A stretch of 64,000 nt of DNA from Hemileia vastatrix (lineage: Eukaryota > Basidiomycota > Pucciniomycetes > Pucciniales > Zaghouaniaceae), in NCBI GenBank assembly GCA_030280995.1, contig JASXTE010000001.1, positions 20,836,106 to 20,900,105 of the forward strand. Reading direction: 5' to 3'. The notes under the pieces were generated by a model. It made no database searches. It was given only the letters and a program-made list of their open reading frames with translations, and was not told where the DNA came from. Both the position numbers and the translations under genes were made by a program. Below are positions 1 to 64,000 of this stretch, piece by piece (the stretch's first letter is position 1; the number at the start of each line of letters is the position of its first letter).

Positions 1-602
1 GTCATATTTGCCACAGGAGTTGTAGCTAAACAGGTGAGTGTCCTGGAGTTGGTGCAAGTAGGACACCTCTGTAATATATAAAAAGGGCCTATTGTGCCTT
101 CTTCCTTTACTCACACTTCTGCAATGTAACCAATTATACACTCAATGTAAAATGAACTATATTCTTTGCAATTTTATATATTATTTCTCTTTTATTAATT
201 TGAATTTTTATGTGTTTCTTTAAATAAGGCTTCATAATTATAAGATTTCTAATGATAGGTTTAAAGAGGTGGCCATTTAAATAAACATGTATGTGCAATT
301 TTCTCTCAATCAATTTTATTTATTTTTTTCAACAATTTTAAAAAAAGTCCACATTTAAGCTAATCAATTTTTTTGTATCAATGTGAAGTATAGGAGTTTT
401 CAATTCTTCTATAATATAAGTATTATTTTATTATGCTTTATTCATTATACTAATGTTTTATTTTGGGTCATGTAAAGATTAAAAAATAACCAAATTAAGA
501 GCTATCACCATTCAACCACCATTTTTTAAAATCATATTTCATTTTATTTAATATATCTAGATCATCATCATCATGAAATTTATTATTCTTCAACATTAAG
601 AG
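1..602. other. AT-rich stretch without a recognisable gene
   Basis: No open frame with recognisable protein features is seen. A TATA-like ATATATAAAAAGGG lies near position 80-95 and could be the promoter of a decayed LTR, but no matching second LTR is present in the window. The rest is low-complexity AT-rich DNA. Confidence 0.4.
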
Positions 603-1340
603 TTACTGAATCTCACTGCTTTGCATCTCACAGTCTGATTTTTGTAAGTTTATTCTCATGTTTTTCTGATTTATCTTTGTATTTTTTTCTTCAAGGACGC
701 ATTTTCTTTTATCAATATGAAGCCTTTCTTTTTGTATGATTATTTGCTCTTTGGTGAGTTGGAGTTGATTTTGAACTATAGAAAGTTGCTTTTCTCATAA
801 ATTAATTTCTTTTGCAGATATTTCATTGCTTTCAAGAATGGCCTCAATGCGTTTTTCAGCTGCATCATTGTAATGTGAAAAGCCTTCATCTTTTTTCCCT
901 TCAGATAAAGCAGCAAGTCAACGTTTTTTGGCTGCTTTTTGGCCCAGTGGGCGGTTGCAATAGTTTGGAGAGGGTGAGGCAGGACAGCTGCTGGAGTCAA
1001 ATTGATTGCTTGGGTAACTTGAAAAACTGTTCATAGGTGTAGCTCTTTGTGCACTTGAAAAACTATCTATTGGAGAGTTTCTAGAAGTTAGGAGTTGTGT
1101 ATGTTCCATTCGCTATTTTGGAGCAAACTTGAGCTTCTCTCATTCTAAAAAACTTTTAAAAGCTGTTTTACACTGATCTTGATAGAGAGAAAGCACAATT
1201 CTAAGCCAATCACTGGGACTTGTTCCACTTGGTGGATTCCTTTCGATACAATGATATATTGCACTAAACTTAAGTGTTGAAGTGTTCAAAGCTTTCCCTC
1301 TAAAGTGGGATAGAAGAATAATTAGTCATTTTTGAGTTGT
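603..1340 (-). pseudogene. NAM-associated companion protein relic (Harbinger-type)
   Basis: Read on the minus strand, one frame carries a run resembling the C-terminal half of the NAM-associated family, the DNA-binding companion that often travels with PIF/Harbinger transposons. Visible pieces in order are a segment with FSAIYHCIERNPPSG (about 1265-1220), SLYQDQCKTAFKSF, then RPLGQKAAKKR (about 950-920), and a lysine/glutamine-rich coiled coil running to a TAA at 603-605. In-frame stops interrupt it near 1135, 1120, 918 and 810, so it is dead. The N-terminal half and any partner transposase are not visible nearby. The family call rests on remembered motif similarity, strongest at RPLGQKAAKKR; a generic coiled-coil transposon protein is the alternative. 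Confidence 0.6.
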
Positions 1341-2982
1341 ATGATTAAATATTAAATATAAAAAATGTTTAATATGGACCTTATTTTAATCTGTTCAAAA
1401 TCTCGGTATTGAAGTTTACTATGAGCATTAAAGTGTACTTTGACTTTCTTATAGAAGGTTTCCCCTGACTGCGATGTAGAAAATCCAGGTTTTTCACTAA
1501 TATATATCCAAGAAATAGTAAGTTGTTCTTCTTCCTGTGCCTTCCAGTTTGGAGATCATTTTTTCCTTGGATCGCTTGACATTTTTGTAGTGTATGTTTG
1601 TGTTGAATTTTCAGGAGTGTAATGAAGTATATGTAAGTGATATTTAGTTTTAATAGTGAGTAAAGTGGCTTGGAGTGAAAATTGTAAAAAATGAGGAGCT
1701 GGGAATGAGGAAAGTAAGTGATCAACAAGTGGGATACGAAATCAAAAAAATTGCAGACAGGGGGGTGACTTAATAACGCAAAGTAAGTATCTGTAAGTAT
1801 ATATACTTACTTTCACCCAATATTTACAGAAATGAATGGTTAATGAGGGGTGATAATGCAATGGTGAATGAATATACCCTCAATTTTTGGTAAATTATGC
1901 ATACCAACCCAACTTACAGACACGGTGGTAGATGCCCTAAGGGGGAGATAGGGGAGGGGGAGAGGAGGCTAGAGGTGGTTCCTACAGCTCATGAATATAT
2001 GGCACCATTCAAGGATGCGAAAATTGTCAGGGACTCTGTAACAACTTACAGGATGTATGTGACAATTGATTATAGACTATCCAGTTCAGCTGTGAGTCCT
2101 AGTAACCCATAATGCTCATTTAATTTCTTTATTTTTTCCCCATTAGTAGCCAAATTTCTTGTTAACACTGGTAGATTCCCAAATAATGTTCCCCTCTCTT
2201 GTTAGTTCTCAATAGTAACCTGCTTTATTGCTCAGTACTGTTTGCACTGTTTTTACACTAAGATGTACATATTGCCTATGACTACTTCCCCTTTATGCCT
2301 CTAGCTGTGTGAGATTGTATGAAATAAAAAAAACTTTATTTTCTGTTTTGCTTAGAATTCCTATATCATTATCATTTCTTGTCATCTGCATACATGCTCA
2401 TTCACTCTCTTTTTTCCCATCATCTTGTTTCTTGTCACTACTCAATTATATTCATATTTTTTTGTACTTCCTTTTGCATTTCTTCCTCATCTTTCTTTAT
2501 TTTCTTCTATCTCTCTTCCTGTCTCTTAACATGTTTCATGTTTTCCTTTCACTTTTTTTCAGAAACGACTTCTGCTTTTTTTGACTTCCTTTCATTCCTT
2601 TCCTTCATTCATTCTTTTGCTCTCTATTATTTTCCTTTAATTAAAAATATGAAACATATAAATCCTTCTTTTCTCATCTTGGAATGAACTTATTATACCA
2701 CATGTTATTGACATGTGGAAAATTTAGTATTTAACACCTCTTTTTGTACATATTTTTATATTTTTATTATTTTTTCTGTACTGATTTTGTTTATATACCT
2801 CACCATTCTTTTTTGAAGAATCACTCTATCCTGTCCTTAAAATCTCTTTGACTCCAGTTATTTGTGAGCTTTCATTTTATTTTTTTTGTTATTGTGTTTA
2901 TTAATTGTTTTGTCTGCTTGCTGTGTGAATTTTAAATATTTTATATGTTGTTCTTTTGCTTATTTATGATTTTTTATAATAA
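1341..2982. other. Intergenic, AT-rich, pyrimidine tract before the pseudogene
   Basis: No convincing gene. Near 1779-1812 there is a partial inverted repeat, AAGTAAGTAT against ATATACTTACTTTC. From about 2340 to 2660 the plus strand is strongly pyrimidine-rich. The open frames seen here are short and low-complexity. The pyrimidine tract lies just upstream of the pseudogene at 2983 and may be old promoter DNA. Confidence 0.4.
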
Positions 2983-4596
2983 ATGGACATGAGCAGGGAT
3001 GTTGAAGGTGCCAATTCTGCTCATGAAGTTTTACATGCTTTAGCTGCACAAGCAGCACAATTTCAAGCTTTCCTCAATGATTTTTCTCATTGGAAAGAAT
3101 TAAAGTATGACTGCATTATTGGCAAATTAGCTGACAAGTTGCATTCCCTTGAATCAATGGACAGAAGTGAATTGACTCAAAATTCTCTCCAGTCCAAGAA
3201 AAAAGAACCTGCTAAGAGTTCTGTCAGCAATCCACCTTCAAAAAAACAAATGGTGATTCCACACCCTCCAGCTCATCAAAACTGTCAGTCTCAACTACAA
3301 GAAATGTTTGCACTGAATCTACCCCACCTCCAACTGCCTATGAAAGTCCAAGAATCCTGGAAAAGCCAGTAAATAAAGTCAAAAAAAGCTTTGAAGCTCC
3401 TCCAGCCCCATCTCCCCAATGTAGCCCTGCTCAACTACAGACTGGTGACTTCCCACCAGATTTTGCTACTACTAAGGTACAATTTTTTGGCATATTTTTA
3501 TATACATCAAGTTATTTAACTCATTTTTTTCAGAATGTGATGTTTGTACATATAAAGATCCTTTGGAGATTATTGAAGCAAGATTCTGTCCTTACAGCAC
3601 CTCAACCAGCCAAACTGAAATTTTTTTTATGCTCAATTCTCAGACAAAAATCAAATTCAACAGGTTGTAAAGCTCAACTCATCATCTGCCCTTGTTCCCA
3701 TAAAAGAAGTCAAAACACTTGGTCATGTGAATTCTGGTAGTGTGAAAATTTGCCGCTCCTTAGTGCATGTATATGAAAACTTTTTCAATTATGCCAAAGG
3801 ACTCTTAACACATTTAGGTATACCAATTTGGTGTCAAAAACTTGAAGAGGAACCCTCATCAATATACAATGCCGCTTGTCAAATATGTGCAACAACCACC
3901 TTCTGTGAGATTGCTGCTTCAAAATCTTACACGTTTCTCAACATTAATCCAAAATATGTCAAAAACATGACACTGCTAATTCAAGCATACAATCACTTTT
4001 TGCATCATATAATTCTTATCAGATTTAAGAAGGAGAAGAAAGAGGCAGAAAAAAATGTGAAAGATTCATATAGGAAAAGAATTGAGAATAACAGAGAGAG
4101 AGTAAGTTTCTCAGTATGTTCATTTTTTATTTTGAAATTAATATATTCTTTACAGTTGAGAGATGCACAAGTTGAGTTTGGAAAGCAAAGTAAATTTCCA
4201 AAATTATACATGAAAATACTAGATCAAGTCACAGCCCATAGTGATAATGAATACATTGAAGAAAAAAGGTATTATCTTATCAAAACACTGCCCTGTTGCT
4301 CTAAAAATTCTAGCCATTTCATGCGCTTTTTAGATATCAGGATGATTCAAGCTAGTGAGCAAGAACCAACCTCTTTTCAAATGATTTGTCAATTGCCTAA
4401 AAAACCAGTCAAATAAACTTTTAAAGTGGCCCCAAAGCAACTTTCATTTAATTTTTATGACCCCCAATGGTTTTTGAAACTTTCCCAAGCTCAACAACAA
4501 ACAATTGTCAACACTGGTAAAGTTGCATTTCTTCCAAATTCAAATGACTCACTTTTGACTAAAGGTCAAACTCACCCTGATGAAAAAGACTGTTAA
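2983..4596 (+). pseudogene. Decayed paralogue of the N-terminal part of the chimeric gene at 58304-61125
   Basis: Three exon-like blocks match the rust-type region of the gene at 58-61 kb. Exon 1 (2983-3476) ends in FPPDFATTK, matching FPEDFVTVK; exon 2 (3534-4101) opens with FVHIKILWRLLK, matching FVHIRMLWGLLE, and ends NNRER just before a GTAAGT donor; exon 3 (4156-4596) starts LRDAQVEFGK and contains LSFNFYDPQW, matching LPLDFYDRQW. Both introns sit at the same positions as in the paralogue. Frameshifts occur near 3250 and 3620, both at homopolymers, and an in-frame TAA at 4414-4416. It ends soon after the FLPNSNDSLL segment and has no ATPase domain, so the family exists without the NSF part. 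Function of the family is not known to me. Confidence 0.75.
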
Positions 4597-5077
4597 TCAA
4601 AATTCACATGAAATTTCTGGAATTTCCAGGCTGGTTCCTGTATTTCATTGAAGCAAGGGGTGGGCATCACCAAATTTTTCTAAGCCATCAATTTTCCATT
4701 TCAGATTTGAAATTTCGGAATACCCTCCCCTGAATTTTATTGAATTAAGGGGTTAAAATCATCAAAATTTAATATAATTCCATAAATTAATAAATACATA
4801 AATAAGATACATAAAATTTACTAGTTTTAAAGTAATGACAATTCCTCAAGCCAAAATACAGACCAAGTCTAGAAACTAAGTTTGGGACTTTCCACAGGTA
4901 TAGGAAAGATAAACCCTATGAAAGAATTTAATTTTATTATGATTAACATTTATACAACACAAGGTTGTTCGCTCATTACTTTAGTTTACTAAATTGAAAT
5001 ATCAGATTTATATATTAAAAATCTATGAATGGATAAAAAATATTTAATGAATTTAAAAATCCCCAAGCTTTTTTTAT

Positions 5078-5190
5078 CTATAAAAAGGTTTTTAAATCTA
5101 TTAATTTTACCTTTTTTTTTACCTTGTTGATTTTTTGGACTAAATTTTGACTGATCTGATAAGAGCAACAAAAATGAGTGAAGGGTTGGA
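5078..5190 (-). pseudogene. Tet-like oxygenase, C-terminal fragment
   Basis: The minus strand reads FTHFCCSYQISQNLVQKINK followed by a lysine-rich tail. This matches the C-terminal block FTHFGCSFQISQKLI of the Tet-like proteins at 38255-39442 and 16451-16649. The catalytic core that should precede it is absent; repeats follow instead. It is a fragment only. Confidence 0.65.
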
Positions 5191-5270
5191 CATATGAAAA
5201 TGGTAAGAAAAAGAAAAGAATACATGTTGATGAAAGTACAGAATAATAAGTAAAGAGAAAGGTAGTTTTA

Positions 5271-5870
5271 GGAATCTGGAAGGATAAATGCATTATTTAA
5301 ACTATATGATATGCTTTATGAAATAAATAAAGAAATGTGAAATCAGAAAAAAAAGGCTCAACTTCAAAGGTCAATATCTCAGCAACCACTGAACCAAATT
5401 TAAATTTGTTGTCTGGAAATGAAAGATAGGCTTCAGAAGTATATTTAAATAAAAGGGAAGTAGATTAAAATAAACCTAACCCTAATACTTACTCTTATTT
5501 TTAAAATTGCACAAAAACTTGAAAAGTGATGATAAAAATTCCAACAAGAGGGAGATAAAAGCCTAGATAATCATAGGAGTCTGGAAGGATAAATGCATGA
5601 TGTAAATGTTGTGATATGCAATATGAAATAAATAAAAGTGAGATTTTGAAAAAAAGGCTCAACTTTCAAGATCAATATCTCAGCAACCATTTAACCAAAT
5701 TATAATTGGTTTGCTAAAAATAAAAGTTAGGCTTCAGAAGTATCTTCAGCTAAAAGGACAGTAGATTTGAAATAAAACTAACCCTAATTCTGACTCTCCT
5801 TTTCAAAATTGCATAAAACATTGAGAAGTGATGATAATAATTCAAAAAAGATGAAGATAAAAGACTAGAT
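5271..5870. repeat. Two ~300-bp tandem repeats with telomere-like motif
   Basis: Two copies, about 5271-5570 and 5575-5870, each begin TAGGARTCTGGAAGGATAAA and contain AAAAAGGCTCAAC, then TCAATATCTCAGCAACCA, then a CCTAACCCTAA-like motif resembling two telomere units. Related copies are at 15695-16330 (reverse) and 46935-47290. In Harb-4 this block lies in the intron just upstream of the oxygenase catalytic exon, so it belongs to the Harbinger elements. Confidence 0.75.
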
Positions 5871-6420
5871 AATCATCAGGTAAGAGTTTCAGAAGCCTTA
5901 TTCTCTATATATGCAATAGGGGGTATCAATGTTGACCGATCCGCAATTAAATTTATTGCGGATAAAAATCCTTATACCCCAATTATCTTTCGCAATTATT
6001 TTTGCTAATAATTGGGTTATTAGACACTTTACGTGTCAATGTTTGCCTCTTATCCGACATTTTTCTACTCAATTTTTCATAACCACATCTTGGACAACTT
6101 TCTGTCATAACCACATGTTGCACAACTTTCTGCCATAACCACATCTTGGACTAATCTCTGGATATGTCTTCTACTTTGCTGCACACTCCTATCTTCATCC
6201 CATCCTGTTCATTCTATCTGCTCAGAATTTCTCCCCATTTCATCTATTTGATTCTGCTCCTTTTCATCTCACTCTCTCATCTGCTTTTTCTGCTCCTTTT
6301 CATCTCGCAATCTCATCTGCTTGTTTCTGCTCCTTTTAATCTTGCTATCTCATCTGCTTGTTCCTGCTTCTTTTCATCTTTAATTATCTTAACATTCCCC
6401 TTCATCATAGATCTTCTCAA

Positions 6421-7825
6421 ATGCAGCCATCAGCCAGTTGTTCTTCAAATCCCACTACTCCCTCTTTCCCCCACTCTGCTGAGAAATACAAAATTGTTCA
6501 ACTAAAGAAAGATGATCATCTCATTCTTATCAACTGGCTAAAAACTAAATCTAACTATGATTCTTGTTTTGGTACTGAGTATGCAACTAAAGTAGGACGG
6601 CCCCCCGCATCAAAAGTTAATGGTTTTCTTTGAATGGCCAACAAATTACAGAATAAGACTAAGGGAAGGATAGATCTTTTACCTAAACAGATGTCTGAAA
6701 GCTTCAAGCATTATTGATCCAAGTACAAGAAGGCAAAGACTCTTTCATCTTCTACTGTTTTTGGTATTACTGACCTCAATATCAGTAAGGGCATCAAATC
6801 CATAGATGATAAACTTGATTCTTTATGTCCTTACTTTAAAGAGATGGATTCTATTTTTGGTTAGTGAGCTGATGTTAATCCTACAAACATGTTAGATGGT
6901 GAAGATGCTATCTCCAAACATGATGCCAAAACAAATCTTTTTACTTATTCTTCTACTCAAGCCTCCCCTCATTTAACTTCCACAAATCAAGATATCTTTT
7001 CAATAGATCCTTATGGAGATATAAACCAACCTGATCTAACTCAAGTATGTTTTTTTTCTTTTATATTATCAATTCTTTTTTTATTTACATTTTCTTATTT
7101 ATAAATAGGCTGAAGAACTAATGCAGGAGCCACAATCAACTGAGTCAGAAGCCAGCGAAAATGAAGAGGTGGAAAATGTGACCTTGAAAAAAAAGCAAAG
7201 AGCTTCAAGTAGTCTGAATTTCCACTCTCAAAGAAGAAGAAAAAGTGATACTTCATCTCAAACCCCTTTTTCTTCTATCAAAGAGTTTTTGGAGAAACGT
7301 GATGCTGGTAAGTGATACCAAACCTATTAATACTTTACTCTGATTTTATTCTACTTTTTGTTGATATTTCTTATCAATCTAGAACAAGTGGAAGTTGCTA
7401 AAGAGACTCTAAAGTTTGAAAAGCAAAAATACAAACTTTCTTTAAGGAGGGATGACAGGGTACATGATTTGGAAGAGAAGAAGTTTGAAATATCTTCACG
7501 GAAGGATGATAGGGCACCAGAATTGGAGGAGAGGAAGTATTAACTTTCTTTACAGAAGGATGATAGGGCATAAGACTTGGAGGAGAGGAAGTACAGACTT
7601 TCTTTATGGAAGGATGATAGGGCTCAAAACTTGGAGGAGAAGAAATTCAAGTTATCTCTAAGTATTGAAAAATAAAAGATAGAGGTGAAAGCACTAGAGA
7701 ATCAAAACACCATGGAACAGATAAAATATAAGCTTGATTGTGAAGAAAATTCCAAAAAGAAAGATTTCTTGATAGAATGTGTTAAAGCTAATAAATCTGT
7801 TGAGGAAATTGAACGTTTGAAGTAA
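6421..7825 (+). pseudogene. Harb-1 companion protein (Myb/SANT-like with coiled coil)
   Basis: The frame shows a putative DNA-binding part (HLILINWLKTKSNYDSCFG, then a basic segment with LLPKQMSESFKHY, then KGIKSIDDKLDSLCPYFKEM), an acidic and serine-rich linker, and a C-terminal coiled coil ending KANKSVEEIERLK. Two introns fit (from about 7045 and from 7312), with GT-AG borders. The coil region 7430-7660 contains four or five ~60-bp tandem repeats encoding variants of DDRxxDLEEKKF. In-frame stops occur near 6630, 6715, 6862, 7541, 7571 and 7672. The same layout in Harb-2 and Harb-3 shows it is a standard partner of the transposase; by analogy with known Harbinger companions it would bind element ends and help nuclear import, which is inference. 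Confidence 0.72.
7430..7660 (+). repeat. ~60-bp coding tandem repeats in the companion coiled coil
   Basis: Four to five units, each starting around an AGGRAGGATGATAGGGC-type core and encoding a 20-residue block with DDR and LEEKKF/LEERKY. The equivalent part of Harb-2 (17990-18130) has three such units, so copy number varies between elements. Confidence 0.75.
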
Positions 7826-8029
7826 TTTCTTGATGACTAGTTTGTTTTATTTATCTTAAACTTCAACAGTTCATAAATAATTGTACATAAATTTTTATCT
7901 TAATTTCCTGTATTTTTTTACTCTATCCATCATTAGCTGAATTTTCATATTTTAATGTTATAAATTCTTTTTTAAATAAATTTTTCAAGAATTTTTAATG
8001 TTCAAAATTCTTTTTTAGTTTAAATTTTC

Positions 8030-8275
8030 AAGTCACCTTTGAAAATTTCCCAATTTCACCCCTGCATTTAATTGAACTAAGGGTCAGGTATCACCAAAAT
8101 TCTTTCAAGTAAAGAATTTTGCAAGTCTTATATGAAATTTCGGCAATACTCCCCCCTATATTTTATTGAAGTAATAGATGGGTATCATCAAATTTTCAAA
8201 TCAAATTTTTTTTAAAGTCTGATATGAAAATTTGGCAATACCCCCCCCTGCAATTTATTGAATCAAAGAAATCAA
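8030..8275 (-). repeat. ~80-90 bp tandem repeats between convergent genes (Harb-1)
   Basis: Three degenerate units with the core GGCAATACYCCCCCCTG, followed by TTTATTGAA and GGGTATCATC. The same unit is present at the same place, between the 3' ends of the Tet-like and companion genes, in Harb-2 (17070-17200), Harb-3 (39745-39975), Harb-4 (45780-45930) and the relic (4620-4750). Confidence 0.75.
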
Positions 8276-8289
8276 ATGGAAAAAGAAAA

Positions 8290-8655
8290 TTAAAATTGAA
8301 AATTTCTACAACCAATTATTTTCACCAGTCACAATCAAGTTTTCCTATTTTATATAATAGCCATTAGAACAACCTAAGGCCAGATGCACCATTATATAAA
8401 AAAGTAATCTATCTTGATGTAACGTTAAAAAATAATTGGAAGAGACAAATCCAAAATTAAAAGAAAAAAATTAAAATTGAAAATTTCTACAACCAATTAT
8501 TTTTTCCAGTCCCAATCAAGTTTTCCTATTTTATATAATAGCCATTAGAACAACCTAAGGCCAGATGAACCATTATATAAAAAAAGTAATCTATCTTGAT
8601 GTAACTCTAAAAAATAATTGGAAGGGACAAATCCAAAATTAAATGAAAAAAATTA
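8290..8655. repeat. Two ~182-bp tandem copies
   Basis: Copies at about 8290-8471 and 8472-8655 share TTTCTACAACCAATTATTTT, TTTCCTATTTTATATAATAG and AACAACCTAAGGCCAGATG with only a few differences. It is a recent duplication inside Harb-1, downstream of the Tet-like gene. Right of it, up to 8868, is a purine-rich AT stretch with nothing else recognisable. Confidence 0.8.
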
Positions 8656-8868
8656 AAAAGGATAAATAAAATTGAAAAAGAGGAAAATAAAAAGGGAAGT
8701 TTAAAAAAAATTAAAAAATTAAATTAAATTAAAATAAATAAAAAATTTAATAAAAGAGAAAAAAAAAGGAAAAATTTTTTGGAAGAAAATATTTAAAGAG
8801 AGAAAAAATATAATATTTTATTTGCAATACTTGACAGATCTACTAAGAACAATTTTTTTATCTAAATT

Positions 8869-10125
8869 TTATTTTTTTTGATTATTAATACGATTAATAA
8901 GACCTTCATTTATTCGGAATGAACAGCCAAAATGGGTAAATTCTTTTCAAGAAACTAAAGTTGGAGGTGCTTTAGTTGTTTGATGCCGGTGTTGAGAATA
9001 ATTACATATAGCCTCAACTATTTCTTTGGCACTACCAAAATCAATAATACATTTATGGTCAGGAAAAATAAAGGCCATGTCCCTCATCAGAAGAGGGTGA
9101 AGGAATAGGAACACCAGTCTCTGGATTAATATAAGAGAAAATTCCAAATGTTAGAGAATTTTCATCATGTTTATCTAGATGAACATGATTGTAAAATCCA
9201 TTATAAGTGATGATAACATTTGAACAAAAAACATAATCATTTATTGCTTCTTCCCATTCAGGATTGGACCAATTTGGTAAATCAGATTCTAAAGCAAGTT
9301 GATGGTTTTTTTGAAACGCTTGAAAACATAATTTTTTAAAAAGATTTTCCAAGAAAATATTAAATGATCCCAAAGAATTCCATTGTTTCAGATCTTCTTC
9401 CATTTGCTCTGGTTTCAAATTTTTCAATAAAGAATAAATTCATGAAATATATGACAAAATTAAAAATAACTTATAATAAAAAAAATTACATTTTAAAAGA
9501 AACTCCTTGATCATATCCTAGTTGACAACCAAAACATTTCATGAAACCAGAAATCAGATTTTTATTTGATAAGTGTTTTTAACCAAAGCCATTTGATAGA
9601 GAGTAAAAATTAAATCAGAAAGCTGGCAAAAAACTTCATCCTTTTTCCAATTAAATGAATGAACTTCTAAGATGAATTGAGGTTTGTATCCATTATTGAC
9701 AACTGCAAAAATGAGATATATACCACCTTCAGTAAGGTTTTTGATTTTTTTGTAAAAAAAAAAAATTCTTAAGATTTGATATTGAAGTCTTATAAAATTT
9801 GAGATCGTCCAAATGTCAAAAGAATGTTTTGCAAAATATCTTCATGCTAATAAATTTTCTTCATTGAATTTCTTGGTTCTTTAGCTGGTTTCATGATTTT
9901 CTGCTTTTTATTTTCTGGTAAGGAAAGCTTATATTGATTGGGAGAAGGAATTGAATTGAAGGACATTGAAGAGATGAAAGAAAGTAAAGATAAAGAATAA
10001 GAAGTTGAATATATTTGATGGTTATTCTTGGAGCTTTCAAGATTTGAAGACAAGGAAGAAAGTGAGGATAAAGATAATTCAGAAGAAATTGATGATAATG
10101 AAGATGAGCAAGTTAAATTTTCCAT
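8869..10125 (-). pseudogene. Harb-1 Tet-like 2OG-Fe(II) oxygenase
   Basis: A serine-rich N-terminus (10125-9847) leads into a decayed first exon whose remains include KPQFILEVHSFNW and CQLSDLIFTLYQMAL, matching the Harb-3 copy. The second exon (about 9440-8869) encodes the double-stranded beta-helix part: NPEWEEAINDYVFCSNVIIT, then YNHVHLDKHDENSLTFGIF with a HxD-type iron-ligand pair, GHGLYFS, HKCIIDFGSA, then HRHQTTKAPP and the C-terminal FTHFGCSFRIN. By family knowledge such proteins oxidise methylated bases or related substrates using iron and 2-oxoglutarate; here that is inference. Stops interrupt exon 1 and one TGA lies between the TTKAPP and FTHFG blocks; the acceptor before exon 2 is lost. 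The conserved His and Asp are still present. Confidence 0.75.
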
Positions 10126-10129
10126 AGTA

Positions 10130-10795
10130 ACGTCCTGGAAAAAAAAATTTATAAAACAAAAAAAATATAAATATAAAAATAAATATATTATAAATAATAT
10201 AACAATAAAAAATTATCAGTAAAATAGTTAAAAAGAAAAAAAAATTTGGTAAAAAAAAAACAAAAAAAAATTGCAAAAAAATCAGTAAAAAATTTTGAAA
10301 AAAAAAATTCAAAATAAAAACCTGAATTGTGATTGAAATACCAGGTAATATCCTAGAAAAAAAATTTCTAAAAAAAAAAAAAAAAAAGTTAAATAAATTG
10401 CAAAAAAATAAAAATAAATCCTGAAGGTTTTTGAAATACCAGATAAAGTTCTTGAATCAACAAACAAATTCACCACAAAAAAAAGAGTAAAAAAAAAATT
10501 AATATAAATTCAGTAAATTTAATTGCAAAAAAAAAAAATAAATAAATAAATTCTTACCTGCTATTGGAAATACTACTTGATTTCATTCAATCCAATTTAT
10601 TAAAATAAAATTTAAAAAAAAATTGAATTAAGTAAATTTCAGAACAATTAATTTTTTGCAAAAACAAACACAAATAAAAATAAATAAATTACCTGATTTA
10701 TCTTGGAAACAGGGGGAAATGTCCAGAAACTAAGGGAAAGAAAAAAAATTCTTAAAAAAAATTAAAAAGCAGAGATTAGTCTTTTTTTTCTTGCT
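10130..10795. other. A-rich non-coding stretch upstream of the Harb-1 oxygenase
   Basis: Long A runs (for example around 10370-10388 and 10520-10545) with ACCTGA-type blocks recurring near 10320, 10440, 10557 and 10692. No gene is visible; the position suggests a 5' untranslated or intron region of the minus-strand oxygenase gene. Confidence 0.4.
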
Positions 10796-10796
10796 T

Positions 10797-11445
10797 CAAA
10801 ATTCCCCCCAAAAAGTCCCCCCTTTGCCCCCTCAAACCCCCCCTTTAACCCCTCCTTGCCCCCCTCAAAACCCCTCAATCCCCCCTTTACCCCCCCTTTA
10901 ACCCCTCCTTACCCGCCTCAAACCCCCCTTCACCCCCCTTAAACCTCCCCTTTACCCCCACAGACTTGCTTTAAACCCCCCTTTACCCCCTCTTTACCCC
11001 CTCAATCCCCCTTTACCCCCCCTTTAACCCCTCCTTACCCACCTCAAACCCCCCTTTACCCCCTCCTTGGCCCCCTTAAGCCCCTCTTTACCCCCTCAGA
11101 AACGCCTCAAACCCCCTACACCTAACTTATCGAATCAGTAACAATTTGATAAGTTAGTGAACAATGGCTAACAATTTTTCACTAACTTTTTGAATTGGTA
11201 GTGGACAATCATTAGTTATTGTTCATTAACTTATCAAATCAATAGGGATTTGATAAGTAGGTCCTGGGGGGTGTGTGGAGGGGCTTGAGGGGGCCAAGGA
11301 GGGGGTGAAGGGGGGTGAAGGGGGATTTGAGAGGGGGGGTTGAGGTGGGAAAGTAGGGATTAGAGGGGGGAGTTGAGGTTTCCAAGAAGGGGAGAATGGG
11401 AGGTATGGAGGAAGACAAGGAGGGGGAAAGGGGGATGATGGAGGG
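10797..11445. repeat. C-tract / palindromic core / G-tract block (Harb-1)
   Basis: On the plus strand 10797-11115 is a dense series of CCCCC and CCCCCC runs separated by TTTA, TCAAA or TTAA. A core of inverted and direct repeats follows (11120-11262, ACCTAACTTATC at the left and GATAAGTAGGT at the right, with TAACTTATCAAATCA-like units between). Then 11263-11445 is a series of GGGGG runs. The arrangement mirrors Harb-3 at 37410-38035 although the sequences differ. Both flanks meet the run criteria for G-quadruplex formation, on opposite strands. Confidence 0.8.
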
Positions 11446-11625
11446 TGAAAAAAAAGAAAAAAAAAGATAAAAAAGATAAAACAAAATAACAAAATTAGTC
11501 TAACCTTAAAAACAAAAAAATCACTTACAGGACAAAAAATAAAGAAAAAAAAAAGACAAAAAAAAACAAGAAAAAATAAATTATTAGCAAGTAAAAAAAT
11601 CAAAAATAAGAAAAAAATGACTTAC

Positions 11626-11764
11626 CTGGAGAGATGAGATGAGAAAATAGATGAATTGAAAATATTTGATGGATGTTTGAGGAGAGGAGAAAATGTATAT
11701 GAGGGATGAATGGAAAAATGAAACAGTGAAAAATTATGCAATTGCAGAAAATATGTGATTTCAT
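11626..11764 (-). other. Conserved spliced segment with ATGAAATCACATATTTTC (Harb-1)
   Basis: A 139-nt segment starting at a conserved ATG preceded by TCAG-CTCAAC (a possible splice acceptor) and ending at a perfect donor, CTCTCCAG then GTAAGTCATTT. Equivalent segments with the same start and donor lie at 15033-15171, 37093-37233 and about 47811-47944 (minus). Length varies by 2 nt between copies, so it may be an untranslated leader exon rather than coding. Confidence 0.6.
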
Positions 11765-11941
11765 GTTGAGCTGATGAAATTAAACAAATGAGACATCCAA
11801 AAAATAGAATTGACTGAAAATTCAAAATTTTATTTATGCAAAAAAAAATAACCAACACAAGTGAATAAAACATGGAGAATTAAAATAACACAAGTGAAAA
11901 AAACAAGGAAGTTGAAAATTGGGAGAGTGCAAAAAAATAAT

Positions 11942-13418
11942 TTAAAAGGGTGGTGAAGATAAATGTTGGAGAGTAATAGGAATAATGTCAGAGTGTATTC
12001 CGGTTGAATGAATGATATGTGATTCAAGGGAAGGGAGAGCTGGTGCTAGTACAGGATCCTCTTCTTCATAAAGATCATTCCACTCATCCTTTAAATTAGC
12101 TAGGATATTGTGGAGTATAACACAGTTCATAATCCAATGATTTGCAGTTTTGATTTCCATTTTTTTTGAAATTGGATTCTGAGCTCCTGGAGACTAGAAA
12201 ATCTTCCCTTTAAAATCCCAATAGCACATTTAGTCCATACTCTTGATTGGACAAGGTGATAATTAAAGGTGGTTTTGGGGTCATTTTCTATAGTTGCACC
12301 ACAGAAAGCAGGTACAATGTACTTTCCGCTTGCATATGCTGAGTCTGCAAGGAGGTACTGGGATTCATCAAAGTATGAGTCAGGAGTTTGAGAAATCCTC
12401 ATTCTTTGGAAGAAAAAAGAGTCATTACATGAGCCAGGGCAGCCACTATGAAAAGCAATGAATTTTTTATTGACATTGCATACAAGTTGAACAGCAATAG
12501 AGTATCTAGAAAGAAGGTAAAAATTCAGTTTATGAAAGATGTGAAATTGGAGAACATTTTGAAGAAACCTTTTTTTGAAATCAAAATAATGGTTACCATC
12601 ATGAGCAGGCTTTTGACTCAAAGGTATAGTTGTACCATCAACAAATCCTACACATCCAGGGAAACCTTCAGCTTACATTACTTGAGAGGATTCACCATGC
12701 AATATGGGGGGCGGACTTGCTAGCGAGTCCGCAACCTTGGACCCAAACTCACCACAGATTGAGCACACATTGAGCTATTGATAAAGGAACCATACAATCA
12801 GGGATGAACACCACTCAGCAGAACAGTTTTAGGTGGGTGTCCAAGTAGAGTTCAGCATGAGTTCAGTATGAGTTCAGTCTGAGTTCCATCTGAGTTCAGG
12901 TTGAGGACTTGCTAGCAAGTCCACCCCCTATATTGCGTAGTGATTCAAGTCGCTGTTGTGGTGTTGGCCAAGCAAGTGTTTGAGACTTGAGGGAAAGGAT
13001 GGAAATCATGAAGCACTTGGTGTATAATATAACCATCCCATATCCTATGGTAAAGAGATTTTCCAAACATCTTACAGCAGCACCATTTCCATTTGAGCCA
13101 AAGGGACATAGTGCAACAGCAAGTTGAATAGCAGGATCACACTGATTATTTTGAGAATTGTTATAGAAGATAGGATTTTTGGAGATGAGTTGATAAAGTT
13201 TGAAGAAAAAAATTGGGAGAAGTTCTAAATAGTTGAGTGAATTTTAGTTGAGGAATGTTGAGAATGGAGCAGAGATCATATCTGGGATCATGATGAAGAT
13301 TTGGCCCCCTTGGGTTTATGTAACTCTTTTTGGAAAGAAAAGACATATAGGCTAAAGCATCTTCCAAATCAGAGTCTGTTTTATAGTAAAGAACTAAAAG
13401 TAAAGCAATAGCATTCAT
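11942..13418 (-). pseudogene. Harb-1 PIF/Harbinger transposase (DDE)
   Basis: The N-terminus MNAIALLLVLYYKTDSDLED matches the start in Harb-2 and is followed by an alpha-helical region. The catalytic region has GFPGCVGFVDGTTIPL (first Asp), GCPGSCNDSFFF, LLADSAY (second Asp), then SRVWTKCAIGILKGRF, where Harb-3 reads SRVHIEHSIGILKGHF; the catalytic Glu is thus Lys (codon AAA). An intron splits the gene after FDFKK (donor GTTTCT near 12555, acceptor TTTCTAG near 12512). The C-terminus, in another frame, runs ILHNILANLKDEWNDLYEEE to LQHLSSPPF and stop at 11942. Defects: two adjacent stops near 13160, a TAG shortly before GFPGC, a 223-bp MITE (12706-12928), and a frameshift near 12165. Confidence 0.85.
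12706..12928. mobile_element. 223-bp MITE inside the Harb-1 transposase
   Basis: Flanked by a TAT target duplication (12703-12705 and 12929-12931). Terminal inverted repeats are GGGGGGCGGACTTGCTAGCG on the left and, reversed, GGGGGTGGACTTGCTAGCA on the right. The interior has no coding capacity but contains five ~11-bp units of GAGTTCAG type at about 12850-12900. The 3-bp duplication and G-rich ends suggest mobilisation by a Harbinger transposase. Confidence 0.88.
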
Positions 13419-13944
13419 AGTTGAGTGAAGTAGCTACCTAGTAGAGAGGTGTTTCATAGTTGTTGGTGGAAGGCTTATGTGATGAGGGAAGTGGGAATTC
13501 ACTGCCAAATGTGTAGTTGGGGTGTGTAGATAAAAAAAACTTTAAGTGTTCTCCACCAAAATTAAGTAGCATAAAGTGAGAAAAGACTTAAGGATGGCAT
13601 CAGCAATTATAATTCATGTGACTTTCTTAAAAATACATCATGGATGTGATGAATTTGGGATCAGTAATTAGGAATGTAAATTGGTATATAAGAGGCAGGA
13701 TAATGCATTATTGTGGATTCCTTATCCACTAGCCCCAGGGCTAGTGGGTATAAATCTTCTGCAATTAATAATTTATGATCCCTAGAAAAAAAATTCTTGA
13801 TACCTAATAGAAGATCAGTCAACTTTGACACCCCCTAATATGTATAAATTCTTAAATATCTGGATATTTATTAATTCTAATCATATTATCATATTAATCT
13901 TTGAGTTACTCATGTTGTGAAAGCTAAAAAATATTAGTACTTAA

Positions 13945-14157
13945 AACCAAAAAAACACTTGTAACCTGCTAGAATTTTCTAATCCCTCAATCTATTTTTT
14001 ATTCAACAATAACTCAGACTTGACTCCAGAAAAGCAGGCATGCTCAGTATTCAGTGTAATTTTTTTTCAGAAGAATTATAGCTGAGCTAGAACTGAATCA
14101 AGTCAAGGATAGTAATTAGAACCTGATATCAGGTTCCCACATTGTTTTCTGGTGACT
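13945..14157 (+). repeat. Dispersed repeat shared with 57020-57235
   Basis: The stretch shares GGCATGCTCAGTATTCAGTG, then AGAATTAYAGCTGAGCTA, ACTGAATYAA and a closing palindrome ACCTGATATCAGGT-TCCCACATT with 57020-57235. It is the left flank of Harb-2. The parent element type is not recognisable from two copies. Confidence 0.65.
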
Positions 14158-14158
14158 C

Positions 14159-14190
<32 letters not shown>
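14158..14190. repeat. ATT microsatellite, insertion site of Harb-2
   Basis: About ten or eleven TTA/ATT units. Another five ATT units resume directly after the right end of Harb-2 (32666-32680), so the element split a single microsatellite. Confidence 0.9.
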
Positions 14191-14191
<1 letters not shown>

Positions 14192-14672
14192 GGGGGTATC
14201 AATGTTCAGGGATCCGCAATTAGGGATCAGGAATTTTCCCGGGATCAGACATTATTAATTGTGGAAGATTCTTAACCACTAGCCCCAGGGCTAGTGGATA
14301 AGAAATTCACAATAATGCATTATACCACCTCTTATACCCCAATTTCTGTTCCTAATTCCTGATCCCAAACTCATCACATCCATGATTGATTTTTAAGAAA
14401 GTCACATGACATATAATTGTGGATGCCATCCTTATGTATCTCATCACTCTATGATACTTAATTTTGGTGGCAAACACATAACATTTTTTCTCATCTTTAT
14501 GTGTCTCTTTACTCTATGATACTTAATTTTTGTGGCAAATACATAACTTTTTTTTCTATCTACACACCCCATCTGCTCATTTGGTGGAAAATTCCCACTT
14601 CCCACTCATCACCTAAACCTTATATGAACAATAGTGAAGCACCTCTCTACTAGGAACCAACTTCACACAGCT

Positions 14673-14892
14673 ATGAATTCCATCACTTTAGTTTTAACTG
14701 CTGAATCTGACTCTGACACTGGGTTGTAAGACACTTTAGCTTATATGTCTTTTCAATGATCTTTATGAAGAAGAGGATCCCAGACCTGCACCAGCTCTCC
14801 CCTCCCTTGAATCAAAAAACATTCTTTCCACCAGCATACACTCTGTCATTATGCCAACCACCCTCCAACATTTTGAAACACAACCCTTTTAA
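14673..14892 (+). pseudogene. Harb-2 transposase, internally deleted
   Basis: Starts MNSITLVLTAESDSDTGL, like the Harb-1 N-terminus, and after a TAG continues DTLAYMSF. At about 14757 it jumps directly to the C-terminal NDLYEEEDPRPAPALPSLES and LQHFETQPF with stop at 14890-14892. The whole catalytic domain (about 1.2 kb compared with Harb-1) is missing, so no activity is possible. Confidence 0.8.
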
Positions 14893-15032
14893 TTTTTTTC
14901 ACTCTCCAAATTTTCAACTTCTGTGTGTTATTCACTTGTTTTGGTGTTTTTATTTTTCATATTCATTTTTTTTAATTTACACTGAATGTCTCTTTTTTGG
15001 ATGTCTCATTTGTTTTCATTCTCCAGCTCAAC

Positions 15033-15171
15033 ATGAAATCACATATTTTCTGCAATTACATAATTTTTCACTGTTTCTTTTTTTAATTCATTCCTAATAT
15101 CCTTTTCCTCTTCTCCTCCAACATCCCTCAAACAATTTGGTTTCATTTATTTTCTCATCTCATCTCTCCAG
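15033..15171 (+). other. Conserved spliced segment (Harb-2)
   Basis: Begins ATGAAATCACATATTTTCTG after a TTCTCCAG-CTCAAC acceptor-like site and ends CTCTCCAG before GTAAGTCATTT. Same length (139 nt) as in Harb-1. See also the second conserved segment ending with ATCAAG before GTAAGC at 15536, which in one frame reads LKHIHFTFFMHFTYSIF and has a near-identical counterpart in Harb-4 (about 47435-47550, minus). Confidence 0.6.
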
Positions 15172-15689
15172 GTAAGTCATTTTATTTATTTTTTTGATTT
15201 TTTGATTTCTAAGTATATTTTTTTTGTTTTTTGTTCTGTTTTTTCATTCTTTTTTGTATCTAAATTTTTTTAAGCGGTTATTTTTGATTTTTATTGTAAA
15301 ATTAACCTTTTTATCTCTCCCTCCTTTCTTTCTTTTTTAGCTCCATCACCCTACTCATCATTTGCCTTGGCATGGCCATTATCCCCCTCTATCCCCTATT
15401 TCACTTTTTGTTGGTTCCATGTCATTAAAACACATACATTTCACATTCTTTATGCATTTCACTTACTCCATATTCAATTTCTCCCAAATTCCAACATCAT
15501 TCTTTCTTGCTCTATTTTTCCTACTTTTTAATCAAGGTAAGCTTCATCTCCTTTTTTTATAACTAAATGATATCTCTTTCCTTCTATGAAAATTTCATAC
15601 TTAAGTATATGCATGACTCTTATCTGGATAACAGTGGACTTATTAAACTCTTCTTGTTCTCATCTCCATTACCACTTTTCAAGTTTTTG

Positions 15690-16335
15690 TAAGATTTTTA
15701 AAATCAGACTTGGAATTAGGGTTAGGTTTATTAGAATCTAATGTTCTTTTTACTAAAGTTTTTCCTGAAGGCCACCTTTCAATTCCCACAAAAAGATTTG
15801 AATTTGGTTCAGTGGTTGCTGAGATATTGACCTTTAAATTTGAGCCTTTTTTTCCCAATTTAATTTATTTTTATTTCATATTTTTATGTAATAAATTAGG
15901 GTTAGGTTTATTTAAATAACATTTCCTTAAAATGAAGATTCTCCTGAAGCCTATATTTCATTTCCTACAAACTTGTTTGAATTTGGTTCTGTGGTCGCTG
16001 AGATTTTGACCTTAAAAGTTGAGCCTTTTTTTCTGAATGTTACTTAATTTATTTTATCTTTTTATATTGCATAATTAGAGAACAAGGCTTCTGAAAGTCT
16101 TATCTGATGATTTTCTAGGCTTATATCTCCATTATGTTGGAATTTTATTGTCAATTTTCAAATTTTTGTGCAATTTTGAAAATCAGAGTCAAAATTAGGG
16201 TTAGGTTAATTCAAATCTTATTTTCTTTTTAGTGAAGATTCTTCTGAAGCCAATCTTTCATTTCCCATAGATGTATTTGAATTCAGTTTAGTGATTTCTG
16301 AGATATTGACCTTTAAAGTTGAGCCTTTTTTCTAA
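15690..16335 (-). repeat. Three repeats with TTAGGG-like motif (Harb-2)
   Basis: Three partial copies of the ~300-bp repeat seen at 5271-5870, in reverse. Each has ATTAGGGTTAGG, then a TTTGAATTTGGTTCAGTGGT-type block, GCTGAGATATTGACC and GTTGAGCCTTTTTT. They lie immediately 5' of the oxygenase remnant. Confidence 0.8.
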
Positions 16336-16351
16336 ATTTTATTTAAATTAT

Positions 16352-16725
16352 TTCATGTTTAGACCAGGGTTTGTTAAAGGCTATTCTCTTGGTATGTCTG
16401 ATACTATATGTTTCATTCTTAAAATTGTGTCACTCATTTTATTTCCATAGGCAGCTATTATTTACTTAGAAAAAGCTTCTCAAGTTCATCACCAAACAAC
16501 CAAAGCTCCACCTGGCTTGGAATCTTGTCAAGAGTTCACACATTTTGGATGTTCATTTCAAATAAGTCAAAAATTAATCCACAGAATAAACAAGGTAAAA
16601 AGACAAGGTAAATTTAACAAATATAAAAAAACTTTAAAAATCCTGTTAAAAATTTACTCACTTTGGCTGTTCTTTTCAAATCAATAGGGAGCTGGTCAAT
16701 AGGATTGATAAGGTATGAGAAAAAG
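16352..16725 (+). pseudogene. Harb-2 Tet-like oxygenase, catalytic core deleted
   Basis: Exon 1 end RPGFVKGYSLG (16352-16391) is followed by a GTATGT...CATAG intron and exon 2 from 16451, whose first residues then run, after a deletion and frame change, straight into VHHQTTKAPPGLESCQEFTH and FGCSFQISQKLIHRINK. Compared with Harb-3, about 130 residues including the HxD region are missing. A second, separate FTHFGCSFQINRELVNRID block follows at 16655-16715, so two C-terminal modules lie in tandem. Confidence 0.75.
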
Positions 16726-17069
16726 TTGAGGACAAAAAACATTAAATAGAAAGAAAAAGCATGGGGTGTAATATAGTTTTTCAACTTTTATTTTTTTCAC
16801 AAATTAAAATTTTACAAGTCATATATGATACTCTACTTACCTAAATTAATGAGCCATTGGCCATGTGTTATATAATGGTAATCATGAGGAAATTTGTTTT
16901 TCTCATGAGGTTCATGTATGCATTTGTGTTTGATTTCATTGAATTTGGTCAAGGACAATTTCCACTCAAATTTTTACTTGAATTGTCATTAATTTAGGTT
17001 TTTAAATTATCTTATAAGACTTTTTTACATGCTAATTTATGCAATGAACATAAATTTTGGCAATCTATG

Positions 17070-17200
17070 CCCCTACTTCAATAAAACACAGGGGAGGGTA
17101 TTGCCATTTCTTTTGTCATAAATTTTTTTCTGACTTAGAAAAAAAATGGTGATCCCCACCTCCTGTTATGGTAAATAGCAGGGGAGGGTATTGCCAAAAA
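17070..17200 (+). repeat. Convergence-zone repeats (Harb-2)
   Basis: Two units with GGGGAGGGTATTGCCA and GACTTAGAAAAA, equivalent to the repeats at 39745-39975. The zone 16730-17070 before it holds only the conserved non-coding spacer of these elements. Confidence 0.75.
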
Positions 17201-17480
17201 ATTTTTTTTTACATAAATCATTTTTAATTCATTGGCTTGTAGCTGAATTTTGGCATTTTCCAATTGAAATTGATTATTTTTGAATTTTTCATCATTCTCT
17301 CTTTGAATCCTAATCTTCTCCCTCTCCAAATCTAAACAATCTTTCTCAATTTCTAAAAATTGTTCTTCCTTTGATTTTGAATGAAACCACTTCTTTTCCT
17401 CAAAGAGTAGTTGACATTCTTCAGTTTTTTCATGAGACTCCAGCTTCATGATTTCAATTTGTGCTTGTTCTTTTTCTGCA
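17135..17480 (-). pseudogene. Coiled-coil C-terminal fragment of a companion-type protein
   Basis: The minus strand encodes a charged helix-forming stretch, KLESHEKTEECQLLFEEKKW and LDLEREKIRIQRENDEKF, typical of the C-terminal coils of the companion proteins, without their DNA-binding part. It lies beyond the end of the Harb-2 companion gene, so it may derive from a second, mostly deleted element. Confidence 0.5.
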
Positions 17481-17814
17481 AAAAGGTTAACTTTTAAGAG
17501 TAAGAGAAATAAATTAAGAAAAATTCTTTAATCATAACAAGAATAAAAAATGTATGAATTTTTCAAATTTTTGCAAAAAAAAAATCATCTAGAATCAAGA
17601 CCTTTAAATAGTCAGCACATATGAAATTATCACCAAAAAGAAATAAAACAAAATTTATTTAAACAAACAAACAAATAATCTAAAATGTTGCAATAAAATG
17701 TTTCACATCTCAGTGAGGAGTGTGTGCCAAGGATTGATTATTAGCTTTAATGCATTCTATCAAGAAAACTTTCTAAATGTAATAAAAAAAACGATTTATT
17801 AAAAATTTTCATTA

Positions 17815-19066
17815 AGTGTTCAATTTCCTCAATATATTTATTAGCTTTAACACATTTTCTCAAGAAATCTTTCTTTTCTGAACCATCTTCAATTTTATAA
17901 GTGAGTTCATTTGATCCAATAGGAAATCGTACTCTAGAGCCTTATCCCCTTTCTTTATCTCAAATTTCTTCTCCTCCAAATCATGTTCCCTCTCATCCCT
18001 CTTTAAAGAAAGCTTTAATTTCTTCTCCTCCAGGTCTTGTACCCTCCCATCCCTCTGTAAAGAAAGCTTGACTTTCTTCTCCTCCAAGTCTTGTTCCCTA
18101 TCATTCCTTTGTAAAGAGAGCTCATATTGGTTCTTTTGAAATTTGAGAGTATATCTTGCAACTTCAACTTTACCTAGAGTGAAAAGGAATATTAAAAAAA
18201 GAAAAGAAAAGCTCACGTAATTATTAAGAGTTATGCTATCACTTATCAGATTCACATTTCTCCGGAAAATAATCAATGGAAGAAAAAGGGATTTGTGAAA
18301 AACTATCTCTGTTTTGCTTTCTATGACTGTTGAAATTCAAAGTAGTTGATGGTCTTTGCTTTTTTTTGGAGTTCAAGTTTTCCTCTTCATTATTGATGCT
18401 AGCTTCAGACTCACTTGCTTGAGGATCCTGAGTTTGTTCATTAGTCTTTTTAGAAATATAAAAAATAAAACAACTAGACAAGAAATAAAAGTTTACTGGA
18501 GTGGGATCATGTTGGTTTATATCACCATAAGGATCTATTGGAAAGCTATCTAGATTTGTTGAATTTAGAACAGGGGAGGCTTGAGTGGAGGAAGAGGATG
18601 GAAAAATTTTTCTTTTAGCATCATGTTTGGAGATAGCTTCTTCACCATCCAACATGTTGGCAGGATTAACATCAGATTTCTCTCCAAAAATAGCATCCAT
18701 CTCTTTAAATTATGGACATAGATATTCAAGCTTATCATCCATGGATTTTATGCCCTTACTGATATCAATGTCAGTAATACAAAAACCAGTAGAAAATGAA
18801 AGAGTCTTTTCCCTCTTGTATTTGGCTTGGTAATGCTTGAAATTTTCAGACATCTGTTTAGGTAAAAGATCAATCCTTCCCTTTGTCTTATTTTCTTATT
18901 CATTGGCCATTAGAAGATAGCCATTGACTTTTGATGCAGGGAGCCATCCTACTTTAGTTGAATTCTCAGTACCAAAACAAGAATCATCATTAGTTTTTAT
19001 TTTCAGCCAGTTGATCAGTACGAGATTATTATCTTTTTTTAGTTGAAAAGTATTTAATTTCTCAGC
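17815..19066 (-). pseudogene. Harb-2 companion protein (Myb/SANT-like with coiled coil)
   Basis: Minus-strand reading gives LVLINWLKIKTNDDSCFG, LPKQMSENFKHYQAKYK, DISKGIKSMDDKLEYLCP, then DVNPANMLDGEEAISKHDAK, a linker, an intron (about 18430-18510), a serine/acidic segment, a second intron (about 18178-18245) and a coil with three DLEEKK repeats (about 17980-18140) ending KKDFLRKCVKANKYIEEIEH. It is collinear with the Harb-1 and Harb-3 proteins. Stops are present around 18895 and 18713. A second KAN motif (FLIECIKANN) lies further on at about 17740-17775, hinting at a duplicated tail. Confidence 0.72.
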
Positions 19067-19339
19067 TGAGCGGGGAAAGAGGGATTAATGGGATTTGAAG
19101 AACAACTGGGGGAAGGCTGCCTTTGAGAAGATCTATGATGACGGGGAATGTCAAGATATTAGAAGATAAAAAGGAGAAGAAAAAATAGATGAGATGTGGA
19201 GGGGTTTTGAACGGAAATGAATAGACAGGATGGTAGTGCACAGCAAGGTAGGTAGGCTGGCACATTAAGAAAGTTGTCCAAGATGTGGTTGTGAAAAATT
19301 GAGGATAAAAATGTTGGATAGAGGTGAACATTGACATGT

Positions 19340-20693
19340 TGTAGAAAGTTCTAAAGTACTAAGAAGTAGACACAATGTGAGATGGGTTGGTTCTTCTTTT
19401 CAATTTTTAAAAAAAGAAGCTCCTGCCACTCTTATTTTAAATACAGCACAATAATGTGTAATAATAATATCTCACCAGATAGTTTATAATTTGAGAGAAA
19501 AGTTAAAAGATAAGGAAAAATAAATATTACTATCTGGATATTTCAATTCTTAATAAGCGCTAGTATCCACAGCTACTCCCTCTTGAAGTGCTCTCTTTGA
19601 ATATGCCTTATTATAACAATAAAATAACTCTAATAATAGTTTATCCTACTGAATCTATATATTCTCTCTGTGTTGCACTTTTTCACTATACTATATGAAA
19701 CACACACACAGACGCAAGAACTCTAAAAGACTCAGAATATCTCCAATATTCTCTTAAACACTTAATAGCAGAAAAATCCAATCTCTTACTTTTATCAGAG
19801 CAATCACAAAATCAACAAATTGCTATATATCACAATATATTTTGAAAGTATATAATATGAGGCTCTAATTTTTGTAATCTAATAACTGATTTGAATACTA
19901 ATTTTTATACCTAACAACTACTCCTATTCCCATTAGATAGCCTTTCTTTCTTATATTTTTCAGCACTCCAGACACAGTTCCCTAGTGGATCTCCAGTGCT
20001 GTCTTTAGTTCCACATTAGTAAAACAATAACTAATCCATTAGTAAACTAAATACACCGCTTGTAACAACTACAGTACCTAAACATACCCTATGCTTACTT
20101 AAAATAGTATTAAATTGTTTCACTCATGTTCCACATGCGCACATATGACTGTACCTTGCATTTTTTCAGCGCTACTTCCCATTTTGACACCTTTCAGCGC
20201 TGATCCTTGTCTCTTTGACTCTTGGGTGGTTTTTTTTTGTGATCAAGTCCCAATCCTCCTTGCTTCATTACTAAGTCCATAGTTCTCACAATTCACTTAA
20301 CTAGTTAGCCTCTGAAACTTACACTAGCTGTTTCAGTAAGTTACCATACTAGCCGCTGTGCAGTATACTATGTACTTGAGGCCTTCCTTGAGCCATAATT
20401 CCTACCTTAACACATAACACACAATTATTGGAAAATCCAAATCCATAATGCTCAGAACTTGCACTCCTAAGTTGATAACACATATCTCCCTTTGTGCGGC
20501 ACATCTTGCTTCAAAATCCAAGCTCACAGACCCCAAATCCTCTTCAGCGCTTCTCTTTCCCTTTGTTCTATTAAAACTACAATCAAATATTTATAATAGC
20601 ACTATATACTGTGCTATGATTCCCCTCTGTTCTTCCTGGGCTACACAAGCTGATTTGTCCAAAAGACAAGTTACCTGCAATGCCCGTACCACA
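19340..20693 (-). repeat. RetroA 3' LTR
   Basis: In element orientation it runs TGTGGTACGGGC to ACTTTCTACA, giving TG...CA ends. Same length as its partner at 31196-32549. It contains TCCAGTGCTG-type blocks and many TATA-like AT stretches, but no coding frame. Confidence 0.9.
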
Positions 20694-20706
20694 TCCCCCC
20701 TCTACT
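20694..20706 (-). promoter_or_regulatory. RetroA polypurine tract
   Basis: In element orientation AGAGGGGGGA immediately precedes the 3' LTR, the expected place and composition of the plus-strand primer. Confidence 0.8.
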
Positions 20707-20726
20707 ACCGACTGTCCCCAGGAGCC

Positions 20727-20734
20727 TATAAATA
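20727..20734 (+). promoter_or_regulatory. TATA box of the antisense zinc-cluster gene
   Basis: TATAAATA within GAGCCTATAAATACC, 150 bp upstream of the ATG at 20884 and followed by a pyrimidine-rich leader. The same GCCTATAAATA core stands before the second antisense gene at 22393. Confidence 0.65.
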
Positions 20735-20883
20735 CCTTGTGCCTCTCAGAATTTTCCTCCTCCATCCTCCAACTTCTTCTTCATATTCTATAAATCATAA
20801 TCATTATCATTTCCTTCTTCTTCTACTACATAGTTATATCCTCTTATATTCTTGTATTCCTTTTTATTCATAACTTCTAAGTA

Positions 20884-21714
20884 ATGAACACAGAAAATGC
20901 TACCATTAATACCAAGAATACCACCAACATTGTGAACGCTATCCAACAGTTAGTGCACACGCAGCCCCCTGCTGCTCCTCCCATGACACTAGTCACTACA
21001 CTGTTGGGTAGGACAAGATGCACCCACTGCATCAAAAATGGCATAACCTCCTGCCACTTTTCAAAAGCTTACCATGGCAACACTTATTTTAATGTAAGTA
21101 TTCCTTCATTTTTCTTCCTTTCTTTTCATCCTATCATTACCAACTTCCATTTCTTCTTCTTCTTTTTTTTAGTCATGCAATTTCTGCAAAAGTTGCAAAA
21201 AGAAATGTAGCTATGATGGGCCACCCACCATTGCCCATCTAGACCCCAACACTTCTACCATGTACATTATGAGCCAGATGACCATCAAGTGCCCTGCACC
21301 TGCTCCAACTACACCACCTAATAACAAATTTGTCAAGGTTGGTTTCCAAGTGCGTACTTCCAGTAGGGTCGCTTCAATTCCTATATCACTCTTTTCAGAA
21401 GAGAGTATCCACACTGTAAGTTCCTTTATCTTCTTTTTCCTCTTCTGACCTAACACTAATACCCTTCCTTTCTTTTCTAGGATGCGCCAGCCACTCCTTA
21501 CGCTGAGACTCCTCCTCCACCAAAAGATTTGCTGTTCCTTCCTTCTCTGGAAGAAGATCTCCTTTGGGATGCCGCTCCTCTTCTAGAGTGTGCACCTTGT
21601 TCACCAACTCCTGACTGGACTGCCATGCAGCCAGCTGGTGATGCTTTCCTCCCGGATGACTGGCCTGTCAATACCCCTTCACTTGAAAAGGAAGAAGAGC
21701 CCGTCATGGCTTGA
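20884..21714 (+). CDS. Antisense spliced gene in RetroA: zinc-cluster-like protein
   Basis: Three exons, 20884-21093, 21173-21415 and 21481-21714, all phase 0, with GTAAGT donors and TTTTTTAG / TTTTCTAG acceptors, give an uninterrupted 228-residue protein. Cysteines at about residues 46, 49, 57, 72, 75 and 82 have the spacing C-x2-C-x7-C-x14-C-x2-C-x6-C, close to the fungal Zn(II)2Cys6 cluster, with basic residues and the ending CSYDGPP. An extra Cys lies at 78. The C-terminal exon is acidic and proline-rich (PSLEEDLLWDAAPLLE), like an activation domain. It lies between integrase and 3' LTR on the strand opposite to pol. A DNA-binding regulator is inferred. That it stayed open while gag-pol decayed suggests constraint or chance; a search of other RetroA copies would tell. 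Confidence 0.72.
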
Positions 21715-22438
21715 AACTGGGAATTTTCAGAGCATATTGCCTGCGCGCCATACAATGCAACCATGCATTGAAGGACCAGTTTTGCTGCCATCAAGAAATT
21801 CTTCAAGGCAGTCCCGGTATATACTTGTGCTGGGTATAACCAATGCACACAGCTAATCACTACCTTGCAAAAAAACATTCAAGAGGCTGTTAATGCCTGG
21901 GCTTTCTGCGTCCCAATCTTTGATGACACAGAATACTAAAAAATCTTCTTCTCTTCATCTACTTTTAACCTTCTTCCTATAACTTGCACATAGCCTATAA
22001 AAGTAATAAAATATCCCACATTCTCATTTTAAATTCTTTGTAAGAGCCCTTCAACTACAAGATGAGTTGCCAAAAAAAATCATCCTTCTTCCAAACTTGC
22101 CAGCGCACCCTTTTACTAAGTGCTTCTGAAAGATGAAACAAAAAGAAAAAACTTAAGATCAGTGCTACTCCCTATAGCAGGAAATACATCCTCTGTGTCA
22201 TATATGCATGAGTTCCCTTGAAATCTTCAGATATTTGCAATATATGACTTTCCCTTGACTGCGACAGATTCCACTTTTCCCTTTGGTCCCTTTTTCTATG
22301 ATGAAAATCCTTCACATCTTCCTTAGAGACCATTCAGTGCTCAAGTCAGATATTGCGCAATTAATTCCTTTTTTATAATGCCATTCTTAGCCTATAAATA
22401 GCCCATCTAATAATCAACATTTCCATCATCTTAGTATC
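21715..22438. other. Spacer between the two antisense genes
   Basis: Contains a poly(A)-signal-like AATAAAAT near 22006 after a further TATAAAAG (21996-22003), and the TATAAATA of the next gene (22393-22400). No further coding segment is evident. Confidence 0.4.
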
Positions 22439-23252
22439 ATGACTCAATACTGCACCATTCCCAGAGATCAAGTGTGCTCTTTCTGCAAATGTCATTATTT
22501 CCATTGCACCTTTTCTAGACCTTAGGGGTATGCCTCCTTTAGACCTTCCTATGATAATTTTTTCAGATATCATAAGACTTGTAACACCTCCCTAAACCAA
22601 AATAGTCCTCAGCCTACTGGCTACATTTTTTTCCCACCTAGTTCCACCAGTAGTGCTCCTATAATAACCACTACTAGTCCTACCAGTGTTAATTCTTCTC
22701 CCATTATGGATGTCCCTTACAAATCATCATCACTTCCCGCTTGTTTCAGGCACAAAATATCCATTCAGCCTAGCACTTCACCCTCTTCCACCCCAATCTC
22801 CAATGCTTCTATGCATTCAGGCTCCTCTACAGCTGCTCCGGACGCAGTTACTGTCTCCTTGCAATCAGCGTGCCCCCATAACTTATTAGAAATTAAGTTC
22901 TTTTCATTATACTTAAGCCTCCATTACCTACTGACTCCTGTTATATCTTTTAGGCTTCAGAGAATCCATCTCCCTGGGATGGGTTCCTATTCCACCACCT
23001 TTTGTACATTCCATGCAAATGTTTACCAGACTTTGCCTTATATACAATGCTATGTCTCTATCCTATAATCAGGCACCAGCCTTTTATGAGGCTGAGCTCG
23101 AAGCTTGTTATACCCATATAGAAATGATAGGTCAGCTAATGAATGAGATCAGTTCTTTGACTATTCCTGGATTCACTGCTGATCCTCATTGCTTCTTCAT
23201 GCCTGAAGAATGGAAAGGATATCCTAATAGCTTTAACAAAAAAACTGAATAA
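22439..23252 (+). pseudogene. Second antisense gene in RetroA with Cys-rich N-terminus
   Basis: A TATAAATA at 22393-22400 stands 46 bp before an ATG at 22439. The first frame reads MTQYCTIPRDQVCSFCKCHY and FHCTFS, a Cys-x2-Cys-x6-Cys-like arrangement resembling the first antisense gene, then meets a TAG at 22526. Downstream frames continue after possible GT-AG introns: serine/threonine-rich PIMDVPYKSSSLPACFRHK and a C-terminal segment YEAELEACYTHIEMIGQLMN ending TGA-like at 23252 after NSFNKKTE. Exon joins are uncertain. It looks like a diverged, broken sibling of the 20884 gene. Confidence 0.5.
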
Positions 23253-23916
23253 TCCACTAGCGCTTTCCCTAAAAGCCTTCTTTTTCCAATATCTCTGTAC
23301 ATAGTCTCCATCTTTTGCTATGCCTTTAAATAAACATCCTAGACATGGTGCTATTCTTTTACACCTGTCTTCAATATTAGTTGTCTTTTAAATTTGGAGC
23401 ACCTAACTTCGCTCCCTCCACTTTCTTTAAAAGACTATAGACCCTTTAAAAATATCATAGAATAAACTTTAAATATTAAAATTTTACTGCCTTTACTGTG
23501 ATACAAAAATACATGATGTAAATAAGTATTGAACTGTAGAGCGCCCCATCTATAAATTGTTATTACTCCTGGTTGATTAACCCATTGGCTAAATTCCCAG
23601 CGTCTTTTGCGTTTACATGGCATGCATCTCCTTTAATCCATTTGCCTACTCTGTCATGTCTCCTGGAAAAATAAAAATATAAGATTACATTTCTCTCTAT
23701 GCCCTCATCTGAGCGCTTATTCCAGTTGCCTTTTCAGCCATAGTCCTTCTAACTTCCAGTTAACACCCTCTACCTGTCAAAGCTGTGTCAAAGCCTCCTT
23801 TGATTCTTCTTAGAAAAATAAACCTTAAACACAACTTGTTAGTTTAACCTCTTCCCAGAGGAAACATAAAAAAATCATAAAAAGAGAAAATTGATAGTTC
23901 AGCCTCTTCCCTGAGG

Positions 23917-25140
23917 TTATTCTGGTAGTTTTCCCTCATTCCAGAGGTTATTCTGTACCACTGGAGCACCCCTTGGGTAGAATTTTTTGGTCTGATCTTC
24001 CGCTACATGTTGCTTCCATTCAGCACCATCTAATTCCTCCAGTAAATAAGACCCTCCAGTTATTTTCTTCCTTATACTATAAGGACCATTCCATCTGTCA
24101 GCAAACATTTTACCCTATTGGCTTTCTAGACTTCTATTATAGACCAAAACCAAATCTCCTGGGTTCAATGTCTTCCTCAATCTATGTGCTAAATGCTCAT
24201 CCCAATATTTAAATGATTTGTCCCGGATCTGCATCATTCTATCATATGCCTTCTCCACAAACTCATCTTTCCTTTCAAGTTGCGCTACCCTTTCTAAAAT
24301 TAAATCTTCAGCCAAGCGCACTTGATCCCAATCTCATCCTAGAAAAGATCCAGCCTCTAGATCAATAAGTAGTACCGCCCTTTGACCAAACATAAGTTAA
24401 TACAGTGAAAACCCAGTTGTCCTTTTAACTGAAATCCTATCTGCAAACAAAACTAATGGCAAGTAGTTCATCCACTTTGCACCATTATTTCCACATAACT
24501 TAACCATTGCATCCTTTATAACTTGATGCCCTCTTTCTACCATTCCTTCTGCTTCAGGATAATATGGTGTTGCAACTTGTAGCTTAGCACCTATATCTTT
24601 GACTAAATCTTGGAATTCTCCAGAAAATTCAGTGCCTCCATCAATGGTTACCATTTTCATTACCCCATACCTATAAATCCATTTTCTCTTTAATAATGCA
24701 GCTACATTACTCGCCTTAAGGTTTACCAACAGTGCTTCTTTGACCCATCCTGATAGATCATCCCTAGCTACTACCAAGTATTTAAATCGCCCTTCTTTTA
24801 TATGAACTGTGTCTAAACTGATCCTACCAAAAACAGTATCTTTTCCCATTGCTCTACCTTTCTATTTTGGCTTTCTGTAACTCCTGCGCTGACATTCTGG
24901 ACAATATTTAACCCAATCTCTTACCTTGTACTTCATATTGAGCCACCAGAATCTTTTCCTGACTCTGAGATATGTCTCATCTTGACCTCTATGACCTAAA
25001 TTTACATGCAACTCCATGAGTATTTTCTCCTTCCTTTCCCTAGTTTGAATGACTAACTGAGGAAACAAAGACTTATTCCTCCATAACTTCCCATCTTTAA
25101 TAAAATAACTTTTAGTGCACTTCTCAATATTGCGCCAAAC
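23917..25140 (-). pseudogene. RetroA integrase
   Basis: The zinc-binding N-terminus (25068-24862) has HVNLGHRGQDETYLRVRKRF followed by YCPECQRR, an HHCC site. The catalytic core (24849-24397) shows SLDTVHIK, TIDGGTEFSG and YYPEAEGMVERGHQVIK, so all three acidic residues are present. The C-terminal part (24321-23917) has LNPGDLVLVYN and WNGPYSIRKKITGGSYLLEE, a GPY/F-type module. Frames are broken by a TAG near 24860 and stops near 24340 and 24115, so it is inactive as read. Confidence 0.88.
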
Positions 25141-25369
25141 CTTTTCATCACAAAAATCTGGTCAACTACTACCTTCCAGATATAACCTTAACAATTCTTC
25201 TTCATCATCAGCAGGTGCATCATCTTTAGAATACTCCCCATGGTCCAGATTAGTATTACTATCTTGACTTCCCCTTTAGTTGTCTGATTCTTCCACTGTC
25301 TTTTTCAGCATACTACTTGTTGCTACACTAACTTTGGCATTCCCTAAACCCAGCTGCAGACTACCTTTG

Positions 25370-27239
25370 CTACAAACATCCTTTGTCATAATCATCTAGT
25401 TTATTGTCTTTGTGAACTCTTTGTGATGCTACTAGTTTATTGTCATTGTGGAAGCTTCTATCAAATCCTTCATAACAATAATCTATCCCATTTACCCATC
25501 TTTTATCTTCTTCAAATTCCTTGGCTTCTGAGTCTTCTTCACACAACGGCCTTCTGGATAACAAATCCGGCATCATGAAAGACTTCCCTGGCTTATGCAA
25601 TAATTCAAAAGAAAATAAATTAATCTGCGCCACCCACCTAGTCATGGGCGCATCTGGAAAACTTGGGATACTAATCATTTGCACCAACAATAGCACATCA
25701 ACCTGCAGCTCAGAATGTTCCCCCCAAAGCATCAACTGTAGCTTCTTAAGAATTTTCACTACTTTTCATAACTCTAGCTTAGACTGAGAGTACCTAGACT
25801 CCACTTTCGTAAAAGTCTTAGATTTGTAAAGGAAAGGTCTGTAATTACCTTACTCATCCTCCTGCATCAAAACTGCGCCTACTGCAGACACACTAGAATC
25901 TACCAGTAGAGTAATTTTCCCAGCATCTGGTCCATATTCCAATCTTTTCAAAAGGATATCTTTTCCTGAAATCCTTTTTAATAACTCAAATGACTCTTTG
26001 CATTCCTCCGTTCAATCGCATAAAACATCTTTCCTTGTTAAGCACCTTAAAGGTGAAGACAGAAAAGCAAAATCTTGAATAAACATTCTTACATATGTAC
26101 AAATGCCTAAAAACCTTCTAACTTCTGTAGTATTTCTTGGTCTTGGCCATGTAAGCACCTTATTCTTCTGCTTTTCAGAAATGATCCTCCCTTCCTTGCT
26201 TACCACATGTCCCACAATATCTAGTTCTGGAACACAACAAGCAAACTTGGATCCTGAGATCATTAATCCTGCCTCCTCTATCCTAAATAGCACTCTCTCC
26301 AGGGTAATTTCATATTCTCAAACAAACCTTCTAATATATGAATCCTCCTCTAACACTTCCCCATCATAGTCACTGGATGGTCCTTTTATACTGCCATCAT
26401 ACATGAAAATTCCCACATTCTCTGTAATTTTGTCCTGAAGTATCCACATCATCTGCTCTTGGTATACCTTCACAGAATTTGTTGCGCCTTGTGGTAACTT
26501 TTTCAACCTGAAACGTCCCTGTGGTGTTTCAAACGTATTCATAGGCCTGGATGATTCATCCAATTCATGCTCATTGTATTCTCCCATGATATCACCTAAT
26601 CCATAACATGCACATCCCATAAAAGAATCCACAAACTCTTCTGGTGTTGGTGGAATTCCTGCATCCTTTACTGTAACCTTATTTATTTCCCTAAGATCAT
26701 GAACAACCCTCAATTTACCTGTGTTTAACAACACAAAAAACTGGACTTGAATAACTAGAAATAGACTGTTCATACAAGCTAGACTTTAACCTTTCCCTAA
26801 TTTATTCCGTATACTCTTCTCTTATAGCCGCTGTTATTGGAAAAGCCTTCTTCTGCCACGGTGCATGAGGTATAACTGGAACAATATAAGGTTTACTGTA
26901 AGAGTGTTTCAACAAACCTCTTTCCTCTTCAGAAAACATAATAGCCTTCTTCCTAAGAACCATAAAATGTAACAAAAACTTCTTTTCTTCCTGAGATAAC
27001 CAATCCTCTGGTCCAAAATTAACCATCTGAAGCCTCTCCATCATGATTCTACTAGTAGGCTGAAATTCAGGCAGAAACTTTGTTAAAGGAGTATCATAAG
27101 GATTCCTAGACAGAACCGGCCTCTGAAAAGGAGTATTCAAATTCAGAATTGGTACATTGACTGGTTTAAACTTGCCACCTACTGGTTTATACTTTGATGC
27201 AAAACAGCGCTTGCTGTTTCCTTCATTACTTAAAATCAA
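25370..27239 (-). pseudogene. RetroA reverse transcriptase and RNase H
   Basis: From the right: a linker with FQRPVLSRNPYDTPLTKFLP, then KLRVVHDLREINKVTVKDAG, ETPQGRFRLKKLPQGATNS and the active-site region VGIFMYDGSIKGP, where a Ty3-type enzyme normally has two adjacent Asp; here only one remains. The RNase H part follows with LGICTYVRMFIQDFAFLSSP, a KITLLVDSSVSAVGAVLMQE segment in another frame, and FELLHKPGKSFMMPDLLSRR. Several frames are needed, so there are multiple indels and stops. Confidence 0.85.
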
Positions 27240-27479
27240 ACCCCTTCTAATATAACTACGGGTTGTACCTAAATCCTGTTTTTGTCTTTTCTTTTTAATA
27301 TAAGTATAACAAAATTCATAATCAAAGAAATAAAAAAGGCTAGGTATAATACATTCTACTGTAGTATTACCAAGACACCTATGAAGTACCGCTTTACATA
27401 TCCCCTCTTGTTGGACTGACTGGTCACTATCCGGGTTCCTCTCATCCTGGGAGATAGTAACACCTAAAATTCCAGTCCC

Positions 27480-27980
27480 TAATGAAAATGTTGGTGTCTT
27501 CCTAGCAGTTTCCCCATCTCATCCTCTGAGACTTCCTCATAAATCTCTCTTTCTTTCTCCAATCTCGCAGCTCCAGAGTACTTAGTTTCCCAGCCACCAT
27601 CCTTAGGCGCTACTAAGACTGCTGTCACTGGAATACCATCATCACCCATAATCCTTATTCAAATAGTCTTATTCAAACAATAATCAATGGTTGCAGAATA
27701 ATCCATTAAAAATTGTGTGCCTAAAACTGGTTTAACTAAACCCATTGGAACATAAAAATGAATATCTCTCATTGCTCTTGCAACTCTAGTGCACACATAC
27801 TCTGCTACACCTCTAACAGGAAACCTACCTCCACCATTTCATGAAACAGTGCCATCACCATCTCCTACAGGAAGACCTAGCTCCACAACAACATCCACTG
27901 AAATCACATTGATTTGTGAACCTGTATCCACTAATGCTCTAATCTGCTTACCATTTACAGTAATTGTCAAATACCCTATG
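27480..27980 (-). pseudogene. RetroA aspartic protease
   Basis: Reads GYLTITVNGKQIRALVDTGS with the retropepsin DTG triad, then VVELGLPVGDGDG and LVKPVLGTQFLMDYSATIDY. A stop lies near 27842 and another near 27660. The solo LTR at 27981-29156 separates it from gag; joining the flanks after removing one target copy gives an open reading frame across the junction. Confidence 0.82.
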
Positions 27981-29156
27981 TGTCAGCCTAGATATCCCTA
28001 AGACTGAGTATTTCTTATACTTAAATTAAGATAACCTTAATTAAATTAAGCTTATATCTTAAAAATAAGGTTAAAACAATAATATATATGATTATATTAC
28101 ATATATATATAATTATTACACTATTATATAAATTATAGTAGTTTAAATTACTTATCCATAGCCTAATAATACTTATTAAGGTGTTAATAGAGTCATAATA
28201 TAATTATCTTAAGTGATATTAAGTAATTATTGAGATACATAAGCTTATATGTATACATAAATCTCATATTCAGTGAAATATGCAGTATATTATGTATATT
28301 TAGGTCTATAAGTGGGTTTTAGCCTCTTAATAGCCTATAACCTTTGTTTTTCTGCTTATTTTAGGTCATATGGAGGTATTCAGTGGACTCACAACACCTA
28401 AAGAAGAATATACATCTATTTCAGGCGCATACACTCAGTTTGGACATCTTAATCTGCTTCCTTGGATGAATATTCATGGATTTATGGGTTGGGAGGTCAT
28501 TTCTGGGTTAATATGGATGCTTGGGGATGTTATTGGGGGCTTGGAAATTTCATTTTTTTCCTTTATATTCTTTGGGTTTCATTATATCCTCTTTGGATGA
28601 GTTACTTTACCTGTTTCTTTATGGTATCCACTTTTATCTGGATTTTCTATTTATGGTATGGGTCTGTGTTATCATTAATTGTGATGGAGGGTCCTTACTG
28701 GAGGTCTGGGTGTTGAATTTTCTTGAAGTGGACACCATGGGGAGGTGATGGGCCCTCACAGTGCTGTAATTGCCGGGGATAGCAGTGACATCATCTGGAT
28801 TGAAGGTCTGTGCACTCCAGTGGATTTTGGTATAAGTAAGGGAGGATTTTAGCAGTTATTAGACATCACTTACTTGCTACAATTAAATTAAAAATTTAAA
28901 CAAAATTATTATCATTCAGAAATATATTATAAAGCCTTTATAAATTTATATTATCTTTATATAAGCTATAACTATATTCTATTTATCTATTTTCCAACAC
29001 TAGCACACATTTAATCCAAGTATTGTGAGTTTTATTTTGAGTATAACTATTTTATTAGTCTTCCCCTGAGGTTTAATAACTAAATCATTTATAAATAATT
29101 AGTAGGACCATTAATAAATACTATTAAATCATACTTATATACTAGATACACTGACA
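27981..29156 (+). mobile_element. Solo LTR inserted between RetroA gag and protease
   Basis: A 1176-bp LTR, ends TGTCAG and CTGACA (a perfect 6-bp inverted repeat). Target sites are CTATG (27976-27980) and CTAAG (29157-29161), one mismatch. Contains a TATA-type TATAAGTAAGGGAGG near 28832. Related LTRs are at 33242-35022 and 35030-42992, sharing the start CAGCC-GGATATYCC-AGACTGAGT and GTGGACACCATGGGGAG near 28726. Confidence 0.85.
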
Positions 29157-30953
29157 CTAAGGGACCTGCATAATGTGGCGCCTTATGCAATCCAACAACT
29201 GGCTGAAATGACTTCTCTCCTACATCAAATTCAGCGCAATTAGCAATGCTTTGCTTCCTGAAATTATCCACTATTCCATTTTCTACATCTGGTGCTACTG
29301 CTGTCAGCACCCCCAATAAAACTGAAACCATAGTTTTTAAACATTGCGCAACTAAATCCTCAGCTGCCTTAGGAAAATCAGAGTGAACTGGGCCCTGCAT
29401 TTTCCATTTAGTTTGCGTCGCCTTGGCACCAGATTTTTCTCTTCCAGGTGGTTTCTTTGGAGTATTATGCCTTGCTCCTGGCATTCCTTCAGCAGGTACA
29501 GCCCTTTGCTGTACTACCTCTGGCTCCTCCATTGTCACAGATTGTTCTTCAACCCAATGATCCACAGCATACCCACCAGGTTTCATACCATCCATTTCAA
29601 CATCTTCCATAGAAACAGGTGTATTTTCTCTAGTGGTATACCCTACTTTCTCCATATTCTCTTGATTCACATACCTAGCACCAGCTCTTCTTGGCCTACT
29701 AATTGTTGGTGGGGCCATTTTCTTGTGCTTCTCTGCAAAAATCTCCAAACACGCTGCGACCGCTCCTTCTTTCACTTTAAAATCCAACACTGCGCAAGTA
29801 GCTGAAAAATTAACTGATTTAGCATCCTTTCTTTCTCTTTAGCTTCAGGCTCATTTCCCTTGCTTGACTTGCCCTCCATAGACTTCTTATTAATATAATC
29901 AATGACCATGGCTTGCATCCCTTGATCCTTGTCTTTAACAAGCTTAGTCCCATTTTCCAACATAAGTGTAGTTCCATCTTTGTAAACTACCCTCTCCTCT
30001 TTATCCTTTTGAAGTGCATTACACCTCACCCTATTATTCCCTTCTTTATTACAATAGTAACATACCATAGTAGAAAAGTGTGCCGGTTGGGAAGAACTCT
30101 TGGGCCTATACACCTCCTTCATTTTTGCTGCTTCAATTTTTTTCTTCTCCAATTTTTTAATCATAGCCATAACAGAATATGACTCTTTAGTAAAAGCTTT
30201 AGCTGTAGGAGACAACACCTGAGGAGATAATCAAACATCAGACGCATGCTCATCCACTTCCTCATTATCCAAAGAAACTCTAACTTTGAAAAGCTCAACT
30301 CGACGCAACTTTATTTCAGCTTCCACTGCTGTCTATAATTACTCTAATCCAGGGTACTTATAGTTACCATACCTCTTCTTGACTAAATTTCCTTTGTTAT
30401 CCAAGCGCCTCTTCTCCCAGTCTTCCACCTCTTACACTAACGCTTCACAAAACCAAGGTAAAGATGCATTATTATTACTAAAATCTTTATTAATGACCAA
30501 ATACTCGACCATTCAATCAAACTCTTCCCTAAAACTTTTAAATCCCTTAGGGTCTTGGACACCCCCTCCAGCTTTGGCCTTCTTTACCAAGACATCTATA
30601 TCCTTAATTGTGTACTTAGTTTCCTCAGTAATATTTGGCCATCTCTTAAGAATCTGTCTCTTTAGCACTGAACAATCACACTCTTCTTGACCCTTTAGAT
30701 CCTCCAGATCATCCTTGCACTCATTTGATACAAAGAACAATACTTGGCACACCATATCATATTCAGTTGCTCCATGAACTTCAGCTGCCTGTTCAAACCT
30801 ATGTAAGAACTTCTTGGTATTAATGCCTTAAAAATGCAAGCTTTCATCTTTACACCTAATAATCATAGTTACCCTCTGTGGCAACAACAGTGTTGTATTG
30901 GGTGATTTAACCCTCTCCTGACATCCCCTAGATGTAGTTGCAGTAGGTTCCAT
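29157..30953 (-). pseudogene. RetroA gag
   Basis: Starts at an ATG at 30951-30953 (MEPTATTSRGCQERVKSPN) and includes the capsid-like FLHRFEQAAEVHGATEYDMV and FKSFREEFD, followed by a zinc knuckle CYYCNKEGNNRVRC (about 30065) in which the usual His is Asn. A proline-rich segment with PTISRPRRAGARYVNQENME and KAPHYAGPL follows, characteristic of basidiomycete Ty3-type gag. Stops occur at several places (about 30838, 30512, 30435, 30230). Confidence 0.8.
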
Positions 30954-31177
30954 CTTCGAAATAAATATCAAAATAGAATCCACAAAAATAAAAACACACT
31001 TGATAATTCAATACGACTATATCCACAATACAGCCATTTGCTATCCTCTGATAACGGCTATTGATCCACTTGTTGTAGAACCTACAACTCTTCCACTGAA
31101 TCTCCGGCTTGATTACACCCTCTTGAAAAACCCCTGAAAACCAAACAATCTAATCAAAACACTAGTTACAATTATGC

Positions 31178-31195
31178 CACTGTTGGGACACCAAT
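31178..31195 (-). promoter_or_regulatory. RetroA primer-binding site
   Basis: In element orientation the sequence after the 5' LTR is TTGGTGTCCCAACAGTGG, beginning TGG as required for pairing with a tRNA 3' CCA. The tRNA species cannot be decided by eye. Confidence 0.65.
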
Positions 31196-32549
31196 TTTAG
31201 AAAGTTCTAAGGTACTAAGAAGTAGACACAATGTGAGATGGGTTGGTTCTTCTTTTCAATTTCTAAAAAAAGAAGCTCCTGCCACTCTTATTTTAAAGAC
31301 AGCGCAATAATGTGTAATACTAATATCTGACTAGATAGTTTATAAGTTGAGAGATAAGTTAAAAGATAAGTAAAAACAAATATTACTATCTGGATATTTC
31401 TATTCTTAATAAGTGCTATTATGCACAGCTACTCCCTCATGAAGCACTCTCTTTGAATATGCCTTATTATAGTAATAAAATGACTCTAATAATAGTTTAT
31501 CCTACTGAATCTATATATTCTATCTGTGTTGTGATTTTTCACTATACTATATGAAATACACACACAGAAGCACAAACTCTAAAAGACTCAAAATATCTCT
31601 GATATGTTCTTTAACACTTAATTGAAAAAAAAATCCAATTTCTTACTGTTATCAGAGTAACCACAAAAATAGACAAATTACTATATATCACAATATATTT
31701 TGAAAGTATATAATATGAGGCTCTAATTTTTGTAATCTAATAACTGATTTGAATAATAATTTTTTTACCTAACAACTACTCCTATTCCCATTAGATAGCC
31801 TTTCCTTCTTATATTTTTGAGCACTCCAGACACAGTTCCCTAGTGGATCTCCAGTGCTGTCGCTAGCACCACATTAGTAGAACAATAACTAATCCATTAG
31901 TAAACTAAATACACCTCTTGTAACAACTACAGTGCCTAAACATACCCTATTCTTACTTAAACTAGTATTAACTTGTTTCACTCATGTTCCACATGCATGA
32001 TTATGACTGTACCTTGCATTGTTTCAGTGCTACTTCCCATGTTGACACCTTTCAGCGCCGATCCTTGTCTCTTTGACTCTTGGGTGTTTTTTTTTGTGAT
32101 CAAGTCCCAATCCTCCTTGCTTCATTACTAAGTCCATAGTTCTGACAATTCACTAACTAGTTAGCCTATGCAAATTACATTACCTGTTTCAGTAAGTTAA
32201 CACACTAGCTGCTGTGCAGTATACTATGTACTTGAGGCCTTCCTTAAGCCATAATTCTTTCCTTAACACATAAAACACAATTATTGGAAAATTCAAATCC
32301 ATAATGTTCAGCACTTGCACTCCTAAGTTGATAACACATAATTCCCTTTGTGTGGCACATCTTGCTGCAAAATCCAAGCGCACAGACCCTAAATCCTCTT
32401 CTGTGCTTCTCTTTCCCTTTGTTCTTTTAAAAACATAATCAAATATTTATAATGGTGCTATCTACAGCACTATGATTCCCCTTTTCTCTTCCTGGGCTAC
32501 ACAAGCTGATTGGTCCAAAAGACAAGTAACCTGCAATGCACGTACCACA
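31196..32549 (-). repeat. RetroA 5' LTR
   Basis: Runs in element orientation TGTGGTACGTGC to CTTTCTAAA; the last dinucleotide has mutated from CA. 1354 bp, same length as the 3' LTR. Confidence 0.9.
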
Positions 32550-32668
32550 ACGTAAAAGTCTAATAACCCAATTATTAGCAAAAATTATTGCAGAAGATAC
32601 TTGGGGTATAATGATTTTTATCCACAATTAATTTAATTGTGGATTGTTCAGTATTGATACCCCCTATT

Positions 32669-33241
32669 ATTATTATTATTCATTTTTCTCCTTTTTTGTA
32701 TCTTTCTGATTGACCAGCCCTGACAACTACCCCTTTAAGTTCTTAAGAGAAATCACTTCATTACCTATATAATTCTTTTTAAAGAGTAAATTAGAATATG
32801 GACTATTTTTAGATCTATAAAAGGAAAATAAATAAGTTAATTTATATCTCTTCTCTCTTTACATATTCAAAAATGAAGAGATAAAACTAAAAAGCACCAA
32901 AAATTTCAAAGCATTCTTTAATCCATATGAAGTAATTTCATTTATTTTGTTCACCATTCTTTCTACCCAAAACTGAAGGAAGTTGTGAATGCTTTACTTT
33001 ACCTGTTTTAATTTCTTATTTGACTTATTCCATGGATTCAAAATAAAATTTAAAGAAAAAATTCAAATATAAATCCACACCTAAACTTCAAGCCTACTTA
33101 TAACCAACTCTCTTTCCATCTACCCTCTAAGAAAATATGAATTATTTAGCTTTTCAGCATTTCCTATTTTATCCTTTTTCTCTGTGTAAAGACACATACA
33201 AAATTGGATAGCTGGGGGGAAAATCAAGAAATTTCACTTTT
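32669..33241. other. AT-rich spacer right of Harb-2
   Basis: Begins with the remaining ATT repeats, then AT-rich DNA without open frames or recognised repeats. Confidence 0.5.
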
Positions 33242-33888
33242 TTTTAGCCAAGGGATACCCAGGACTGAGTAAAATAAGCACCTTAAGTGTGATAGACACA
33301 TGCATAAGGCATGTGTAGAGTTATCTGAGTATATGCAATTTACATATACAAGCAAATTAATCATATACTACAGTATATGCCTAATAAAAACCTTTAAAAT
33401 ATGCATATACCCACCTTTCAGAAATCGTATTTACTTAATATTAAGTTAAAATAGTGTAAGATATACTTGAATTTTTTAGGATTAAGGGGACATAATTTAT
33501 TAAGTGGTTCTGATGTATTTTTATTACTACCTTTTAATAATAAATAAATGAGCTTTGTCATATTAATTTCCCTCATTTAGTAAAATTTATTTAACTAATT
33601 TATAGCCTTAAAATAAGACTTTTAAAAATTCATGTTTTTATGCCAGAATTTATCCCACATGCATATCTGAAGTAATAAAAAAAGTTGGTAATTACCTGCT
33701 TAATTACTTACCAGAGTATATGAATTTCATTTTTAATTTCTCTAAAATAAGCAGGTGGCACTTATTTAGTGTCATGTTTGCATACTACATGTATTTACCT
33801 CATTATATACACTAATTGATGCATTAAACTCAAGATCAATGCCCAGAACTCACAATCTTTCCTAAAACTAAAGAGACAGAAAAATAGT

Positions 33889-33960
33889 GCCTGGTATGGG
33901 GTCAGACCCATGACCACCTAATGCATGTAGGCTTCTCTACCACTGAGCTAACCTGGCTGG
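33889..33960 (-). ncRNA. tRNA-derived SINE-like unit 1
   Basis: The minus strand reads GGTTAGCTCAGTGGTAGAG (A-box/D-arm), a CCTA-loop-TAGG anticodon-like arm, and CATGGGTCTGACCCCAT (B-box/T-arm). The order and spacing are those of a tRNA, but the acceptor stem does not close well, so it is a tRNA-derived repeat rather than a functional tRNA gene. Confidence 0.65.
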
Positions 33961-34144
33961 TGATAAGTTTCTGAGGGATAGTTGGATATACTCCTAACTT
34001 GTCCCATCCACATATCACCCTATCTCTATGTCTCTTGTAGGTGAAGAAAGGTGAAAACTAGCCAATGACAATGATGATGATGGAAATGGTGAAAAATAAG
34101 GCTGGAGAAGCTGGGCCCATAACCTGAAGAGACATAAAAATAAT

Positions 34145-34218
34145 GCCTGATGTGGGGGTCAAACCCATGACCACCTAATACATGCAGGCTTCTCTCTCAC
34201 TGAGCTAACCCAGCTGGG
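34145..34218 (-). ncRNA. tRNA-derived SINE-like unit 2
   Basis: Second copy of the unit at 33889-33960, with GGTTAGCTCAGTGAGAGAG and CATGGGTTTGACCCCCA on the minus strand. The repeat extends to about 130 bp including flanking AAGAGACA and GATAGGTTTCTGGGG blocks. Confidence 0.65.
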
Positions 34219-34869
34219 GATAGGTTTCTGGGGAATAGGTAGATATACTCAAGAATATGCATACACCTACCCCACAGTTCACACCTCTCTTTGGTTTTTG
34301 GATTGGTTTGAAGGCTATATTTGGTATTTTAGAATGTGAATTTCAGTGGTAAAATAATTATATTATATTTAGTGTTTTAATTCATATTGTTTATCCTCAT
34401 TAATTAGTTATGTTATTTGGTTCATTTCTTTCTTTTTTTCAATTGGTTCCTTAAAAGTATTGGAAACCAAATATGCTTTTTTGGGGTTATTATTCCTTTT
34501 TTATGGATTATCCTTCTAAATTTATATATTTTAGCATGTTATTGGGTTCTTCTTTTGTGAGGGGAAAATCCTTTGTACTCTGGGCCTGTAAAACTTCTTG
34601 AGTGGACACCATGGGGAGAGGAGCACCCTCAAAGTGATATAATGGCGGGAGATAGAAGTTTGGGGGGTTTCGAGAACAAGGGGTGCACACAGGTGATTTA
34701 TTGGTATATAAATAGGGTATTGGATATTATTCTACACTCTTTAATACATCTTTTATTTTATATAACTAATCAATTACAATTATATTCATTAGTAATTTTA
34801 TAAGTGTTTTAAATATTATTTTAATCAATATACTATGTTTCTACCACCTGTAAGTGTTGGCCATTACAA

Positions 34870-35181
34870 TAGGTGAGATTAAATTACTAAGTCTATTATA
34901 TTGAGTTATTTTAATACTTTATTGGACCTTGGAGATCTGTAATTCTTAATGGACCATTTAAATCTTTGGGAAATTGGACTAAAAAAGCTGTTCACATCTC
35001 AGTAGCTGACCATAGCCTGACACAAAAAGTGTTAGGCTGAGTTCAATTCCAGAGATGTGAATAGCTTGAATGGTCAGTTTTCTGGAAGATTTTTATGGTC
35101 CTATATGAATAGTGTAGTATAAATTCAATAAGTATTAAAATATAACTCAATATAAGGGTCTCAGTAATTTTAATCTCACTA
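34870..35181. repeat. 312-bp inverted repeat at the LTR-LTR junction
   Basis: Left arm begins TAGGTGAGATTAAATTACT, right arm ends AGTAATTTTAATCTCACTA; the arms stay alignable to the centre, GCCTGACA-CAAAAAG-TGTTAGGC. It is explained by two LTR tails facing each other. Confidence 0.8.
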
Positions 35182-35373
35182 ATTATAAATGGGTTAAAAT
35201 CTTATAGTTGATAGAAAAATAGATGTAATAATTCAGATACTATTCAAAGACTTTAAAAGTACTATTGATATGTATTTTAATTGTACTGGTTATATAATTT
35301 GATTGTAATGATAAAGAATGTAAAAAACAATTCCAAAAACCTCCCACCTTTTATATTTCAATAATCTTCTAAT

Positions 35374-35560
35374 AGGGGGTTTCAGTTCTGGCAAATCCGC
35401 ACTTACAAATCCGCACTTAAATTTGACCAAATCCACACTTATCTAAGTGCGGATTTCCAAAACACACTAGCCCCAATACTGGTGGATTTCAAAATGAAAT
35501 AAGTCACTTATTTCACTCAAATCCGCACTTTCTCAACCAAAAGTGCTGATTTCACCATCA
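35374..35560. repeat. Subterminal AAATCCGCACTT motifs of Harb-3
   Basis: The 12-bp motif AAATCCGCACTT and its complement occur at least five times with small changes in the first 190 bp, and again near the other end (41845-41895). Repeated subterminal motifs are typical binding sites of transposase or companion protein. Confidence 0.7.
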
Positions 35561-35681
35561 AGTCCCATTTCACTGATTTGTCAGCATCATCCCATTCATA
35601 CACAGCACTCCGTAGCATAACACTTCATAACTCAAAACATCATACATCATTTACATCTTCATATCATATCATATAAGAGTT

Positions 35682-36947
35682 ATGCCTTCCTCACTTTCAA
35701 ATTGTGATAAATTACATAAAGCAATGACTTTCATGGCTCTTGAACTGCTCTTGGACTCTGATTCCAATTCTGATTCTGATATAGAAGAAGATTTTGTCTT
35801 TTTATCAAAAATGGCCACAAAACGTTACCTTCTTCCCAGAAAGCCTCAAGTACTTCATACCCCCAAGTACACCATCCAAACACTTCTTAACCTATCTACA
35901 CCCAGTTTTAGACAGCTGTTCAGGACTTCTCAGGAATGTTTCCTTAAATGGCTTGAGATTATTCAGGATCATCCCATATTTCACAATAATTCTCAAAAAG
36001 AACAATGACATCCTTCAATTCAATTGGCCATCACTCTATGTTGTTTGGGTTCAAATGGTAATGGAACCGCTTTGAAACGTTTAGAAAATGTCTTTGATTT
36101 AGGGTATGGTTCAGTTAACACTTATACCAAACAATGTATCACTGCCATCAACTCCTTGGAATATCAACTTCTCACCTGGCCAACAAAAGAAGAGCAACTT
36201 GAATCATCTCAGGTTATGCAAGCAGAGGGCTTCCCAGGATGTATTGGTTTTGTTGATGGTACTACTATTCCTTTGAGCCAGAAACCTGCTCAAGGTGGAA
36301 ACAATTACTTTGACCGTAAAAAGAGGTAGATTATTTTTAACTGCTTTCATTCTCTTTGAAACTAAAACAAACAAATATATCTTCTTTATAGATATTCAAT
36401 TTCTGTTCAGCTTACATGTGACTTAAACAAAAAATTTATATCATTCTTCGCTGGCTATCCTGGCTCATGTCATGACTCCTACGTCTTCCAAAGAATGCAA
36501 ATTTCAAATGAACCTGAAAAATTCTTTGATGAAGATCAGTATCTTCTTGCAGATTCTGCTTATGTGAATGGAAATTATGTACTTCCTGCTTTTTGGGGAG
36601 CAGCTTCAGAAGACAGTCAAAATTCCAAGCTCAACAATCATTTGGCAAAGTCAAGAGTCCATATTGAACATTCTATTGGAATCTTGAAAGGCCATTTTTC
36701 TAGTTTAAGGGAATTAAGAAGTCCTCTTAGAAATAAATCGGAAATGTAGGTGGTGATAAACTGGATTCTGTGTTGCACTATACTTCATAACCTACTTGCT
36801 GACCTCAAAGATCAATGGTTAGAGCTGTATGAAGATGAACAAGTTGATTCACCTCCGACTATATCCAACACTTTTATTTCTCAATCAACTAGTATAAGGG
36901 CAAAAATTCTTCCAATAACACTCCAACATTTTTCAACACAATTTTAA
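35682..36947 (+). pseudogene. Harb-3 PIF/Harbinger transposase (DDE)
   Basis: Starts MPSSLSNCDKLHKAMTFMAL. The N-terminal helical part is followed by GFPGCIGFVDGTTIPLSQKP (first Asp), an intron (from about 36327 to 36391, after DRKKR), GYPGSCHDSYVFQRM, LLADSAYVNGNY (second Asp) and SRVHIEHSIGILKGHF (Glu), so the DDE triad is complete. The tail ILHNLLADLKDQWLELYEDE runs to PITLQHFSTQF. Only two stops break it: TGA at 36006-36008, where Harb-4 has CAA, and TAG at 36747-36749. It acts in the nucleus on element ends by family knowledge. Confidence 0.88.
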
Positions 36948-37092
36948 TTTTTTTTTTCATTCTCTTCAAATGATCAATTTGCATGTGTAATTCACTGAGA
37001 ATGGTAAATTTTTTTGCATATTTTTTTGGTTTTTGAATTTGCTGTTAAAGTCTTTTTTTTTATCTCTCTGTGTTTTCTTTCATCAACTCAAC

Positions 37093-37233
37093 ATGAAATC
37101 GCATATTTTCAGCAAACGCATATTTTTTCAGTCACTCTCTTTTTTTTCTTCACTCATATCTGTTTTCTCCTCTCTTCCTACATCACTCAAACAATTTCAC
37201 TTATATTTCTTTTTTCTCAACTCATCTCTCCAG
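37093..37233 (+). other. Conserved spliced segment (Harb-3)
   Basis: ATGAAATCGCATATTTTCAG to CTCTCCAG before GTAAGTCATTT; 141 nt, open as 47 codons rich in Phe and Ser. It is conserved in all four elements, but two copies are 139 nt, so the reading frame is not preserved and a leader-exon role is likelier. Confidence 0.6.
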
Positions 37234-37409
37234 GTAAGTCATTTTATCTTTTTTACTTAATTTTTTGTTAATTTTTTTTTGGTTTTTTGGGTTTTTGTTT
37301 TTGTTTTTGTTTTTTTTTTTTTTGTAAGTGGTTTTTTTTAAATTTATAGGTAAAATTAACCTTTTTTTTTCTCTCTCTCTCTCTCCCTCTTTTCTCTCAT
37401 TTATCCTAT

Positions 37410-38035
37410 TCTTTATCCCCCCTTGGCCTGGGCTTTTTCCCACCATTACCCTCTCCTTGGTATGGATACATCCCCCTTTTCCATCCTTTAGCTGCCTTAT
37501 TCCCCCCTCCTTGGCTCACTCTAACCTCCCTTTTCTCCATCTTTGGTCTCATCTCTCCCTTTCTCCCCCTTGTTGGTGTCCTCATTTCCTCCCCTCATTC
37601 CTCTCCAACCCCCCTCCAAATCCCCTGAATCCCCCCTCCAAATCCCCTCCAAACCCCCCTCCAAACTCTCCCAATCACCCCCTCTAACCCCCCTTCCAAA
37701 CCCCCCTTCAATCCGTTCCTATCCCCCCCTCAAAAACTTCCTACCCCCCCCCCTCAATGTTCCTTAACGATTCATTAGTGAATTGTTAAGGAACATTGAG
37801 GGGGGATAGGGGGGTTTTGAGGGGGGGTTTGGAGGGGGGGGGTAGGGGGTGTTAGGGGGTAATGGAGGTGGATTGAAGGGGGGGTTGGGGGGGTTGGAGG
37901 GGGTTTGGGGGGGATTGAAGGGGGGTTTGGAGGGGGGTTTGGAGGGGTTTAAAAGGGGATGTGAATAGTTTGGAGGGGGGGTTGTACAAGGGTTTTGAAG
38001 AGGTGGGAGAGGGGTTTGGAGCTGGGAATTTAGGG
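37410..38035. repeat. C-tract / palindrome / G-tract block (Harb-3)
   Basis: C-rich runs at 37410-37754, then a 44-bp near-perfect palindrome (37755-37798, arms CAATGTTCCTTAACGATTCA with one mismatch, loop TTAG), then G-rich runs at 37799-38035. Beyond the palindrome the two flanks remain roughly complementary as C versus G runs. Located between transposase and oxygenase, as in Harb-1. Confidence 0.85.
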
Positions 38036-38254
38036 GAATGGGGAAGTGATAAAAAAAATTTCACAGTTTTTTGATTTTTTTTTTGATTTTTTTCAATTTT
38101 ACAGAAAAATATTCATCAAGTTCAAGTGAAATAAAAAAATTCTTATTAGTCTTTTGAGGATTTTTATTTTTTTAATATAAATTAAGTGAGATTTTTTTTT
38201 AATGTATAATTTTGGGTGTTTGAAAAGTAACAACACCCAAAAGTAGGAAAATAC

Positions 38255-39442
38255 ATGTCTTTAACTTCAGATTCACCACTTACCTCACTCTCATCTTCTT
38301 TAACTTCATTATCATTTTCAAATTCAACTTCTTTTCAATCATCATCTAAAACATTGACAAAAAATGAACAGTATCAAAATAAAAGAAATTTAAAAAAAAA
38401 TTCACTTGGATCAAATATTTGGCCATATTTTCAAAAATCAAGTACTATAAAACTAAAGTTGAAAAAAAAACAATATCCAAAAACATTACCTGAAAATATA
38501 CATTATTTAACTGAAACTGGAGGTGATGAAGTTAAAGTTGTTATTAATAATACTTTCAAACCTCAAGTTATTTACGAAAACCATTCTTTTAATGGTTTAA
38601 AAGATGAATCATTTAATCAACTCTGCGATCTCATCATAACACTCTATCAAATGGCTTTGGTTTGCTTACCTTTAAGGAATAAGAATTTTTTGGGTGGAAT
38701 CATGATTGGTATTTGATGGAGACCAGGATTTGATAAAGGTTTCTCTCTTGGTATGTTTAAAAATTTTTCTTGATTTTTTAATATCATTTTACTGAATTTA
38801 ATTCAAATAGGCATATATTCTTTACTCAGATCTTTATCTAAAGCTGAATTAGATAATGATTTTCAAAAATGGAATACTTTACCTTCATTTAATTCATTTC
38901 TTGCTCTTCAACTTAAAAAACTCTGTAATAAAGCTTTTGAAACAAATCATGAAGTTGCTACAAGACTTGGAATACCAAATTGGTGCAACTCTGAATGGGA
39001 AGATATTAGCAGTGATTATCTCATGTTTTCAAATGTTATAATCACTCATTCTGGATTTCATAACCGAATTCACACCAACTCAAATGATGCCAATTACCTC
39101 ACTTATGGAATTTTCACATATATTAATCCTATCACTGGACAACCTATTCCATCACCTGCAAAAATTAAAGGACATGGATTATATTTCTCAGATCATAGAT
39201 GTATAATTGATTTTGGATTAGGAAATGGAATCATCGAAACAGTTTGGAATTCTTCTTACGATAATCGCCAAACCACAAAGGCTCCTCCAGGTTTGGAATC
39301 TTGTCAAGACTTCACGCATTTTGGTTGCTCTTTCCAGATCAGTCAAAAATTAATCCAACAAATAAACAAGTTAAAAAAAGAAGAAAAAGGTAATAAATTT
39401 AAAAATTCTTTAGGTAGATCTAAAAAGTATGAGGATTCATAG
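38255..39442 (+). pseudogene. Harb-3 Tet-like 2OG-Fe(II) oxygenase, one in-frame stop
   Basis: Two exons, 38255-38750 and 38811-39442, joined at phase 1 (GTATGT donor, CAAATAG acceptor), give 375 codons with a single TGA at 38714-38716. Features in order: serine-rich N-terminus, IYSLLRSLSKAEL, NWCNSEWEDISSDYLMFSNV, then GFHNRIHTNSNDANYLTYGI, GHGLYFSDHRCIIDFG, and RQTTKAPPGLES with C-terminal FTHFGCSFQISQKLI. The layout fits the Tet-like 2OG-Fe(II) oxygenase family known in rusts. The HxD position reads HTN here (HTD in Harb-4, HLD in Harb-1) and the HQTT position reads RQTT, so two likely metal ligands are lost. It sits between transposase and the tandem repeats. Alternative: a different beta-helix oxygenase. 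Confidence 0.78.
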
Positions 39443-39744
39443 AGTCACCAAATATTTAATATTCTTCCATAAATTTTTAATAAATAAATATGATATTTCA
39501 ATTTATGAAATTAAAGTAATGGGCCAATGACCATGTGTTGTATAAAAGGTAATAATGATAACATTAATTTGTTTCATGGGGTTCCTCTAGCCTATACCTG
39601 TGGAAAGTCCCAAACCTAGTTTCTAGACTTGATCTGCATTTTGGCATGAGGAATTGTCATTACTTTAAAAGTAGTAAATTTTACATATCTCATTTATATA
39701 TTAATTAATTTATGTAATTATATTAAATTTTGATGACTTTCACC

Positions 39745-39975
39745 CTTTACTTCAATAAAATGCAGGGGAGGGTATTGCCAGTTTTTTAAATCTGACATGT
39801 GAAATTGATGACTTAGAAAAATTTGGTGGTACCCACCCCTTGTTTCAATACAATGCAGGGGAGGGTATTGCCAATTTTTTAAATCTGACATGTGAAATTG
39901 ATGACTTAGAAAAATTTGGTGGTACCCACCCCTTGTTTCAATAAAATTCAAGGGGAGGTATTGCCAAATTTTCAA
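39745..39975 (-). repeat. Three 81-bp tandem repeats between convergent genes (Harb-3)
   Basis: Units contain GCAGGGGAGGGTATTGCCA, then AATCTGACATGTGAAATTG, GACTTAGAAAAATTTGGTGG and ACCCACCCCTTGTTTCAAT. The repeat length is a multiple of three, which creates a spurious open frame. They lie between the ends of the oxygenase and companion genes. Confidence 0.88.
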
Positions 39976-40254
39976 AAGAGATATTGAATTTTATTGACTT
40001 AGAAGTATTTAGATAAGCAAACTTATTGACTTGAAAGTAAAGATAGAAAATTTTTATTATATTTTCAAATTTTTGTCAAAATAAAAGTATAAGCAAACTT
40101 ATTGACTTGAATGTAAAGATAGAAAAATTGGATGATATTTTCAAAAATTTGTTGAAAATAATGTACTATATTCAAGACCTTTTATAAGTCAGCATGTAAA
40201 AAAATTTTATCAAAAAGAAATCAAAAAAATTAAATTAACTAGAAAAACAATTTA

Positions 40255-41571
40255 TCAATTGAAAAGGTCAAGTAATTTTTTAATTTCCTCATAAGATTGG
40301 CCATTTTTTACACATTCCATAATGAAATCTTTTTTTTAAAAACTCTCTTGTTTTTCCAATTCACAAGTAGCCATTTCTCTTTGAAATTGACGGTCATTGA
40401 CTCTTTCTATCTGCTCTGCCTCAAATTTTTTTTTCTTCCAAATCTAAGGCTTGCTGATCTTTCCTTAGCATATGATCAAACTTCATCTTCTCAAAGTCAA
40501 GGGCATTTTTTGCAATAGTTGATTTTTCTGAGAAAATTAAATTGAAATATATAAATAAATGAGTTAATGATTAAGATATATAGTAAACAAATCTTACTTA
40601 TATCTTTTTTTTTTCAAAATAATCCTCAAGGGAGCCAAATGAGCTTGTTGAAGTATTACCACATTTTAATAGATGGTTCAAGTTCATTGAAGTTGAGGCT
40701 TGACACTTTAGTTTGGAGCTTGAGCAAGAGGCTTCAGGAAGTTCATCTAAAGCAGCTTCTAAAGTGGGATTCACATTTCCAGAATCAAGATTATTTAATG
40801 GAGATTGAGTTTGAGTAGGAGGAGACTAGAATGAAAGAGAAATTCAGAGAAGAATTGAAGAAAAAACAAAAAGTAAACATACATTTAAATTTTGGGCCTC
40901 TGAGGATTCAGATCTGCTGCAATATAATTGTTCTGCTTGATACTTGGGATCATCTTCAGCTGAACTATGGTTAGAAGGTGGAGGGGATTGATCTCCTTCA
41001 AGTAAAGGTGTGTTGGGAGGATTATAGGAAGGTTTGGATCCAGAGGGTATATCCTTAGTAGTATTGTGTAGAAACCAAGGGTTTACATCAACTCGGGAGC
41101 CAAAAAGATTATCCATTTCCTCATAGAAAGGACACATGACATTGAGCTTTTCGGAAACAGTAGTAATTCCAATCTCTAAATCATCATCGTCAATACCAAA
41201 GCCAGTTTCATTTGCAGCATGATGAGCCTTTTTATATTTTGATTGGTAACTCTTAAATCTCTCCTTCATTTGTTTAGGATTGATATCAATTCTCCCCCTT
41301 GTTTTCTTCCTTACTTCATTGGCCATCAATAAGTAGCCATTAACTTTTTAAGAAGATGGATGTCCAATACGAGTGGACTTTTCACATCCAAAACATGCTT
41401 CAAAATTTGATTTTATTTTAAGGAAGTTGATTATGATGAGATAATCATCTTTTTAAGCTGACCTGAACCTGACTTTGATTTTTCAGGTGTAGGGCTTGCT
41501 TTACGAGGAGACTTTTGTGACAAAGCAGATTTTTGAGTTCCCTTTTGAGATTTGGAATGTCTGGGAGGCAT
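40255..41571 (-). pseudogene. Harb-3 companion protein (Myb/SANT-like with coiled coil)
   Basis: Starts at 41571 (MPPRHSKSQKGTQKS), a Lys/Ser/Pro-rich basic tail, then LIIINFLKIKSNFEACFG, DINPKQMKERFKSYQSKYK, LEIGITTVSEKLNVMCPFYE and FGSRVDVNPWFL. A linker with acidic and Ser/Pro residues follows; introns are likely after NLN (41329-area frame, GTATGT donor near 40880) and near 40600. The C-terminal coil has ALDFEKMKFDHMLRKDQQAL and DLEEKKFEAEQ and ends NGQSYEEIKKLLDLFN. One stop interrupts the DNA-binding part (near 41355) and one the coil (near 40340). The coil lacks the 60-bp repeats of Harb-1. Confidence 0.75.
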
Positions 41572-42992
41572 TATTAAACTGGCACATAACAAGAAAAAAG
41601 ATTAAGAGGTAGAATTAATAAGTAAAAAAGAATGTAAACATGCCTGGTCAAAATGTTGAAAATGTCAGGAAGGGGTGTGTGCCAAGGATTGATGGGTAGG
41701 TAGTGAGGAAGGTCAGTGTATCACATGCGATAGGGATGATGTGGCCAACATGTGGTTTTGAAAAAAAAATCACGAAAAAAGTGCTGATTTGAGGTCAGAA
41801 CTGACACCCATTTTTGAAATAAGTGACTTTTTTTCAAAATTTAAGTGCTGATTTGGTTTGAAATCCGCACTTAAGTTAAGTGTGGATTTGCCAGAACTGA
41901 CACCCCCTAATGTATCCCCCTGATTTACCAGTCTTATACACGGCTTATAATGCCTCATTCTAGCTAATAAACCTGTCCATCAACATAAAGAATGATATCA
42001 CCAGCCAAAATCCTGGAGTAATAGATATAATCCATCAAAATAAAATAATAAGCAAAAAAGAGAGTATATGCATGTATCATCTTAAAATAAAAGACTAAAA
42101 AAATAAAGAATAACACTAAATATTACACAATATTAAGAGGAATCAACAGTAGAAATGATGGGGCTAATTATTCCAAATTACCATGTGAAATCCCCATCCA
42201 AAAATGGCTGAGAGACCACTGAGAAACCCAAAAAAGGATGTGAGATGTGGGGTAACTGAATGCAGTCCTTGGAAGGCTCTTTCACAGGTATTTCCTTGAC
42301 TAATTTAGGCAAAATTAAGTGTGGTAGTGATTTTTTTGGTGCCAAGTTTGAAATGATAAGTGAAATTAGTGCATATAATAAAGCGCCTGTCACCTATTTT
42401 AGTGTGTTTTCCCATACTTGGCATAGAATTTGGGGTAATTATAGTGTGTAAAAACTAAATTTTCTAAAAATGAAGCTATTCACACAGGAAAAATGCAGGC
42501 AGTATGTGGCCAGTACACAGAAGCCATTTCTGGCATAAGAAACACCAAATTTGAAAAGTTTTATTTTTATGCATTTTAGTAGCCAAATCAATAGTCCTAA
42601 TTAAGACAAATTGAACTATCAAGGTTCATTTTTAATATTATTTAATTTATGGTTCATATCTTCAACTTTTAAGTGATTTAAAGTGCATTTCTTGTTTTTC
42701 ACATAAAATAATGGAAACAACAGCTTTAAGTCTACTTAAAAATTATATAGCCTTATTTTTAAGGTTCTTAAGATTACCCTAGCAAATTCCAACTTAATAT
42801 TAAGTACATAAGACTTATAAAAGATGGATATATGCATGTATATAAGGTGTTATAATGGCATATATTGTATTTTATCATAAATTTCACTTATGTATACAAC
42901 TTGTGTACCTTTATTGTTCCCATGTATAGTACATGTGTTTAACATAATTTATAAATACTTTTCACTCAGTCCTGGGAATATCCAGGCTGAAA

Positions 42993-43416
42993 TTTTGTTC
43001 CTAATCTAAGCCTTTTTTGGATTTTTTGGAAAGTTGTTGGAAGATATTTGTAAATTCTTTTTTTTTTGCATTTGCAAGTCTCTTTGACCAGCTAAAGTCA
43101 AAATGTGTTTAACATGTGCATGAATGAGTATGCTAACAAGTGACCAGAAACAAATTTTCTCAAATGATAGTTGTTCAGAAACTATTCTCTTTTTCTTTTT
43201 TTCTTAAGTATTCTGACATCTTGACAGCTAGGCATACCATTTTTATTCACTCACTTTTTTTTTTTTTTTTTTTAGGAATATGCTCATGGTTAGCAGATGC
43301 TATATTTACTTTCTTTTCATCTGACTCAATATTTTTTCTCTGTTTTCTTTTATTTGTTGCGGGTGCTCTTTATAATAGTAGCAGGACTGACTATAGACAT
43401 ATCTTAGTCACAGATG
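42993..43416. other. Spacer between the LTR and RetroB
   Basis: AT-rich, with a 19-20 nt T run at 43256-43275 and no gene. It forms the left flank of the RetroB insertion. Confidence 0.5.
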
Positions 43417-43421
43417 ATTAG

Positions 43422-44657
43422 TGTCAGCCAGGCTATTCCAGGAGCCCAGTAAATGATGTGTTACCTTATAGAACTTGAAAGAGGGCGTATGAATTATATT
43501 TAATGTATATAAATTAATATTTTATTGCATAATAAAATTATATAAATATCTTATTACATATAAGTGTTATATTGATTTTATTGTTTATATAAATTTTATA
43601 CATTTAAATTAAACATAATATATTTTATATTCTACAAATAAATGGCGCATTTTTATGTATTTAATAATTATAAATTAATATTTAATTAATTGAAAATATA
43701 TATTATAATTATAAGTGTAAAATTGACTTATAATATAATTAAATTAATTATTTACATTTATATATTAAATTACATCTTTCATATGGTATTAAACAATAAG
43801 TAATGGCGCTTCTTTTGACCCTTAATTGTGTCAGGAAGAAAATTAAATAAATTATAATACTTATTTTATAAAATAGTATTATAATTTCTCAAATTAATTT
43901 AATTAATTGTTTCAGTTAACTAGTATTTAACTACATAAGTGAAAACAATTAAATTATATAAACTTATGCTGAATTAAATTGATTGCATACCTTGTTGCGT
44001 CAAAACATGTCAATTGTTTCACTTAGAAATACTGAAAACAGATTGTATTACTTGTTTTGATTTGTTTTTCCCATAGTTAGTAGATCACATGGTTGTTTAG
44101 TTACTTATTAATCTATAGAAACTAATTTGGGGAATTTGGGATGGGAATTTTACAGTCTTAATTGGGATACTTGTTATTTTTCGTATATTTTTCTCTTAGT
44201 TACTATGTTACAAATTTCTACTCTTATCTTTTTGTTTTACTTCATTACTCTTTTGTATAGAGTCATTTGTAGCGCTTCAGGGGGCCATTGCCTATAAAAG
44301 GGCCTTGGATAATCCCCTGTAGAGGAATCACTTACTATACACTCAACAACTTAAATAGAATTTTATCATGTTTATTATTATTTTTATTAGTATTACAATC
44401 TAATTAAAAATTCTATATAACAATTAAAAGGTTGCCTTAAGTGTGATAGTGATCAAAGTGTTTGCCGCGCAGAACCCTTACTTTAAATAATATTATTATT
44501 AATAAAGCCTCAATTTTTGTCATCTCTCAAGTTACTCGTCGTTGCTTTTCATTTAAATAAATTAAATAATCTATTATATTTTAATTCTTTTACTTTTCTC
44601 CTTGTCCTCCTCCATTTCTCCCCTTTTCCTTACCTTCTTCTAGACGATTGACCGACA
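43422..44657 (+). repeat. RetroB 5' LTR
   Basis: Begins TGTCAGCCAGGC, ends GATTGACCGACA. A TATAAAAGG at 44293-44301 is the promoter candidate; AATAAA at 44504 is a plausible polyadenylation signal downstream. Confidence 0.96.
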
Positions 44658-44659
44658 AC

Positions 44660-44675
44660 TGGGGACCTTTCCTAA
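44660..44675 (+). promoter_or_regulatory. RetroB primer-binding site
   Basis: Two bases after the LTR the sequence is TGGGGACCTTTCC, starting TGG as needed for a tRNA 3' CCA. The tRNA is not identified. Confidence 0.6.
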
Positions 44676-45087
44676 ACGACGACGACGATAGAGCCTGGCA
44701 ACGAACAACAAACGCACGGACCACCTATCAAAAAAGAAACTTTGCCGCGACCGTGTTTTGAACTTGGGTTCAATATATTAGGGGGTGTCAGTTCTGGCAA
44801 ATCAGCACTTACAAATCCGCACTTAAATTTGACCAAATCCGCACTTAAATAAGTGCGGATTTCCAAAACACACTAGCCCCAATACTGGTGGATTTCAAAA
44901 TGAAATAAGTCACTTATTTCACTCAAATCCGCACTTTCTCAACCAAAAGTGCTGATTTCACCATCAAGTCCCATTTCACTGATTTGTCAGCATCATCCCA
45001 TTCATACGCAGCACTCTGCAGCATAACACTTCATAACTCAAAACATCGTACATCACTTACATCTTCATATCATATCATATAAGAGTT

Positions 45088-45722
45088 ATGCCTTCCTCAC
45101 TTTCAAATCGTGATAAATTACATAAAGCAATGACTTTCATGGCTCTTGAACTGCTCTTGGACTCTGATTGCGATTCTGATTCTGATATAGAAGAAGATTT
45201 TGTCTTTTTATCAAAAATGGCCACAAAACGTTACCTTCTTCCCAGAAAGCCTCAAGTACTTCATACCCCCAAGTACACCATCCAAAACACTTCTTAAACT
45301 ATCTACACCCAGTTTTAGAGAGTTGTTCAGGACTTCTCAGGAATGTTTCCTTAAATTGCTTGAGCTTATTCAGGATCATCCCATATTTCACAATAATTCT
45401 CAAAAAGAACAACAACATCCTTCAATTCAATTGGCCATCACACTATGTCATTTGGGTTCAAATGGTAAAGGAGCCGCTTTGAAACGTTTAGAAAATGTCT
45501 TTGATTTAGGGTATGGTTCAATTAACACTTATACCAAACAATGTATCACTGCCATCAACTCGTTGTAATCTCAACTTCTCACCTGGCCAACAAAAGAAGA
45601 GCAACTTGAATCATCTCAGGTTATGCAAGCAGAGGGCTTCCCAGGATGTATTGGTTTTGTTGATGGTACTGCTATTCCTTTGAGCCAGAAATCTGCTCAA
45701 GGTGGAAACAATTACTTTCACA
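45088..45722 (+). pseudogene. Harb-4 transposase, 3'-truncated
   Basis: Same start as Harb-3 (MPSSLSNRDKLHKAMTFMAL). A one-base insertion near 45286 shifts the frame, a TAA interrupts at 45567-45569, and the gene ends abruptly after GFVDGTAIPLSQKSAQGG and NNYF at 45720, before the second Asp. Where Harb-3 has a TGA this copy has CAA, showing that the ancestral gene was open there. Confidence 0.85.
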
Positions 45723-45779
45723 TTCTCGTCAAAAATTTTCACCAGAATATTTACAAGTCAAAAAAATTCTATATCTGTT

Positions 45780-46160
45780 TTAAAAAATTGGCAATACTTT
45801 CCCCTGCATTTTATTGAAGCAAGGGGTTGATATCACCAAAATTTTTCTAAGTCATCAATTTCACATGTCAGATTTGAAAATTTGGCAATACCCCCCCCCC
45901 TGCATTTTATTGAAGTAAGTGGTGGAAGTCATCTAAATTTAATATAATTATGTAAATTATTAAATAAATATCTAATATATATCAATTTCCCTAGTTTAAA
46001 GTAATGACAATCCCTTAAGCCAAAATGCAGATCAAATCTAGAAACAAAAGTTTGGGACTTTCCACAGGTATAGGCTAGAGGAACCCCATGAAACAAATAA
46101 ATGTTATCATGATTACCATTTATACAACACAAGGTCGTGGGCCCATTACTTTAGTTGAGG
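45780..46160 (+). repeat. Convergence-zone repeats and conserved spacer (Harb-4)
   Basis: Two units with CCCCTGCATTTTATTGAAG (reverse of the Harb-3 repeats) followed by GGGACTTTCCACAGGTATAG and TTTATACAACACAAGG blocks shared with 39500-39640 and 4880-4985. Confidence 0.75.
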
Positions 46161-46267
46161 AAATTGATACATAAAAAATATTTATTAAAAATTTACGAAA
46201 AAATATAAAATTTTCAATGACAACTCTAATCCCCATACTTTTTGGATCTAAATAAAGTTTTTTTAAA

Positions 46268-46854
46268 TCAATTAACTTTGCCTTCTTTCATTACCTTATT
46301 GATTCTTTGAATCAACTTATGACTGATTTGAAATGAGCAACCAAAATGTGTTAAATCTTGACAGGATTCCAAACCAGGAGGAGCTTTGGTCGTTTGATGA
46401 TTATCCTTAGAAGAATTCCAAATAGTTTTGATGATACCATTTCCCAAACCAAAATCAATGATGCACCGGTGGTCTGGAAAATATAAACCATGTCATTTGA
46501 TTTTAGCTGGAGATGGTATTGGTTGGCCAGTAATCGGTTTGATATATGAGAATATACCAAAAGTAAGAAAATTGGTGTCCTTGGTATCGGTGTGAATTTT
46601 ATTGTGAAATCCAGAATGAGTGATAATAACATTAGAAAATAAAAGATATTCGTGGCTGATATCTTCCCATTCGGAGTCACACCAATTCAGTATTCCTACT
46701 TTGGTTGCAGGTTCATGATTTTTTTCAAATGCTTTATTACAGTGCTTTTTGAGTCGAAGAGCAAGAAAAGAGTTAAAGGAAGGTAGAGTGTCCCATAAGC
46801 AAAAATCTTCATCTTTTTGAGCTTTAGTGATATTCTTGAGCAACGGATACATGC
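46268..46854 (-). pseudogene. Harb-4 Tet-like oxygenase, catalytic exon
   Basis: Starts after a TTATCTAG acceptor and runs to a TGA at 46268-46270. It shows LPSFNSFLALRLKKHCNKAF, NWCDSEWEDISHEYLLFSNV, GFHNKIHTDTKDTNFLTFGI with an intact HTD, HGLYFPDHRCIIDFGLGNG, DNHQTTKAPPGLES and HFGCSFQISHKLI. One TGA (about 46493) lies where Harb-3 has Gly before HGLYF. Exon 1 is missing; instead the ~300-bp intron-type repeats (46935-47290) lie upstream. Confidence 0.75.
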
Positions 46855-46934
46855 CTAGATAATAATCATATAAGAGTTTCAGAATCCTTATCCTCTAAAT
46901 ATGCAATATAAAAATGTGAAATAAGACAAGTGAA

Positions 46935-47290
46935 ATTTGGAAAAAAGGCTCAACTTCAAAGGTCAAAATCTCAGCAACCACTGAACCTAATTCAAACCTG
47001 TTTGAGGGAAATGAAAGATATGCTTTAGTAGAATCTTCAGTTAAAGGAAATGTGATTTAAATAAACCTAACCCTAATTTGTTACATAAAAAAATGAAATA
47101 AAAATTTAAATTGGGAAAAAAAAGGCTCAACTTTAATGGTCAATATCTCAGCAACCACTGAATCAAATTCAAATCTGTTTGTGGGAAATGAAAGGTAGCC
47201 TTCAGGAGAATCTTCAGTAAAAAGAACATTTGATTTGAATAAACCTAACCCTAATTCCGAGTCTGATTTTCAAAATTTTACAAAAACTTG
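46935..47290 (+). repeat. ~300-bp repeats with CCTAACCCTAA (Harb-4)
   Basis: Two partial units sharing AAAAAGGCTCAACTT, GTCAATATCTCAGCAACCAC and AAACCTAACCCTAAT with 5271-5870 and 15690-16335. Confidence 0.8.
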
Positions 47291-47399
47291 AAAAGTGGTA
47301 ATGAAGATGAGATCAAAAGGAGTTTTATAAGTTCACTGTTATCCAGATAAGAGTCATACATATATTTAAGTATGAACTTTTCATAAAAGGAATGAGATA

Positions 47400-48175
47400 T
47401 CATATAGGCATGAAAAAAAGGAGATGAAACTTACCTTGATTGAAAAGTAGGAAAAATAGAGTGAGAAAGATTGATGTTGGAATTGTGGGGAAATCGAATA
47501 TGGAGTAAGTGAAATGCATAAAGAATGTGCAATGTATGTGTTTCAATGAAATGTAGCCAAAAAAAAGTGAAATAAGGGAAAGGGGGGATAATGACCATGC
47601 CAAGGAGGGATGAAGAGTAGGGTGATGGAGCTAAAAAAGAAAGTAAAGAGGGAGAGAAAAAAAGGTTAATTATAACATTGAAATCCAAAATAACCACTTA
47701 CAAAAAAAATTTAGATAAAAAAAATAAAATAAACAGAAAAAAACAAAAAAAAATTATAATTAGTAATCAAAAAATCAAAAAAAAAAAGAATAAAGTGACT
47801 TACCTGGAGAGATGAGATGACAAAATGAATGAAACCAAATTGTTTGAGGGATGTTGGAGGAGAATAGGAAAAGGATATGAGGGATGAATGAAAAAAAAAA
47901 ATCACTGACAAAATATGCGATTTCAGAAAATATGCAATTTCATGTTGAGCTGGTGAAAGAAAACCAATGAGCCATCCAAAAAAAAAAAATTCACCGTAAA
48001 TTCCAAAAAAAATGAATATGCAACAAACCAAAATACCAACCCAAGTGAATGAAGTACACAAAGAGGACATTTGGAGAGTACAAAATGGTATGGGAAAGAA
48101 AGGGATGATGTGGCCAACATGTGGTTTTGAAAAAAAAATCACGAAAAAAGTGCTGATTTGAGGTCAGAACTGACA
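47400..48175 (-). other. Leader segments of Harb-4
   Basis: Minus-strand conserved segments: ATGAAATTGCATATTTTCTG near 47944 to CTCTCCAG at 47811 followed by GTAAGTCAC, and a second segment ending ATCAAG then GTAAGTTTC near 47435. Both have counterparts in Harb-2. The C/G block present in Harb-1 and Harb-3 is missing. Confidence 0.55.
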
Positions 48176-48531
48176 CCCATAGAAAAAAGATTAAGAAGTA
48201 GAAGAAATAAGTAAAAAAGAATGTAAACATGCCTGGTCAAAATATTGAAAATGTCAGGAAGGGGTGTGTGCCGAGGATTGATGGGTAGGTAGCGAGGAAG
48301 GTCAGTGTGTCACATGTGACAGGGATGGGGTAAGAAAGGAAGGGATGTTTTGTGGCCAAAATGTGGTTGTGAAAAAAAACGGGAAAAAAGTGCTGATTTG
48401 AGGTCATAACTGACACCCTTTTTTGAAATAAGTGACTTTTTTGCAAAATTTAAGTGCTGATTTGTAAGTGCTGATTTGGTTTGAAATCCGCACTTAATTT
48501 AAGTGCGGATTTGCCAGAACTGACACCCCCT

Positions 48532-49081
48532 ATTATTTTAATTCTTATATTATTTTGAAGTGATTTTTCGATCACTATAGTAAGTTCACCTTTGCACCTC
48601 TCACTCATATTACTATATTTTTACTGCAATAACAGTGATTGTGGCTTAATTGCTGATTCACTGAGTGTAAGTGTTCAATTATAAATTTTTTTTTCCTAGT
48701 TGACCATTATAGAGTGTTAAATCATCTTAGTCCTAGAAGAATTAACATTATTATTAATACAAATTGAATTATTAAATTTATTTTATTTTATTATTAATTA
48801 TTGTTAATTTTGGTTGACTTAAAAGTACTTTGTGCTTAGTCCCAAATATATTGCCATATTTAATATTGGTAAATAATTGGTTGAATTAAATTGATTTTTT
48901 ATTCCCAATTTAACCTTGCAATCCATTTTATTAATTAATTTTTTATAATTATTACTTTATATTAAAAAAAAAAAAAATTTTTTTTTTAAATTTAATTAAT
49001 TAAAATTTTTTTTATTTTTGGAGAAATTATTAACTAACTTTTATTAATTTTTTTTTTAAGTTAATTAATTTTCCCACTATT
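48532..49081. other. RetroB leader, right of Harb-4
   Basis: AT-rich untranslated leader with A and T runs at 48964-48990, leading to the first ATG at 49082. No gene visible. Confidence 0.6.
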
Positions 49082-49763
49082 ATGTCCAACAATTTGGCTG
49101 AAAAAATGGATAACATGCAAGTGGATGAAATTGAAATTGACTATGATGCTGATACTGTCAGGTCTTCTAAAGTTGAACATAAAAAATCTTATGCTAACAC
49201 AAAAAATTCACATACTTCAGGATGTGGAAATGACAGGAGAAGTAAACAAACCAAACCCCCTTGCCCCAGCACAACAGAAGGAAGTAAAGCCTCTAGTGCC
49301 TCAAGAAGGTCTTCCAAAAGGATTCAAAATAAAAAAGCTTCCTCTACCACAACAAATCAGCAACCTGTCCAGTCATATAAAAGAGCTGAAGACAGAAAAT
49401 ATGAGGTAAAAAGCAAAAGTAGACACCTTGTGGGATCAGGTTCAAGAACTCAGGAACCAAAATCAGGCCCAGGCCCCTCCTCAGTTGCCTCCCAATCAGC
49501 CTCAGTTTCAGGCTCAACCTTCACAGCCACCCAGCTCAACCATCCAAAATCCAAATACTATGGAAGTAGAGAAATGGAAATGGGATTATCTAATGAGTCA
49601 CTACCAACATAATGTGCAATACCCTCCTCATCATCAGCCTGGCCCATCCAGAACACCCAATTTCCATCCACCTCCTCATCCCTACCAACAAAGCAGGAGA
49701 AAGAAGGCCCAAGCAGAATCCCAAACTCAGTCTCAGGGGAAGTTTCCTCCTCTGCCATGGTAA
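49082..49763 (+). pseudogene. RetroB ORF1 (gag-associated, proline-rich)
   Basis: An ATG at 49082 opens MSNNLAEKMDNMQVDEIEID. The more protein-like continuation from about 49210 is in another frame: GLPKGFKIKKLPLPQQISNL, VDTLWDQVQELRNQNQ and a Pro/Gln-rich tail ending GKFPPLPW, so a frameshift near 49165-49215 and a TGA near 49407 break it. Its TAA overlaps the ATG of the next frame (ATGGTAA at 49757-49763). The role is unknown; a structural N-terminal gag part is likely. Confidence 0.55.
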
Positions 49764-52300
49764 GTAATTTGGTTGATAGTCACTTGGGTATGTTTTCTAA
49801 TAAAACTTCTTCTTCAGGTAATATTATTGAACATGGTGAAAGAACAGTTAAACCTGTTAAAAGACAGCTTCCTGTAACTAGTAGCCCTATTGATGTAATT
49901 AGCAAATTGTCATTTGATGAACCTTTACATTTAACTTCTACTTCTTTAATTAATCCTTCTCTTGCAATTAAAAATGATTCTGTTCCCCCTGAAATCTATA
50001 ACTTAATTGAAAGAACTTCTGAGGAAATATTGAAAGATACCCTTTATTTTAATGTTGTGAAAGACAAACATTTGAGAGATGTGTTAATCCATGAAAATGA
50101 TAGATTAAATAATTTACACTTGCAATGTAAATTGAGTTCTTCTGTACAAGATACAGCTTATTTAAAAATCAAAGAAAACTTGAATATTGTTCTTAGTCAA
50201 CAAAAACAAATAATAAGTGACCATAGAGCTATCTCAGATAGAAATATCAATCTACATAAGACCTTGAGTGAATTAAGACCCCTTATTGAAGAAAATTATT
50301 CATTAAAAAATGAAATAAAATCTCTGCAAAATGAGTTTAAAAAGCTAAGAAATTATTTCCATGCACTAAGTGCCAAACACTCAGTTTCTGAGGACAGAAA
50401 TGTTCTATCTCTTGAAAAAGTAAATGACCAGATGTCTGAAATTCCAAGAATAAGAAACTATGCGTCTGACCTGCAGGAAAAATTCTCAACCTTAACCATC
50501 AATAATGAATTGAATGAGAATGCTGTCAATAAGCGGCATAAAAATAAAGGAAAAAAACCTGAGCAAAGTTCATCCTTTCCTCCTCATATTTCAACCATTA
50601 AACAAACTGACATTGAGTCTGTAAAATCTTTTGCTACTAGCAAAAAATCTTGTGATGGTCATGCACCAGCTGTTTCTGTAAATAATGAAATTTCTGAACA
50701 CCTGGCTAAACTTCAAGAATTATTAATAATGAATAATTCAAACCAAAAAGTGGACCATCCCAGTAGTCAGAAAAATTGGCCTAAGTTAGACCAATATCCT
50801 ACCTTTGATGGTGATTCTTCCTCTGATTGGCAACACTTTATCCAAAGAATTGATAATTTAAAGAGATCTTATAAACTACCTGATGAGGAAATTGTTTCTA
50901 AGCTAATTTCTTTATTTTCCAATGTAGCCTTGATGTGGTATGAATCTGTTCTTTTAGATGACAATCATTATACATGGAATGATTGGAAATCCTTGATTGA
51001 GAATCAGTTTGGTGGTTCAAAATTCAGGTTAGCTCAGCAAAGACTGTATGAGAATACTAGATATTTACCCTCCTCTGTTGAAAAGCCCATTGTTTTTCTT
51101 ATGAAACTGACAAAATTCCTAAGAGCAATTGATCCAAAGATGGATTATGATATTTGGAGAGATAAAATCTTGTATAAATTACCAAATTCTCTTAGAGATT
51201 TGATTGTGGCTAGAACTGAGCATGTAAGGGAAAATTCTTCTTTCATTAATATCTGTAATGAGGTACTACTCAACCATAGATATGAACCAAAGAATTACCT
51301 TGGTAAATCTTATAATGATCAGAATAAACCTTCTACAAAGCTCCCAGAAAAATCTGGTAAACCCTCTGCCCCAGTTGCACCTAAAAAATATGCAACAAAT
51401 ACTTGTTATAAATGTAACAAACCGTGGCAGAAGGGTCATGTTTGTGACAAGAAAATTCATCTTGTTGAACAAAATGAAGACACTGATGAAGTTGATCTTG
51501 ATGTCAATAATTCTTCCAGTGACTGTGAAAGTAATATCTCCTATGACAATGATTCTGTTAAAGATGTTTTAATGTTGGAACAAGATGTCCATTATTTAAA
51601 TAATATATCTGAAGAATGTGTATTGGATTTATATTCAGTAGAAAATGCTGAGATAATTAAAGATATTACTAACAATTCTATACCTATATCCCCTTTGAAG
51701 GCACCTGTTATCATTAATGGTAAAAATGTTGATGTAGTTCTTGATTCTGGTTCTGGAGGAAGTGTAGTGTCTGAAAAAGCTTTAGCTTCAGTGGATAAGG
51801 AATATTTGAGTAAATTATTACCTATAACTTCTGAAAAATGGAGAGGGTATGGTTCTACCTTATTTCCTATTGGCAAATACAAAACCTCTGTATTCTTCAA
51901 ATATAATGGTGGTTTTGTTAGAGCTATTTGTGAGTTTGTTGTCATGAAAAATGATAATTTAAGCAATTGGTTTATTATGGGAAATGATATTTTAACCATG
52001 TTTGGTGTGAAACTGGACCCAGCAAATAATTGCTTTACCTTAGGAATGAATGGGAAAAGGAAATTCGAAATTTCCTCTCCTAGAACTTCTGGGCATCTGT
52101 TGAAATCTTGTAACTCACTAATCCAGTGTAAAGGCAGAACAACAACTGAAATGGATGATTTATTAAATGAAATAAATACTGCTTCTTTTGGTGATCAGTT
52201 GACTAGTGAACAAAAGATTCTATTATTGCCTCTATTACCTCTTTCCCTATGGCTTTTGCTCATGGTTCTCATGTCTTGGGAATTGTTCAGGAAGAAATGA
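49757..52300 (+). CDS. RetroB gag and protease, 847 aa
   Basis: Long open frame. About residues 90-270 are helical; LDQYPTFDGDSSSDWQHFIQ at about 345 opens the Retrotrans_gag domain with MWYESVLLDDNHYTWNDWKS and FLRAIDPKMDYDIWRDK. A zinc knuckle CYKCNKPWQKGHVC lies near residue 550, and a retropepsin motif VVLDSGSGGSVVSEKAL near 660 with WFIMGNDILTMFGVKLDP as the second loop. The frame ends in LLPLSLWLLLMVL, where the homologous polyprotein would continue; a frameshift near 52240 separates it from reverse transcriptase. Confidence 0.88.
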   Translation: MVSNLVDSHLGMFSNKTSSSGNIIEHGERTVKPVKRQLPVTSSPIDVISKLSFDEPLHLTSTSLINPSLAIKNDSVPPEIYNLIERTSEEILKDTLYFNVVKDKHLRDVLIHENDRLNNLHLQCKLSSSVQDTAYLKIKENLNIVLSQQKQIISDHRAISDRNINLHKTLSELRPLIEENYSLKNEIKSLQNEFKKLRNYFHALSAKHSVSEDRNVLSLEKVNDQMSEIPRIRNYASDLQEKFSTLTINNELNENAVNKRHKNKGKKPEQSSSFPPHISTIKQTDIESVKSFATSKKSCDGHAPAVSVNNEISEHLAKLQELLIMNNSNQKVDHPSSQKNWPKLDQYPTFDGDSSSDWQHFIQRIDNLKRSYKLPDEEIVSKLISLFSNVALMWYESVLLDDNHYTWNDWKSLIENQFGGSKFRLAQQRLYENTRYLPSSVEKPIVFLMKLTKFLRAIDPKMDYDIWRDKILYKLPNSLRDLIVARTEHVRENSSFINICNEVLLNHRYEPKNYLGKSYNDQNKPSTKLPEKSGKPSAPVAPKKYATNTCYKCNKPWQKGHVCDKKIHLVEQNEDTDEVDLDVNNSSSDCESNISYDNDSVKDVLMLEQDVHYLNNISEECVLDLYSVENAEIIKDITNNSIPISPLKAPVIINGKNVDVVLDSGSGGSVVSEKALASVDKEYLSKLLPITSEKWRGYGSTLFPIGKYKTSVFFKYNGGFVRAICEFVVMKNDNLSNWFIMGNDILTMFGVKLDPANNCFTLGMNGKRKFEISSPRTSGHLLKSCNSLIQCKGRTTTEMDDLLNEINTASFGDQLTSEQKILLLPLLPLSLWLLLMVLMSWELFRKK

Positions 52301-52334
52301 AAATTACCTTATCCTGTAATTTGAGTGATATTCC

Positions 52335-52898
52335 TCCTACTCTTAAAAAAAACCATATCCTGCTTCTCCATCAAAAAGAAAAGATATTGAAGATAATATT
52401 GAAACATTATTGAAAATGAATATCATTGAGAAAGTAGATGTCACCCCCAAATATTGTGTCATCTCCCCAGTCTTGATTTCTTATGAAAAAGATAAGGCTA
52501 GATTATGTGGAGATTACAGAGCTTTAAATACTTATACTGTTGATGATATTTATCCTTTACCCAGAATTAATTCAATACATGCTACCTTGCAAGGTGCAAA
52601 GTTTATTAGTTGTCTGGATGGTAATAAAGGTTATCATCAAGTTCCAGTTGAGAAAAATTCTCAAAATTTTTTGCTTATTGCTACTCATATGGGAATATAT
52701 AAGTATGTTAGGATTCCATTTGGCCCTAAAAATGCTCCTTCAGTTTTCCAGAAAGTTATGGATAACACTTTCCATCAAGAAATTATTGAAGGATGGCTCA
52801 TGGTTTATATTGATGAAATTATTGTTTTTTCTAAAACTTTTGATGAACATATGATTCACTTGAATAGAGTTTTCCAAAAATGGATGAAATCAATATGA
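52335..52898 (+). pseudogene. RetroB reverse transcriptase, 5' part
   Basis: Frame with KRKDIEDNIETLLKMNIIEK, DKARLCGDYRALNTYTVDDI, FISCLDGNKGYHQVPVEK, IPFGPKNAPSVFQKVMDN and WLMVYIDEIIVFSKTFDEH. The catalytic box is YIDE where the superfamily has YIDD. The frame is entered after a second shift at an A-run near 52350 and ends by a shift at CAAAAATGG near 52885. Confidence 0.9.
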
Positions 52899-55075
52899 CC
52901 TTATCCTTAAAAAAGTGTAAATTTGGTTTTCAATCTTTGAAGGTCCTTGGCCATGTTGTGTCAGGCTTACAAACTTGTGTAGACCAAAATAAAGTTGCTG
53001 CCATCCAAAATGTGAAAGCACCAACTTCTGTAAGAGAAATCCAAAGTTTTTTGGGGATGTGTGGCTATTATAGACAATATATTAAAAATTATCAGGTCAT
53101 AGCCTTGCCTCTTACAAAACTGACCAGAAAAGATGTTTCCTTTCTCTGGAATAATGACTGTCAAAAAGCTTTTAATACATTAAAAAGTTGCTTAATGACA
53201 GCCCCTATATTGGCTCTTCCAGATTTCAACAAGCCATTTGTCCTGTATACAGATTCTAGATTTATTGGTCTGGGTGCTGCCCTTCACCAGAAACAAATTA
53301 TTAATGATAAATCCTCAGAGGTTGTAATTTGTTATATTTCAAGAACCTTAAGAAATAGTGAATTGAAATATGGTGCCACTCAATTAGAGTGCTTAGCAGT
53401 TGTTTGGGCTCTTGAGAAGCTTCATTACTATCTAGATGACCAAAAATTTGAGTTGGTAACTGACTGTAGTGCTGTGAAGTCCCTCTTAAACCTGAAGACA
53501 CCTAACAGACATATGTTCAGGTGGCAACTTGCTGTTCAAGAATACAGAGTACAGATGACAATTATCCATAGGGCTGGTAATGTTCACTCCAATGTTGATA
53601 TGCTCTCTAGATTGCCTCTGCAAAATAATGACTCAAATCCTGCTTATGTACCTGAGGATGATACTGTTCATATCCATGGTATATTTGTAGTAGATATGGA
53701 AGAGGAGTTATTGCAATTAATACTGGATTCATATGAAAAGGATTCTGATTTAAATAAATTGGTTACTATCTTAAATGATCCTAAGAATGCTTCAATTCAA
53801 GCATTAATAAAAACTCTTCCTGCAAAGTATCAAAATGCTTTGAGTAAAGGAAAGTTTTCTATTGAAGATGGTTATATATATTATAGAAGAAAGCTTACTA
53901 ATGTAATTGTAATTCCTCCTTCTATGAAAGAAACTATCCTCAAACTTTGTCATGATGACATATTAGCTGGTCATTTTGATCTTGAAAAAACATTAATTAG
54001 AATCAAAAACACTGCATGGTGGGCTAATATGTCTGAAGACACAAAATTATATGTTGAATCTTGTGATTCCTGCCAAAAATCTAAAAGGTTGACAGGTAAG
54101 AGATCAGGGTTATTACAACATATTGAAGCACCTAATGCTCCCTGGCAAATCATTAATATGGATTTTGTCACTGGTCTTCCTGTTGCAGGTAAAGACAGCT
54201 TTAACTCTTGTTGGGTAATAGTAGATAGATTTACAAAAATGTGCAAATTTATTCCAACCCACAAAGATGTATCCACCAAAGAATTAGCCTTCTTACGGTG
54301 GTCTTACATGTTTAATATTATTGGTTTTCCAAAAGCCATTATCTCTGATAGAGATCCAAAATTTACTTCTGAGTTTTGGACCTCTTTGATGGATATTTGT
54401 GGCTGTGAATTGAAATTGTCTACAGCTCACCATCCTCAGACTGATGGTCTAGCTGAGAGAATGATTCAAACTCTGGAAGATATGATTAGAAGGTATTGTG
54501 CCTTTGGTTTAGAATATAAAGACAATGACAGATTTACTCATGATTGGGTCACTCTATTGCCTGGTCTTGAATTTGCATATAATAGCACTGTTCATTCTGT
54601 CACTGAGAAAAAGCCTTTTGAGCTTTGGTTAGGTTATGTCCCACATACTCCTGCTCAGATTCTCAATAATAAATTACCTAAGTTGGAACTACGCCCTAGT
54701 GTAAAATCTTTCATGCAAATGCAACAGCTATGCAGAAAACATGCTCAGAGCTGTATTGATAAAGCATTTGAATATGAAAAGAGAAGATGGGATAAATCCC
54801 ATAAAGAATACACATTTAACAAGGGTGATGAAGTGTTGATCTCTACTGTCCATTTCAATTTACAAGTTAACCACAAATTAAAAGATCCTTTTGTAGGACC
54901 ATTTGTTGTTAAAAGAATGGTTGGTGATAATGCAGTAGAAGTTGTATTGTATTCTCCATATGATAGGAAACATCCTGTTTTTCCCATTTCTTTGCTTAAG
55001 CCTTATACTTCCAACAGTGACTTATTTCCAAAAAGAAGGGTAAGACCTAAGAAAAACCCTCAAGAAGTCACATAA
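52880..55075 (+). CDS. RetroB reverse transcriptase thumb, RNase H and integrase, 731 aa
   Basis: Begins in the thumb (LSLKKCKFGFQSLKVLGHVV), then FLGMCGYYRQYIKNYQVIAL, RNase H with FVLYTDSRFIGLGAALHQ, ATQLECLAVVWALEKLHYYL and HRAGNVHSNVDMLSRLPL. Integrase has the zinc region HDDILAGHFDLEKTLIR with CDSCQKSKR, then the core acidic residues in IINMDFVTGLP, ISDRDPKFTSEFW and HHPQTDGLAERMIQTLED, and a C-terminal GDEVLISTVHFNLQ and LKDPFVGPFVVKRM module. The ORF is intact but lacks its natural start because of the upstream frameshift. Confidence 0.93.
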   Translation: MDEINMTLSLKKCKFGFQSLKVLGHVVSGLQTCVDQNKVAAIQNVKAPTSVREIQSFLGMCGYYRQYIKNYQVIALPLTKLTRKDVSFLWNNDCQKAFNTLKSCLMTAPILALPDFNKPFVLYTDSRFIGLGAALHQKQIINDKSSEVVICYISRTLRNSELKYGATQLECLAVVWALEKLHYYLDDQKFELVTDCSAVKSLLNLKTPNRHMFRWQLAVQEYRVQMTIIHRAGNVHSNVDMLSRLPLQNNDSNPAYVPEDDTVHIHGIFVVDMEEELLQLILDSYEKDSDLNKLVTILNDPKNASIQALIKTLPAKYQNALSKGKFSIEDGYIYYRRKLTNVIVIPPSMKETILKLCHDDILAGHFDLEKTLIRIKNTAWWANMSEDTKLYVESCDSCQKSKRLTGKRSGLLQHIEAPNAPWQIINMDFVTGLPVAGKDSFNSCWVIVDRFTKMCKFIPTHKDVSTKELAFLRWSYMFNIIGFPKAIISDRDPKFTSEFWTSLMDICGCELKLSTAHHPQTDGLAERMIQTLEDMIRRYCAFGLEYKDNDRFTHDWVTLLPGLEFAYNSTVHSVTEKKPFELWLGYVPHTPAQILNNKLPKLELRPSVKSFMQMQQLCRKHAQSCIDKAFEYEKRRWDKSHKEYTFNKGDEVLISTVHFNLQVNHKLKDPFVGPFVVKRMVGDNAVEVVLYSPYDRKHPVFPISLLKPYTSNSDLFPKRRVRPKKNPQEVT

Positions 55076-55245
55076 ACAGCAGAAATTGATAAAATTCTCA
55101 ATGATAGAATTATCACTTCTGAATGAGGTATTGAATATTTATTGAGATATAAGAACAAATCATCTGAACATGATGCATGGATACCTGGCAAGGAGATTTC
55201 AAATCTGCCTACTCTGTTGAAAAAATACAAAAAGAAAAAATCTTA
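55076..55245 (+). pseudogene. RetroB chromodomain, cut by two stops
   Basis: In the same frame after the integrase TAA (55073-55075): AEIDKILNDRIITSE, stop TGA, GIEYLLRYKNKSSEHDAWIP, GKEISNLPTLLKKYKKKKS, stop. This is the chromodomain pattern (ExIL...YLxxW/Y...W.P...L), which in chromoviruses directs insertion to modified histones. Two stops detach and break it here. Confidence 0.82.
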
Positions 55246-55269
55246 GCATTTTTTTTTATTGTTTTTTTT

Positions 55270-55281
55270 AGAGTGAGGGAG
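55270..55281 (+). promoter_or_regulatory. RetroB polypurine tract
   Basis: AGAGTGAGGGAG directly before the 3' LTR, after a T-rich stretch. Confidence 0.8.
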
Positions 55282-56517
55282 TGTCAGCCAGGCTATTCCA
55301 GGAGGCCAGTAAATGATGTGTTACCTTATAGAACTTGAAAGAGGGCGTATGAATTATATTTAATGTATATAAATTAATATTTTATTGCATAATAAAATTA
55401 TATAAATATCTTATTACATATAAGTGTTATATTGATTTTATTGTTTATATAAATTTTATACATTTAAATTAAACATAATATATTTTATATTCTACAAATA
55501 AATGGCGCATTTTTATGTATTTAATAATTATAAATTAATATTTAATTAATTGAAAATATATATTATAATTATAAGTGTAAAATTGACTTATAATATAATT
55601 AAATTAATTATTTACATTTATATATTAAATTACATCTTTCATATGGTATTAAACAATAAGTAATGGCGCTTCTTTTGACCCTTAATTGTGTCAGGAAGAA
55701 AATTAAATAAATTATAATACTTATTTTATAAAATAGTATTATAATTTCTCAAATTAATTTAATTAATTGTTTCAGTTAACTAGTATTTAACTACATAAGT
55801 GAAAACAATTAAATTATATAAACTTATGCTGAATTAAATTGATTGCATACCTTGTTGCGTCAAAACATGTCAATTGTTTCACTTAGAAATACTGAAAACA
55901 GATTGTATTACTTGTTTTGATTTGTTTTTCCCATAGTTAGTAGATCACATGGTTGTTTAGTTACTTATTAATCTATAGAAACTAATTTGGGGAATTTGGG
56001 ATGGGAATTTTACAGTCTTAATTGGGATACTTGTTATTTTTCGTATATTTTTCTCTTAGTTACTATGTTACAAATGTCTACTCTTATCTTTTTGTTTTAC
56101 TTCATTACTCTTTTGTATATAGTCATTTGTAGTGCTTCAGGGGACCATTGCCTATAAAAGGGCCTTGGATAATCCCCTGTAGAGGCATCACTTACTATAC
56201 ACTCAACAACTTAAATATAATTTTATCATGTTTATTATTATTTTTATTAGTATTACAATCTAATTAAAAATTCTATATAACAATTAAAAGGTTGCCTTAA
56301 GTCTGATAGTGATCAAAGTGTTTGCCGTGCAGAACCCTTACTTTAAATAATATTATTATTAATAAAGCCTCAATTTTTGTCATCTCTCAAGTTACTCGTC
56401 GTTGCTTTTCATTTAAATAAATTAAATAATCTATTATATTTTAATTCTTTTACTTTTCTCCTTGTCCTCCTCCATTTCTCCCCTTTTCCTTACCTTCTTC
56501 TAGACGATTGACCGACA
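55282..56517 (+). repeat. RetroB 3' LTR
   Basis: Begins TGTCAGCCAGGC and ends GACCGACA, collinear with the 5' LTR (offset exactly 11860). Differs at nine positions, several of them in the promoter-proximal part. Confidence 0.96.
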
Positions 56518-56522
56518 ATTAG

Positions 56523-57310
56523 TTTAACAACCATAAGATTGACCAATCCTACACACCACAATATATTTGAAAGAAATTTGCTACAAAGTCTGAAACTGTA
56601 ACTCAGATGTAACTCAGACAGTTCTTAACAAGAAAAAAGAAAAAGCCAAACTAAATCCTTTTCACCTGTTATTACATCCAAAACTCACTAATTCAGTATC
56701 CACACATCAAATACACCTAAATAAATAAATAAAATAAAATATCAAAGGTTGAATCTCTTGTTTTACTTTACTTTTTTACTTTCATCAAACATGTCGCAAA
56801 TTTCCCATTCCCCACTTCACACCCCATAAAAAATAAAAATAAAAATTGCAAGTTAATATCACTTCATTAAACGCAAAAAATTACATTTGAAATCAAATAC
56901 CCTACCTTTTCCACTCAAGACCTGCACTATCTCAAATGTTGCCATTCCGCATAAAGCTTAGAGATACTCCAATCCTCAATGATTCACCATTTTTTTCCCA
57001 ATGTATATCTAACAATCACCACAAAAATAAAATACCTATAATCTGCTAGCAGGTGCTGATCCATCAATCCATTTGTGATTCAAGAATTACTCAGATTTAA
57101 TTCTTTTTTAGCTGGCATGCTCAGTATTCAGTGCATTGTCTTTTCAAAAGAATTACAGCTGAGCTAAAACTGAATTAAATCAAAAATAGGGATTGGCACC
57201 TGTTATCAGGTGCCCACATTTGTTTCTGGCGCATATCAGAAAAAATTTATATACAGTTTTTTTTCAAAAAAAAAAAAAAAAAAAAAGATATCAGAAAAAA
57301 CAACACTAAT

Positions 57311-57348
<38 letters not shown>

Positions 57349-58303
57349 GAAGAGGAGACACCCATCCTTTTTCTAAAACAACCAACTATCCATCTTCTTT
57401 ACCCAAACTTCAATTATTTCCACCACCCCCTTCCTTCCCCTCACCCCACTCTATCTAGTTCCATTTAATCTCATTGCTCCTCACTTTAAACAAATTAACA
57501 ACCAATCAAGCAAACAGTTAGCAACAAACTACACACCAAAAAAATAAAAATAAAAATAAAACCACAGCAAAGGACTCATATGCAAGCCTCCCCCCTCTCC
57601 TTCTGTTTTTTTCCTGGTGACAAATTTGACCAACATTTCATCTTTGTCCACATTATTTATATTAATCAAAACTAAAAACCAAAAAAGAAAAAGTATTTAT
57701 TAAAAAAAATAATTCCCACTTGCTCCCACCAATAAAAAATAAAAAATGACTCTTTACAGTTGCTACACATATACCAACCATTGAAAATAGAACCCAAACA
57801 ACTTTCTACACAATACAAAAACATTTCACACTCACTAATCTTGTGCATGATATATATATATATAAATACTAAGCATTTGTACCCAAACATGCACATTTAT
57901 TTATTCTTCAGAGAGAAAGGGGAAGAACTGTCGATCCAAGACAAACAAAACCTATTGAATTTTACAAGCTTATAATAATAAAAAGCACTATGGAGCTTAC
58001 ATCAAGAAAAAAATGCTGGTATTCCCTTTTTTCCTTTTTTATTTATTCTGTTTGCCTTTTCTGTTACATATCTACATTTATAAAAATCATGTTTCCCTCA
58101 CCCCTCCTCCTCCGATATAAGTGACCTCAACGTTTATACAACCAACCCCATTTTTTTAGGCTAGAAAAATGATAAAATGAAATTGTGCAAGAATAATGCG
58201 CATTGACAATTAGGAAATTCAAAATCATGTCATTCGATATAAGTCAGTATAAGAGCAAAATGAAAGCAGCTCAAGGAAAAAATAAATAAATAAAACATAA
58301 TAA
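56523..58303. other. Intergenic region right of RetroB
   Basis: AT-rich with A runs at 57269-57288 and 57315-57343 and a TA tract at 57852-57866. The only recognised repeat is 57020-57235 (listed). From 58100 it becomes the 3' flank of the minus-strand gene. Confidence 0.55.
57020..57235 (+). repeat. Dispersed repeat shared with 13945-14157
   Basis: Shares GGCATGCTCAGTATTCAGTG and AGAATTACAGCTGAGCTA and ends in CACCTGTTATCAGGTGCCCA, a near-palindrome equivalent to ACCTGATATCAGGT in the other copy. A related CACCTGCTATCAAGTGACC occurs at 62965-62985. Confidence 0.65.
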
Positions 58304-61125
58304 CTAACATCCAAGACTCATTAACTCCGTCACTAATTTTTCACCAATTCGACCTTCCTCTTGACGACACATTTCAATAATATTAAGCAACTTTTTAATC
58401 CCAATCGCCAATTTTCCTTCTTTATGAAATCCAGCTTGATGAAGTATATTACAGACACTTTGTTCTGTCCTTTGAGATGGAAAAAGACGAGCTTCACGAA
58501 TGACGATTTGAAGACTTTCAAAAGATTCTATGATGGGTACTTTGAGTTCAGAACTGAATAAGTCTAGCATGCACAAATCCTGAAGCATAGATCGAGTAGA
58601 AGAAGTTGCCAGGATAAGAAGGCGATTTTGATTCGGTGGCTTCTTAGCCAGAAGAACCATTAATGCTTGAAGAACGCTGTTTGAGAAGCGTGGTCCGACA
58701 GGCACCCACTCTGTTGAGTTTGGGAACAAAAGAAAGGTTAGTCTAAAGAATAAAGAAACACAAAGTTGATAGTTAAAACTATTTCAACAAACCCAATATT
58801 CTTTCAATGTTGTCAATTACAATGATTGACACGGGTGATTGGTAACTATTCAAAAATATTTCATGGAGAAGATTGACTTTTTGCACTTCAGAAAGTCCAA
58901 CCATATCGTCTGGAGAAACCCATTTAACAAAAGGAAAGCCAGAGGCTTTTGCTATCGATGAAGCTAAAGCAGACTTTCCAGAGCCAGGAAGGCCTAGAGA
59001 CCAAAATAGTCATCAGTAAATTATTAAATAGAAGTTCCATAGAAAGCAACTTACCATGTATTAAGATGCTGACTAGGGGCGTTTGGTCACTCGTCCGCGC
59101 TTGCTTGACAAATAGTTCACCATCATGCAATATTTCCTGTTCAAATAAGAAGGAATAAATAAATCATAGAGGAAGCAGAGAGAATGAAAACACATACATC
59201 TATGGTTGAACTAAATTTAATAATTCCATTTTGAACAACAGATTTTGACGCTTCCGCTGCTGTTACTTCAGCTTCAGGCGCAGACTCAACTACCATATTG
59301 TCATACAAATGTCCACATTCTCCTTCCTTAAAATACTCGTTGTCAGATTCAGATTCATCAGGGCTAGATGCTTCAGCATCCATAGTGTCATCCACGATTT
59401 CGTCCCTATCTTCAACGGGAATATTTCCCACATCACCTTCACCACTCACTGGTTCCAATCCATACTTTTTAGTCACCTCTTCAAGATACTTCTCGCTGAA
59501 TTGTTGGTCAGTTAATTTTTCATCACAATTGTAAAGCTTATGTTGAGAAGGTAAAAGAGATCGAGTTGAGTCTGGTAAAAACGCAACTGTATTCATGTCT
59601 GGTATCATGCGCCTCTGTCCATCAGGCAAGCTAGTCAGCCATTGGCGATCATAAAAATCCAAAGGCAAACCGGCCGGTGATCTGGTGAACTTGGACATCA
59701 ATGGCGACTTTGGTAATTTTCGTGCCCGCTTGCGACTGGCTTTACCAGTTGCAGCCTCTGATTTTTGCATTTCTTCATCTAGACGACGGAAAAAGATGTT
59801 GGCATTTTTTGATCGGTATCCTAGAGTTTTAATTACAAAGCAATTGTGCTTCTCGTCGAATTCATCATCTGAATGTGCCAATATATTGCCAAGAACCTTT
59901 TTATACCGTTCAGGGAAATTATTCAACACCGCAAACCTTTCACGACTAGATCGTAACTACAAATTAAAATAAATCTAGTCAATGCTAGATGAATGTGGCA
60001 AGATTGAATGGCTTGCCTTACTCTTTCACGATTCTTCTGGATTTTCTTCAAATTCTCATTACTTTGATATTTGCCCTTGTCTTTTTGTTCCGTTTTAAAC
60101 CGTTGCGCTAGAATGTAATGCACATAATGATTGTAGGTTTTGGTGAGTAGAGTTAAGTTGTTGATATAGTTGAGATTGATGTTCATGAAATTGAAAGCTC
60201 CACGAGTAGCGATGTAACGAAAAGTATTGATTGCACTTAACCGACAAGCCAAGTTCCACAAATTATCAGCTTCTTCTTCGAGATTGGGACCCCAGGCTGT
60301 AATCCCAAGCTTCGATAGGTAAGCACGAATATAAAAGATGAGTGAATCGTCAAGATGCAGCACACCACGCCCCATTTTTAATCCGCCGGCCTTGGTATCA
60401 CTTAAAGTTTTGACGTCAGCTATTAAAATATGCTGAGGAGCATTATCATTCATAGCAGCTTTCTCGACTTGATCAGCAGTTAAGAATGAAGAATAAAACT
60501 TTTTTAAAATATCATTTTGAGGGCTTTGGGGAACAGTTCCTTGCTCAAGCAAGCCCCAAAGCATACGGATATGAACAAACAAAGCATTCTATATATGATA
60601 ATAATATGATCAACATAGCTGAAAGATGAGAAAAATACAATGAATTACTAGACAACGCAATTGACTTACTTTAACAGTTACAAAATCCTCAGGAAATTCA
60701 GAGCCTTGCATTTGATGGGCTTTTTTCCTTGAGAATTGAAGTGAATGTCCAATTCTAACAGATGCCACTTTTTTCCTATTTGGAGTTGCTAAATCCGGAG
60801 GTGGTTCAGACTGTGGACGCTTACCAGATGAGGATTGGTGGATATTATTGGATTCCTGCAAGAAACCGACATGATTTGTCTGAGAGGTTGATGGGGCAAG
60901 GAGTGCCTTCCTAGAAGAGTTGGCTGTTTCAACAGTTTCAGTTGATAGATTCTTTAATGGATTGGACATGTTAGAGTCAATCATATTTCTATCGGTCTCA
61001 TTTCGAAAATCCTGCCTTAGGCTTTGGAATATAAGAGCTTGCTTTTGTAGAGCAGATTCGAAGATAGCGGCAAGGCTTGGGTTATTAACAGTAGATGGGG
61101 GTTGGAGATCATTATGCTCAGCCAT
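58304..61125 (-). CDS. Chimeric gene: rust-type N-terminal protein fused to NSF/Sec18 D2 domain
   Basis: Six exons: 61125-60670, 60588-60022, 59956-59198, 59136-59055, 58993-58793, 58710-58304; all introns GT-AG, 61-82 nt, and the joined frame is 823 residues without a stop. Residues 1 to about 580 are an unknown protein (SGKRPQSEPPPD, FVHIRMLWGLLEQG, LDFYDRQWLTSLPDGQRRMI, then an acidic stretch) whose paralogue is at 2983-4596. From QNGIIKFSSTID it is the second ATPase domain of NSF: EILHDGELFVKQARTSDQTP, Walker A GLPGSGKSAL (622-631), a degenerate Walker B VIVIDNIERIL, EWVPVGPRFSNSVLQAL and KKLLNIIEMCRQEEG. NSF with SNAP disassembles SNARE complexes; its N and D1 domains are absent, and D2 normally serves hexamer formation. 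So a classical role is doubtful. The intact frame argues it is expressed. Confidence 0.85.
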
Positions 61126-61760
61126 TGGAATTTAGAGCTTGGATTCCTCTCAAAGTCAAAATCGCTATACAGAAAACAAAGAGAGAAAGACAAGAAGACG
61201 ATCAGAATAAAGGGGTGCATTATGTAGGGAAACGATATACATATGATTGAGCATAACATTAGAGGATATCAAGAAAGTTGGGCAGTAGTGTGCAATAAAT
61301 ATACAAAAACATACTAAAAATTAAATGATCTGTTTATAAGGCTTAGCAGAGGCTGATTTGAGGTAGATGGATTGTTTTGTTTTGTTTTGGGTATAAAAAG
61401 GCAATGGATCTTTAATGAAAATCAAACGAAGAAAAAAAACAAAAACAAGATGAGTCTATGAGGATGGACAAGATAGACGAGTTAAACAAGAAAAAGTCAA
61501 ATATCAAGACAGTTAGAAAATCTAAGTTTCAAAGTTTGGAGACACATGCCTGAAATGATATGCAAAACCGAATCCAAGTTGATGACGACGAGAGAGGGTG
61601 AACGGAGATGAGAGAACGAAAAGGGGACAGACGGGTTGCGTCGTTAGTCAGTGAGGGGTCTGGAAGAACATCCGGCGTTGCTGCGGTCGCGCGCCTCTCA
61701 CGTGCATGACTCAACACCCAAGGCTGAAACGTACAAATGACGTTTGGTTGTACCGTCGGT
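61126..61760. promoter_or_regulatory. Probable promoter and 5' flank of the chimeric gene
   Basis: Upstream of the ATG at 61125. The part 61560-61720 is clearly richer in G+C and CpG than most of the window outside the C/G blocks (GTTGCGTCGTTAGTC, CTGCGGTCGCGCGCC), as expected for host promoter DNA not decayed by transposon-directed mutation. No clear TATA is seen for the minus strand. Confidence 0.45.
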
Positions 61761-62014
61761 ATGCTGCCTGCAGCGAAACTGTGAGACTCTCTAAATATAT
61801 ATCAGCCGGCCCAACAGAGCATGCACAAGCTTCAACTGGCAACTCATTCGTTCATTCTCTTAATTAAAAGCGGACCTTTCTCATCATCAGTAGAAGCAAG
61901 AAATTATACCAAGTGATTGAGGGATTGATCATCCTTCTTTGTATTTCCCCCTATATTCTATCTTGAAATACAAATGAAAACCATAACAAGTGTTCACGGC
62001 TAACACTAGAAAAC

Positions 62015-62299
62015 TTGATGCAGTTCTTGGCAAAAATGAATCAACTTTACGTTAATGATCTTTCTTTTAATCTTTTGAAATGCTCTGGATGCACATGCGA
62101 AGGAGTGCCTGTCACGTCTGTAGCACGGTATCAGCCAACTGGACTACGGAAAGAACCTTGGGTTAATTATTCACCTGTAACGCAGTATCAGTTAACTGGA
62201 CTCTGTAAAGAACCCGAGAGCAGGAGGTACCGCCTGTATAGTATAGCTAACTACCTACCCAGATACATAACAGAGACAATCCAAAAAGATACCTGCTGA
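62015..62299 (+). other. Doubtful small ORF with an internal direct repeat
   Basis: A 94-codon frame containing an imperfect direct repeat that encodes RYQPTGLRKEP and QYQLTGLCKEP. No homology is recognised, no intron or strong start context seen. It may be coding but could be random. Confidence 0.25.
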
Positions 62300-62907
62300 T
62301 AACAATAAAAAGCCTCCTTTATTTTAATTTTTAACAAGAACCTCCTCCAAGCTTTCATACTAGGTATGTTTTTTTTTTGTGTGTACTTAATTCAAAAAAA
62401 TAAAAATAAAGCCAAGTATAAATATATAAAATATAAAATTCTTTAAAGCACAACACTAACAAATTCCACCTTCATGTAGTATAGCTCACTAGAGTAGACA
62501 ATCTTCATAGTAAAATTCAAACCTCCAGTTTCAAAACAGATCAGACTGAGAAATAAATTCCTTCTTTCTCTCTTCCCCCCCCCCCCCCAGGTGTTCTCAC
62601 ATGCATACATTCTAAGCTTCACATATATCCAGTTTTTCTAATATTCAAACAAATAATGACTCCCCTGCCCACCCCACTTCAACAACAACAACAATAACGA
62701 CACCCTACCAACTCGCAAACCCTGACACACCCACTAGCTCCGGAGAGAAGTTTTAAAGCTAATTAAAAGCTAAACTTAAATCAAGGATAAGCAGTACAGC
62801 AAGAACAATAACTCTTGGCCCTTTTTTCATTTTTTTGCGCACTTTTTGTACTGGCGTGGCATTTTTTTTGTCAAAAAGGCCAAGCATTTATGGTGTCGCT
62901 GTATATG
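62300..62907. other. Intergenic, no gene seen
   Basis: AT-rich with a 12-nt C run at 62577-62588 and a CAACAACAACAATAACGAC tract near 62682. Nothing coding recognised. Confidence 0.5.
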
Positions 62908-62962
62908 CAGCTAGATTAAGAATAATTGGTGCAACTTGCACCAACCATGCTTAATCTAGCTG
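62908..62962. repeat. Nested hairpin between the two Sec18-type genes
   Basis: Outer arms CAGCTAGATTAAG (62908-62920) and CTTAATCTAGCTG (62950-62962); inside, TTGGTGCAA-C-TTGCACCAA (62926-62944) forms a second perfect palindrome. It could be a hairpin terminator for neither gene in particular or a relic of a transposon end. Confidence 0.7.
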
Positions 62963-63080
62963 TAACACCTGCTATCAAGTGACCATATTTTTTTATTTAT
63001 GGTGTATATATTCACCCTAATTTCTCGTCTAACCTTTAACCTTTCTCCAACTTTTCTAACAATTACAAACTACCTTACTT

Positions 63081-63273
63081 CTCTTCCCAGTCCCAGTCCC
63101 AGTCCCAGTCCCACTCTCACTTAGTTCCACTCCCACTCTCACTCAGTTCCACCCGCACTCTCGCTTTCACTCTCAGTCCCAGTCCCACTCAGTTCTACTC
63201 CCACTCTCAGTCCCAGTCCTGTTCAATTCCACGCCCGCACCTACACCTACACCCACTCCCACTTCCACTCCCA
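63081..63273. repeat. TCCCAG/TCCCAC minisatellite
   Basis: Six-base units of TCCCAG, TCCCAC, CTCTCA and variants, interrupted by CAGTTCCA-like spacers. The top strand is C-rich. Confidence 0.8.
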
Positions 63274-63912
63274 CTCAAAGCATACATATATATATCCATG
63301 GAAAGATTGAGTAAGACTTACTATCAAGTCCCCTTGTTGAAACCAATTTATGAGGCTCAGTTTGAACCTGGTTGAAAGGTTATTTAGAGAATAAGTTTAG
63401 CAAAATTTGTTTTTTTTGCATTTATGTTCTTTTCCGCCCAACCAAGTTTAAACTGGTTCCAATAATTGAATCATTGAGTTCTTTAGCGAGTAATTAGCCA
63501 AATCCTCCCCTTCGTAAATAACTCCTTGTGACTTCGGTACATCTGTGAATTAACTTTGAAAATGGAAAAAAAAGTATTTCTAAAGCAGCGTTTTGAAAAT
63601 ATTATCTTAATGCTGGTAATCAATTTAAAAATATAAGCCCCCTTTCCAAAGTAAGTTTTTCCTTCTACTTTTATTGTTACACGTCTATATCTATATTTAT
63701 ATCTATGTACACATAAAGGTAACCCTCTAATGAGAGTGGATCTCATCGGGTTTTTATTTTATACTGTACACAAGAGTATTTTATGGAAGGAAATTAAAAA
63801 AAATTAAAAAAAGTCATGTTGAGAAATATCAAATCCAAATAACCAAACATTCAATCAAAAATCAGCACCCATCAACATGAAAAAAGAAGAGATAAATAAA
63901 AAATCATTATAA

Positions 63913-64000
63913 CTAACATCCTAAGCCCATCAACTCAGTCACCAATTTTTCACCTGCTCGACCTTCTTCCTGACGACACATTTCAATAATATTAAGTAAC
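63913..64000 (-). CDS. sec18: 3' end of a second NSF/Sec18-type gene (partial)
   Basis: The last 88 bases read, on the minus strand, LLNIIEMCRQEEGRAGEKLV and TELMGLGC followed by TAG at 63913-63915. The end of the chimeric gene reads the same except two residues (I for A in GRIGEK, S for G in LMSLGC). The gene continues beyond the window. Since its 3' end differs at roughly one base in seven from the chimeric gene, the duplication is old. It is probably the complete sec18 gene, which the window cannot prove. Confidence 0.75.
   Translation of the reverse strand, partial: LLNIIEMCRQEEGRAGEKLVTELMGLGC

Follow-up and report, generated by a model that had tools for sequence, protein, structure and literature searches.

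TET/JBP-like oxygenase genes within Harbinger-type transposons of Hemileia vastatrix

Four Harbinger-type elements (Harb-1 to Harb-4) enclose genes or gene remnants for a TET-like 2OG-Fe(II) oxygenase on contig JASXTE010000001.1 of Hemileia vastatrix, in a stretch of 64,000 nucleotides that was analyzed as a whole and is called the window here. Does the oxygenase belong to these transposons, and what could it do for them? The original prediction regarded a TET-type gene in PIF/Harbinger elements as unfamiliar. Kojima 2025 (PMC12730594) had in fact reported such TET-positive elements, which rules out that the association was unreported: the paper describes rust Harbinger elements with a transposase, a TET/JBP dioxygenase, and a third protein, named PHISTA and comprising 15 families from 6 species, with hosts including Puccinia and Austropuccinia. 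The word Hemileia occurs nowhere in that paper. As defined there, PHISTA elements have a TA target duplication and a third protein without Myb/SANT, and they are placed near Nuwa in the tree with weak support.

All four elements in the window have inverted ends of the form AGGGGG..CCCCCT. One kind of end had eight matches in the window against 0.79 expected, one of which (30554) sits within an LTR element and is not an end; the other kind had five matches against 0.01 expected. Harb-1 (5918..13836, minus strand) has a decayed family A backbone and terminal inverted repeats at 5918-5949 and 13805-13836, flanked by AAT. Harb-2 (14191..32665, plus strand), also of family A and flanked by ATT, is split by an LTR retrotransposon nested at 19339-32549; the inverted repeats of both elements are 32 bp long. 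Harb-3 (35374..41908, plus strand) represents family B, with an AAT duplication and imperfect terminal inverted repeats of ~67 bp. Harb-4 (44780..48531, plus strand) is a chimera with family B ends and an ATT duplication, surrounded by an LTR retrotransposon at 43420-56518 (LTR identity, 99.27%). Nesting of elements was common in the window, and all four copies are broken.

Matches to PF13359 (DDE_Tnp_4) above the cut-off were obtained for the interrupted transposase genes of Harb-1 (11945..13433, minus strand) and Harb-3 (35683..36944, plus strand). A MITE-like insert occupies about 12695-12941 of the former. The Harb-1 protein has Lys at the position of a Glu in Harb-3, which we take to be the third catalytic acid. 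Only remnants on either side of a deletion at 14754/14755 are left in Harb-2 (14674..14889, plus strand), which lacks most of the gene; 1.26 kb of Harb-1 sequence is absent, including ~0.25 kb that is the insert of Harb-1 itself. Harb-4 retains the 5′ part of a family B transposase (45089..45721, plus strand; 96% to Harb-3). In the genomic copy L015, an open 406-aa frame matched PF13359 with an E value of 4e-26. With a DDE_Tnp_4-type transposase, inverted repeats, and a short AT-rich duplication, the elements fit the Harbinger/PHIS superfamily.

The oxygenases matched the PF20515 profile. In Harb-1, the gene (8900..10127, minus strand) is interrupted but encodes the iron-ligand triad H/D/H and belongs to a divergent lineage near that of the genomic copy L040. 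The Harb-3 gene (38255..39442, plus strand; intron at 38751-38810) has an in-frame stop in exon 1, and its ligands read H/N/R instead of H/D/H, so that two are gone. Harb-2 keeps only part of the C-terminal exon, in two pieces (16364..16640, plus strand; 86 of 209 exon 2 residues). The inverted Harb-4 gene (46230..46860, minus strand) contains two stops and an H/D/H triad; it is of family A type, with a dS of 0.11 to the copy L019. A fifth oxygenase is represented by a 3′ remnant left of Harb-1 (4637..5188, minus strand). Relatives with a named source organism were all rust proteins. Among 15 oxygenases sampled in the genome, 10 have the H/D/H ligands and 8 lack a recognizable N-terminal exon. 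The codon of the iron-binding Asp, often located at a CpG, was lost in 5 of the 15, perhaps in three events, as well as in Harb-3.

The predicted structure of the oxygenase (mean pLDDT, 65.6) contains a 2OG-oxygenase-like beta-helix core that aligns to 2OG oxygenases including the TET relative CMD1, with Z scores of at most 6.8 and vitamin K carboxylase chains ranked on top. Foldseek returned no match to the model at E ≤ 0.001 (best, 0.019). The 50 structural matches listed did not include NgTET, CcTET, or human TET2, an absence that excludes nothing. By sequence, comparison with solved TETs gave no match in one search and three spurious matches in another, and no credible relative of solved structure was found for the oxygenase or the companion protein. 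The modeled fold, at these modest scores, is the double-stranded beta-helix 2OG-Fe(II) fold that TET/JBP enzymes have, as had been predicted.

The third gene, the companion, is interrupted in Harb-1 (6421..7825, plus strand), Harb-2 (17750..19110, minus strand), and Harb-3 (40300..41577, minus strand). Three companions, including that of Harb-3, gave weak Myb_DNA-bind_4 matches below the cut-off (E = 0.0014, 0.0054, and 0.0097), whereas Kojima 2025 reports no Myb/SANT; shorter companion pieces that were scanned gave no such match. A database search with a piece of the Harb-3 companion found no homologue at E ≤ 0.001 among 13 candidates, and the structural model (pLDDT, 54) gave no useful match. 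Both Harb-1 and Harb-3 hold the full gene set, with transposase and oxygenase on the same strand and the companion convergent. The order predicted for three elements of two families thus held for these two, but not for Harb-2 with its remnants of transposase and oxygenase. Harb-4 does contain rearranged parts of the set, namely the family B transposase start and the inverted family A-type oxygenase, but a search for a companion found none.

Target duplications were also compared. Identical 3-bp flanks were observed in all four window copies (AAT in Harb-1 and Harb-3, ATT in Harb-2 and Harb-4), in 12 of 14 sampled pairs of ends, and in 7 of 10 further copies, giving 23 of 28 overall (p = 5e-4). 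A separate duplication for each element, as predicted, was therefore borne out except in Harb-2, whose flanks belong to an (ATT)n run and tell nothing on this point. All four window copies allow a TA reading, yet all fit the 3-bp pattern AyTAyT, to which 3.9% of TA sites conform, and the ATA/ATA flanks of L036 do not permit one. Exceptions to ANT in the sample were L036, L038 (ATG/ATT), and L024 and L040 (ATA on one side). On balance, a 3-bp duplication (AAT/ATT) seems a better reading than the TA of PHISTA. Similar ANT duplications, with ends that start in AG or GG and inverted repeats of 11-40 bp, are described for Pangu (Han et al. 2015, PMC4482050); our elements share the ANT duplication and the AG or GG starts, and the 32-bp repeats of Harb-1 and Harb-2 are within that range. 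The second Pangu ORF is said to have no known motif in one section of that paper and Myb/SANT in another passage. No oxygenase was found in the available description of Pangu, and the likeness concerns target duplication, ends, and repeat length.

We then asked how often the oxygenase is present. Perfect family A ends numbered 8,564 in the genome. The copies sampled came from a list of 100 ends on a single contig, of which 14 pairs (28 ends) and 18 single ends were covered. Of 14 sampled copies having both transposase and companion, 12 carry the oxygenase between them, so that most copies in this sample do not lack it, contrary to what would have refuted the original prediction; in the other two, L015 and L022, unrelated DNA lies where it would sit. 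The oxygenase is therefore not obligatory. Calling it a standard gene, as the original prediction did, is too strong, given these two copies, the eight oxygenases without an N-terminal exon, and the TET-negative relatives that cluster with TET-positive elements in Kojima 2025. The 102 scored relatives of the L015 transposase (of 19,465 candidates) are 98-100% identical, and amplification without the oxygenase, or with help in trans, is thus possible.

Protein identity between families A and B was 59% for the transposase, 54% for the oxygenase (Harb-1 vs Harb-3), and 51% for the companion (Harb-2 vs Harb-3). Despite these similar values, conflicting distances to the genomic copies argue against a simple joint divergence of the three genes. 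Oxygenase distances conflict with transposase distances, and a divergent oxygenase occurs in the family A backbones of Harb-1 and L040, a family A oxygenase in the family B element Harb-4. The conflict indicates, without proving, a modular oxygenase that passes from one family to another independently of transposase and companion. In whole-tree tests (p = 0.155 and 0.246), an oxygenase history matching that of the transposase was not rejected; a clade test with p = 0.0005 was not clean for Harb-1, as the tested group also shut out Harb-2 and Harb-4. Transfer of TET genes between transposon superfamilies is reported in Kojima 2025, as are basidiomycete KDZ transposons with TET/JBP genes (Kyakuja, Dileera, and Zisupton); these are likewise DNA transposons with a TET-family gene but have another transposase superfamily and 7-8 bp duplications.

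A captured passenger with no role in the life cycle, whose frequency mirrors the amplification of oxygenase-bearing founders, seems improbable to us. Gene transfer between transposons is termed passive in the available text of Kojima 2025, the oxygenase-free backbone of L015 and L022 is 95-97% identical to that of the oxygenase-bearing L019, and internal stops are absent from 97 of the 102 scored L015-like transposases. Yet oxygenase dN/dS was 0.10-0.31 between several lineages, with dS saturated in several of the comparisons, and resembled that of the transposase (0.10-0.21) and the companion (0.19-0.22) in comparisons with Harb-3; this disfavors a passenger. It is very improbable that the oxygenases are host genes or parts of other transposons, in or beside which Harbinger copies inserted by chance. 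The remnant at 4637-5188 does adjoin Harb-1, in a window rich in nesting, but the oxygenase lies within both inverted repeats, between transposase and companion and on the transposase strand, and this arrangement recurs in independently inserted copies, most with shared 3-bp flanks. Where both ends are in hand, chance insertion is refuted.

Somewhat less doubtful than a passenger, but still unlikely, is action on 6mA, thymine, or RNA in place of 5mC, or the addition of a larger group as by CMD1, which would mark the element for its transposase instead of removing silencing. In favor are the great distance of the sequence from solved TETs and the presence of CMD1 in the list of structural matches, and Kojima 2025 leaves a different activity open. 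Nothing pointing to another base was found, however, and the CpG-biased decay points to 5mC as the modified base most likely to occur in this DNA. Oxygenase-bearing copies are themselves CpG-depleted (observed/expected, 0.10-0.31), which indicates that the oxygenase gave no lasting protection.

We consider it probable that these are TET-bearing Harbinger-type (PHIS) elements of Kojima's PHISTA kind, whose oxygenase is kept, may move as a module, and would oxidize 5mC or a related base against silencing; escape from silencing is also the function proposed in Kojima 2025. As in PHISTA, an element of Pucciniales combines a PHIS-type DDE transposase, a TET/JBP gene of the PU type, and a third protein, and the oxygenases group by host genus, as do those of the window among 22 rows. 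By oxidizing 5mC or a similar base in the DNA of the transposons, the enzyme would relieve silencing or keep transposase sites accessible, and an accessible, unsilenced element would amplify better. CpG methylation and C-to-T mutation would meanwhile erode the copies and might eventually destroy the iron site of the oxygenase itself. Evenly balanced, in our judgment, is the wider proposal of an exchangeable Harbinger module that is selected, swapped between families, and sometimes replaced by unrelated DNA, in an arms race where CpG decay removes the catalytic Asp codon, with PHISTA making 3-bp ANT duplications like Pangu. New here are the oxygenase dN/dS, the oxygenase-transposase distance conflict, the 3-bp reading, and the Asp-codon loss at CpG; neither this loss nor, with matched backbones, an exchange among the Harbinger families of a single genome was found in the available text of Kojima 2025.

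If PHISTA elements do make 3-bp ANT duplications, the TA duplication in their definition would have to be revised. TET genes carried by transposons offer a natural way to test whether mobile elements counter DNA methylation with enzymes of their own, and this genome holds, side by side, backbone-matched copies of three classes: oxygenase present, oxygenase absent, and an iron ligand lost.

Four Harbinger-type elements lie in the window, each with AGGGGG..CCCCCT ends and identical 3-bp flanks: Harb-1 (5918-13836, AAT), Harb-2 (14191-32665, ATT), Harb-3 (35374-41908, AAT), and Harb-4 (44780-48531, ATT). The two end motifs were commoner than chance in the window (8 against 0.79 expected and 5 against 0.01 expected), with one of the eight matches, at 30554, not being an element end. 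In Harb-1 and Harb-3, a PF13359 (DDE_Tnp_4) transposase is followed by a same-strand PF20515 Tet-like oxygenase and a convergent companion gene. The original prediction assigned this gene order to three elements, each with its own target duplication. The order stands for Harb-1 and Harb-3 and persists only as remnants in Harb-2; the flanks agree with a duplication in all four elements, but that of Harb-2 lies inside an (ATT)n run. At 14754/14755, Harb-2 lacks 1.26 kb of Harb-1 sequence, including most of the transposase; ~0.25 kb of the 1.26 kb is an insert private to Harb-1. Harb-2 also retains only 86 of the 209 residues of oxygenase exon 2 and holds a nested LTR retrotransposon with 91.6% identical LTRs. 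All window copies are broken, and a fifth oxygenase remnant was found at 4637-5188.

Harb-4 proved to be made of rearranged parts, as predicted. Its ends are of family B and its transposase start is 96% identical to that of Harb-3, while its inverted oxygenase is of family-A type (dS 0.11 to the genomic copy L019); a search for the companion in Harb-4 found none. Harb-4 is inserted 121 bp downstream of the 5' LTR of an LTR retrotransposon (43420-56518) with 1,239-bp LTRs that are 99.27% identical. Because this host is young, Harb-4, though defective, probably moved recently, in trans; alternatively, it could have been carried along within the LTR element. A MITE-like insert with ends like GGGGGGCGGACTTGCTAGC was noted in the Harb-1 transposase (~12695-12941). 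Between transposase and oxygenase, Harb-1 (10797-11400) and Harb-3 (37416-38060) carry long tracts that are first C-rich and then G-rich and in part form inverted repeats. Tandem ~93-bp units with GGGGAGGGTATTGCCA lie between the oxygenase and companion 3' ends at 39725-40003, and similar stretches occur near 4640-4790, 8040-8270, 17040-17200, and 45780-45930.

Copies elsewhere in the genome (747,610,610 bases, 791 contigs) were sampled for the oxygenase. The family-A end AGGGGGTRTCAATG, shared by Harb-1 and Harb-2, occurred 8,564 times (4,295 + 4,269), compared with once for a reversed-pattern control, and a transposase word present in 14/14 tested copies occurred 2,305 times. Among the first 100 end places listed, all on contig C2, 14 convergent pairs were <10 kb apart. 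Sequences were taken for all 14 pairs and for 18 of the 72 other ends, a perfect-end selection that biases the sample toward younger copies. Four pairs were short (0.42-1.0 kb) and lacked oxygenase and companion; in one of them, L016, transposase matches lay only at or beyond its edges. The 10 long pairs (5.5-8.4 kb) all had transposase (partial in L009) and companion, and eight had the oxygenase. Four single ends had transposase and companion (L023, L024, L032, and L036), all with the oxygenase; three had the oxygenase with one partner only (L026, L027, and L040, whose perfect end may be a short neighbour's), and 11 had no oxygenase. Thus, the oxygenase lies between transposase and companion in 12 of the 14 sampled copies having both; most carry it, but the 'standard' of the original prediction is too strong. 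The three genes are mobile as one unit. Short (~0.2-1.0 kb) family-A-ended elements (L010, L014, L016, L020, L028, L029, and L031) are likely non-autonomous derivatives.

In the two oxygenase-free long copies, L015 and L022, the flanks of the middle module were 95-96% and 97% identical to those of L019, and the middle 1.9-2.0 kb was unrelated. Four frames of this DNA gave no Pfam match above cut-off. A word from the insert occurred 340 times in the genome and lay 1.6-1.8 kb downstream at 5 of 100 listed transposase-word places on C2 (read by eye). Since 8 of 13 insert places in the same stretch had no listed transposase word at that distance, the insert resembles a fragment of some other repeat. 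A GGGGGGCGGACTTGCTAGC-like end is also found at the edge of the L015 insert. Relatives of the L015 transposase (102 scored of 19,465 first-look candidates) form a recently amplified family, 98-100% identical and mostly free of internal stops (97/102); oxygenase-free elements may therefore also amplify, unless helped in trans. Relatives without TET are also reported in Kojima 2025 (PMC12730594).

A 3-bp flank was common to both sides in 23 of 28 copies (p 5e-4, middle base matching at one half), the exceptions being L014, L015, L024, L038, and L040. The 28 comprised the four window elements, 14 pairs, and 10 singles whose partner end differed at <=2 positions; a partner with 3 mismatches, or one outside the start, did not qualify. 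Kojima 2025 reads the duplication as TA, and an AWT flank plus the terminal A also gives this reading; the ATA/ATA flanks of L036 are not readable as TA. AyTAyT, 3.9% of window TA sites, fits 3/3 informative copies (6e-5). The window flanks are AAT or ATT; the hallmark stated for Pangu is ANT (PMC4482050), which both fit.

Gene distances conflicted between the families. Between L019 and Harb-1, dN and dS were 0.141 and 0.40 for the transposase, 0.085 and 0.34 for the companion, and 0.357 and 3.1 for the oxygenase; against Harb-3, they were 0.299 and 2.2, 0.357 and 1.7, and 0.133 and 1.3, respectively. Unless the genes have had separate histories, an eightfold dS gap between them is hard to account for. 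In the transposase tree, Harb-3 and Harb-4 stood apart from 18 others (100/100). In the oxygenase tree (seven outgroup rows; Harb-2 and Harb-4 excluded), Harb-3 and 14 genomic copies formed a group (98/98) that excluded Harb-1 and L040, both with family-A backbones. However, whole-tree tests did not reject congruence, either with family-A backbones forced as one oxygenase clade (p 0.155) or with the Harb-3 oxygenase placed with Harb-4 (p 0.246). Judged from these sequence comparisons, oxygenase exchange between Harbinger families is therefore indicated but not proven. Of the 15 oxygenases sampled, only seven showed the N-terminal exon, so this part was either replaced as well or undetected. 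All oxygenase relatives with an organism given in the source were rust proteins, and a 22-row tree united the Harb-1, Harb-3, and Harb-4 oxygenases (99/99). In one Puccinia sorghi gene model (P0015, VP01_2598g6), a DDE_Tnp_4 stretch, below cut-off, directly precedes a PF20515 oxygenase.

Oxygenase exon 2 had low dN/dS between lineages (0.10-0.31; eight comparisons, dS 0.57 to saturated), as did the transposase (0.10-0.21; four comparisons) and companion (0.19-0.22; three comparisons, one further not computable) against Harb-3. Other computable transposase ratios were 0.35-0.60 at dS >=0.14 and 0.90-1.99 in the closest pairs. Ratios in five close oxygenase pairs were 0.33-0.87, which is what copies decaying once inserted should show. 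Given these ratios, we consider it improbable that the oxygenase is a passenger in the elements; the copies lacking the gene speak for that reading.

CpG sites were depleted (observed/expected 0.10-0.31 in the elements and 0.23 over the whole window, at 33.5% GC). C/T differences fell on CpG sites between the Harb-3 and Harb-4 ends (11/31 vs 15/453, p 5e-8) and between the LTRs nested in Harb-2 (7/16 vs 43/410, p 0.001). The Harb-1/Harb-2 companion (4/6 vs 36/205) and Harb-3/Harb-4 oxygenase (8/12 vs 56/207) leaned the same way, with no test applied; the young LTR pair showed no such C/T difference (0/4, 0/50). This decay probably reaches the codon of the iron-binding Asp, which in 15 sampled copies read TCGAT in seven, TCAAT (Asp to Asn) in five, silent TTGAT in two, and a different sequence in L040. 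In the window, Harb-3 has CCAAC and Harb-4 CCGAT, and Harb-1 has no CpG at this site. We infer that CpG was lost; judging by the trees, the five Asp losses may go back to three events (one in L013, one in L023 and L024, and one in L018 and L026). TCG is the context cited for hypermutation in rusts (Kojima 2025, PMC12730594).

The original prediction treated such an oxygenase as not known from PIF/Harbinger elements, but TET-bearing Harbinger elements are a known kind, and oxygenase transfer between transposon superfamilies is already described (Kojima 2025, PMC12730594); Hemileia is not named in that paper. A literature search, with supplements and subscription journals outside its scope, found among the papers listed no report of oxygenase exchange between Harbinger families of one genome. 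The putative substrate of the oxygenase would be 5mC, the CpG decay being consistent with this; action on another substrate is unlikely. Such an activity may benefit the element through escape from silencing.
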